From Asticcacaulis biprosthecium C19 (lineage in GTDB: Bacteria > Pseudomonadota > Alphaproteobacteria > Caulobacterales > Caulobacteraceae), in the NCBI RefSeq assembly GCF_000204015.1, contig NZ_GL883077.1, forward strand, positions 2,226,432-2,265,828: a stretch of DNA of 39,397 nt. Reading direction: 5' to 3'. The notes beneath the pieces are model-generated. The model searched no databases. It saw nothing but the letters and a program-made list of their open reading frames with translations, and had not been told where the DNA came from. Position 1 is the stretch's first letter. Every line of letters begins with the position of its first letter. The position numbers were made by a program, and so were the translations under genes. Shown here piece by piece: positions 1 to 39,397 of the stretch.

Positions 1-176
1 TCGGCGTTGGTGCGGGTGCCGCGCGCCCGGGCGTAGCTGTTGCCGTTGTGGCTGCCGGCGGCGACGGCGCCGTTGGCGCCGCGAGCGCGGACACGTCCTT
101 CGGCCGCCTGGGCGACCGTGGTCAGGGTGAGCGACAGGATCGCGGCACTCAGCAGGGTGGTGGTCAGGGTCTTCAT
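1..176 (-). CDS. Small secreted protein, N-terminal part only
   Basis: The reading frame begins at ATG 176 and runs off the left edge after 58 codons. The first 25 or so residues form a classical Sec signal peptide: a lysine, a leucine/threonine-rich hydrophobic core, then VAQAA as a likely cleavage site. The mature part seen is rich in Gly, Ala, Arg and Asn (RARGANGAVAAGSHNGN), a low-complexity composition seen in small exported proteins of unknown function. An in-frame ATG lies at 185, but the AAGGA about eight bases before 176 favours the shorter start. It is transcribed away from the two-component genes and shares their promoter region, so the regulator may control it. I do not recognise a family. 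Confidence 0.6.
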   Translation of the reverse strand, partial: MKTLTTTLLSAAILSLTLTTVAQAAEGRVRARGANGAVAAGSHNGNSYARARGTRTNA

Positions 177-185
177 GTTGGTCAT

Positions 186-389
186 CCTTGATGTGGGTTT
201 GATTTAGGTTTGGGGGAGGGGGGGATACGCGAACTGATGCCCTATCCTGGCTCAAAGCCTGTTACGCGGTGATGTCGCCGGGGTGTGCGAGTGTGACGGG
301 CGGTTACGCGGGGCGGTGGCTGTAACCGCTTGTAACAACTTGCTTGCGGCGGGCGGCGCGGCGGGCGTTATAGTCGCGTTGAGAGGACA
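186..389. promoter_or_regulatory. Divergent promoter region with TGTAAC direct repeats
   Basis: No gene is seen here. TGTAAC occurs at 321-326 and 331-336, exactly one helical turn apart, the arrangement usual for OmpR-family regulators. The inverted form GTTACGCGG is found at 261-269 and 303-311. A possible -10 element TATAGT is at 369-374 for the response regulator gene. The placement just upstream of that promoter suggests a binding site of the regulator encoded at 390. This is inference from motif layout. Confidence 0.4.
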
Positions 390-1148
390 ATGATGACCGA
401 AACCAAAGGCCGACTGCTGGTGCTGGATGACGACGCGGAGATGCGCGCCCTGCTGCAGCGCTACCTCAGCGAAAACCACCATCAGGTCCGTGCCGTGCCG
501 GACGCGTCGGCCCTGTATCGCCTGCTGGCGCGCGAAAGCTTTGATCTGCTGGTGCTCGACCTGATGATGCCGGGCGAGGATGGGCTGGCGGTGTGCCGCA
601 AGTTGCGCGGCGAAGGTCAGATGATCCCGATTATCATGCTGACGGCGCGCGGCGATCCCGTCGATCGCGTGCTGGGGCTGGAAATGGGCGCCGACGACTA
701 CCTGGCCAAGCCCTTCCTGCCGCGTGAGCTGCTGGCGCGAATCGAGGCGGTACGGCGCCGTCAGAGCTTCGTGCCGCAGTTGGGCGGTGCCGGGCAGGGT
801 CAGGTGGTTTTCGGGCCGTACGAACTGGATATGGCGCGGATGCGGCTGACGCGTGACGGCGCAGCCGTGGAGTTGTCGACGCGCGAATTCATGTTGCTCA
901 AGACCCTGGTCAGCCATGCCGGCCGGCCGTTATCGCGCGCCCAGATCATCGACCTGGCCCTGGGCCGCGACGCCGAGATCACCGATCGCGCGGTCGATGT
1001 GCAGGTGGTGCGGCTGCGGTGCGGGCCTTCATGCGCGCCCTGGCCGACCGTCTGCGTCGACAGCCCCACCTTGACTGGCGCACCGATGGCGGGCGCCGGC
1101 TGTGGGTCCAGGTCTATATGGCCGGCGAGCCCTACTGGATCGGTTTGA
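390..1148 (+). CDS. OmpR-family response regulator, C-terminus lost by deletion
   Basis: Residues 8-125 are a complete receiver domain with the acidic cluster DDD at 13-15, phospho-acceptor Asp57 (VLDLMMPGEDG) and Lys107 in AKPF. Residues about 140-210 are a winged-helix DNA-binding domain, intact as far as DVQVVRLR. There the match stops abruptly. The expected remainder (RKL..., then the wing ending in a GxGY turn, about 25-30 residues) is missing, and the frame reads about 42 unrelated residues to 1148. The next reading frame, a kinase lacking its N-terminus, starts inside this gene. I infer a deletion at about position 1020 that removed the end of the regulator and the start of the kinase. 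GAGAGGA precedes ATG 390, with a second ATG at 393. DNA binding is doubtful without the wing. Confidence 0.8.
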   Translation: MMTETKGRLLVLDDDAEMRALLQRYLSENHHQVRAVPDASALYRLLARESFDLLVLDLMMPGEDGLAVCRKLRGEGQMIPIIMLTARGDPVDRVLGLEMGADDYLAKPFLPRELLARIEAVRRRQSFVPQLGGAGQGQVVFGPYELDMARMRLTRDGAAVELSTREFMLLKTLVSHAGRPLSRAQIIDLALGRDAEITDRAVDVQVVRLRCGPSCAPWPTVCVDSPTLTGAPMAGAGCGSRSIWPASPTGSV

Positions 1149-2032
1149 AGCCCAAGTCGGTCTATTCCCCCAGTGGCCTGCTCATCACCTTGGGCTTCAT
1201 TGCCGTCGCCCTGGCGTCGCTGGCGGCCTACTGGCTGAGCCGGCAGTTGCTTAGACCATTGACCGAACTGCGGGCAGCCGCTGACCGGCTCAATCTCAGC
1301 GCCAGCCCCGAGCCTCTACGTGAGGACGGCCTGGACGAGATCGCCGGCCTGAGCCGCAGTTTCAACGCCATGACCGAACGGCTGCGCGGCATAGAGGCCA
1401 ATCGCGCCCTGGTCCTGGCCGGCATTTCGCACGACCTGCGCTCACCCCTGACGAAATTGCGTCTGGGCCTGGAGATGGCCGACATTGATGATCGCGACCT
1501 TCGCGAGAGCACGATCCGGCAGGTCGATACCATCGAGACCGTCCTGTCACGTTTCCTGCAATTTGCCCGCGGTTTCGATGCTGAACCCGTCGAGACGGTG
1601 GCGCTGGCGGGGGTGTTCGCAACCTTGCGGGCCGACCATGCTGACGCCGGTGTTCAGGCGGAAATGCCGCCGCTAGACGTGACCTTTTTGGCGCGGCCGG
1701 TGGCGCTGCGCCGGGCGCTGGGCAATCTGGTCGAAAATGCCCTGCGCTATGGCCGCGCGCCGGTGCGCCTGGCGTGGCGGCGCGAGGGCGAGGCCTTGGT
1801 GATCAGCGTCATCGATCAGGGCGAGGGCTTCGCTGAGGAAGACACCGAGTTGTTTCTCAAGCCGTTTGTGCGTGGCGATGCTGCGCGGCAGCCCGACGCC
1901 GCCCATATGCCGGGCACGGGGCTGGGCCTGGCCATGGTCGATCAGATCGTCCGGCTGCACGGCTGGCGGCTGGCGTTTAACCGAAGCGCGGTCGGGTTTG
2001 AGGCGACCATCATGATTCCGAACCGAGCATAG
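1019..2032 (+). CDS. EnvZ-like sensor histidine kinase, N-terminus lost
   Basis: The frame opens at GTG 1019 inside the upstream regulator gene, without a ribosome binding site. Residues 1-48 match the end of a periplasmic sensor domain (LDWRTDGGRRLWVQV...GEPYWIGL). Residues 52-74 are a transmembrane helix, followed by HAMP (about 75-128), HisKA with His138 in AGISHDLRSPLTKLR, and an ATPase domain with N-box NLVENALRYG, G1 box DQGEGF and G2 box GTGLGLAMV. EnvZ-type kinases normally have a first transmembrane helix and about 100 more periplasmic residues. Both are absent here, consistent with one deletion joining the two genes. The catalytic core looks intact, but membrane topology and sensing should be impaired. 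It ends 'PNRA' at 2032. Confidence 0.8.
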   Translation: MRAFMRALADRLRRQPHLDWRTDGGRRLWVQVYMAGEPYWIGLKPKSVYSPSGLLITLGFIAVALASLAAYWLSRQLLRPLTELRAAADRLNLSASPEPLREDGLDEIAGLSRSFNAMTERLRGIEANRALVLAGISHDLRSPLTKLRLGLEMADIDDRDLRESTIRQVDTIETVLSRFLQFARGFDAEPVETVALAGVFATLRADHADAGVQAEMPPLDVTFLARPVALRRALGNLVENALRYGRAPVRLAWRREGEALVISVIDQGEGFAEEDTELFLKPFVRGDAARQPDAAHMPGTGLGLAMVDQIVRLHGWRLAFNRSAVGFEATIMIPNRA

Positions 2033-2074
2033 GCGGGAGGAGGACGTCGTGACCGCCGTGTCGATTGTTAGTTT

Positions 2075-2659
2075 TCAGCCTTCTGCCAGGGCCTGCGCAA
2101 CATCGAAACCGGCCCGATGGCAGACGGCTTCATAGTAGCGTAGTTCATTGCCCAAAGCGGTCATGATGCGCTTGAGCGTCTTTTTTGAGGTGGTATCGGC
2201 CGTTGACAGCGCGTCTAACTGGCGGATCAGACCGTGTAGGCGGTCTGCGGGAAAGGCGACGTACGGAAAGCGTTGTCCGGGCATAGCGACAACGGTGGAG
2301 CCACCAGCCGTGCTGAGCAGGGCGGCTTTTTCGTAGTCGTCGGTGTCGGGCAGTTCGCCCGGCTGCAGCGGAAGGCCAAGGTCGCGGCTGCCAAGCCAGG
2401 TCAGGTTGCCGCTGCGGTAGGCTTCGGAGGTGTAGAGCTTGGTGGATATGGCCTGGAGTGTGAGGCTCATGGCCTGGACGGGATCGACTCCGTAACCATG
2501 GTATAGTTTTTCTGCACCTATGCCGACGATACGATAGGGGCAACGGGCGTCGTTTCTGCCATGGGGCTCAGGCTTCCAGACGAAAATGTCAACGTGGCCG
2601 CCGGGTTTCAGGTCGAAGCGGCGGATAAGGACGGCGTCCTGGATATCCGGTTCGGACAT
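2075..2659 (-). CDS. Hypothetical protein, DUF6968-like N-terminal half
   Basis: 194 residues from ATG 2659 (MSEPDIQDAVLIRRFDL). The open frame continues upstream to 2713, but that part reads like non-coding sequence. The first 90 residues contain a pattern IRRFDLKPGG...V.KPEP....CPYRIVGIGAEK..YGVDPVQAMSLTLQAI, which I associate, from memory and tentatively, with the uncharacterised family DUF6968. Residues 95-194 have no recognised motif. No signal peptide or membrane segment is visible, so a cytoplasmic location is likely. It stands alone downstream of the sigma factor gene on the same strand, with about 380 bases between them. Confidence 0.6.
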   Translation of the reverse strand: MSEPDIQDAVLIRRFDLKPGGHVDIFVWKPEPHGRNDARCPYRIVGIGAEKLYHGYGVDPVQAMSLTLQAISTKLYTSEAYRSGNLTWLGSRDLGLPLQPGELPDTDDYEKAALLSTAGGSTVVAMPGQRFPYVAFPADRLHGLIRQLDALSTADTTSKKTLKRIMTALGNELRYYEAVCHRAGFDVAQALAEG

Positions 2660-3043
2660 GGTGGATCCATGGGTTGCGCTATCGAATGCCAACCTGGAAA
2701 GAGGTTGACACATATTGTGCAGGCTTCAATTTGCACGTCAGCAGACTGCTGGCGTTGGTATAACTGCACATGTTTTGACGATGTTGCAAGCGGACTCCGA
2801 AAGGCGAGCCACTTACATAATACCAAGCCTCATAAAGAATGACGCTTGGTATTCGCTTTTATTCAGCTCAAGCGCCGGACTAGGCGCCCCCCATGGCTCC
2901 TCGCAAAAACTCGGGCGCGCAAGAACGTTCTCTGGCGCGCTTGCCAACCCGCGATGAGTCAAGGTCATCGCGGGTTGGTATAAGTCCCGTACTGGCGAAG
3001 CTGACACCGCCGGCTGTCCCGACGCGATTTATGTGGGTCACCG
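2660..3043. other. Intergenic region with inverted repeats, no gene seen
   Basis: No coding sequence is supported. It holds a 10-bp inverted repeat AATACCAAGC/GCTTGGTATT (2819-2828 and 2844-2853) and the hairpin at 2944-2978. GTTGGTATAA occurs at 2754-2763 and again at 2974-2983. The recurring TTATACCAA-like core could be an operator or promoter element for the gene ending at 2075. Confidence 0.4.
2944..2978. terminator. 14-bp perfect hairpin downstream of the ECF sigma gene
   Basis: Arms CCAACCCGCGATGA (2944-2957) and its exact complement (2965-2978) enclose a 7-base loop. It lies 66 bases past the stop codon of the sigma factor gene in the direction of transcription. There is no T run on either strand, so it may be a weak terminator or an mRNA-end stabiliser. 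Confidence 0.4.
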
Positions 3044-3586
3044 TCAATGGGATACACAAACCACCCGGCGTAGTTCTGCCAGCCCGGTCCGGATCCGATT
3101 TTGGGCAATTTCAAGAGGCACGCCCAGTTCGACCGCCAATTCGCCGTGCGACAGTCCTGACGAAAAACACAAGGTAAGGGCATTTTTTATGTCCGGCTTC
3201 ATGCCTTCAAGGCACCGGCGGATTTTTGAGCTGGTCCCTGGTAATACCCAATCGCTTTCGTCGTTGCACTCCGTCGCCAGGACTTTTTCGTTCGGGGCTG
3301 GGCCTGCACCCTCCTGGGTCGATTTTCGCAACCATTCGATCGCCCGGCGTCTGGCTATTGAAAAAAGCCAGACCCTGGCATCTTGGGCGCGCCGGTCGAA
3401 GAGGCAAGCTTTTCGCCATATGCCTACAAAGACGTCCTCAAGCAGGTCCTTGGCAACGTCCTGGCTTCGGGTCATCCGAGCCAATAATGTGAAGAGTCCT
3501 GGTCCCAGCCGCTTGCACAGCATCCGGAATGCCAATTGATCCCCAAAAGATATTTTTCCAGTAAAATTTCCGGTTCTGAAGTACAA
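3044..3586 (-). CDS. ECF-type RNA polymerase sigma factor
   Basis: 180 residues, typical for an ECF sigma factor. Region 2 spans about 16-88 (DQLAFRMLCKRLGP...DLLEDVFVGIWRKA...ARVWLFSIARRRAIEWLRK). Region 4 spans about 130-176 (IKNALTLCFSSGLSHGELAVELGVPLEIAQNRIRTGLAELRR), a helix-turn-helix that would read the -35 box. The start is TTG 3586: GAGG lies five bases before it and no better ATG keeps region 2 whole. No anti-sigma factor of the ChrR, RskA or FecR kind is encoded next to it, which is unusual for the group. It diverges from the Old Yellow Enzyme gene across an AT-rich promoter region, so it may control that redox gene; this is inference. Confidence 0.8.
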   Translation of the reverse strand: MYFRTGNFTGKISFGDQLAFRMLCKRLGPGLFTLLARMTRSQDVAKDLLEDVFVGIWRKACLFDRRAQDARVWLFSIARRRAIEWLRKSTQEGAGPAPNEKVLATECNDESDWVLPGTSSKIRRCLEGMKPDIKNALTLCFSSGLSHGELAVELGVPLEIAQNRIRTGLAELRRVVCVSH

Positions 3587-3889
3587 TTTTCCTCGTAAGA
3601 ATTTAAAATTGTATTTTGAAAGTTTGATTTATATTCGAACATTTGAAAATACTCTCCGCTAATTGGAGACGGTTTCTCATTCAGCGTAAATTTTCAATAC
3701 GGCGTCATCTATTCGAGCTTTGCATTTATGCGCATTATTGCCGGCTTTAGCGCGTTTGAGGGTAGCGATTGGCGCGGCGCAACACCATGTAGCCGTAACG
3801 GTCAGTGTGAGACTGTGTTTTTTGGCAGGTCGTGTGCTTCGAACGCGCCGAGCCAGATGCCTGCTTTTTGTCACCCTTGGGAGTCTCCA
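3587..3889. promoter_or_regulatory. AT-rich divergent promoter region (sigma factor / OYE)
   Basis: About 300 bases without a gene. The half next to the sigma gene (3590-3720) is markedly AT-rich compared with its surroundings and probably contains its promoter. The open frame that extends the oxidoreductase upstream to 3728 lacks family similarity. I could not assign -35/-10 boxes with confidence. Confidence 0.35.
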
Positions 3890-4978
3890 ATGTCCTTACT
3901 TTTTTCAAAGACCACGCTTGGCCCACTGAGCCTGCAAAACCGCATCGTCATGGCGCCGATGACGCGCAGCCGTGCGATCGGCAACATCCCCAATGACCTG
4001 ATGGCAACCTACTATGCCCAACGCGCATCGGCGGGGCTGATTGTCACCGAAGGCACCTCTCCGTCGCCCAATGGTCTTGGCTATGCCCGTATCCCCGGTA
4101 TCTTTGATCATGCGCAACTGGCTGGATGGAAAAAGGTTACTGACGCTGTCCACGCAGAGGGGGGCAAGATATTCGTTCAGCTGATGCATACAGGCCGGGT
4201 CAGCCACGCCTTGAACCTTCCCGCAGGTGCGCGGGCTATTGGACCTTCTGCCATTGCGGCAGTGGGTGAAATGTGGACCGATACAGAGCAAATGAAATCT
4301 CTGCCAACACCCGAGCCCATGAGCGAAAGTGATATCAAGGCCGCGATTTCTGAGTATGTGCAGGCGGCGCAAAATGCGATGACCGCTGGATTCGACGGCA
4401 TCGAACTGCACGGCGCCAACGGGTATCTCATCGAGCAATTTATTCGCCCCACCTCGAACCAGCGTACAGATAACTATGGCGGGAGCCTTGAGAACCGCGC
4501 GCGTTTCCTGATGGATGTCGTTACGGCAACCGTAGCGGCGATCGGCAAGGATCGCGTCGGCGTCCGCCTTTCGCCCTTTGGCGTCTTCAATGATATGCCG
4601 GACTATCCAGAGCAGGCGGCCGACTACGCCTATATTGTCGAACAGCTCAATGTGTCGGGCCTCGTCTATCTTCATCTGGTTGATCATTCGTCCATGGGTG
4701 CGCCCACGGTTCCGGCGTCTATCAAGGCGGTGTTCCGAAAATCTTTCACGCGGACACTCATCCTTTCGGGTGGCTATGATGCCGCCGGGGCCGAGAGCGA
4801 TCTCACGGCTGGAAATGGAGATCTCATTGCGGTGGGGCGCCCTCTGCTCGCCAATCCGGATCTGGTTCAGCGCTGGCAGGATGGCGCGGCCTTGAATGCG
4901 GCCGATATGGACACCTTCTACACGCCGGGACCAAAGGGCTACACCGACTACCCGGTTGAAGCCACTACGCCCGCATAG
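3890..4978 (+). CDS. Old Yellow Enzyme family alkene reductase (NADH:flavin oxidoreductase)
   Basis: 362 residues from ATG 3890, preceded by GGGAG, the usual size for this family. It would be an FMN-containing TIM barrel that reduces activated C=C bonds (enones, maleimides, nitro compounds) using NAD(P)H, in the cytoplasm. Visible marks are the N-terminal LGPLSLQNRIVMAPMTRSRA, the substrate-binding pair His174/Asn177 in ELHGANGYLIEQF, the RTDNYGGSLENRARF motif just after, and the FMN phosphate-binding end LIAVGRPLLANPDLVQRW. It is close to the NemA/XenA/OPR type. The next gene downstream is another oxidoreductase, and an ECF sigma gene diverges upstream, suggesting an electrophile or oxidative-stress role. 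Confidence 0.9.
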   Translation: MSLLFSKTTLGPLSLQNRIVMAPMTRSRAIGNIPNDLMATYYAQRASAGLIVTEGTSPSPNGLGYARIPGIFDHAQLAGWKKVTDAVHAEGGKIFVQLMHTGRVSHALNLPAGARAIGPSAIAAVGEMWTDTEQMKSLPTPEPMSESDIKAAISEYVQAAQNAMTAGFDGIELHGANGYLIEQFIRPTSNQRTDNYGGSLENRARFLMDVVTATVAAIGKDRVGVRLSPFGVFNDMPDYPEQAADYAYIVEQLNVSGLVYLHLVDHSSMGAPTVPASIKAVFRKSFTRTLILSGGYDAAGAESDLTAGNGDLIAVGRPLLANPDLVQRWQDGAALNAADMDTFYTPGPKGYTDYPVEATTPA

Positions 4979-5120
4979 AACGGGTTGTGTTCAGACGGAA
5001 ATGTTTGACAGACGACAACCCGCTTTAATTTTTAGATCGTTTATACGCTCCGCGCGTTTTTGGATTTGATTCCGTGTAAACGCGCTTTGCTAACGGCAAG
5101 TGGAACGCCAGGGAAAGATC
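4979..5120 (+). promoter_or_regulatory. Intergenic hairpin and possible SDR promoter
   Basis: CGGGTTGT (4981-4988) pairs with ACAACCCG (5015-5022), followed by the T-rich CTTTAATTTTTAG, a plausible terminator for the Old Yellow Enzyme gene. Downstream, GTTTATACG (5039-5047) and CGTGTAAAC (5073-5081) form an imperfect inverted repeat that could be an operator for the dehydrogenase. The first 25 bases recur after the dehydrogenase gene at 6129-6153. Confidence 0.4.
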
Positions 5121-6017
5121 ATGGTAGCGAGGACGGCCGCGATAGGGGAATGGACGACGGCAGACATTCCGTCATTGGACGGCAGACATGTCATCGTAAC
5201 CGGTGCAAACAGTGGCATTGGATACCAGGCGGCCATGGTTCTGGCCGCACATGGAGCACAGGTCACCCTGGCCTGTCGCGATGTAGCCAAGGGTAATGCG
5301 GCGGCTGACGCAATACGTCGCAATTGCGCAAACGCTGCCGTTGCCGTGGCCCGCCTCGATTTGGCGTCTCTCGCATCTGTCCGAAGCTTCGCTGATACTG
5401 TTCTGTCACAGGGCCAACCCCTGCATTGCCTGATCAACAACGCCGGTGTCATGGCCCCGCCGAAACGGCTCGAAACCGAGGACGGCTTTGAATTGCAGTT
5501 CGGCACCAATGTGCTTGGCCACTTTGCCTTGACGGCCCTGTTGATGCCTGCGCTCGAACGGCCAGCACGCGAAACCTCTGGTCACGTCACGGCCCCCCAG
5601 CCTTCGAACCGGGCACGCGTTGTGATCGTCGCGTCTATTGCGCACAAACGTGGCCGGATCGATTTCGACGACCTGCAATCCGAGAAAGCCTATTCCGCCA
5701 TGGGATCCTATGCGCAATCGAAGCTGGCCGATCTCATGTTCGCCTTTGAACTGGATCGCCGGCTGCGTGCGGCAGGGTCCAAGGTCTTGTCTGTCGCGGT
5801 ACATCCTGGTGTGGCGAGCACGAATCTGTTTCGGACCGGCGACTATAGCGGCATGGAAAAAGTTGTGCGCGACGCTCTCGGTCCCGTCATCGGGGCGGTG
5901 CTCAATACGGATGCAGCGGGCGCCCTGCCAACCCTATACGCGTCAATTGCCGACACAGTTGTGGGGGCGGATATTATGGGCCGCAAGGCCTGCTTGAAGC
6001 GCGCGGCAAGCGGATAG
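5121..6017 (+). CDS. Short-chain dehydrogenase/reductase, C-terminus frameshifted
   Basis: 298 residues as read. AGGGA six bases before ATG 5121 decides the start over GTG 5100. It is a Rossmann-fold SDR close to the retinol-dehydrogenase/protochlorophyllide-reductase-like group: NAD(P)-binding TGANSGIG at 28-35, CRD after beta-2, NNAG in the middle, and the catalytic YAQSK. The frame is normal until TVVG, then reads ADIMGRKACLKRAASG and stops. Shifting by one base at the G run 5963-5967 restores a proper family ending (GGYYGPQGLLEARGKRIGK... ending DTTFSI) at 6115. One G is therefore missing, by mutation or by sequencing error. The catalytic core is untouched. Confidence 0.85.
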   Translation: MVARTAAIGEWTTADIPSLDGRHVIVTGANSGIGYQAAMVLAAHGAQVTLACRDVAKGNAAADAIRRNCANAAVAVARLDLASLASVRSFADTVLSQGQPLHCLINNAGVMAPPKRLETEDGFELQFGTNVLGHFALTALLMPALERPARETSGHVTAPQPSNRARVVIVASIAHKRGRIDFDDLQSEKAYSAMGSYAQSKLADLMFAFELDRRLRAAGSKVLSVAVHPGVASTNLFRTGDYSGMEKVVRDALGPVIGAVLNTDAAGALPTLYASIADTVVGADIMGRKACLKRAASG

Positions 6018-6115
6018 GAAAAGCCAGGGTTGCCGTTCAGGCAAATGACATTGAGGCCGCCACCCGGCTTTGGGAGGCCTGCGAAGGTCTCACCGACACG
6101 ACTTTCTCGATTTAA
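6018..6115 (+). pseudogene. Severed C-terminal tail of the SDR gene
   Basis: In the frame one base ahead of the upstream dehydrogenase, this stretch encodes KRIGKARVAVQANDIEAATR followed by LWEACEGLTDTTFSI and TAA 6113-6115. That is the expected end of this SDR group (…LARRLWEVSEELTG…). It is not translated in the current frame. The restored protein would have about 331 residues. Confidence 0.75.
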
Positions 6116-6311
6116 AACAGGATTCGCGCGGGTTGTGTTCAAATGGAAACGTTAGGCGGAACACAATCTGACTTGTGAATCCGATAGCCTGAAGTGGGGA
6201 GAGGGAGTTTTTTGATAGCTTCGACTACGTCGCCGGGATGAAATCTTGAAAGCGCTTTCAAGCTGTGTCAGTTTCAGGGCCTGATACTACCGGTTATATG
6301 GCGGGGATGAC
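6116..6311 (+). promoter_or_regulatory. Promoter region of the first LacI gene with an 18-bp palindrome
   Basis: No gene is seen. CTTGAAAGCGCTTTCAAG (6245-6262) is a perfect palindrome about 50 bases before the LacI start, typical of a LacI/GalR operator with a central CG step, so autoregulation is likely. TTGTGTTC (6133-6140) pairs with GAACACAA (6159-6166). The second copy of the 25-bp repeat also seen at 4981 lies at 6129-6153. Confidence 0.7.
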
Positions 6312-7382
6312 GTGAACACCGGGAAACCGACGATCGACGATGTAGCGGCGCTGGCCGGCGTAGCCCGGGTCACTGTGTCACGCGTGCTCAATGGCGGCCC
6401 CAATGTCTCCGAGAAGGCGCGCAAGGCCGTCCTGGCCGCCGTCGACAAGCTGCAGTTCAAGGTCAATATGCAGGCGCGCTTCCTGGCCGGTGGCAAGTCG
6501 CATACCGTCGGGCTGCTTTATTCCTCCGACCTCGAATCCGAACCGAACTCCTTCTATTACGCCGGTCTCGAACTGGGAGCGCTACGCGCCTGTTCCAAGG
6601 CCGGCTTCCAACTCAGCATGCATGCCGTCAACCAGCATTCGCTGCGCAAGAACGAGATGATCCTCGAACTGGTGTCGTCCAAACGCTACGAGGGCCTGAT
6701 CTTGACGCCGCCTTTTGCCGATGACATCGGGCTGCTGCAGGCGATTACCGATCTGAATTTCCCGGTTGTGGCGGTGTCGGCCGGCCATGATGCGCAGAAG
6801 CTGGTCCCCGCCGTCGGCATCGACGACGAAGCCGCCGGCTATGAGATTACCCGCCATCTGATCTCGTTGGGGCATCGCAAGTTCGCCTTCATCAAAGGGC
6901 TGGAAGGTCATATCTCGGCTGAAGATCGTTATTTCGGCTTCGTCCGCGCGTTGCGCGAAGCCGGATTGGAAGCGTCCGACATGCCAACGGCGCGTGGCAA
7001 CTTCACCTTCAAGTCTGGCACTGACATGGCGAATCAACTGCTGTGCGGGGAGGGGTTCACGGCCCTGGTCTGCGCCAATGACGACATGGCGGTCGGGGCC
7101 TTGTTCGCGGCGCATAAAGCGGGATTGGCCTTGCCGCAGGATATCTCCATCGTTGGTTTCGACGATACGCCGGTGTCGGAGATCATCTGGCCGCCCCTGA
7201 CGACCGTGCACCAGCCGTTGAAAGTCATGGGCCGGAAGGCCGCAGAGATCCTGTTCGAACGGATTTCCGGAGAGCGCATGCAGGGAAACGTGAAGCCCGT
7301 GTCGTATGTGGTGCCGCACACCCTGGTGCTGCGTGAATCGGCCGTCAGCCCGCTGAAGAGCCTGATGAAAGCGCGCTCATAG
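6312..7382 (+). CDS. LacI/GalR-family transcriptional regulator (first)
   Basis: 356 residues, normal family length. The start is GTG 6312, preceded by GGGGA; no ATG fits. Residues 7-55 are the helix-turn-helix with hinge (TIDDVAALAGVARVTVSRVLNG...VDKLQFKVNMQARFLAGG). From residue 60 there is a periplasmic-binding-protein-like sugar-sensing domain with HTVGLLYSS, GHRKFAFIKG, TALVCANDDMAVGAL and ISIVGFDDTPVSEIIWPPLTTV. It probably represses itself and the TonB receptor gene downstream, since near-identical palindromes stand before both (6245-6262 and 7749-7762), and is released by a sugar from the glycan handled by the locus. The ligand cannot be told from the sequence. Confidence 0.92.
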   Translation: MNTGKPTIDDVAALAGVARVTVSRVLNGGPNVSEKARKAVLAAVDKLQFKVNMQARFLAGGKSHTVGLLYSSDLESEPNSFYYAGLELGALRACSKAGFQLSMHAVNQHSLRKNEMILELVSSKRYEGLILTPPFADDIGLLQAITDLNFPVVAVSAGHDAQKLVPAVGIDDEAAGYEITRHLISLGHRKFAFIKGLEGHISAEDRYFGFVRALREAGLEASDMPTARGNFTFKSGTDMANQLLCGEGFTALVCANDDMAVGALFAAHKAGLALPQDISIVGFDDTPVSEIIWPPLTTVHQPLKVMGRKAAEILFERISGERMQGNVKPVSYVVPHTLVLRESAVSPLKSLMKARS

Positions 7383-7748
7383 GTTCGATCGAAGGTGAGT
7401 TTTTTGCGAGAGCGGAGTTCGACGTCTTCGCCCGTGAAAGGGTTGTCCACAGATAAGCCAGACAAGCCAGATGGACAGCGCGTGGCATCACCGGCGGCGC
7501 CATTTTGGGTGTGAAAGCCATGACGAGCTTCGCTCGTCGATGAATGATGAAGTTCCTGTTGTGGCTGGGTTTGCGATGTCCATCTGGCTTGTCTGGCTTA
7601 TCTGTGGACAACCCTTTTCCTGCTTTTCCACCTTCTCGAACCCCGCCGGATTTGTGCCAAAAATGGCTCACCTCCCGCCTCCGAGTCAATGTTACCGCAA
7701 CCACCGAATTTTTTGCGGTTGACGCCGGACGCATTCTTTGGCTTAAAT
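7383..7748. other. Intergenic region between LacI and TonB receptor genes
   Basis: More than 350 bases without a supported gene; short open frames here come from repeats. It contains the long inverted repeat at 7437-7617 and a possible sigma-70 promoter for the receptor: TTGACG (7719-7724), 18 bases, TTAAAT (7743-7748), directly followed by the operator. Confidence 0.5.
7437..7617. repeat. 41-bp perfect inverted repeat with nested hairpin
   Basis: Bases 7437-7477 are the exact reverse complement of 7577-7617. The 99 bases between contain a smaller hairpin GACGAGC-TTC-GCTCGTC (7522-7538) at the same centre. Each arm contains AAGCCAGA twice in tandem and TTGTCCACA (7443-7451; complement 7603-7611), one base away from the DnaA-box consensus. 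The structure resembles a mobile palindromic element or a very strong terminator after the LacI gene. Confidence 0.8.
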
Positions 7749-7762
7749 TGGAAGCGCTTCCA
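7749..7762. promoter_or_regulatory. LacI-type operator before the TonB receptor gene
   Basis: TGGAAGCGCTTCCA is a perfect 14-bp palindrome that differs from the core of the operator at 6248-6260 (TGAAAGCGCTTTCA) by one symmetric base pair. It sits right after the likely -10 box, where a bound repressor would block initiation. Confidence 0.75.
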
Positions 7763-7821
7763 TTTTGACGAAGAGTGAAGCAACAGAACAGGCCCAAAAC
7801 TGGGTTCCAGGGAGGACAACA

Positions 7822-10731
7822 ATGAAGAATGAACAACGCCGCGCGCGGCGCGGTCGTTTGGCGTATCTGGCTCTGTCGGTCGCCGCCGGCGCGCTGCTGA
7901 TGGCTGCCGGCGAAGCGGCTGCCGAGGTCACACCAACCGAAGGCGAGGCGCCTCAGGATGACGCCGTCGTCGTTACCGGCCTGCGCAAGGGCTTGCAGGA
8001 TTCCTTGACCCTCAAGAAGCGCAGCACCTCTATCGTCGAAGCCGTCTCGGCCGAGGACATCGGCAAGTTGCCTGATGCCTCGATCGCCGAATCCCTGGCG
8101 CGTCTGCCAGGCCTGGCAGCGCAACGGGTCGGCGGCCGGTCGCAGACCATCTCCATCCGCGGCCTGTCGCCGGACTTTTCGACGACTCTTCTGAATGGCC
8201 GCTTGCAGGTGTCGTCGGGCGACAACCGCGCCGCCGAATTCGACCAGTATCCGTCGGAAATGGTCTCGTCGGCTATCGTCTACAAAACGCCGGATGCCGC
8301 CATCACCGGCCAGGGCCTGTCGGGTACGGTTGTGCTAAACACCATCCGCCCGCTGGACCATAAGAAGCGGGTGATCTCGGTCAATCTGCGCGGTTCGGTC
8401 AACACCAATGGCGAGGTCAATCCAGGCTTTTCGGCCAATGGCAACCGCCTCTCCGTCGCCTATATCGACCAGTTCATGGACGGAAAGCTGGGTGTGGCCC
8501 TGTCCTATGCCCACCTCGAGGACCCGTCGCAGCTCCAGCACTCCAAGAGCTGGTGGTGGGACCGCCAGGGCAATGACTCGATCACCGGTCAGCCGCGTTA
8601 CGGCGCGGGCAATGGCGACGTCATGGGCCTGCATGGCGTCGAAGCCTGGGCGACGTCGCGCGAACAGGTCCGCGACGGCTTCATGGCCGTGTTGGACTTC
8701 AAGCCGGGCGACAATTTCCGCTCGGTCAACGACTTCTACTATTCGGTCTTCGACCAGAACGAAGTGTCGCACGGCGCCCAGTGGTACCAGACCCAGTGGA
8801 CCGACGACATCCATATCAGCAATGCGACCATTGAGGAGATTGGCGGTTCGCGCATCGCCACAGGCCAGACGGTCGCCGGCGTCGTGCCGATCGTTCGTAA
8901 CGACAACAATACCCGCCGCGACGAGATGTTCTCGTTCGGCTCCAACAACCGGTTCAACATCGGTGCGTGGCGCTCGGTGCTGGACTTTGGCTATTCGCGC
9001 TCGGTGCGCAAGGAAAGCATCAACGAAACCTATGCCGGTTATGGCACCTCGCCGACGCCTTTGACGCGCACGCCCGACACGATTGTGGAGACCATTCCAT
9101 TCGGCGGTTTCCCGCAACTGGATCCGAGCTTCGATTATGCCGATGCCGACCATGTCTATCTCGGCGATGCCGCACCGTGGGGCGGGTGGTCACACGACGG
9201 CACCCAGCGCAATCCCAAGGTCACCGACCAGTTGACGACGGCGCGTTTCAGCGGCGCCCGCGATATCGAATGGGGCGGCTTCAAGGGGCTGGAACTGGGC
9301 CTCGACTATTCGCACCGCATCAAGACCCGCGGCGTCGAAGAGTTCGATCTGTGCCTGAAGGGCTGGAACCAGGCGACCTTCGACTGCCATGGCACGCGCG
9401 TGCGCGTTGCCGACGGCGATCTGCAGGAAGCCACCGACATTAGTTGGGCCGGGTTCGGCAGCGTCCTTTCCTACTACCTGCCGGACATCCTGGACACGTA
9501 TTACGACAAGCGTCCGATCCGCAACGAGGACAATCTCAACAAGTACTGGCAGGTCGACGAGCAACTCGTCACCCTGTTCGGCAAGCTGAGTATCGACAGC
9601 GCGATCAACGGCCATGGCCTTCGCGGTAATCTGGGCCTGCAATATGTCCACGCCACCCAGACCTCCTACGGCAACGAGATCGTGACGCCGTCGGGGCCCT
9701 ATGGCGACCCCAACCGGCCAGCCATCGGCCAGTGGGTGTCGCAAAGCACATCGTATGGCGACTTCCTGCCCAGCCTGAACCTGATCCTGGACCTGGACGA
9801 CGACTCGGTACTGCGTTTTGGCGCCAACCGCGCCATGGCCCGTCCGCGCATGGACGATCTGCGCGCCAGCCGCAATGCCGGAGTCAGCCAGATCGGTCAG
9901 CACTGGAGCGGGGGCGGCGGCAATCCGAACCTCAAGCCGTGGATCGCCGATGGCGTTGACCTGTCGTATGAGCGCTACTTCAACAAGACCAGCTATATCG
10001 GCGTCGCCACCTTCCAGAAGGTGCTGCGGACCTATATCCGCGGCCAGACGGTCGACGGGTTCGACTTCTCGGGTTGGGCCAATTCGAGCAATGTGACGCC
10101 GATCGCGTGGCTGAGCAAGGCACAGTTGGAAGCCTTGGGCCAGCCCGTTCCGGACAGCTATCCCTATCCCAACGGCGCGCCGGCCACGATCGGCAGCTTC
10201 TCGCAGCCGATCAACGGCTTCGGCGGCAATGTCAGCGGCCTGGAGCTGTCTGGCGCCATTGACGGCAGCCTGATCTGGGATGCCCTGGATGGTTTTGGCG
10301 CCATTGGCAGTTTTTCACGCGGGTGGACCAATATCCGGGCGGGCGATCCGACCGATCCGGCCAAGTTGCCGGGCTTCTCGGGCGATATCGTCAGCGCCAC
10401 GGTCTATTATGAAAAGGCCGGCTTCTCGGCCCGCCTGAACTATCGCTGGCGGTCAGAGTTCCTGGGCGAAACCTATCAGCTGTTCGCCAACCGCGGGGCG
10501 ACCCGTATTTTGGCGGACGACCAGGTCGACGGTCAGATCAGCTACGAGATGCAGGATGGGCCCCTTAAGGGCCTGACCTGGATGGTTCAGGGCTACAACC
10601 TGACCAACTCCAACTACCAGACCCAGTTGAAGGTCTCCGAGAACCGGACCAGCGACGGTACTTCTTTCCCCGAGAACTACGAGGAGTACGGCCAGACCAT
10701 CCTGTTTGGCTTCAGCTACCGCTTCCAGTGA
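7822..10731 (+). CDS. TonB-dependent receptor (Xanthomonas/Caulobacter type)
   Basis: 969 residues from ATG 7822, with GGGAGGA five bases before. Residues 1-34 are a signal peptide (basic RRARRGR, then an alanine/leucine core ending AAAEV). A TonB box-like DDAVVVTG comes next, then the plug domain (LPDASIAESLARLPGLAAQR...ISIRGLSPDFSTTLLNGR), then a 22-strand-type beta-barrel ending in FGFSYRF with a terminal aromatic region as in outer-membrane proteins. This signature matches the TIGR01782 group, which imports oligosaccharides in Caulobacterales and Xanthomonads. It lies between its LacI regulator and GH3, halogenase-like and GH30 genes, so the substrate is probably a beta-glucan-derived oligosaccharide; that part is inference. 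Confidence 0.93.
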   Translation: MKNEQRRARRGRLAYLALSVAAGALLMAAGEAAAEVTPTEGEAPQDDAVVVTGLRKGLQDSLTLKKRSTSIVEAVSAEDIGKLPDASIAESLARLPGLAAQRVGGRSQTISIRGLSPDFSTTLLNGRLQVSSGDNRAAEFDQYPSEMVSSAIVYKTPDAAITGQGLSGTVVLNTIRPLDHKKRVISVNLRGSVNTNGEVNPGFSANGNRLSVAYIDQFMDGKLGVALSYAHLEDPSQLQHSKSWWWDRQGNDSITGQPRYGAGNGDVMGLHGVEAWATSREQVRDGFMAVLDFKPGDNFRSVNDFYYSVFDQNEVSHGAQWYQTQWTDDIHISNATIEEIGGSRIATGQTVAGVVPIVRNDNNTRRDEMFSFGSNNRFNIGAWRSVLDFGYSRSVRKESINETYAGYGTSPTPLTRTPDTIVETIPFGGFPQLDPSFDYADADHVYLGDAAPWGGWSHDGTQRNPKVTDQLTTARFSGARDIEWGGFKGLELGLDYSHRIKTRGVEEFDLCLKGWNQATFDCHGTRVRVADGDLQEATDISWAGFGSVLSYYLPDILDTYYDKRPIRNEDNLNKYWQVDEQLVTLFGKLSIDSAINGHGLRGNLGLQYVHATQTSYGNEIVTPSGPYGDPNRPAIGQWVSQSTSYGDFLPSLNLILDLDDDSVLRFGANRAMARPRMDDLRASRNAGVSQIGQHWSGGGGNPNLKPWIADGVDLSYERYFNKTSYIGVATFQKVLRTYIRGQTVDGFDFSGWANSSNVTPIAWLSKAQLEALGQPVPDSYPYPNGAPATIGSFSQPINGFGGNVSGLELSGAIDGSLIWDALDGFGAIGSFSRGWTNIRAGDPTDPAKLPGFSGDIVSATVYYEKAGFSARLNYRWRSEFLGETYQLFANRGATRILADDQVDGQISYEMQDGPLKGLTWMVQGYNLTNSNYQTQLKVSENRTSDGTSFPENYEEYGQTILFGFSYRFQ

Positions 10732-10740
10732 GCCTTCCCG

Positions 10741-10766
10741 GCGGCCGGGCAGGGTTGCCCGGCCGC
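10741..10766 (+). terminator. Intrinsic terminator after the first TonB receptor
   Basis: An 11-bp GC-rich stem (10741-10751 with 10756-10766) with a 4-base loop is followed by TACTTTTCATTTT. It lies nine bases after the receptor stop codon. Partial termination here would give more receptor than downstream enzyme mRNA. Confidence 0.75.
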
Positions 10767-10794
10767 TACTTTTCATTTTCGTGACGCAGTTGAA

Positions 10795-10980
10795 GACTCT
10801 CCCGCCCCGTTTACGGGGTGAGCGCAGCGAAAGGACCGCGAAGCGGTGGGAGGGGCATTGCCGTCAGTATACCCCTCCGCCGGCTTCGCCGGCACCTCCC
10901 CACATGTGGGGAGGAGGGCCCCTTCCGTCTCATGGCTTCGCCATGATCCACCTCCCCCGCAAGCAGGGGAGGAGGTTTTT
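10795..10980. repeat. Cluster of GC-rich palindromic hairpins
   Basis: No gene; four hairpins in a row: GCCGGC-TTC-GCCGGC (10879-10893), the perfect 20-bp palindrome CCTCCCCACATGTGGGGAGG (10895-10914), CATGGC-TTC-GCCATG (10931-10945), and CCTCCCC/GGGGAGG (10951-10957, 10966-10972) followed by TTTTT. The 20-bp palindrome recurs with one change at 22441-22460, so this is a dispersed element. It lies just before the GH3 start. Confidence 0.7.
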
Positions 10981-11014
10981 CCGCGATCCCAACGCTAGAA
11001 TACCGGATTTCCCC

Positions 11015-12922
11015 ATGTCCCTGTTGTCCACAGTCGCCCGTATCGCCCTGGTATCCATTCTTTTCGCATCAACTCCGGCCTTGGCGAAAGAACCCCTGAC
11101 CGATTGGCCGCATATCACCTCGGCCATCCCTCAGGACGCCGCCACGGAAGCCAAGATCGCCAAAATGGTCGCCGGCATGAGCCTTCGGGACAAGGTCGCC
11201 CAGATGACCCAGGTCGAGATCAAGACGGTCACGCCCCAGGACATCAGGACCTATCAGTTCGGCTCGGTGCTGAACGGCGGCGGCTCGTGGCCGAACATGG
11301 ACAAGTACGCCACGGCCAAAGACTGGGTCGCCATGGCCGACAGCTTCCATGCCCAGGCCAAGATCCCGCTGCTGTGGGGCACGGATGCTGTCCATGGCCA
11401 TTCCAATGTCGTCGGCGCCACCCTGTTTCCCCACAATATCGGCCTGGGCGCCGCCCGCGATCCGGAGCTGATCGGTGATATCGCCGCCGCGACGGGCAAG
11501 GCGGTTCGCGCCACCGGCGTCAACTGGGCTTTCGCGCCGACCCTGGCCGTGGTCGAGGACGGCCGCTGGGGCCGCACCTACGAAGGCTTTTCGTCTGACC
11601 CGCAACTGATCCACGACTATGCCCGGGCCTATGTCGACGGCATGCAGGGTAATTTCCAAGGTCCCGGAAATATCGTCGCCACCGCCAAGCACTATATCGG
11701 TGACGGAGGCACGGCCCAGGGTATCGACCAGGGGATTACGCCGGCTAGCGAGGCCGAACTGATCAATGTCCACGCCCAGGGCTATTTTGGCGCGCTCGAA
11801 GCCGGTGTGCAGACGGTCATGGTCTCTTACAGCAGTTGGACCGATACCGGGACAGGCAAGGCTTACGGGAAGATGCACGGCAACGGCTACCTGGTGAATG
11901 ACGTCCTGAAGGGCAAGATGGGTTTTGACGGTTTCGTCATCTCCGACTGGAACGCCATCGAGCAGATCCCTGGGTGCACCAAGGACCGCTGCCCCCAGGC
12001 GATCAACGCCGGTGTCGACATGATCATGGTGCCGTTCGATTGGAAGGCGTTCATCGACAACACTGTTGCCGACGTTGAAATCGGCGACATCCCTATGTCC
12101 CGCATCGATGACGCGGTCACCCGCATCCTGCGGGTCAAGATGCGCGCCGGGTTGTTCGGCGCCAAGCCCTCAGCCAGCCCTTACGCAGGCAAGCCCCAGG
12201 CTTTGCAGGCGCGTGACCTGGCGCGGCGGGCGGTGGCGGAGACGCTGGTCCTGCTGAAAAACGAGGGGGGCCTGCCGCTAAAGGCCGGTGCAAAGATTTT
12301 GGTCGTCGGCAAGAGCGCCAACAACATGGCCAATCAGTCAGGCGGTTGGAGTATCACCTGGCAGGGGACGGAGACGAGCAATGCCGACTATCCCGTGGGG
12401 GACAGCTTGCTGACCGCCATCAAGGCCACCAATACCGGCGGCACTGTAACCTACAGCGCCGCCGGCGCCGATGTCGATGTCAGCCAGTTTGACGTCGTGG
12501 TCGCCGTGATCGGCGAGACGCCCTATGCCGAGGGCAAGGGTGACATCAAGCCCGACCAGAGCCTGGCCCATAGCGACCGCTACCCTGAGGACATTGCCGC
12601 GTTGAACGCTGTGTCCGGTAAGGGGAAACCCGTGGTCACCGTGTTCGAGTCCGGCCGGACCGTCTATGCCAATGACCTGATCAACGCCTCGGACGCGTTT
12701 GTTGCGGCCTGGTTGCCGGGTACCGAAGGCAAGGGCGTCACCGATGTCCTGTTCGGGCAGAAGGATTTCAAGGGCGTGCTGCCCTTTGCCTGGCCGGGCG
12801 CGCCGTGCGAAGGTCGCACACTTTTTCCGGCAGGTTACGGCCTGAGCTATACGAATCAAGCAACCGTCACCACACTGGAGTTCATTGAAACTCCAGGATG
12901 CCCTCATGCCCAATCCCATTGA
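11015..12922 (+). CDS. GH3 family beta-glucosidase / exo-beta-glucanase
   Basis: 635 residues from ATG 11015 with a signal peptide (to about ALAKE, residue 25), so exported, probably periplasmic. The enzyme should release glucose from the non-reducing ends of beta-glucans or oligosaccharides by a retaining mechanism. The TIM-barrel domain (about 40-370) shows KHYIGDGGT and the nucleophile Asp311 in GFDGFVISDWNAI. The second domain (about 400-610) has GETPYAEGKGD, where the barley ExoI-type acid/base Glu lies, and ends FPAGYGLSYT. Length and motifs fit the ExoI-like branch, not the longer BglX type. The open frame upstream of 11015 comes from repeats. Its 3' end overlaps the next gene by 17 bases, indicating translational coupling. 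Confidence 0.92.
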   Translation: MSLLSTVARIALVSILFASTPALAKEPLTDWPHITSAIPQDAATEAKIAKMVAGMSLRDKVAQMTQVEIKTVTPQDIRTYQFGSVLNGGGSWPNMDKYATAKDWVAMADSFHAQAKIPLLWGTDAVHGHSNVVGATLFPHNIGLGAARDPELIGDIAAATGKAVRATGVNWAFAPTLAVVEDGRWGRTYEGFSSDPQLIHDYARAYVDGMQGNFQGPGNIVATAKHYIGDGGTAQGIDQGITPASEAELINVHAQGYFGALEAGVQTVMVSYSSWTDTGTGKAYGKMHGNGYLVNDVLKGKMGFDGFVISDWNAIEQIPGCTKDRCPQAINAGVDMIMVPFDWKAFIDNTVADVEIGDIPMSRIDDAVTRILRVKMRAGLFGAKPSASPYAGKPQALQARDLARRAVAETLVLLKNEGGLPLKAGAKILVVGKSANNMANQSGGWSITWQGTETSNADYPVGDSLLTAIKATNTGGTVTYSAAGADVDVSQFDVVVAVIGETPYAEGKGDIKPDQSLAHSDRYPEDIAALNAVSGKGKPVVTVFESGRTVYANDLINASDAFVAAWLPGTEGKGVTDVLFGQKDFKGVLPFAWPGAPCEGRTLFPAGYGLSYTNQATVTTLEFIETPGCPHAQSH

Positions 12923-14429
12923 AAACATCGTCATCGTCGGCGGTGGCACAGCCGGCTGGATGGCGGCCGCCATGCTGGCCAAGCTGATCGTCGCCAAGGC
13001 GCCGAAACCGCCTACCGTCACGCTGATCGAGTCCGACGATATCAGCACGGTCGGGGTCGGTGAGGCGACGATTCCCGCTATCAAGAAGTATATGTCGCTG
13101 CTCGGTATCAACGAAGCCGATTTTCTGAAATTCACCCAGGGTACGTTCAAGCTGGGGATCGAGTTTGTCGACTGGGAGCGGTTGGGCGAAAGCTATATCC
13201 ATGGCTTCGGCAAGATCGGTCAGGACCTGGGCTGGATGCGGCCGCACCAGTACTGGCTCAAGATGCGCAACAGTGGCAAGGTGTCGCCACGGTTCGACGA
13301 TTACGCCATCAACCCGACGGCCTGCCGTCACAACCGTTTCAACAAACGCAACGGCGATGATCGCAAGACGCCGCTTAACGATATTGGCTACGCTTACCAC
13401 TTCGATGCCGGTCTGATGGCGCAGTATCTGCGCCGGATCGCTGAGCCCCTGGGCGTGAAGCGCGTCGAAGGCACGATTGTCGATGTGCGTCTGAAAGCGG
13501 AGAACGGTCATGTCAAGTCGGTCGCGCTCAAGGACGGCCAGGTGGTCGGCGGTGACTTCTTCATCGATTGCTCCGGCTTTCGCAGCCTGTTGATCGGCGG
13601 CGCCCTGGGCGTTGGCTACGAGAGCTGGAGCCAGTGGCTGCCCTGCGATCGTGCCCTGGCGGTGCCGTGCGCCAGCGTCACACCGACGACGCCCTATACC
13701 CGGTCGACGGCGCGCACGGCGGGATGGCAGTGGCGCATTCCGTTGCAGCATCGCATCGGCAACGGCCACGTTTATTCCAGCCGGTTTACCAGCGATGATG
13801 AAGCCGCCCGGGTGTTGATGGACAATCTTGACGGAAAGGCCCTGGCCGATCCGCGCCCGATCCGGTTCGAAACCGGCAAGCGCAAGAAGCTGTGGGAAAA
13901 GAATGTGCTCGCCGTGGGCTTGAGCGGGGGCTTCATCGAGCCGCTGGAATCGACCAGCATCCATCTCATTCAGACGACCGTGCTGCGGCTGCTGAACCTG
14001 TTTCCGGACAAGGACTTCGATCCGGCGACGGCGGCGGAGTACAACGCCCAGGCCGATTTCGAAATTGAACGGATCCGTGACTTCGTCATCGCCCATTACA
14101 AGCTGACGTCACGCGATGACAGTGAGATGTGGCGCTACTGTCGGGACATGGCGGTTCCCGACACGCTGGCGCGAAAGCTGGATGGCTTTGCCGCCTCCGG
14201 CCGGGTGTTCAAGGAGAATGAAGAGCTGTTCGCGGAAGACAGCTGGATCCAGGTCCTGATGGGCCAGGGGTTGATGCCGAGAGGGTACGACCCGATCGTC
14301 GACAACTACCCGGAAGAGACCATCATTGCCTATCTGAACAATATTTCCGGCGTGGTGGCCAAGTGCGTCGCCGCCATGCCGACGCACGACCAGTTTGTCG
14401 CGGCCTACTGCGCGGCGGAAATGCCATAA
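12906..14429 (+). CDS. Flavin-dependent tryptophan halogenase family protein (first)
   Basis: 507 residues from ATG 12906 (AGGA eight bases before; it overlaps the GH3 end). FAD-binding GGGTAGWMAA lies at 12-21, and GVGEATIP follows. Lys82 in GTFKLGIEF and Glu348 in IEPLESTSIHL match the catalytic Lys/Glu pair of PrnA (Lys79/Glu346). GWQWRIPLQHRIGNGHVYSS carries the WxWxIP motif that marks flavin-dependent halogenases and separates them from monooxygenases. These enzymes use reduced FAD, O2 and halide to chlorinate or brominate indoles; a flavin reductase is not encoded nearby. It has no signal peptide. The position inside a glycan operon is typical of TonB-receptor-linked relatives such as Brevundimonas BrvH, whose natural substrate is unknown. 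All catalytic motifs are present. Confidence 0.9.
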   Translation: MPNPIENIVIVGGGTAGWMAAAMLAKLIVAKAPKPPTVTLIESDDISTVGVGEATIPAIKKYMSLLGINEADFLKFTQGTFKLGIEFVDWERLGESYIHGFGKIGQDLGWMRPHQYWLKMRNSGKVSPRFDDYAINPTACRHNRFNKRNGDDRKTPLNDIGYAYHFDAGLMAQYLRRIAEPLGVKRVEGTIVDVRLKAENGHVKSVALKDGQVVGGDFFIDCSGFRSLLIGGALGVGYESWSQWLPCDRALAVPCASVTPTTPYTRSTARTAGWQWRIPLQHRIGNGHVYSSRFTSDDEAARVLMDNLDGKALADPRPIRFETGKRKKLWEKNVLAVGLSGGFIEPLESTSIHLIQTTVLRLLNLFPDKDFDPATAAEYNAQADFEIERIRDFVIAHYKLTSRDDSEMWRYCRDMAVPDTLARKLDGFAASGRVFKENEELFAEDSWIQVLMGQGLMPRGYDPIVDNYPEETIIAYLNNISGVVAKCVAAMPTHDQFVAAYCAAEMP

Positions 14430-14448
14430 AAAACAAAGGAGAGGGACT

Positions 14449-15960
14449 ATGCGGACGGGAACGAAGAGATGGCTGTGCGTAACGGCGGCAATGGTGGTGG
14501 CCTTGTCGGCTGGGCTGGCGGCGTGCGGTGGCGCCAGCGCGGGCGGGGGAGGAGGGGGCGGTACGTCGTCCTCGTCGTCGAGTTCTTCCAGTTCTTCAAG
14601 TGCAGGGAGTCTGATCCCGTCCGCCGTCTCAGCCCAGGTTTGGCAGACCAATGCCGATCAGGCGAAGCTTCTGGCCAAACAGAGCGACAGCCCGTTCAAC
14701 CTGACCACGGCTTCTGGTGTCGTGATCACGGTGGATGCCGCCCAGACCTACCAGACCATGGTCGGGTTTGGCGCCTCGATGACCGATGCCTCGGCCTATC
14801 TGATCCGCAACCGTATGTCGCCCGCCCAGCGCGATGCCCTGATGACCGAGTTGTTCGGTAAGGACGGGCTGGACCTCAGCTTTATGCGCCTGACCATAGG
14901 GGCGTCGGATTTTTCGCAGACCCACTACACCTATGACGACATGCCGGCGGGGGCGACCGACCCGACGCTGGCGCATTTCTCTTTGGCGCCAGCGAAGACC
15001 GATGTCATTCCGGCGATGAAGCAGGCCCTGGCGCTGAACGACCATATGACCGTCATGGCCTCGCCGTGGAGCGCGCCGGGCTGGATGAAGTCGTCCGACA
15101 GCCTAATCAAGGGCTCACTGAACCCGACTGCGTACGGTCCGTTTGCCGATTATCTCGTGCGCTACGTCCAGGAGATGGGGACGGAAGGCGTGCCGATCAA
15201 AATGCTGACCCTGCAGAATGAGCCGCATTTCGAGCCGGACAACTATCCCGGCATGAATGTCACCGCGGCGTCGCGGGCGGCCTTTATTGGCGGGCATTTG
15301 GGACCGAAACTGGCCTCCGCCGGTCTGGACGTGAAGATCCTCGACCATGATCATAACTGGGATCTGGCGTCATCACCATCGGCGGTTCTGGCCGATCCGG
15401 TCGCCAATCCTTACGTCGCCGGCGTCGCCTGGCACTGTTACGGCGGCGATGTGTCGGCGCAATCGACGGTGCATGACGCCTATCCGACCAAGGACGCGTA
15501 TTTCACGGAGTGTTCGGGCGGTGCCTGGGCGGCGGACTTCGGGCCCAATTTCGGCTGGCAGATGAAGAACCTGATCATCGGTTCGACGCGGCACTGGGCC
15601 AAGGGCGTGTTGCTGTGGAACCTGGCGCTGGATGAGACCTACGGCCCGCACCTGGGCGGCTGTGGTGATTGCCGCGGCGTGGTGACGATCAATTCGGCGA
15701 CCGGAAACGTTACGAGAAATCTGGAATATTATGCCCTGGGCCATGTCAGCAAGTTCATCAAGCCCGGAGCCGTTCGCATTTCCTCGAACAGTTCTGGCGG
15801 GCTGGAAACGGTGGCGTTCAAGAACACGGATGGGACGCTTGCCTTGGTGGTGCTGAATGCGAACACGACGGCGACAGCGTTTTCGGTGGTCTCGTCGGGT
15901 TCGGGCATGGGGTACACCCTGCCGGCCGGCGCAGCGGCGACCTTTACCTGGAAGCCGTAG
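14449..15960 (+). CDS. GH30 family glycosidase, lipoprotein
   Basis: 503 residues from ATG 14449, with a strong AAAGGAGAGGG site and 19 bases after the halogenase gene. A lipoprotein signal ends LAAC-GG (Cys26), followed by a flexible linker of seven Gly and twelve Ser, then the catalytic barrel from about residue 85. The acid/base is Glu258 in LTLQNEP and the nucleophile is Glu354 in YFTECSGG, as in GH30 clan A enzymes. The C-terminal beta-domain ends AGAAATFTWKP. It resembles GH30 subfamily 1 or 3 (glucosylceramidase/beta-1,6-glucanase). Anchored in the outer or inner membrane, it would cut the polysaccharide before uptake, with GH3 trimming the products. Substrate is inferred; beta-1,6-glucan is the best guess. 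Confidence 0.9.
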   Translation: MRTGTKRWLCVTAAMVVALSAGLAACGGASAGGGGGGGTSSSSSSSSSSSSAGSLIPSAVSAQVWQTNADQAKLLAKQSDSPFNLTTASGVVITVDAAQTYQTMVGFGASMTDASAYLIRNRMSPAQRDALMTELFGKDGLDLSFMRLTIGASDFSQTHYTYDDMPAGATDPTLAHFSLAPAKTDVIPAMKQALALNDHMTVMASPWSAPGWMKSSDSLIKGSLNPTAYGPFADYLVRYVQEMGTEGVPIKMLTLQNEPHFEPDNYPGMNVTAASRAAFIGGHLGPKLASAGLDVKILDHDHNWDLASSPSAVLADPVANPYVAGVAWHCYGGDVSAQSTVHDAYPTKDAYFTECSGGAWAADFGPNFGWQMKNLIIGSTRHWAKGVLLWNLALDETYGPHLGGCGDCRGVVTINSATGNVTRNLEYYALGHVSKFIKPGAVRISSNSSGGLETVAFKNTDGTLALVVLNANTTATAFSVVSSGSGMGYTLPAGAAATFTWKP

Positions 15961-15974
15961 ATAGCGGCAACACC

Positions 15975-16041
15975 CTTCGCGCCTTCGCGTCGTCGTGTGA
16001 GACATACTTTTGTCGAAGAGGTTTCATGCGAAGGCGCGAAG
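15975..16041. terminator. 14-bp inverted repeat between convergent genes
   Basis: CTTCGCGCCTTCGC (15975-15988) is exactly complementary to 16028-16041, with 39 bases between. It separates the GH30 gene from the convergent response regulator gene and could serve both. The TTCGCG/CGCGAA theme recurs at 28125-28218, so it belongs to a dispersed repeat family. Confidence 0.55.
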
Positions 16042-16084
16042 AAGCGGCACAGCACATGGACCACCGGCTATAGGCGTCGGGATT

Positions 16085-16609
16085 TTAGACGTCCAACGAC
16101 TGCATGGCCGAGCGCTGTGCGGCCTTGCGGTCGGCGCGGCGTTCTTCGCCGGTGTAGGTGTCGGCCGAGCGACGGCGACGGTCGGGGCCCTTGTAGTTCA
16201 GCGCCAGCACAAAGCAGCGTGGATAGTCGGCAACGGCGACAAGCTTGCGGAACAATTCTTTTGGGACCACCGGCTTGACGCAGACTTCGTTGATGCCGGC
16301 GTCGCGGGCGGCCTCGATGCGCTTCCTTTCGGTCGAGCCCGAGATGATGATGATCGGCGAAAAGCGGTTGGGATGGTGCTCTTTCGCCCGCACCCGCCGG
16401 GTTATGGCCAGGCCGTCGCCGCCTTCCAGCACATAGTCGAGCAGGATGAAATCGTACTCGGACCGCTCCATGGCGATGTCCGCTTCTTCTGCGGAGGTCG
16501 CTGAGAAGATGCGTTTGGCGCCGAACCCGCGGAGGACCGTTTCCAGGATCTGCCGCATATGGGCATTGGAATCGACGATCAGGATTTTACAGTTTTGAAG
16601 TCCGACCAT
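16085..16609 (-). CDS. Single-domain response regulator with GPDRR tail
   Basis: 174 residues from ATG 16609, preceded by GGGGG; an alternative GTG lies at 16624. Residues 8-125 form a CheY-like receiver domain with phospho-acceptor Asp58 (FILLDYVLEGGDG), Ser/Thr switch in IIIISGST and Lys112 in VCVKPV. The first acidic pair is reduced to one Asp (VDSN). The remaining 45 residues are basic and contain YKGPDRRRR and EERRADRK, a tail common in alphaproteobacterial receiver proteins, with no output domain. It probably acts by protein-protein contact. No kinase is next to it. Confidence 0.85.
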   Translation of the reverse strand: MVGLQNCKILIVDSNAHMRQILETVLRGFGAKRIFSATSAEEADIAMERSEYDFILLDYVLEGGDGLAITRRVRAKEHHPNRFSPIIIISGSTERKRIEAARDAGINEVCVKPVVPKELFRKLVAVADYPRCFVLALNYKGPDRRRRSADTYTGEERRADRKAAQRSAMQSLDV

Positions 16610-16723
16610 ACCACCCCCGGGCACGTAAGCGAACGTTGTTACACGCGCAGGATGTACCTTGGAGCGTTAATAAGGGTTTAAAGTTACGGCGGTTAACGCA
16701 TAACGAGTGGTATCCGAGTTGCC

Positions 16724-17080
16724 CTAATATTCTCCTGCGATCGGCGGTCCACTGTGCGGGCCGGGGTCGTAACCAATCGCGATCCGGCTAATCTGCCGCT
16801 GCACTTCGTCTTCCAGCTCCGATTGTTCAGAGCCATATCGGTCAATCACCCCAAGCTGGTTCCAATGCGAGCGAGCAAATCCGTCTTCTAAGTGATTGTA
16901 ATAGATGACGTAGGAGCCGATCATCGCGACAACCCAGAACGAACCAAAAGTGGCCAGTGTCCATTCTTGCGGTGGAACGCAGATTGCATCCCAGAGGCGG
17001 CGTTGCTCCAACGACATGCGATCCCGGCCGTCATTTATCAGGTCCCAGAGCTGGCTTTCCGGAAACGACATGATGGTCAC
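16724..17080 (-). CDS. Hypothetical small membrane protein
   Basis: 118 residues if started at GTG 17080, whose first bases overlap the stop of the OsmC gene (GTGA); ATG 17071 is the alternative. Residues 40-62 form one clear transmembrane helix (LATFGSFWVVAMIGSYVIYY). A charged helical N-terminal part and an acidic soluble tail flank it. No family is recognised. The overlap implies co-translation with OsmC. Confidence 0.55.
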   Translation of the reverse strand: MTIMSFPESQLWDLINDGRDRMSLEQRRLWDAICVPPQEWTLATFGSFWVVAMIGSYVIYYNHLEDGFARSHWNQLGVIDRYGSEQSELEDEVQRQISRIAIGYDPGPHSGPPIAGEY

Positions 17081-17466
17081 GCCAGGCTGGTCTTGATGGT
17101 CAGGCCCTGTTTGAGGGTCTTGGTCACCGGCGTGCGTTCGGAAACATCCAGCAGGCGGGCGATCTGGTCCTTATCGAGCGGTCCGCTCAGCAAAAGCGTG
17201 CGGTCGATAAATTCCTTGCCGGTGTCGTCGCGGTAGAAGTGCAGCGCCACTTCAGCCGATTCCATTGGCCACTGTTTGCGGTCGGCATACATGCGCAGGG
17301 TAATCGCCGTGCAGGCCGACAGGGACGACAGCAGCAGGTCATAGGGCGCCAGGCCGGCGTTCTTGCCCCCATTGCCTTCGGGCTCGTCGGCGATCAGCGT
17401 GCGGCCGGCGGTTTCGATCTGGGTAGCGTAGGCTTCGGTGCCGATATGGGCTGTGGCGCGGGCCAT
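17077..17466 (-). CDS. OsmC family protein lacking the second catalytic Cys
   Basis: 129 residues, a single OsmC/Ohr-fold domain of the short YhfA-like kind. The first redox Cys is present in LSSLSACTAITLRMYADRKQ. The second, normally in a CPVxxTL motif, is replaced (SERTPVTKTLKQG), so thiol-based hydroperoxide reduction of the OsmC/Ohr type is doubtful. Conserved structural features such as GLAPYDLLLSSLSAC and a central helix followed by the strand ESAEVAL are retained. It lies downstream of DoxX, after a terminator-like hairpin, and overlaps the next small gene. Confidence 0.85.
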   Translation of the reverse strand: MARATAHIGTEAYATQIETAGRTLIADEPEGNGGKNAGLAPYDLLLSSLSACTAITLRMYADRKQWPMESAEVALHFYRDDTGKEFIDRTLLLSGPLDKDQIARLLDVSERTPVTKTLKQGLTIKTSLA

Positions 17467-17521
17467 GACGGAGTCCTTTGCGAGTCGTGAGCTGCTTACA
17501 AACCACGGATGCGGGCGAAGA

Positions 17522-17554
17522 AAAAGCTCTCCCGACGGTATCAGGAGAGCTTTT
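17522..17554 (-). terminator. Intrinsic terminator after doxX
   Basis: Arms AAAAGCTCTCC (17522-17532) and GGAGAGCTTTT (17544-17554) pair perfectly around an 11-base loop. Read on the minus strand the stem ends in a run of five T. It closes the pirin-wrbA-doxX transcript, so osmC probably has its own promoter in 17467-17520 or depends on read-through. Confidence 0.8.
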
Positions 17555-17558
17555 ATCG

Positions 17559-17966
17559 TCAGGCAAGGGCAGCGACCTTGGAACGGCGGTTGTCCAGACT
17601 GAAGGCGCCGGCGCCAAAGGCCACCACTTGCAGGAGACCGCCGACGATGGCGATGTTCTTCATGAAGTGGATCATCTGGTTCTGGTCGGCGAAATTGGCG
17701 TGGAAACCCATGGCGGCGGCGACCGTAAAGCCAGCCAAGGCAGCGGCGACCCAGCGGGTCTGGAAGCCGATGATCAGCAGCAGGCCGCCGACCAGTTCCA
17801 CCGCTACGGCAACGGCGTAGGCGGCTTCGGGGAAGGGCAGACCGGCCGCGGCGATGTAGCCAATGGTGCCTTCAGGGGCGGTCAGTTTGGAAAAACCGGA
17901 CAGAACAAAAATGGCGGCCAATAGCAGGCGGCCAAGGGCGGGCAGGTAGGATTGCGCTTTGGACAT
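17559..17966 (-). CDS. DoxX family membrane protein
   Basis: 135 residues with four hydrophobic helices (about 8-26, 45-65, 68-88, 104-122). The N-terminal GRLLLAAIFVLSGFSKL is the DoxX signature, and GGLLLIIGFQTRWVAAALAGF fits helix 2-3. DoxX-like proteins sit in the inner membrane and accompany thiol/quinone stress genes; the exact reaction is not known for this branch. It is third in the pirin-wrbA-doxX run, 86 bases after wrbA. Confidence 0.88.
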   Translation of the reverse strand: MSKAQSYLPALGRLLLAAIFVLSGFSKLTAPEGTIGYIAAAGLPFPEAAYAVAVAVELVGGLLLIIGFQTRWVAAALAGFTVAAAMGFHANFADQNQMIHFMKNIAIVGGLLQVVAFGAGAFSLDNRRSKVAALA

Positions 17967-18004
17967 AACAGATATCCTCAGAATTTGGGCAAAGGGATCC
18001 CGTC

Positions 18005-18027
18005 GCCGCCGAAGAGGCTTCGGCGGC
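18005..18027. other. Intercistronic hairpin between wrbA and doxX
   Basis: GCCGCCGAAG pairs with CTTCGGCGGC around a 3-base loop. No T run follows, so an RNA-stability or processing role is more likely than termination. Confidence 0.5.
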
Positions 18028-18052
18028 TTAGAGGACGGGTATAGACGTTGGG

Positions 18053-18652
18053 TTACTTGCTGAGCTTGATCGCGGCTTCGGCGACCTTGCGGCCTTGATA
18101 GCGGGCGCCGGCCAGTTCGTTCTCCGACGGTTGGCGCGAGCCGTCGCCGCCGGTGATGGTGGTCGCGCCATAGGGCGACCCGCCGGTGACTTCGTCGAGC
18201 TTCATCTGGCCCTGGAAGCCGTAGTCAAGGCCAACGATCACCATGCCGAAATGCAGCAGGTTGGTGATGATCGAGAACAGGGTGGTTTCCTGACCGCCGT
18301 GTTGCGTCGCCGTCGAGGTGAAGGCGGCGCCGACCTTGCCGTTTAGTGCGCCGCGCGCCCACAGGCCGCCGGCCCTGTCGAGGAAGGCCGCCATTTGCGA
18401 GGTCATACGCCCGAAGCGGGTGCCGGTGCCGACGATGATTGCGTCGTAGTCGGCCAGTTCTTCGATCGTGGCAATCGGCGCTTCCTGGTCCAGCTTATAG
18501 TAGGCGCCCTTGGCGACGTCTTCCGGCACGGTTTCCGGTACGCGCCTGATGACGGCCTCGGCGCCCGCTTCACGGACGCCTTCGGCAACGGCCTTGGCCA
18601 TGGTTTCGATGTGGCCGTAGGAGGAATAGTAGAGAACGAGAACCTTGGTCAT
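18053..18652 (-). CDS. wrbA: NAD(P)H:quinone oxidoreductase, WrbA type
   Basis: 199 residues, the usual size of WrbA. It is a flavodoxin-fold FMN enzyme that reduces quinones by two electrons in the cytoplasm, avoiding semiquinone radicals. The FMN phosphate loop is [12 protein letters not shown] (9-20), the second FMN contact is [18 protein letters not shown], and the third is [25 protein letters not shown] and [10 protein letters not shown] complete the WrbA signature. It lies 52 bases downstream of the pirin gene in a likely operon. Confidence 0.93.
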
Positions 18653-18704
18653 GACGATTGTCCTTATTGGGTTCGAGGAGGCTGAGAGTTAAGTCGTAAG
18701 AAAG

Positions 18705-19571
18705 CTATTGGATTTGGCCCATGCGGCCGGCGTGGTAGTCGCGGACGGCCTGCTCCAGTTCGGCGATGGTGTTCATGACGAACGGGCCATGGCGAACGAT
18801 CGGGGCATCCAGCAGATCGCCGCCGACCAGCAACAGTTCGGTGTCGGGCGCGGCGGTCAGTTCGACCGTGTCTCCGGGCGCCAGGCGGGCTAACTGGCCC
18901 GCAGTGACGGTGTGGCCGTCGAGACGGGCTTCGCCGATCATCACATACAGCGCCAGTTCACGCGGTGCGTGGGCATCGAGGTTCAGGGCGCCGCCGCTCG
19001 TCAGCGAGGCATGGACGACGAAGGGATGGCCCGAGGTTTCGACAGGACCGGTTAGGGCACCGACCGTGCCGGCGATTAGACGGACCGTGCCGTTCAAAGA
19101 CGGGATCAGGGGGATCTCGTCGCGTTTGACGTGGCGATAGGCCGGCTCGACGTGCTTTTCGCCCTTCGGCATGTTGATCCACAACTGGATGCCGTGTTGA
19201 TGGCCGCCATCGCGGCGCATGACGTCGTCGGGCGATTCATCGTGGATGATGCCGCGGCCGGCGCGCATCCACTGGACTTCGCCGGGACCCATGGCGCTGA
19301 TATTGCCCAGGGAATCCTTGTGCTGCATGCGGCCTTCCAGCATCAGGGTCAGGGTTTCGATGCCGGCATGGGGATGGGCCGAGGCGCCCTTGGCTTCACC
19401 GGGTTGGACGTCGATCGGGCCGAACTGATCCAGGAAGATGAAAGGGCCGATGGCTTCGTAGCGGCGCGAAGGGATGGCGCGGCGGACTTCGAACCCGTCG
19501 CCTTCCAGGGTGCGGAAAGCGTCGTGGATGGTCGCAACGGCGCGGGTCCTGGTGGCTGTCAAGGTGGACAT
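18705..19571 (-). CDS. Pirin family protein
   Basis: 288 residues, a bicupin. The N-terminal cupin holds the metal-site residues in HPHAGIETLTLMLEG and the later HDE of GRGIIHDESP. FIFLDQFGP and GEVQWMRAG are also typical. Bacterial pirins such as YhhW have quercetinase activity, others bind partner enzymes; for this protein the substrate is unknown. It is the first gene of a run with wrbA and doxX, and diverges from a LysR gene, a common arrangement for quinone/electrophile response units. Confidence 0.9.
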   Translation of the reverse strand: MSTLTATRTRAVATIHDAFRTLEGDGFEVRRAIPSRRYEAIGPFIFLDQFGPIDVQPGEAKGASAHPHAGIETLTLMLEGRMQHKDSLGNISAMGPGEVQWMRAGRGIIHDESPDDVMRRDGGHQHGIQLWINMPKGEKHVEPAYRHVKRDEIPLIPSLNGTVRLIAGTVGALTGPVETSGHPFVVHASLTSGGALNLDAHAPRELALYVMIGEARLDGHTVTAGQLARLAPGDTVELTAAPDTELLLVGGDLLDAPIVRHGPFVMNTIAELEQAVRDYHAGRMGQIQ

Positions 19572-19665
19572 ATCGTCTCTCCTTCATTCGATGGAGCGTT
19601 TATATGCCGGTTGATGTGTTCTGAAAATCCGCATAATATTGAACAAACTTTTCAGGAAATTCGAT
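19572..19665. promoter_or_regulatory. Divergent pirin/LysR promoter with dyad symmetry
   Basis: TGTTC (19617-19621) and GAACA (19641-19645) form a spaced inverted repeat, with a second pair TGAAAA (19622-19627) and TTTTCA (19649-19654). LysR proteins usually bind such dyads between their own gene and a divergent target. AGGAAA before 19666 sets the LysR start. Confidence 0.45.
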
Positions 19666-20559
19666 ATGTCTCAGATCGGCACCCCCAGTCTCGATCAGCT
19701 TCAAGTCCTGGTCTGCGTGGTCGAAACCGGCAGCTTCGCCGCGGCGGCGAGACGGTTGAACCGAGCGACGTCGGCGATCAGCTACGCCATCGACACCATG
19801 GAATTCCAACTGGGCCTGACCCTTTTCGAGCGCATTGGCACCAAGAAGCCGGAACTGACCGAGGCCGGCCGGGCGTTGTTGTCGTTCGCGCGGTCGATCC
19901 TGCACGGCATGGACAAGCTGAAGGCGCGGGCCGTGTCGCTGCGCGAGGGCCAGGAGGCAGAGGTGTCGATTGCCGTCGACGTCATGCTGCCGACGGCGCG
20001 GCTGATCGATGCCCTGCAGGCCTTTCAGGCGGCGTTTCCGACGGTCTTGCTGCGGCTGCATGTCGAGGCGCTGGGGGCGATTTCACAACTGGTGCTGGAT
20101 GGGACGGCGCGGGTTGGGATCAGCGGGCCGCTGAACGTCTCGGCCGAAGGCATGGAGCGCAGCCAGATCGGCTATGTTCGCCTGGTCCCTGTGGCGGCGC
20201 CGTTTCACCCCCTGGCGCGGGCCGGGCGGCATGCGCCGGGCGATGCGCGTGAACATATTCAGTTGGTGCTTACCGACCGCTCGCCGCTGACCAAGGGCCG
20301 GGATTTCGGCGTCATCGCCACCAAGACCTGGCGGCTGGCCGATCTGGGCGCCAAGCACGCCCTGCTGCTGGCCGGCGTGGGCTGGGGTTCGATGCCCGAT
20401 CCGATGGTGCGTGGCGACCTGGAAGCCGGTCGGCTGGTCGAACTGGATCTGCCCGACTGGAAGGACGCCGTCTATCCGCTACAGGCGGTGTGGCTGTCGC
20501 AAACCCCGCCCGGACCGGCGACCCAGTGGCTGATCGACCGGTTCACCGGGCAGGTGTAG
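19666..20559 (+). CDS. LysR-family transcriptional regulator
   Basis: 297 residues from ATG 19666; the open frame upstream to TTG 19639 is less likely. Residues 6-64 are the LysR winged HTH (LDQLQVLVCVVETGSFAAAARRLNRATSAISYAIDTME). Residues 90-297 form the ligand-binding domain (VSIAVDVMLPTARLIDALQAFQAAFP, LHVEALGAISQLVLDGTARVGISG). It diverges from pirin-wrbA-doxX and most likely activates that operon in response to a quinone or other electrophile; the inducer is inferred. Its TAG stop lies inside the first arm of a downstream inverted repeat. Confidence 0.92.
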   Translation: MSQIGTPSLDQLQVLVCVVETGSFAAAARRLNRATSAISYAIDTMEFQLGLTLFERIGTKKPELTEAGRALLSFARSILHGMDKLKARAVSLREGQEAEVSIAVDVMLPTARLIDALQAFQAAFPTVLLRLHVEALGAISQLVLDGTARVGISGPLNVSAEGMERSQIGYVRLVPVAAPFHPLARAGRHAPGDAREHIQLVLTDRSPLTKGRDFGVIATKTWRLADLGAKHALLLAGVGWGSMPDPMVRGDLEAGRLVELDLPDWKDAVYPLQAVWLSQTPPGPATQWLIDRFTGQV

Positions 20560-20660
20560 AAAGATTGCAGGGGTCGCGGACCCCTGCACCCCGATACTGG
20601 GACAAAGTTACCTATCGCGGTTTCGAGGTGCAGGAGGCCGTGCCTCCTGCAATCTTTCTA
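20557..20660. repeat. Three-stem palindromic element shared by two convergent genes
   Basis: Bases 20557-20571 are exactly complementary to 20646-20660, and both arms contain the stop codons of the flanking convergent genes (LysR and GH51). Inside are two perfect 9-bp hairpins with 3-base loops: GCAGGGGTC-GCG-GACCCCTGC (20567-20587) and GCAGGAGGC-CGT-GCCTCCTGC (20630-20650). It probably terminates both transcripts. Confidence 0.75.
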
Positions 20661-22247
20661 CTCCAACACCACCACCGTGACCGACTCTGGTGCCAGCTTC
20701 AGGCTCAGCTTGCCGCCTGAGGCCTTGGCCGCGATCGGGCGTGGCTTGACCGTGTCAGGTTTGTCGAAGGTGTTGATGCTGTCGATCTCCGGCGCATACA
20801 GGGTCTCACCGCGTGCGGTCTTGGCCGAAAAGCCCAGGGCATTCAGATCAACCTCCACCGGAGCCTTCGGATCGACATTGGTCAGCGAGACATAGATCTT
20901 GCCGTCCTTGCCTTTCGCCGCGGCGACATCCAGGCGGGGCAGGGTGATCCCGTCTATCGTAAACGTCCCGGCATCGGCCGTCACCGGCAGGAAGGTGGCA
21001 TCCTGGAACGGCACATACAGCTTGAAGACATGGTAGGTCGGAGTGACCACCATCTTGTCGCCCTGGGTCAGAATCATGGCCTGGAGCACATTGATCATCT
21101 GGGCGACATTGGCCATGCGCACCCTTTCGGCATGACGCGTGAAGATGTTGATGGTCACGGCCGCCACGATGGCGTCGCGCTGGGAGTTCTGCTGATGCAG
21201 GAAGCGCGGGTGCGACCCCGGCGCCGGCGTGTGCCAGGTGCCCCATTCGTCGACGACAAGGGCGACCTTCTTCTGCGGGTCGTATTTGTCCATGATGGCC
21301 GAGTGTTTGCTGACCAGCTCTTCCATCTTATAGGCCGAGCGGATGACGTGGGTGTAGGCCGGTTCGTCGAAGTCCTGGGCGGAATAGTGCGGCGGCCACT
21401 GGTCGAAGCCGGAATAGTAGTGCAGCGACAGGCCGTCGATCGACCACGAGAAGATCTGCTTGGTCGAGGCCTCCATCATGACCTCGGTCCACTTGTAGTC
21501 ATCGACATTGGCGCCCGAGGCGATGCGCTTCATGCCGTTCGGGTCATAATCGCCGTTCGGCAATTGCTGGGCGTTGTCGTAGTTGCGAGCAAAGGTGGCG
21601 TAGGTCTTGTAGACATTGGCATAATGCTCCGGCGTCATCGAGCCGCCGCAGCCCCAGCTTTCGTTGCCGACGCCGAAGAAGGGCACCTTGAACGGGGCAG
21701 GATGGCCGTTGGCGACGCGCTCGCGGGCCACGGACGATATGGCGGGATCGGCCGTCATATATTCCAGCCAGTCGGACATTTCCTGCACCGTGCCGGAACC
21801 GACATTGCCCGACATGTAGGCTTCGGAATCGATCTGGTCGATGAAGTCCATGAATTCGTGGGTGCCGAAATGGTTGGATTCCGCCACGCGGCCCCACAGG
21901 TAGTTGACCGTCGACGGACGCTTGTCCTTTGGGCCGATGCCGTTGTGCCAATGGTAGTCGTCGGCATAGCAGCCGCCGGGCCAGCGGATATTTGGGACCT
22001 TGATCTCTTTTAGCGCGGCGACGACGTCGTTGCGGATGCCGCGGGTATTGGGGATGGGCGAGTCTTCTCCGACCCAGATGCCGTCATAGATGCCGGTGCC
22101 CAGGTGCTCGGCGAACTGGCCAAAGATGTGGCGGCTGATCTGCGGTCCGGGCTTGGTGGTGTCGACGGTCACAGGGGTGCCGGCCAGTACGGGTGTGGCG
22201 GCCAGAAAGAGGGCGGCGATCGCCCCGGCAAGATAGGTTTTCATCAT
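20658..22247 (-). CDS. GH51 alpha-L-arabinofuranosidase
   Basis: 529 residues from ATG 22247 (AGGAG four bases before; a second ATG follows at once). A signal peptide ends near VLAG, residue 23, so the enzyme is exported, unlike many intracellular GH51 enzymes. The barrel shows RWPGGCYADDYHW, acid/base Glu196 in GVGNESWGCGG and nucleophile Glu334 in VVDEWGTWH. The C-terminal beta-domain ends KLAPESVTVVVLE. It would remove alpha-linked arabinofuranose from arabinan or arabinoxylan. It follows a GH127 gene on the same strand, 218 bases apart, so the two probably act together on arabinose-rich plant material. The open frame before 22247 is repeat DNA. Confidence 0.93.
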   Translation of the reverse strand: MMKTYLAGAIAALFLAATPVLAGTPVTVDTTKPGPQISRHIFGQFAEHLGTGIYDGIWVGEDSPIPNTRGIRNDVVAALKEIKVPNIRWPGGCYADDYHWHNGIGPKDKRPSTVNYLWGRVAESNHFGTHEFMDFIDQIDSEAYMSGNVGSGTVQEMSDWLEYMTADPAISSVARERVANGHPAPFKVPFFGVGNESWGCGGSMTPEHYANVYKTYATFARNYDNAQQLPNGDYDPNGMKRIASGANVDDYKWTEVMMEASTKQIFSWSIDGLSLHYYSGFDQWPPHYSAQDFDEPAYTHVIRSAYKMEELVSKHSAIMDKYDPQKKVALVVDEWGTWHTPAPGSHPRFLHQQNSQRDAIVAAVTINIFTRHAERVRMANVAQMINVLQAMILTQGDKMVVTPTYHVFKLYVPFQDATFLPVTADAGTFTIDGITLPRLDVAAAKGKDGKIYVSLTNVDPKAPVEVDLNALGFSAKTARGETLYAPEIDSINTFDKPDTVKPRPIAAKASGGKLSLKLAPESVTVVVLE

Positions 22248-22257
22248 CCAACTCCTC

Positions 22258-22462
22258 TTATACCTCCCCGCCGTCAGTGGGGAGGGGGACCATGAGCGTA
22301 ACGAAGCAAAGCGAAGTGTAGCGAAATGGTGGTGGGGCGACTTGCTGTCGGAGTAACAGCTACGGCGCTTCCGAAAGAAGTCGCCCCACCACCGCACCTC
22401 ACTCACTTCGCCTTCGGCTACGTTTCGCTCGAGCGGTTCCCCTCCCCACACGTGGGGAGGTA
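22258..22462. repeat. Nested palindromic repeat between GH51 and GH127
   Basis: No gene. Outer arms carry TACCTCCCC (from 22260) and GGGGAGGTA (to 22462); inner 16-bp perfect arms GGTGGTGGGGCGACTT (22328-22343) and complement (22378-22393) flank a 34-base loop. CCTCCCCACACGTGGGGAGG (22441-22460) is the near-copy of the palindrome at 10895-10914. It would fold strongly in the GH127-GH51 transcript. Confidence 0.7.
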
Positions 22463-22465
22463 TGA

Positions 22466-24787
22466 TTAAGCTTGCGCCTTTTCCGGCCTTAGCGACCGCA
22501 CTTCAAACACATCCAGGCCCGAGCCCCGCGTGGTGAACCGCACCCGGACCTTGTCCTTGCCGGCCGTCATCGCCGCCGGCACGGCATAGTCCACGACCCG
22601 GAACTGCGCCTCTGACGGGTAGTCCAGCTTTTCGTTGGTCAACAGCACCCCATCGACTGTGATATCGAAATTGCGCCGGATATCCTGGCCCCAGTAGGTG
22701 ACCTGCAACACGGTCTGCGCTTCCACGGCCAAATCGAACTCGAAATACTTGCCAGTCGTCCACATCAGCCAGCGGCCCGACCGGCCCAAACGAGACGACG
22801 GCTCGGAAATGTCGGTGGCGAAGGCATGATCACGCTCAGGCTGCATCTCGCCCAGCCGCATGATGTCGATGGTTCGCCAGTTCAGCGCGACGCGATCGGC
22901 CTCGGCCTCCTCATAGGCGGCCTTTTCGACTTGCCATTGCGCCTCGGTGAACAGCGGGAAATAGACGGCCGTCCGGCGATGATACTGATTGAAGAAAGGC
23001 ACCAGTTGCAAGGCCTGTGGCTGGGCATTCAAGGTCAGACTCCCGCGATCGACGGCGCCCAAGGCACTGGCGGCCACGACCACCGGCGCCTGGGGGACAT
23101 CACCCTGCGCAGGCCCCATATCACCCGCCATGACCATCGGCCCCTTGATGAAGGCGGCCAGGCGCGGGTTGTCCGGCATGGTCTCGACCTTCAGCGCGTG
23201 GGGCAGGGTGAGCACCACCGTATCGCCAGCCTTCCACGCACGGCGCACCCGGACATAGCCATTCTTGACCAGCAGCGGGGTGTTCTTGCCATTGACCGAC
23301 AACCGCGGTCCGTCGGCCCATTTCGGCACCCGAATGGCCAGGGTGAAATCGGCCGTGCCCTGCGGCGTGACGGTAAAGGTCACCGGCTCGCCCTTCAGGA
23401 TATCGCCGCTCAAGGCAATCTTCGTCGCCTTGTCAGTCCAGCTCAGTTCAGACGGGATGAACAGGTTGGCGTAGACGGTGTCGCCACCACCGGCCTGACG
23501 CCACCAGATCGAGTCACCGTGCTTGGCGTGGCTTTCCATGCCCGAGCCGACGCAGCACCAGAAGCTGGTGTCCGGCGTCGAATAGAGCCGTTGCGACCCC
23601 GAAGCCAGGGGCACGAAATAGACGAAGGCGCCGGTCTGCGGATCCTGGTGGGCCAGGATGTGGTTGAGATGGGCGCGCTCATAATAGTCGAACCAGGCGG
23701 CGTCAGGCTGCCACTGATACAGATGCCGCGTCAGCTTTAGCATATTGTAGGTGTTGCAGCTTTCGCAGGTCTTGTCGTCGAGCCGGCCACTAAGCTTGTC
23801 CGGGGCGCCGAAATGCTCACCGGCCGAATTGCCACCGATGACATAGGAATGGTGATGGATGACGCGGTCCCAGAAGTAGGACGCGGTGTCGCCATAGGCC
23901 TTGTCGCCGGTGACTTCGTAAAGGCGGGCCAAGCCGATCAGCTTGGGGATCTGGGTGTTGGCGTGCTTGCCTTCCAACTCGTCGCGGCGCTGGGCCAACG
24001 GCGTCAGGACGGCCTTGTGGTAGATGCGCCGGGCCGTATCGAGATAGCGTTTGTCGCCCGTGCGGACATACATCTCGGCGTAGGTCTCGTTCAGCCCGCC
24101 GTGCTCGGCGGCCAGAACCTTTTGCATCTCTTCGTCCGACAAATCCCCCAGCACACCGATCAAATAGTCGGACATGCCGATGGCGATTTTCAGCGCCTGA
24201 CCGTTGTTGGCGTAGCGGTGGGCATCGAGCAACCCGGCATGGACCTTGTGCCAGGTATACAGTGGCACCCAACCGCCGTTGAGGTCGAAACCGTGCGAGG
24301 TGATGACGTGCTTGCGGACCTCTTCATAGACGATCTTGCCGTCCTGAAGCTTGCCATCGCGCTCGACGGTGGTGCCACCGATATAGCCGTCGCCGTGGGC
24401 CTTCTGGATGATGGCCATCTCGCTGACGGTATAGTCGAGCTTGGCTTTATAGGCCGGGTCGCGCGTCTGGGCGTAGGCCAGGCCCAGCGCCGTCAGGTAG
24501 TGGCCCAGGCTGTGGCCGGCAATGCCCATGTTTTCCCAGCCGCCGTAGATATCGCCCTTCGGCGCCAGGCCAGCGGATTTATGAAAGTTGTGCAGAAGCC
24601 GGTCGGGCTCCAGCGACAAGAGATAGTGGCCATTGGCATCGACGGCATCGCGCCATACGGACGGCATGAGGGTGACGGCTTCGAGCGGGAAGGGGGCCAC
24701 CTTGACCGGATCGGCAGCGGCGTGGGCAACAGCCGGCAAACCCGCCAAGGCTGCGCTGGTCAACATAAGACCGCGACGCGTAAACAT
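22466..24787 (-). CDS. GH127 beta-L-arabinofuranosidase
   Basis: 773 residues from ATG 24787 (GGGAG seven bases before). The start MFTRRGLMLTSAALAGLPAV is a signal peptide, possibly Tat-like, so the enzyme is exported. An alpha/alpha-toroid domain follows with SLGHYLTALGLAY and HGGLNETYAEMY. The metal and catalytic site is complete: Glu342 and Cys344 in CESCNTYNML, and Cys411-Cys412 in FWCCVGSGMESHAKHG, matching Glu338, Cys340, Cys417 (nucleophile) and Cys418 of Bifidobacterium HypBA1. C-terminal beta-domains run from about 450, with an extra carbohydrate-binding-like segment at the end. It would release beta-linked arabinofuranose, as in extensin or pectin side chains, complementing GH51 downstream. 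Confidence 0.92.
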   Translation of the reverse strand: MFTRRGLMLTSAALAGLPAVAHAAADPVKVAPFPLEAVTLMPSVWRDAVDANGHYLLSLEPDRLLHNFHKSAGLAPKGDIYGGWENMGIAGHSLGHYLTALGLAYAQTRDPAYKAKLDYTVSEMAIIQKAHGDGYIGGTTVERDGKLQDGKIVYEEVRKHVITSHGFDLNGGWVPLYTWHKVHAGLLDAHRYANNGQALKIAIGMSDYLIGVLGDLSDEEMQKVLAAEHGGLNETYAEMYVRTGDKRYLDTARRIYHKAVLTPLAQRRDELEGKHANTQIPKLIGLARLYEVTGDKAYGDTASYFWDRVIHHHSYVIGGNSAGEHFGAPDKLSGRLDDKTCESCNTYNMLKLTRHLYQWQPDAAWFDYYERAHLNHILAHQDPQTGAFVYFVPLASGSQRLYSTPDTSFWCCVGSGMESHAKHGDSIWWRQAGGGDTVYANLFIPSELSWTDKATKIALSGDILKGEPVTFTVTPQGTADFTLAIRVPKWADGPRLSVNGKNTPLLVKNGYVRVRRAWKAGDTVVLTLPHALKVETMPDNPRLAAFIKGPMVMAGDMGPAQGDVPQAPVVVAASALGAVDRGSLTLNAQPQALQLVPFFNQYHRRTAVYFPLFTEAQWQVEKAAYEEAEADRVALNWRTIDIMRLGEMQPERDHAFATDISEPSSRLGRSGRWLMWTTGKYFEFDLAVEAQTVLQVTYWGQDIRRNFDITVDGVLLTNEKLDYPSEAQFRVVDYAVPAAMTAGKDKVRVRFTTRGSGLDVFEVRSLRPEKAQA

Positions 24788-24978
24788 GTACCATCTCCCT
24801 GCTTTTTGTCTGACAATAAGGAGTCGGTTGGGTGGCGTCAATGGGGGAGGCGTACCCAAGGTGGACATTTATGTATGACCAATTGATGCCTTGTATTTGT
24901 GTGGACGCTCATTAGACCTGAGAACTTGGCCTTGAAAAACGGGCTCGCTGGCCTGGTATCATGATAATGCCGGCCTAT

Positions 24979-25608
24979 TTATCGGCAGGTTTTCAGGTAG
25001 TAGGGTTTGGGATTAAAGTCGTCCGGGCACAATTCCTTCAAGAGGCACATACTCGGACCGTAGCCTCCCATTGAAAGATTTCCCTGACCCAACCTATAGG
25101 AAACACGTTGGCTTAAATCGATATTGATTTCAATTCGTTCGGTTGCCAAGCTGTTCAAGAGTGCGTAGGTGGATGCTTTATAAACGTCTCCGTTTTTGCT
25201 GAATCTTACAGCCATCTCATGTATAGCCATGGATTCATGTGTCTTCAGGATGGCCTCAATTAGTTCATTGTCACTCAAACGTGAGACGTTTTCTTGGTAA
25301 ATTTCACCGCCGGGAATAAATTGAGCATCCCATTCCGAATATTCGTGATCAAGTTCGTTGAGCTTATAATACTCAACGCCTGTTTCTTTCAAAAATATCT
25401 CGTTTTCGCCTTCAAGGCGCCTGTAATCCGCGTCCAGTCGCTGTGTCGCGAACGCACAGACTCCTTTCAGGGATTGAGGCGGGGTTTCCCAGCCATCCGG
25501 GGCAAGGGCATCGGGTGTGGCCGTGTCGGGTAAATCCGTAGGTTGGCAAGCACACAAAGTCGCGAAAGCAAAGGCTACAGTCGCGCGCAAAATTAAAGTG
25601 AAAAGCAA
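24979..25608 (-). CDS. Hypothetical lipoprotein
   Basis: 209 residues if started at TTG 25608, which has a perfect AAGGAGG five bases before it; ATG 25638 upstream (219 residues) is the alternative and overlaps an upstream stop as ATGA. Either way a hydrophobic segment (LLFTLILRATVAFAFATLCA) ends in the lipobox TLCAC, so the mature protein would start at the second Cys of that motif. The mature part is acidic and largely helical (LEGENEIFLKETGVEYYKLN) and ends YYLKTCR. No family is recognised. Base composition is lower in GC than its neighbours, a possible sign of transfer. Confidence 0.6.
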   Translation of the reverse strand: MLFTLILRATVAFAFATLCACQPTDLPDTATPDALAPDGWETPPQSLKGVCAFATQRLDADYRRLEGENEIFLKETGVEYYKLNELDHEYSEWDAQFIPGGEIYQENVSRLSDNELIEAILKTHESMAIHEMAVRFSKNGDVYKASTYALLNSLATERIEINIDLSQRVSYRLGQGNLSMGGYGPSMCLLKELCPDDFNPKPYYLKTCR

Positions 25609-25634
25609 ATCCCCCTCCTTAAACCAACTCCTGA

Positions 25635-25811
25635 TCATCCAGCGATGAGTTGAAGCGTCCCCGTTAAAGTATCTACAGGAAGCACATTGACAGCGCCTAC
25701 GTCAATGCCGGGCGGGTTGCGTCCTCTCCGTTTCAGGTTATCCGCTGCCAAGTGCTTGCGATGTTGGCCTGGAGTGGATTCACGGTGTTGATCCGCGATT
25801 TTTCCGAGGGA
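25635..25811 (-). other. Region without a confident gene; possible gene remnant
   Basis: After the stop of the decayed lamin-tail gene, the same frame stays open and ends KRRGRNPPGIDVGAVNV followed by LPVDTLTGTLQLIAG and TGA 25637-25635. That stop overlaps ATG 25638 of the lipoprotein frame. The text is protein-like but short and has no start codon of its own with a binding site. It could be the last part of a deleted gene. Confidence 0.25.
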
Positions 25812-26092
25812 TCAGAAAACCATTGTCCCACCAGCATGGGCCTGGGCCTTGAGGTAGCTGACACCGTGGACCTTGGTGCCCGAAGAGTCGAGCAGAGAGA
25901 TGATGCCGCCGTGGTTGGGGAGGCGAAAGGGCGGCTAGGCGGTGATCTGCAGGGTTTTGCCGGCGGGGATGGTTAGGCCAGTGAGGCTCCTGCGAGTGTC
26001 GGCGCCGGTGGCCAGGCTCCAGCCGGCGAGGGGGACGGGGGTTGCACCGGTATTGAGTAAGGTGATGCTTTGGCTGCCAAGAGTTGGATGGA
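25812..26092 (-). pseudogene. Severed lamin-tail-like domain of the DUF2278 gene
   Basis: In a frame one base off the upstream gene this encodes (starting before 26092 at about 26128) GPSIRIFNALVHPTLGSQSI, then LLNTGATPVPLAGWSLATGA and TIPAGKTLQITA, stops at TAG 25937-25935, and continues in the same frame with PPFRLPNHGGIISLLDSSGT and a natural end GGTMVF at TGA 25814-25812. This is a lamin-tail-type beta-sandwich (NTG...LAGW.L...LPNHGG.I.LLD..G..V). Both a one-base loss near 26129 and a nonsense codon separate it from its N-terminal domain. Confidence 0.75.
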
Positions 26093-26776
26093 CTAAAGCA
26101 TTGAAGATCCGGATGGAGGGACCGACCTGGTGGCGACAATATCGGCAAAAGTGGCGCTGCCGGGCAAGGCATGACCGGTGGTGTCTTCCGTATGGACGGC
26201 CTGGCTCTGGAAGGCCAGGAACAGCGCCGTCCATTGCCCGGCCGCGCGGTCGTGCAGCAGAAGTGCGCCGTCCTGCCACACGCCATTGTGGCCGGCAAAG
26301 GCGCCGATACTTCCCTGATTCATATGGACATTATGAATGCCGTCGGCGAAGGGCTCTCCGAAGACATAGGCGTCGACGGCATCACCCAGCCCGATGGCCT
26401 GGCGCAGATGCTGTTCGAGACCGTCGAGCAGATCGTCGTCGTGGCCGGGCGCGTCGTGGGGCATGGCGGTAACGGCGCTGACATCAAACATATTGCCGCG
26501 GATGAAATCCAGCGCGCCGCTACCGGCGCGGCGTTCCAGGTGGGTAATGCCGGGGGGCAGGGATGGATAGAGGCTCAGTTGTGGGTGAACATAGTTCGAA
26601 GCGGCGAGATAGACCAACTCGGACGGTCCCTCCGCCGATTTGACATTGATGGCGGCGCGGAAGATTCGGCCCTGAGCGTCGAGCGACATGTGCAGGTGCG
26701 GGCTTTTCCGGGAAGCGCGTTCGGCGCTGTAACCCATGATCCGCCCTTTGAGCACGCCGTAGTCTTTTAAGCCCAT
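26093..26776 (-). CDS. DUF2278 (YukJ-like) protein, reading frame broken at its end
   Basis: 227 residues from ATG 26776. The sequence follows the YukJ/DUF2278 family: LKDYGVLKGRI, then AAINVKSAEGPSELVYLAA, LPPGITHLERRAGSGALDFI, GIHNVHMNQGS, NGVWQDGALLLHDRAAGQW and LAFQSQAVHTEDTTGHALPG. After FADIVAT the frame turns to RSVPPSGSSML and stops at 26093, whereas the other frame continues into a lamin-tail domain, a fusion known for this family. A C lost from CCC (plus strand 26129-26130) explains it. Function of the family is unknown. It lies 48 bases downstream of the second LacI gene on the same strand. Decay or sequencing error are both possible. Confidence 0.8.
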   Translation of the reverse strand: MGLKDYGVLKGRIMGYSAERASRKSPHLHMSLDAQGRIFRAAINVKSAEGPSELVYLAASNYVHPQLSLYPSLPPGITHLERRAGSGALDFIRGNMFDVSAVTAMPHDAPGHDDDLLDGLEQHLRQAIGLGDAVDAYVFGEPFADGIHNVHMNQGSIGAFAGHNGVWQDGALLLHDRAAGQWTALFLAFQSQAVHTEDTTGHALPGSATFADIVATRSVPPSGSSML

Positions 26777-26824
26777 GATCTGCTTTTCCGCCCGTTATGG
26801 CGTCAAGCTATACCACAAACAGGC

Positions 26825-27856
26825 CTATGACGAACACGACTCCCGCAGCACCAACTGCGTCGGTATCCGCACCGACTGCGCCGGTTCGCCTTCGATCAGA
26901 GCGCAGACGCTGTCGACCAGGCGGCGGGCGGCGGCTTCGGTGTCCTGTCGGACCGATGACAGCCGCGGCCAGGCAATGTTGCATACCCACAGGTCATCGA
27001 AACCGATCACGGATACATCTTCCGGGATCTTATAACCCCGCGACATCAGTTCGCGCATGGCGCCCAGGCCCAGAATGTCGGTCGAGGCAAAGATCGCATC
27101 GAACTTCGTTCCGGCATCGAGCAGCCGGCGGACGGCCTCGGCGCCGTCGTCGATCTTGAGCTGGCTGTCGACGACCAGGGCCGGATCGGCGGCAATCCCG
27201 GCGTCGCTCAGGGCCGAACCGTAGCCGTCATAACGCTCTAGGAACTCCCAGTGGTCGGTGTCGGTCTTGCCGATATAGGCGATGCGGCGGCGGCCCGATG
27301 CGATCAGGTGGTTGACCGCGTCATAGGCGCCCGAGCTGTTGTCGGAGGCGACGCAGATCTTGCCGTTTTCGACCTTGTCCAGGCCCCAGACGACCCAGTT
27401 GTCGTCCTTCTGGTTATGGCTGCGGAAGTTTTCGGCATAGGTATCGAAGTTCTTCGAGCCCAGGAAAATGATGCCTTCCGCCGGGCGGCTAAGGCAGTAG
27501 CCGGCGCCCCAGGCGTTGCTTTCGCGCTGGAGCGAGATCATCACCTCATAGCCGCGGTCGGCGGCGTAACGGACGATGGAACCGACGATCGGCAGGAAGA
27601 ACGGATTGATGTCGCTGTGCTGCTCTTCCATGTCTTCCAGGATCAGCAAGGCCAGGGTTCGCACGCGCGACGAGCGCAGGAAACGGGCATTGTTGTCGAT
27701 CTTGTATTTCAGGACTTCGGCGGCTTTCAGCACGCGGTCGCGGGTGCTGTCCTTGACCAGAGACGACTTGTTGAGAACGCGCGATACGGTGGCCTGCGAC
27801 ACGCCGGCGGTGGCCGCCACGTCGATACAGGTCGGCTGACGCTTCATATAGCTCAT
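26825..27856 (-). CDS. LacI/GalR-family transcriptional regulator (second)
   Basis: 343 residues from ATG 27856, with GGAGGAG upstream; ATG 27847 is an alternative. Residues 10-58 are the helix-turn-helix and hinge (CIDVAATAGVSQATVSRVLNKSS...AAEVLKYKIDNNARFLRSSR). The sensor domain has RIAYIGKT, FDAIFASTDILGLGAM and VSVIGFDDLWVCNIAWPRLSSV. The palindrome GAATACGTATTC stands about 100 bases before this gene (27958-27969) and again before the second TonB receptor (29493-29504), so it likely represses both. It diverges from another LacI gene. Confidence 0.92.
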   Translation of the reverse strand: MSYMKRQPTCIDVAATAGVSQATVSRVLNKSSLVKDSTRDRVLKAAEVLKYKIDNNARFLRSSRVRTLALLILEDMEEQHSDINPFFLPIVGSIVRYAADRGYEVMISLQRESNAWGAGYCLSRPAEGIIFLGSKNFDTYAENFRSHNQKDDNWVVWGLDKVENGKICVASDNSSGAYDAVNHLIASGRRRIAYIGKTDTDHWEFLERYDGYGSALSDAGIAADPALVVDSQLKIDDGAEAVRRLLDAGTKFDAIFASTDILGLGAMRELMSRGYKIPEDVSVIGFDDLWVCNIAWPRLSSVRQDTEAAARRLVDSVCALIEGEPAQSVRIPTQLVLRESCSS

Positions 27857-28454
27857 GGGTTACGCTCCTCCGGCCGGAACGCCTGATTTCGGGACGGCGT
27901 TCTCACTTTTGTCGTTTCTCTGCAAAGCCTAAGCCGAGTTTGCAAAAATGCGCAGAAGAATACGTATTCACAGGAAGGGTGGCGTATGTCCGAAGCCGTT
28001 TTGACGCCGCGAAGCGGCCTTTCTTGCGCAAAGAGTTTGAAACCGAGAATGAACACGAATGGACACGAATAAGGAGAACAATTTCTCCTGGTTCGCAAAG
28101 GCGGACTTTACTCTTCTTCGCTGCTTCGCGTCTTCGCGTGAAACCTCTTTCTACCGTCAGCGACATTCTTCCGGTCGTGCGGGAATGAAAGAATTCTAAT
28201 TTCACGCGAAGACGCGAAAAAGAGTATTTCCAACATGGTGCTAATAATTGGTCATGTTTCGGGAGCCAAGAAACGCCTGACTAATTCGTGTTCATTCGTG
28301 TTCATTCGTGGTTTCAACCTCTTGCTGTCCATTTGCCGCTACGCGGCGGATTCAGGTCATCCTATAAAGAATGAATACGTTATCATTTTGATTTTTCGGG
28401 TTTTCTCCCGATTGCGCCTGCGCGATAGTTTCCAAAATGAAATTGCAGGGAAAC
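27857..28454. promoter_or_regulatory. Symmetric divergent control region between two LacI genes
   Basis: No gene is supported. From 27958 to 28384 it is built as a mirror image around about 28172-28177: operator GAATACGTATTC (27958-27969) and degenerate GAATACGTTATC (28373-28384); hairpins GCCGC-GAA-GCGGC (28006-28018) and GCCGC-TAC-GCGGC (28335-28347); 39-base arms (28032-28070 and 28284-28322, 35 of 39 paired); and a perfect 19-bp pair (28125-28143 and 28200-28218). The 39-base arm carries tandem AATGAACACG-type units. Confidence 0.8.
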
Positions 28455-29357
28455 ATGTCCTTCGATAGGGTCAGTCATCAAGCCCACGGAACGCCGGTCG
28501 CCAAGATGCGCCTGGCCGATCTGGCGCGGCTGGCCGGCGTGTCGGTGGCCACCGTGTCGCGCTCCCTGCAGGACTCCCCCCTGATCAACCGCACGACCAA
28601 GTCGCGGGTACGCCAGTTGGCTGCCGACAACGGCTTCTTCCTGCCGCAAGCCGGTCCGGCTGCCGTCAAAAGAGTCACCGTCGCCGTCATGATGCCGGTG
28701 CGTGAGGAAGCGCTGTACGCCGCGCTCCTGCCCGGCCTGGTGACGGCCATGCGCGGACTGCGCTGCAACCTTCTGTTCGTGCCGCTAGGCCAGAGCGCTT
28801 TCGACGATCTGCCGCGCGCGCTCGATGCCACCGGCGCCGACGCCTTCCTCTTCTTCGATGAACGCGAAGCCCGTTCCGCCCTGGCCGCCCTGACGACGCA
28901 CCGTTTCATTGTCTGGGGCAGCGGCGAAGGATCTTACCGTCGTATGGCGCCGGACAATTTCGCCGCCGGCCAGGCCGCCGTCCGCCATTTGGCGCAAGCT
29001 GGTTGCCGCCGTATCGCCTATCTCGGGGAAACCGAAGGCGCCGACACGACCCAAAAATTCATGGGCTACCTGACCGGGCTCAACGAAGCCGGCTTGGCCG
29101 TCGATCCGTCACTGATCCTGTCGTCGATCGACGATGTGCAGGAAGGGTTCGACGGGCTGTTCATTGCCAGCGAGTCCCAGGCGCGGACGGTCCCGGATGT
29201 TCAAACGGTCACGGTGGGCGAGGGCGCCGAGCGCGCCGCCCGTCTCAGCCTGGACGTTCATGCCGCCGGACGGCGGGTCTTGTCGGCCTTGCTGAACCGG
29301 AAGGATGCGGCGGATGCCGGTCTCGAAAAGATTGCCTACCATCTGAAGTGTTACTGA
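28455..29357 (+). CDS. LacI-family transcriptional regulator (third), shortened sensor domain
   Basis: 300 residues from ATG 28455 (AGGG four bases before), or 306 from ATG 28437. The helix-turn-helix is clear (MRLADLARLAGVSVATVSRSLQDSPLINRTTKSRVRQLAAD). The sensor domain shows VTVAVMMPVREEALYAALLP, FIVWGSGEG, CRRIAYLGE and VDPSLILSS. It is about 40 residues shorter than usual: the stretch that normally carries the SDIxAxG motif and the GFDD turn is reduced to DGLFIASESQARTVPDVQTVTVGEG-like text. Sugar binding may be altered. It reads toward the second TonB receptor and may regulate it together with the second LacI protein. Confidence 0.85.
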   Translation: MSFDRVSHQAHGTPVAKMRLADLARLAGVSVATVSRSLQDSPLINRTTKSRVRQLAADNGFFLPQAGPAAVKRVTVAVMMPVREEALYAALLPGLVTAMRGLRCNLLFVPLGQSAFDDLPRALDATGADAFLFFDEREARSALAALTTHRFIVWGSGEGSYRRMAPDNFAAGQAAVRHLAQAGCRRIAYLGETEGADTTQKFMGYLTGLNEAGLAVDPSLILSSIDDVQEGFDGLFIASESQARTVPDVQTVTVGEGAERAARLSLDVHAAGRRVLSALLNRKDAADAGLEKIAYHLKCY

Positions 29358-29810
29358 TTTTTCAAAGTTATAGCGCAAACGCCATGAGTAATACCGAACG
29401 CCAGTACGGCGTAATTTGCCACGCCTGAAATTGCAATAACGTGCAATGAAAATGCAGTTATTGCAAAATATGTAATAATATAAAATCTGTAAGAATACGT
29501 ATTCATAAGATTAGAAACCAAAACTTGCAAAAAGTGCTAAAATGTAAAGTACTGTAATATCAGTCAAATACGCTGTGAATTGCCAAATTTTGGTGGCGAT
29601 ATTGCAACACGTTTCGCTGTTATATTTTAAAATGTGGCGGATTACGCTTTGAGTTTATTGCTAATTTGGGGCGCAGATTTTACATTCAGGACTCAGGCGT
29701 CCGGCAGAGGCGCTCAGGTTGAGATAACAATAAACCAGGACCTGTACACGGCGATCACGCAGGGAACGCGTTGGCATCGCCACAAAAACAGACTCATCAG
29801 GAGGATAGAC
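29358..29810 (+). promoter_or_regulatory. Long AT-rich leader of the second TonB receptor
   Basis: About 450 bases without a supported gene, clearly richer in AT than the rest. TTGCAATAAC (29431-29440) and GTTATTGCAA (29457-29466) form a perfect inverted repeat with a 16-base spacer. The palindrome GAATACGTATTC is at 29493-29504. Promoter boxes could not be fixed; TTGCAA (29602) and TATATT (29621) are weak candidates. The open frame running through to the receptor looks non-coding before 29811. Confidence 0.55.
29493..29504. promoter_or_regulatory. Operator GAATACGTATTC before the second TonB receptor
   Basis: A perfect 12-bp palindrome identical to the one before the second LacI gene at 27958-27969. 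Shared, exact palindromes at a regulator gene and at a receptor gene are the usual mark of a LacI-type local regulon. Confidence 0.7.
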
Positions 29811-32630
29811 TTGATTACTCGGTATTCTAAACATAAGGGCGCGGGACTGCGGCTGCGACTTCTGGGCTGCACGGCCCTGCTGGCCCTGGCCGCGGCACCG
29901 GCCTTTGCCCAGGACGTGGTGCCGGCGCCGGATTCTGGGGCGGCCACCGGGGAGGCTGCGGCGACCGACGATGGCGTCATCGTGTTGCGCGGGATCCGCA
30001 AGGGTGTCCAGGACGCCATCACAGCCAAAAAACGCAGTTCGTCGATCATCGAAGCCGTTTCGGCCGAAGATATCGGCAAGCTCCCCGACTCATCGATCGC
30101 CGAATCCATCGCCCGCCTGCCGGGCATCGCCGCCCAGCGCGACAAGGGCCGCGCCCAGACCCTGTCGATCCGCGGCCTGGGGCCCGACTTCACCGTCACC
30201 ACCCTGAACGGCCGTGAGCAGGCCTCGACCAACGACAACCGCTCCGTCGAATACGACCAGTACCCGTCGGAAATGATCCAGCAGGTGCGCGTCTTCAAGA
30301 CGCCCGACGCCGGGATGACCTTCCAGGGCCTGGCCGGGACCGCCGATCTGTCGACCGTACGTCCCCTGTCCTACGCCCGCCGCAGCCTGTCGGTCAGCGG
30401 CAAGCTGGAGCAGAACAGTCTCGATGAGCAGGTGCCGGGTCAGTCGACCAGCGGCAACCGCTACGGCATCTCCTATGTCGATCAGTTCTTCGACAAGACC
30501 GTCGGCGTGGCGATCGGCTATTCGCACAACAAGACGCCGTTCCAGGCCCAGACCCACGAACCGTGGGGCTATCCGACCTACAGCGATGGCAATATGGTCA
30601 TCGGCGGTGACAAGTCGGGCATCCAGTCGTCCTATTATGAGCGCGACTCGATCATGGGCGTGCTGGAGCTGAAACCCAACGACCAGTTCCATGCCACCTT
30701 CGACCTGTTCCACTCGGACTTCCACGAACTGCAGACCATCCGCCGGCTGGAATACGGCACGGTATGGGGTTCGGGCACGCTGCAGCCGGGCTATACGGTC
30801 GAGGACGGTCGCATCACCAAGGGGACGTTCAACGGCGTCACCACCATTGTCGAAAACTACACCAACGACCGTAACGCCACGATCGACAATGTCGGGGCCA
30901 ACCTGGTGTTCAAACCGTCCGATACCTGGACCCTGGAAGCCGATCTCAGCAGCTCCAAGGTCGAGCGCAGCGACCTGCGCCTGGAATCAACGGCCGGTAC
31001 CGGCCCGGCGGGTTCGGTGGTGCGTGATAATCTCAGCTTCGAAACCGTTGATGATGGCGTCACCCAGCTGAGCTCGATCCTCGACTATGCCGACTTCGAC
31101 AAGGTCTACCTGACCGATCCGGGCGGCTGGGGCAGTCCGCTGTACCGCGCCGGCTATGTCGGCAATCCGGAAGTCAAGGACGAGATCTCGGCCGTAAAAC
31201 TGGCCGCCAAGCGTATAGTCGGCGGCGGTCCGTTCAGCCAGGTGACCTTCGGCATCAACCTGACCGACCGCACCAAGACCAAGCACCAATGGCAGGGCGA
31301 ACTGCGCAACAAGACGGCCGCCGCCATGGTCGTGCCGGAAGCCTTCCGAACCGGTACGGTCGACACCTCGTTCTGGGGCAATCCCAATGGCATGATTTCC
31401 TACGACGCGTTGGGCCTGTACCGCAGCGGCTTCTGGAACGTTGTCGATGCCCGCGTCGATCCGAACGCCAATACCGGCGACCGCATCTTCGACATCACTC
31501 AGACCTGGGAGATGAACGAGCAACTTACCACGCTGTTCGTCAAGGCCGACATCGACACGACCCTGTTCGGCGTGCCGGTGCTGGGCAATGTCGGGCTGCA
31601 GTCGATCACGGCAGACCAGGAGGCCAATCAGGGCTTTACCAACGGCGCGACGGTGCCCGGTGATCCGACGAAGCTGATTGTCACCCAGGTCAAGGACGGC
31701 GCCAAATACACCGACCTCCTGCCTAGCCTGAACCTGAACTTCAGCCTGCCCAACGACCTGAGCCTGCGCGTGGCGGCGGCCACCACCATGGCCCGGCCGC
31801 GCATGGACGATATGGCGGGCGGGACCAGCTACAATGTCGCGGCCGATACAGCGCCACCCTACGTCAACGGTGACATCACCTACTATTGGGGCGCCGGCGG
31901 CGGTAATCCGCATCTGAAACCGTGGAAGGCCAACGCCTATGACGTCTCACTCGAGAAGTATTTCGGCCGCAAGGGCTATGTCTCGTTTGCCGCCTACTAT
32001 AAGGAGCTGACCAGCTACATCTACTACCAGAGCGTGGCCACCGACTTCACCGGCTTCCCGCTGCCGACCCCGGCCGGCAACTATACCCGCGCCGACGCCA
32101 ATCGTCGCGGCTATACCGGCGCCCAGGCCAATGGCGATGGCGGCGGCTTTGTCCGCGGCGTCGAGTTCACCGCCTCAATCCCCGGCGACCTTCTGCATGA
32201 AAACCTTGACGGATTTGGATTTATTTTCAGTGCCGCGCTGAACAACTCCAAGATCACACCGGACGGCATCCATGCCGTGCCTCTGCCTGGCCTGTCTCCC
32301 AAGGTGATCAACACGACGCTGTACTATGAAAAGCGCGGTTTTTCGGCGCGGATCAGCCAGCGGTACCGCGCGGCGTGGCTGGGCCAGGTGCCCAACTTCG
32401 ACTCGTCGCTGGGCTCGCAGTGGGTCGATGAGGAAACCGTGGTCGACGCCCAGGTCGGCTACAACTTCGAGGACGGTCCGCTGAAGGGGCTGTCGCTGAA
32501 TCTGTCGGCCTACAACCTGACGGACCAGCCTTTCCGCTACTATGCCGGCGAGGGCCAGACCCAGAACATCCTGAAGTACGAGAACTACGGGACGACCTAT
32601 CTGCTGTCGGTCGGCTACCGCTTCTATTGA
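29811..32630 (+). CDS. TonB-dependent receptor, second (TTG start)
   Basis: 939 residues if started at TTG 29811, six bases after AGGAGG; this gives a clean signal peptide (basic KHKGAGLRLR, hydrophobic LLGCTALLALAAAPAFAQ) and no ATG would. Then come TonB box-like DDGVIVLRG, the plug (LPDSSIAESIARLPGIAAQR, LSIRGLGPDFTVTTLNGR) and the barrel, ending YGTTYLLSVGYRFY with a terminal aromatic residue. Same Xanthomonas/Caulobacter group as the first receptor, with clear similarity in the plug. It is followed 43 bases later by a halogenase homologue, as the first receptor's locus also contains one. The likely substrate is an oligosaccharide, perhaps mannan-derived given the GH26 gene beyond, by inference. 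Confidence 0.92.
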   Translation: MITRYSKHKGAGLRLRLLGCTALLALAAAPAFAQDVVPAPDSGAATGEAAATDDGVIVLRGIRKGVQDAITAKKRSSSIIEAVSAEDIGKLPDSSIAESIARLPGIAAQRDKGRAQTLSIRGLGPDFTVTTLNGREQASTNDNRSVEYDQYPSEMIQQVRVFKTPDAGMTFQGLAGTADLSTVRPLSYARRSLSVSGKLEQNSLDEQVPGQSTSGNRYGISYVDQFFDKTVGVAIGYSHNKTPFQAQTHEPWGYPTYSDGNMVIGGDKSGIQSSYYERDSIMGVLELKPNDQFHATFDLFHSDFHELQTIRRLEYGTVWGSGTLQPGYTVEDGRITKGTFNGVTTIVENYTNDRNATIDNVGANLVFKPSDTWTLEADLSSSKVERSDLRLESTAGTGPAGSVVRDNLSFETVDDGVTQLSSILDYADFDKVYLTDPGGWGSPLYRAGYVGNPEVKDEISAVKLAAKRIVGGGPFSQVTFGINLTDRTKTKHQWQGELRNKTAAAMVVPEAFRTGTVDTSFWGNPNGMISYDALGLYRSGFWNVVDARVDPNANTGDRIFDITQTWEMNEQLTTLFVKADIDTTLFGVPVLGNVGLQSITADQEANQGFTNGATVPGDPTKLIVTQVKDGAKYTDLLPSLNLNFSLPNDLSLRVAAATTMARPRMDDMAGGTSYNVAADTAPPYVNGDITYYWGAGGGNPHLKPWKANAYDVSLEKYFGRKGYVSFAAYYKELTSYIYYQSVATDFTGFPLPTPAGNYTRADANRRGYTGAQANGDGGGFVRGVEFTASIPGDLLHENLDGFGFIFSAALNNSKITPDGIHAVPLPGLSPKVINTTLYYEKRGFSARISQRYRAAWLGQVPNFDSSLGSQWVDEETVVDAQVGYNFEDGPLKGLSLNLSAYNLTDQPFRYYAGEGQTQNILKYENYGTTYLLSVGYRFY

Positions 32631-32632
32631 TG

Positions 32633-32668
32633 AAAGGGCGCCTGCCGGATTCGTCCGGCGGGCGCTTT
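32633..32668 (+). terminator. UUCG-capped hairpin between receptor and halogenase genes
   Basis: AAAG..CGCC.GCCGGA pairs with TCCGGC.GGCGCTTT around a TTCG loop, with a two-base bulge. It ends in TTT and lies directly before the halogenase start at 32674, where no other ribosome binding site is visible. It may act as a partial terminator or hide the start. Confidence 0.6.
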
Positions 32669-32673
32669 CGCTT

Positions 32674-34140
32674 ATGCTTCCTGTAAAATCCATTGTTATT
32701 GCCGGCGGCGGCACGGCCGGATGGATGACCGCCGCCGCCCTGGCCCGGGTGTTTGGGCCGTCGCTGAACATCACCCTGGTCGAGTCCGACGAGATCGGCA
32801 CCATCGGGGTGGGGGAGGCCACCATCCCGGCCATTGCGCGTTTCAACAGCATGCTGCGCCTTGATGAAGACGCCTTCCTGCGCGAGACTCAGGGCACCTT
32901 CAAGCTGGGGATCGAGTTCCGCGGCTGGCGCGAACGCGGCCACAGTTATATGCATTCCTTCGGAGCGGTGGGGCGCGACCTGGCCTACCTGCCGTTTCAT
33001 CACTACTGGTACCAGGACCGGATGCAAGGCGGCGATGCTGGTGAACTGGGTGACTACGACCTTAACCAGGCTGCGGCCTACGCCGGCCGGTTCGCCCGCT
33101 CCGACGACCTGGTCCATGCCTTCCATTTCGACGCCGGTCTATATGCCGCCTTCCTGCGCCGCTATGCCGAGGCGGGCGGCGTTACCCGTATCGAAGGCCG
33201 CATCGCCGACGTCGCGGTCGAAGAGGATATCCGCGCGTTGCGTCTGGCCGATGGCCGCGCGATCGCCGGCGATTTCTTCATCGACTGCACCGGCTTTCGC
33301 GCGCTGCTGATCGAAGGCGCCCTGAAGACCGGCTACGAGGACTGGCGGCACTGGCTGCCGTGTGACCGCGCGCTGGCAGTGCCGTCGGCGCGAACCTGTC
33401 CGTTGCTGCCCTATACCCGCGCGACGGCCCAGACGGCCGGCTGGACCTGGCGCATTCCGCTGCAGCACCGCACCGGTAACGGCCATGTCTACTGCTCCGA
33501 CCATATCAGCGACGAGGAGGCCCATGCCGCCCTCATGGTGCAACTCGACAGCGAGGCCCTGGCGGACGCCCGTCCGATCCGCTTTACCACCGGCCGGCGC
33601 AAAAAATTGTGGAACAAAAACTGCCTAGCCATCGGTCTGTCGGCCGGGTTTATCGAGCCGCTGGAATCGACCTCGATCCATCTTATCCAGTCGGCAATCG
33701 AGCGCTTCATCATGCTCTTTCCGCGCGGTCCAGATCACGACCGCCTGGCGCAAGATTTCAATGATTCCAGTATTCACGAAATGGAAAATATTCGCGATTT
33801 CATTATCTTACATTACCACGTCAACGGGCGGTATGATGAAACCTTCTGGAATTCATGCAGGAACATGACCATACCCGACAGCCTGCACCACCGGATCGAA
33901 CTGTTCCGCGACACGGCCGCGCTGCACATTCCTCCGGCCGATATCTTCCGCCTGCCGAGTTGGCTGCAAGTCCTGCATGGCCAGGGCGTCGAACCCCAGG
34001 CCGTGCACCCCTTCACCGAACGGGTGGCGCGCGACGACCGGGCGCGGTTCTTGCGCGGGTTGCGGTTCGAATGTCACGAAAGGCTTGAGCTGTTGCCGGC
34101 GCACGACGCCTTCGTCTGGCGGCATTGTTATCATCGCTGA
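32674..34140 (+). CDS. Flavin-dependent tryptophan halogenase family protein (second)
   Basis: 488 residues from ATG 32674. FAD-binding GGGTAGWMTA is at 11-20, with GVGEATIP after it. Lys77 in GTFKLGIEF and Glu331 in IEPLESTSIHL correspond to the PrnA catalytic pair, and GWTWRIPLQHRTGNGHVYCS has the WxWxIP halogenase motif. It is a paralogue of the first one, alike at the active site but quite different toward the C-terminus (ending HDAFVWRHCYHR). Cytoplasmic, no signal peptide. It needs reduced FAD from elsewhere. The substrate is unknown; the link to a TonB receptor suggests it acts on something imported or sensed along with the glycan. Confidence 0.9.
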   Translation: MLPVKSIVIAGGGTAGWMTAAALARVFGPSLNITLVESDEIGTIGVGEATIPAIARFNSMLRLDEDAFLRETQGTFKLGIEFRGWRERGHSYMHSFGAVGRDLAYLPFHHYWYQDRMQGGDAGELGDYDLNQAAAYAGRFARSDDLVHAFHFDAGLYAAFLRRYAEAGGVTRIEGRIADVAVEEDIRALRLADGRAIAGDFFIDCTGFRALLIEGALKTGYEDWRHWLPCDRALAVPSARTCPLLPYTRATAQTAGWTWRIPLQHRTGNGHVYCSDHISDEEAHAALMVQLDSEALADARPIRFTTGRRKKLWNKNCLAIGLSAGFIEPLESTSIHLIQSAIERFIMLFPRGPDHDRLAQDFNDSSIHEMENIRDFIILHYHVNGRYDETFWNSCRNMTIPDSLHHRIELFRDTAALHIPPADIFRLPSWLQVLHGQGVEPQAVHPFTERVARDDRARFLRGLRFECHERLELLPAHDAFVWRHCYHR

Positions 34141-34161
34141 GACTTGGGAAAGAAAGAGAAA

Positions 34162-34237
<76 letters not shown>

Positions 34238-34441
34238 GAAACCATTTGTCTGTCGCAGCCTTGCGGCCGTTCCCGTCAGGGAGGCGACCCTTTAATCGGT
34301 TTGTTGCCGTGTTGCAAGCACAAATCCACAAAACTTTTGGCTTTGCACCCATGCGCGTAAGGTCGGTGCCGGCGACGACGAAACCACTTGCTTCTTAATT
34401 CTTTCAAATTAAATTAATCGAAAAGTTTGTGAGGAAACCGT
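34238..34441 (+). promoter_or_regulatory. Upstream region of the GH26 gene
   Basis: About 200 bases without a gene. An AT-rich part (34388-34430) holds TTGCTT (34388-34393) and AAATTA (34411-34416) 17 bases apart, a weak promoter candidate that would also be divergent from the tRNA promoter. Confidence 0.3.
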
Positions 34442-35467
34442 ATGACTGTGTCCCGTCGTTCCGCTATGGGCGGAATCAGCGCGCTGGCGTTTGCAGCGGC
34501 CGGTGGCGCCTTGGCGCAGCCCGCGGTGTCTGTCCTGCCGGGCAAGGGCGAACTGAGCAATCCCAAGGCGTCGCCAGAAGCGAAGGCCTTGTATGCCTGG
34601 CTGTGGAGCCAGTACGGCAAGAAGACCTTGACCGGCCAACAGGAATCGATCTGGCGCCAGCCGCTGGGGCCCCGGCATGAGCTCGATTATATCGAACGGA
34701 CCACCGGCAAGTTGCCCGTCATCCTGGGGCTCGATTACATCGATCCCAACGATTATGACGCGCTGAACGACCGCGCTACCAAGTGGTACAAGGACGAGGG
34801 CGGCATCCCTAGCATCTGTTGGCATTGGGGTAATCCGATGATCGGCACGGGGTACGACAACTCTAAAAAGTACTTCGACATGTACAAATCCTTCAAACGC
34901 GGGACGCCGGAGAATGTGGCTCTGCTGCGCGACCTGCGCATCATTGCCGATAACCTGACGGTGCTGCGCGACCGCGGCGTGCCAGTTCTGTGGCGGCCGA
35001 TGCACGAGTTCACCGGTAACTGGTTCTGGTGGGGCATGTCGGGGCCTGAGCCGTTCAAGGCGTTGTGGATCGCCATGTACAAGTATTTCACGTTTGAGCG
35101 GGGGTTGAACAACCTGATCTGGGTGCTGGGTTATACTGCCGAGGTCAAGCCCAACTATTATCCCGGCCGGCAATATGTCGATATCGCCGGCGCGGACACC
35201 TATGTCGACCACCATGGGCCACTGAGCGAGATGTTCCAGGCTGTCAAGGCTGAGGTCGGCGATACGGTGCCTATCTGTCTGCACGAAAACGGCCCGATTC
35301 CGGATCCCGATAAACTTGGGCCGGATTCCGAATGGCTATGGTTCATGACCTGGCATTCGGAATGGATCTATCCGGGCAAGCACAATACCGACGAGAGCGT
35401 TCGCAAGGCCTATCTGTCGGAGCGCTACCTGACCAAGGACGAGGTCGCCGGCGCGTTCAAGCTGTAG
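34442..35467 (+). CDS. GH26 family glycosidase (beta-mannanase-like)
   Basis: 341 residues from ATG 34442, with GAGGAAA upstream. The N-terminus MTVSRRSAMGGISALAFAAAG carries a twin-arginine-like SRRSAM motif and an Ala-rich core ending ALAQ, so it is exported, possibly by Tat. One (beta/alpha)8 domain follows: LTGQQES near residue 65, acid/base Glu189 in LWRPMHEFTGNWFWWG, and nucleophile Glu282 in ICLHENGPIPDP, the GH26 pattern. GH26 enzymes mostly cut beta-1,4-mannan internally or at the ends, some cut beta-1,3-xylan; the exact substrate is not clear. The length suits a single-domain enzyme. The stop is directly followed by a foreign RTX-type fragment, so the downstream junction may be a rearrangement. 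Confidence 0.9.
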   Translation: MTVSRRSAMGGISALAFAAAGGALAQPAVSVLPGKGELSNPKASPEAKALYAWLWSQYGKKTLTGQQESIWRQPLGPRHELDYIERTTGKLPVILGLDYIDPNDYDALNDRATKWYKDEGGIPSICWHWGNPMIGTGYDNSKKYFDMYKSFKRGTPENVALLRDLRIIADNLTVLRDRGVPVLWRPMHEFTGNWFWWGMSGPEPFKALWIAMYKYFTFERGLNNLIWVLGYTAEVKPNYYPGRQYVDIAGADTYVDHHGPLSEMFQAVKAEVGDTVPICLHENGPIPDPDKLGPDSEWLWFMTWHSEWIYPGKHNTDESVRKAYLSERYLTKDEVAGAFKL

Positions 35468-35733
35468 GGACAAGCGGGGCCGGTAATGAGGCGCTGACCT
35501 TCGGGCTGGGAGCGGACGTGTTCGCGTTCATGGCCGCCAGCGGAAAGGATACGGTAACCGACTTCAGCGCCGCACAGAATGACACTATCGACGTCAACGC
35601 GTATACCCACGTTGTGGTCAATACCGGATGGGTGTCGCAGGCCGGCACCCATGTGGTCATCATACTGGGTGGCGGCACTGTGATTACCGTGCCGAATGCC
35701 AGCCAGGCCGATGTGGTCAGCCATATGACGTGA
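35468..35733 (+). pseudogene. 3' remnant of an RTX/Ca-binding protein gene
   Basis: In the frame ending at TGA 35731-35733 the sequence reads GTSGAGNEALTFGLGADVFA, then GKDTVTDFSAAQNDTIDVNA and later VITVPNASQADVVSHMT. GKDTVTDF.....DTIDV is the usual ending motif of secreted RTX proteins (GxDxIxDFxxGxDxIDL). No start codon with a binding site exists, and the frame enters from inside the GH26 gene. It appears to be the tail of a gene whose front was deleted. Confidence 0.65.
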
Positions 35734-35866
35734 TGAGGCCGAAACGAGGCGGCGGAGATAAACATTAATTGCAGATAGGTAGCGGAAATCCGGTGTTCAC
35801 GCCGCCGGTATTCGCGTAGGTTGCGCGCAGTCTGTGTGATAACAAAACGCAGTGGGGGATATGATC
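35734..35866 (+). promoter_or_regulatory. Upstream region of the large RTX gene
   Basis: No gene is seen in these 133 bases. GGGGGA (35854-35859) is placed about eight bases before ATG 35867 and only two before ATG 35861, favouring the second ATG as the start of the RTX protein. Confidence 0.4.
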
Positions 35867-38800
35867 ATGGCAATTTATAACGGAACGCCCGGCGACGACA
35901 CCTACGTAGGTCCCGACGAATTCAATATGATCTCCGGCGAGGACGGCAATGACAGCCTCACGGGTGGTGCGGTCGGCGACTATATCTGGGGAAACGAAGG
36001 TAATGATACCCTGACGGGTGCCGGCGGGGATGATCTTCTGATGGGCATTGCCGGGGATGATCGTCTAACCGGTGGACTCGGCAACGACTCACTCTGGGAC
36101 GGTGGTGCAGACGATGCTGGCAATGACACTTTGGAAGGGGGCGAAGGCGGCGACAGTTTGGTAAGCTATGGTGGCCGCGACGTCATCGATGGCGGTTCCG
36201 ATAGTGACAACCTGCATCTTGACCGATCGACCTCGACATTCAGCTTCCATCTCAGCATGGCGGACCTGACCGCCGCCGGCGATCATGTCCTGGCCGACGG
36301 CACGCTGGTGCGCAACATAGAGTATTTCAGTGCCGCATTGGGATACGGCAATGACACTCTGACAGGCGGAGTTTCGGGCGACAATTTCAGGGGCGGGAGC
36401 GGCGCAGACAGTCTTTCGGGATTACTGGGCTATGACAGGTTGGAAGGCGGCGACGGCAACGATACTGTCGACGGCGGGGAAGGTTATGACAATATCTTTG
36501 GCGGGGCGGGCAACGACTCACTGATCGGCGACAGCGGGCACGACGAACTGCAGGGCGACGATGGTCATGATCGCCTGAAGGGCGATGCGGGCGATGACCG
36601 CCTGAATGCCGGGGCCGGTGACGACCTGGTTGAAGGCGGGACGGGGCTGGACGTCCTGACCGGCGGTGACGGCAATGACACGTTGAATGGTGGTGCCGGA
36701 AACGATGTCATGTCCGGCGGCGACGGCAATGACCTGCTGGAAGACCTGGAAGGCGAGGATGCCCAGTGGGGGAATACCGGCATCACCTTCGACGGTGGCG
36801 CCGGCAACGATACGATGACCGCCAGTGCGGTCGCCGAAACCCTGCAGGGCGGCTACGGTAACGATGTCATCAATGCCGGTGGCGGCAACGATTTCCTTTA
36901 TGGCGATCAGGGTGAAGCCGATGCCGGCATCGACGTTATGAACGGCGATGGCGGAAATGACGTCGTTTACAGCTATGGCGGCGCGGATACGATCGACGGC
37001 GGCGCCGACAATGACTACGTCACCCTTTTTCGCCGGGGGGCGAATCAGGGTCTGACCGTCGATGCCGTCCTGGCGGCGACCGCTGGCGGTGTGGTCCTGG
37101 CAGACGGTACGGTCCTGCAAAACGTTGAGAATCTGGCGGTTTTCAGTGGTGGCGGTAACGACACCTACACCGGCGGCGGTCTGAATGATGAGTTCTGGGG
37201 CGGTGGCGGCGCGGATCTTGCCACCAGCGGGGCCGATGGCTACGATGTCATCTACGGTGAAGCTGGTAACGACACCGTGGCCGGCGGCGGCGGACGCAAT
37301 GAGTTGCACGGTGGCGAAGGTGACGACATGGTCACCGGCGGCGCCGGAGCCAGTTTCCTTTATGGTGATGGCGGCAATGACAGCCTTACCGGCGGAACGG
37401 GCCAGAACATCCTGTGGGCCGGTGACGGCAATGATCTGCTGCTGTCCGTCGGCGGTTGGGGTACTATGTTAGGGGAAGCCGGCAACGATACGCTTACGGG
37501 CAGCGACGTCGTCGATACGATGATTGGCGGCCAGGGTAATGATCTGCTGAGCGGCGGCGCAGGCGACGACATTCTGAACGGTGACGCCGGCAACGATATT
37601 ACCAATGGCGGGGCCGGAAATGATCTCATACACGCCTACGAAGGCGTTGACACAGTCGATGGCGGGGATGGACTGGACACGGTGAATATGGGCGCGCCGG
37701 ACGGTGCCAACGGTGTGCTTGTCGACGTTACCCAGATCTCCACCGCCGCGGGTGTTACCTTCAGCAACGGTATGGTCCTGCGGAACGTTGAAGTCCTGCT
37801 ATTGTCGGCTAGCGGCGGCAACGACACGCTGATTGGGGGCGTTGGCAATGACACATTCAACGCTGGGGGTGGTAATGATTGGGTCGAAGGTGGTGACGGT
37901 AACGACAGCTTGACCGGCGGCGATTACTTTTCGGAATGGAGCAGCGGCAACGACACGATGGCCGGAAACTCCGGCGACGATATCTTGAACGGTTTCGACG
38001 GTGATGACCTTATCCAGGGCGGTATCGGAGCTGATACCCTTCAGGGTGGAGCCGGAGAAGATACGGTTTCCTATGCGGATATCGACGTTGCGGTGACCGT
38101 CGATCTGGCGGTCGAGGTTGCGCAGGCCATGGGCGGCGCCGGCAACGACAGCCTGAGCCAGATCGAGCATGTGGTAGGGACTTCGGCCGGCGACTGGCTT
38201 GGCGGAACGACCGGCGATAACCGGCTGGACGGCGGGCTGGGCAACGATACTCTGATGGGGCGCGCGGGCAACGATACCTATTTCGTTCAGGCTGCCGGGG
38301 ACCGGGTCAGCGAAAACCTGTCGGAAGGCACCGACAGTGTCGTCGCTTCCCTCAACTGGAACCTGTCGGCGAACGTCGAAAACCTGACCTTTACGGGAAC
38401 GGGTAATTTCGTCGGTAACGGCAATGGCATGGGCAATGTTCTGATCGGCAACATCGGGAATAACTGGCTGGAAGGTGCGGCTGGCAACGACACGCTGAGT
38501 GGGGGGCTGGGCAACGATACCTTCGTGATCGATGCCGAGGACGTAGTGACGGAGCTGGAAGGGCAGGGCGCCGATTGGGTACTGGCGTTGCGCAGTTATG
38601 TGCTGGGAACCAATGTCGAGAACCTGGCTCTGGCCGGAAGCGGCCATTTCACGGCGACGGGCAATGTGGCGGCCAACCGCATGAGCGGTAACGGCGGCAA
38701 CAACTTGCTCGATGGTTTGGGCGGCAACGACACCCTGATAGGCGGTCTGGGCAATGACAGCTATGTCGTCGACAGCAGCGGCGATGTGGTGACCGAGAAC

Positions 38801-39397
38801 GCTTCGGAAGGCACCGACAGCATCGTGGCGTCTCTCAATTGGAACCTGTCGGCGAACATAGAAAACCTGACCTTTAGCGGTGCAGCCAACCTGGTCGGGC
38901 ACGGCAACGGCCTGGGCAATGTTCTGAACGGCAACAGCGGCAATAACTGGCTGGAAGGGGCGGCCGGCAACGACACGCTGAGTGGTGGTCTGGGCAACGA
39001 TACGTTCGTGATCGATGCCGAGGATGTGGTGACGGAGTTGGAGGGGCAGGGCGCCGACTGGGTGCTGGCGTCACGCAGCTATGTGCTGGGTGCCAATGTC
39101 GAGAACCTGGCCTTTGGCGGAGCCGGCAACTTCACCGGCAACGGCAATGCCGCGAACAACATTATTAGTGGCAATTCCGGCAACAATTGGCTGGACGGCG
39201 GGGTAGGTAACGACACCCTGACCGGCGGTCTGGGTAATGATGTGCTCGTGGTCGACGGCGACGATGTTGTGGTCGAAGCGGCCAACGGCGGCAACGACTG
39301 GGTCCTGGCCAATCGCAGCTTTAATCTGGGCGGTCATATCGAGCACCTGGCCTTTAGCGGAACTGGCAATTTCACCGGCAACGGCAATGCCGGCAAT
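35867..39397 (+). CDS. Large RTX calcium-binding repeat protein, 3' end beyond window
   Basis: Open for 1177 codons from ATG 35867 to the right edge (MAIYNGTPGDDTYVGPDEFN). It has no signal peptide, as expected for type I secretion, and consists almost entirely of GGxGxDxUx nonapeptides (GGEGNDTL-like units such as GGAGNDSLIGD, GGDGNDTLNGG), which form Ca2+-bound parallel beta-rolls outside the cell. Three linker-like insertions (around residues 120-150, 390-420 and 615-645) have a recurring pattern VLADGTLVRNIE. From about residue 800 a longer period appears: alternating 81- and 80-residue modules (…GTDSVVASLNWNLSANVENL… and …GADWVLALRSYVLGTNVENL…), giving a 161-residue, 483-bp unit. No enzymatic domain is seen in this part. 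The secretion signal and transporter are outside the window. Antisense open frames here are side effects of repeat codon use. Confidence 0.92.
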   Translation, partial: MAIYNGTPGDDTYVGPDEFNMISGEDGNDSLTGGAVGDYIWGNEGNDTLTGAGGDDLLMGIAGDDRLTGGLGNDSLWDGGADDAGNDTLEGGEGGDSLVSYGGRDVIDGGSDSDNLHLDRSTSTFSFHLSMADLTAAGDHVLADGTLVRNIEYFSAALGYGNDTLTGGVSGDNFRGGSGADSLSGLLGYDRLEGGDGNDTVDGGEGYDNIFGGAGNDSLIGDSGHDELQGDDGHDRLKGDAGDDRLNAGAGDDLVEGGTGLDVLTGGDGNDTLNGGAGNDVMSGGDGNDLLEDLEGEDAQWGNTGITFDGGAGNDTMTASAVAETLQGGYGNDVINAGGGNDFLYGDQGEADAGIDVMNGDGGNDVVYSYGGADTIDGGADNDYVTLFRRGANQGLTVDAVLAATAGGVVLADGTVLQNVENLAVFSGGGNDTYTGGGLNDEFWGGGGADLATSGADGYDVIYGEAGNDTVAGGGGRNELHGGEGDDMVTGGAGASFLYGDGGNDSLTGGTGQNILWAGDGNDLLLSVGGWGTMLGEAGNDTLTGSDVVDTMIGGQGNDLLSGGAGDDILNGDAGNDITNGGAGNDLIHAYEGVDTVDGGDGLDTVNMGAPDGANGVLVDVTQISTAAGVTFSNGMVLRNVEVLLLSASGGNDTLIGGVGNDTFNAGGGNDWVEGGDGNDSLTGGDYFSEWSSGNDTMAGNSGDDILNGFDGDDLIQGGIGADTLQGGAGEDTVSYADIDVAVTVDLAVEVAQAMGGAGNDSLSQIEHVVGTSAGDWLGGTTGDNRLDGGLGNDTLMGRAGNDTYFVQAAGDRVSENLSEGTDSVVASLNWNLSANVENLTFTGTGNFVGNGNGMGNVLIGNIGNNWLEGAAGNDTLSGGLGNDTFVIDAEDVVTELEGQGADWVLALRSYVLGTNVENLALAGSGHFTATGNVAANRMSGNGGNNLLDGLGGNDTLIGGLGNDSYVVDSSGDVVTENASEGTDSIVASLNWNLSANIENLTFSGAANLVGHGNGLGNVLNGNSGNNWLEGAAGNDTLSGGLGNDTFVIDAEDVVTELEGQGADWVLASRSYVLGANVENLAFGGAGNFTGNGNAANNIISGNSGNNWLDGGVGNDTLTGGLGNDVLVVDGDDVVVEAANGGNDWVLANRSFNLGGHIEHLAFSGTGNFTGNGNAGN
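38312..39280 (+). repeat. 483-bp higher-order repeat within the RTX gene
   Basis: The segment around 38351 (AACTGGAACCTGTCGGCGAA) recurs at 38834 (AATTGGAACCTGTCGGCGAA), exactly 483 bases later. Between the copies lies a diverged half-unit. DNA similarity is high, indicating recent duplication or gene conversion, and such stretches are difficult to assemble. Confidence 0.7.

Follow-up and report, generated by a model that had tools for sequence, protein, structure and literature searches.

Flavin-dependent halogenase homologues in carbohydrate TonB-dependent receptor loci of Asticcacaulis biprosthecium and other bacteria

What could be the function of a flavin-dependent halogenase homologue in a sugar-uptake locus? 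The free-tryptophan halogenases PrnA, RebH, PyrH, and Thal, which are flavin-dependent, sit in natural-product clusters. Two genes of this class, here called halogenases A and B, are present in a stretch of 39,397 nucleotides of the Asticcacaulis biprosthecium C19 genome (contig NZ_GL883077.1, positions 2,226,432 to 2,265,828; referred to as the window), each of them next to a TonB-dependent receptor (TBDR) gene. A cluster placement like that of PrnA or RebH is not found for A and B: a Pfam scan of 27 window proteins detected no core biosynthetic enzyme for a halogenated natural product, in agreement with the initial annotation, and no quinoprotein gene.

Locus A starts with a LacI-family regulator (6312..7382, + strand; PF00356 and PF13377), followed by receptor A, of the TonB-Xanth-Caul type (7765..10731, + strand; PF07715, PF00593, and TIGR01782, the latter with 523 bits for a cut-off of 310), whose likely start is the ATG at 7822. 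The operator-like palindrome TGGAAGCGCTTCCA is located 5' of the receptor gene with 0 mismatches (7749..7762, unstranded), and a second site, with 2 mismatches, is found at 6247; 0.21 matches are expected at 2 or fewer mismatches. The receptor is followed by a GH3 glycosidase ORF (10706..12922, + strand; PF00933 and PF01915), whose true start is probably further in, and by the halogenase A ORF (12885..14429, + strand; PF04820, 627 bits for a cut-off of 21). The likely ATG of halogenase A (12906) overlaps by 17 nt the GH3 gene, whose stop ends at 12922, making plausible the translational coupling already proposed for this pair. The last gene codes for a GH30 endo-beta-1,6-glucanase-like protein (14395..15960, + strand; PF02055; likely ATG 14449) with a signal/lipobox-like N-terminus, which scores 349 bits with NF053856, under its cut-off of 700.

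Locus B contains a divergent LacI-family regulator (26825..27856, − strand; PF00356 and PF13377), a short LacI-family protein (28437..29357, + strand; PF00356), and receptor B (29634..32630, + strand; PF07715, PF00593, and TIGR01782, 542 bits for a cut-off of 310). The palindrome AGAATACGTATTCA lies 5' of receptor B (29492..29505, unstranded) and recurs at 27957, upstream of the divergent LacI gene. For each palindrome, as many matches were obtained in 1 of 100 shuffles. These sites and the LacI genes point to LacI control of both sugar-uptake loci, as initially annotated. Halogenase B (32674..34140, + strand; PF04820, 595 bits for a cut-off of 21) is separated from its receptor by 43 nt containing a strong stem-loop (32635..32668, + strand; MFE −30.0 kcal/mol and z −3.9, for the 60 nt following the stop). 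Downstream, a tRNA-Lys gene (34162..34237, − strand) separates halogenase B from a gene for a mannanase-like GH26 enzyme (34442..35467, + strand; PF02156).

Both proteins possess the GxGxxG FAD motif and the WxWRIP form of the WxWxIP motif, and the catalytic Lys/Glu pair is conserved as Lys82/Glu348 in A (numbered from ATG 12906) and Lys77/Glu331 in B. Sequence comparison thus confirms A and B as PF04820 flavin-dependent halogenase homologues with intact catalytic motifs. The FAD-motif glycines, like the catalytic Lys and Glu, are conserved in 166/167 main-type members, the sole exception being a truncated ORF; this tally derives from a table of 198 rows, one a duplicate, from which ORFs under 300 aa and loci L001-L025 (duplicates of longer stretches) were excluded. 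The initial statement that both enzymes are probably active is therefore backed by their motifs, with the caveat that the usual Gly of the proposed halide site is replaced by Ser in A (Ser351), in B (Ser334), and in 159/167 main-type relatives. This Gly belongs to the Fx.Px.Sx.G motif, and the corresponding residue is Asn in Xcc4156 and Ser in other Xcc enzymes (PMC7336383). Since BrvH and the Xcc enzymes lack it and yet brominate in vitro (PMC7336383), its absence is not decisive.

The best solved relative of A is Xcc4156 (6y1w, 512 bits), and those closest to B are 9luq (487 bits) and 6y1w (485 bits), whereas BrvH (6frl) scores 473 bits to A and 442 bits to B. These three structures thus score 442-512 bits to A and B and all other chains 295 bits or less, including those of PrnA, RebH, PyrH, and Thal, which share the FAD motif, the Lys/Glu pair, and WxWxIP with A and B but have longer substrate loops (PMC7336383). 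Judged by these scores, A and B belong with the BrvH/Xcc4156 open-site subgroup. The Xanthomonas campestris B100 halogenases, among them Xcc4156, share with A and B their motifs and a non-Gly halide site. Xcc4156 and BrvH, in which the site is open and the Lys exposed, brominate indoles in vitro but do not act on free tryptophan, and a peptide has been suggested as their substrate (PMC7336383). BrvH comes from a marine metagenome, where a second halogenase gene adjoins it (PMC5945002). Xcc4156 has been studied as a biocatalyst; the term TonB does not occur in the main text of PMC7336383, nor in the text of PMC5945002.

Pairing of halogenases with receptors is not peculiar to the window. The genome contains 25 PF04820 genes, 22 of them of the window type (20 intact and 2 dead), and for 21 of these 22 the distance to a TBDR plug is 10 kb or less. 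Nineteen of the 20 intact copies are in TBDR loci, while for one window-type gene (C2:550389) no TBDR was found within 200 kb. Linkage is not due to chance, since 19 of the 25 PF04820 genes are within 8 kb of a plug and the random mean is 5.3 (maximum 13 in 2000 draws). A and B are divergent (50% identity), as had been noted, but their reading as two enzymes for different substrates is only a possibility, and the genome has 20 intact copies of this type.

The pairing also recurs across several bacterial groups. A TBDR is present in 77 loci (67 + 8 + 2) of the top 80 among at least 582 confirmed matches in other genomes, a selection that favours close relatives of the query. The order TBDR-(GH3)-halogenase-GH30 is kept in distant genera, and among related loci, those of Sphingomonas, Caulobacter, and others have a LacI gene 5' of the receptor. 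Strong halogenase matches occur in 15/40 genomes of the family, and relatives rich in TBDRs can be devoid of the enzyme. Halogenase-linked receptors cluster on the receptor tree (11 changes vs 37.7 after shuffling). Receptor and enzyme are inherited together (Mantel r 0.65, p 0.0002, n=107, uncorrected for species kinship); within the Asticcacaulis genome their distances are barely correlated (r 0.18, p 0.08, n=14).

Both the receptors (TIGR01782-like or OMP_b-brl_4-type) and the glycosidases (GH13, GH97, GH32, GH68, GH43, GH30 or GH26) vary among halogenase loci, so that the common factor is the receptor and not one glycan. For instance, at least 24 GH13, 9 GH97, 2 GH32, and 2 GH68 proteins were detected in 137 scanned neighbour proteins from other genomes, which points to alpha-glucans or fructans as the glycans of many loci. 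(The selection comprised 198 neighbour proteins, of which 7 were receptors scanned before and 54 were excluded by hand, which favoured gene-like frames; each tally covers the 25 most frequent families among genes not already labelled.) This frequency of starch and fructan enzymes makes aromatic-linked glycans, whose modification after import had been suggested, an unlikely common factor. TBDRs, LacI-type regulators, and glycoside hydrolases are also shared with known carbohydrate TBDR loci, such as the Xanthomonas CUT loci and PUL-like loci; a halogenase was not seen among the components listed for these, the term having 0 occurrences in PMC7142613. PMC1790865, which deals with the CUT loci, does not appear in the matches listed for halogenase together with TonB-dependent, and none of the papers listed evidently describes the association, in line with its initial description as a little-described system.

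Genes resembling 2-oxoglutarate (2OG) oxygenases are recurrent companions of the halogenases. They show Cupin_8 (with JmjC matches under the cut-off), PF13759 or DUF6445 features, the latter with an HxD...H pattern and a 2OG-oxygenase-like fold. In the Asticcacaulis genome 6 of 14 Cupin_8, DUF6445 or SapC genes, not all of them independent, lie within 6 kb of a halogenase (p 1.7e-5), and the remaining 8, as well as the only PF13759 gene, are away from any halogenase. Another companion, newly recognised here, is a catalytically dead halogenase paralogue, which occupies the second position in runs of three or four genes at 16 loci and is under purifying selection. The arrangement of these runs (halogenase, dead halogenase, halogenase) suggests a multi-subunit enzyme acting on one large substrate; a conserved dead paralogue predicts a hetero-oligomeric enzyme and provides an unexpected handle on the system.

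We propose, with a probability of roughly 0.35, that A and B, both of the BrvH/Xcc4156 type of flavin-dependent halogenase, serve carbohydrate TBDR operons as accessory enzymes and oxidatively modify a large substrate made together with them. This proposal is based on what the sequences show: receptor linkage, operator-like sites, intact motifs, membership of the open-site subgroup, recurrent 2OG-oxygenase-like companions, and, at some loci, a dead paralogue. The glycan, which is expected to be beta-1,6-glucan at locus A and mannan at locus B, would relieve LacI repression, and receptor and halogenase would be produced together. The enzyme is probably cytoplasmic, since its FAD motif begins within the first 20 residues and leaves no room for a signal peptide, and it would take FADH2 from a housekeeping reductase, plus O2 and halide. 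Its target would be an electron-rich side chain, most likely an indole, on a large substrate from the same locus bound in the open site; the best candidate is a polypeptide still awaiting export, either the receptor or another one. Modification would tune glycan binding or stability. A broader version, rather unlikely in our view, has a receptor-maturation system encoded in the TBDR loci of Proteobacteria: before export, aromatic side chains of the receptor or of a partner would be modified by flavin halogenases, sometimes complexed with a dead subunit, and by 2OG oxygenases, with one set per receptor.

The composition of the receptors gives no firm indication of such a target. Receptors with a linked halogenase contain 1.43% Trp (n=109) and those without 1.21% (n=45; p 0.0009), the comparison excluding proteins under 800 aa or 250 bits, the L033 rows, and the flank receptors L110, L163, and L132, of unknown status. 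This enrichment is not specific to Trp: the difference is greater for Lys (p 0.0003), which goes up, and for Phe (p 0.00003), which goes down, and one is seen for His as well (p 0.006); none of the p values of the residue and column tests is corrected for the number of tests. The Trp difference has p 0.04 within the Asticcacaulis genome. Receptors linked to more active halogenases contain more Trp residues (rho 0.25, p 0.009), but they are also longer (rho 0.29). In tree-aware pairing, 1.1 of 8 pairs went the same way and 2.0 the opposite one, and the enrichment was lost at three thresholds, so that Trp was rejected as the receptor target. No Trp column was outstanding among the alignment columns listed, and inspection by eye of 71 receptors of the Asticcacaulis genome revealed no terminal motif. 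The extra Trp may reflect sugar binding alone.

That no protein target site was found in the receptors would fit the halogenation of a small aromatic compound, such as a free indole or a phenol, while the glycan is being used, for signalling, defence or detoxification. This reading, nearly as probable as the proposed one, also draws on the in vitro activity of BrvH and the Xcc enzymes on free indole and its derivatives (PMC7336383). However, receptor linkage spans loci for different, often non-aromatic glycans, genes for precursor synthesis or export are absent from the 25 most frequent neighbour families of each tally, and one metabolite hardly explains 20 intact paralogues in one genome. It is less probable that the enzymes are flavin monooxygenases that hydroxylate an aromatic side chain, with halogenation as a mere side activity. 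The Ser at the halide site and the hydroxylase-like companions would fit such a role, as would the weak match of halogenase B with QhpG, a flavin monooxygenase (41 bits, E 9e-11), but Lys, Glu, and WxWxIP, typical of halogenases, hardly vary, relatives with a non-Gly halide site brominate in vitro (PMC7336383), and A and B, with 22 and 41 bits, are both under the QhpG cut-off of 240.

QhpG and LodB, which take part in the maturation of protein-derived cofactors, are distant homologues of A and B, with scores far under the cut-offs; they illustrate that related folds can act on protein side chains. A reading of the halogenases as passengers, functionally unrelated to the receptors, or as part of an ordinary halogenated natural-product pathway is very improbable. 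The patchy spread in the family and the orphan copy would agree with passengers, but the linkage far above random expectation, the almost constant presence of a TBDR among the best 80 matches, the gene order kept in distant genera, and the absence of biosynthetic genes among the scanned window proteins argue against both versions.

Many PF04820 'tryptophan halogenases' of public genomes may serve nutrient receptors rather than make natural products; if so, the native substrate of BrvH and Xcc4156 could be tested directly by growing a culturable strain on a defined glycan. Halogenated or hydroxylated Trp in receptors would add a new class to the modifications of outer-membrane proteins. Considered as a whole, the initial interpretation is partly supported.

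Two other features of these loci were considered. Overlong halogenase ORFs at L160, L161, and L191, candidates for fusions, look like out-of-frame upstream extensions, that of L160 overlapping a pullulanase frame. Strong stem-loops such as that preceding halogenase B are present at 58/71 receptor-halogenase junctions vs 16/163 positions after halogenase stops. They are also found 3' of 25/44 receptors without a linked halogenase, indicating that the stem-loop is a general feature of receptor genes and not a halogenase-specific device.

The window contains two carbohydrate loci with a TonB-dependent receptor (TBDR), called A and B, as delimited by scans for ORFs, tRNAs, and Pfam and TIGRFAM-type models. 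The layout described in the initial annotation, in which each receptor locus carries a flavin-dependent halogenase homologue (PF04820) and a LacI regulator, was found in both. Locus A begins with a LacI gene (6312-7382), followed by the TBDR (7765-10731), GH3 (10706-12922), halogenase A (12885-14429; the likely ATG at 12906 gives a 17-nt overlap with the GH3 end) and GH30 (14395-15960). Locus B comprises a divergent LacI gene on the minus strand (26825-27856), a short LacI gene (28437-29357), the TBDR (29634-32630), halogenase B (32674-34140), a minus-strand tRNA-Lys and, finally, GH26 (34442-35467). Each receptor is preceded by an operator-like palindrome; that of locus B has a second copy ahead of the divergent LacI gene. 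Stem-loops are located shortly 3' of TBDR A (10741-10766, read by eye) and TBDR B (32635-32668, folded), the latter within the 43 nt separating this receptor from halogenase B. Strong stem-loops follow 58 of 71 receptors with a linked halogenase and 25 of 44 without one. Between the two loci is a further glycan block (20658-24868) with two genes of the arabinofuranosidase type (C-terminal alpha-L-AF domain; GH127). A very long open frame at 35852-39397, which continues past the window end, includes 20 stretches of RTX calcium-binding repeats.

The pairing of halogenases and receptors extends to the whole genome of this strain (5.41 Mb, 98% complete), where PF04820 is matched 25 times and the TBDR plug 72 times, once below cut-off. 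Judged by midpoints, 19 of the 25 halogenases have a plug no more than 8 kb away, the random mean being 5.3 and the maximum 13 in 2000 draws. Three genes belong to a second subfamily with WTWDIG in place of WxWxIP and a halide site that reads ESTG or EATG (L030:9301-10908, L035:8780-10354 and L038:6996-8588); they lie apart from TBDR operons or are encoded on the opposite strand, with a GntR gene next to the first and a LacI-like gene next to the second. Once these are excluded, 21 of the 22 remaining halogenases (20 intact and two lacking catalytic residues) have a plug within 10 kb. The exception, C2:550389-551756, is 58% identical to halogenase A, and no TBDR plug was matched within 200 kb of it.

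Co-occurrence across other genomes, a check proposed earlier, gave the same picture. Among the best 80 of at least 582 confirmed relatives from a species-genome collection, 77 loci possess a TBDR (67 by profile search, eight by Pfam and two more). No TBDR was found in L153, which starts near a contig end, L197, a 3.8-kb contig, or L160, where a pullulanase adjoins the halogenase. In 48 of these best 80 loci the receptor is upstream of the best-scoring halogenase, on the same strand and within 2.5 kb. Receptor types vary, including TIGR01782-like and OMP_b-brl_4 proteins, the latter mostly with a CarboxypepD_reg domain. Ten of these loci (from Sphingomonas, Caulobacter, Parvularcula, Novosphingobium, Qipengyuania and Rheinheimera) share with locus A the gene order TBDR-(GH3)-halogenase-GH30, some of them with an inserted Cupin_8 gene. 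Within the family, PF04820-type matches occur in 22 of 40 genomes at E 0.001 and strong ones (>400 bits) in 15, so the halogenase is a receptor accessory and not a necessity. The annotation "tryptophan halogenase" occurs in sugar loci of such bacteria. Searches of the open-access literature gave no evident description of the association, although specialists may know of it. A Sphingomonas study includes, in its table of genes that affect colony morphology, a single insertion in RS06730, annotated "tryptophan halogenase" (PMC11340318).

The glycans served by these loci are diverse. Locus A may be devoted to beta-1,6-glucan, as its GH30 resembles an endo-1,6-beta-glucanase model below that model's cut-off, and the GH26 of locus B suggests mannan. 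Among the first 25 families of each of the two tallies for 137 neighbouring proteins, which exclude genes already labelled, there are at least 24 GH13, 11 MFS, nine GH97 and five glucokinase members, and at least two each of GH32, GH68 and GH43. Since alpha-glucan enzymes are thus the most frequent of those listed, aromatic glycan decorations are disfavoured as the common substrate, which argues against the earlier idea that aromatic-linked glycans are modified. The common factor is the receptor, more than any single glycan. Receptor and enzyme are inherited together (Mantel r 0.65, n=107; but within this genome only r 0.18, p 0.08, n=14), and halogenase-linked receptors group on the tree (11 changes vs 37.7 shuffled).

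The compared loci yielded 198 halogenase-like ORFs (197 distinct) with a minimum length of 300 aa. Lys and Glu are kept in 166 of the 167 that score at least 420, the exception being truncated. Of the 31 lower-scoring ORFs, 14 retain both residues and mostly belong to the second subfamily; the other 17 lack Glu (Asp in five), and 15 of them also lack Lys. In 16 cases this "dead" paralogue is the second gene in a run of three (nine runs) or four (seven runs) halogenases beside a TBDR; L206 has it as the second gene of a pair. Examples are L039:11671-13155 and L038:10461-12023, with 15 further loci, distributed among Alphaproteobacteria (Asticcacaulis, Caulobacter, Oceanicaulis, sphingomonads) and Gammaproteobacteria (Gilvimarinus, Glaciecola, Cellvibrionaceae). 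Codon comparisons show that it is under purifying selection, more relaxed than on the adjacent halogenases: dN/dS in the two closest pairs was about 0.22 vs 0.07-0.09 (L039/L200) and 0.24 vs 0.13-0.16 (L170/L179), and over 13 locus pairs it ranged from about 0.17 to 0.65, always below 1 and higher than for the genes on either side; dS was often close to saturation. Between the four-gene run of L039 and that of Asticcacaulis sp. AC460, the three active enzymes are 94-96% identical and the dead one 83%. The halogenase fold is retained in a predicted model of the dead paralogue (pLDDT 85, from an alignment that included active halogenases; BrvH TM 0.87). Receptors in these loci are longer (1117 vs 990 aa, p 2e-7, a value that ignores kinship).

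Cupin_8, SapC and DUF6445 genes also occur in halogenase loci. Six of the 14 in this genome lie within 6 kb of a halogenase, a zone covering 4.4% of it (binomial p 1.7e-5, overstated by two loci with two genes each). Cupin_8, a 2OG-oxygenase fold, gave JmjC matches below cut-off only. DUF6445, of unknown function in Pfam, looks like a 2OG-Fe(II) oxygenase, because an HxD...H pattern is kept (e.g., L137:12594-13271) and such oxygenases are among the top structure matches of its predicted model (pLDDT 87; best E 1.4e-5, TM about 0.5); its sequence matched nothing in the PDB up to E 1. PF13759, a putative 2OG oxygenase, matches five of 60 neighbours in other genomes, and its sole copy here is on C4, a contig without a halogenase.

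Halogenases A and B each score about 600 bits against PF04820 and keep GxGxxG, the Lys/Glu pair and WxWRIP, as anticipated for the catalytic residues and WxWxIP. Among solved structures they come closest to Xcc4156 (6y1w), BrvH (6frl) and an enzyme from Pseudoalteromonas (9luq), at 442-512 bits; the remaining chains, including those of the PrnA/RebH kind, reach at most 295. Like BrvH and the Xcc enzymes, whose halide site has a residue other than Gly according to one report (PMC7336383), A and B carry a non-Gly residue there; it is Ser, as in 159 of 167 main-type relatives. The same report describes Xcc4156 and BrvH as active on indoles, inactive on free Trp, and having short substrate loops and an exposed catalytic Lys, and suggests a peptide substrate (PMC7336383). 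The shared receptor, its co-inheritance and clustering on the tree, the open active site of this enzyme subgroup, the companions that resemble hydroxylases and the runs of several halogenases that include a dead copy together favour a large substrate common to the loci, for which the receptor or a co-exported polypeptide would be the first candidate. A free small aromatic molecule is only slightly less probable as substrate, and a native flavin monooxygenase activity that hydroxylates an aromatic side chain is somewhat less likely again.

A direct sequence test of this candidate, with Trp as the target in the receptors, did not support it: Trp content is higher in receptors with halogenases, but Lys and Phe differ as much or more, and tree-aware receptor pairs gave no support for a Trp link. 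Sugar binding alone could account for the extra Trp.
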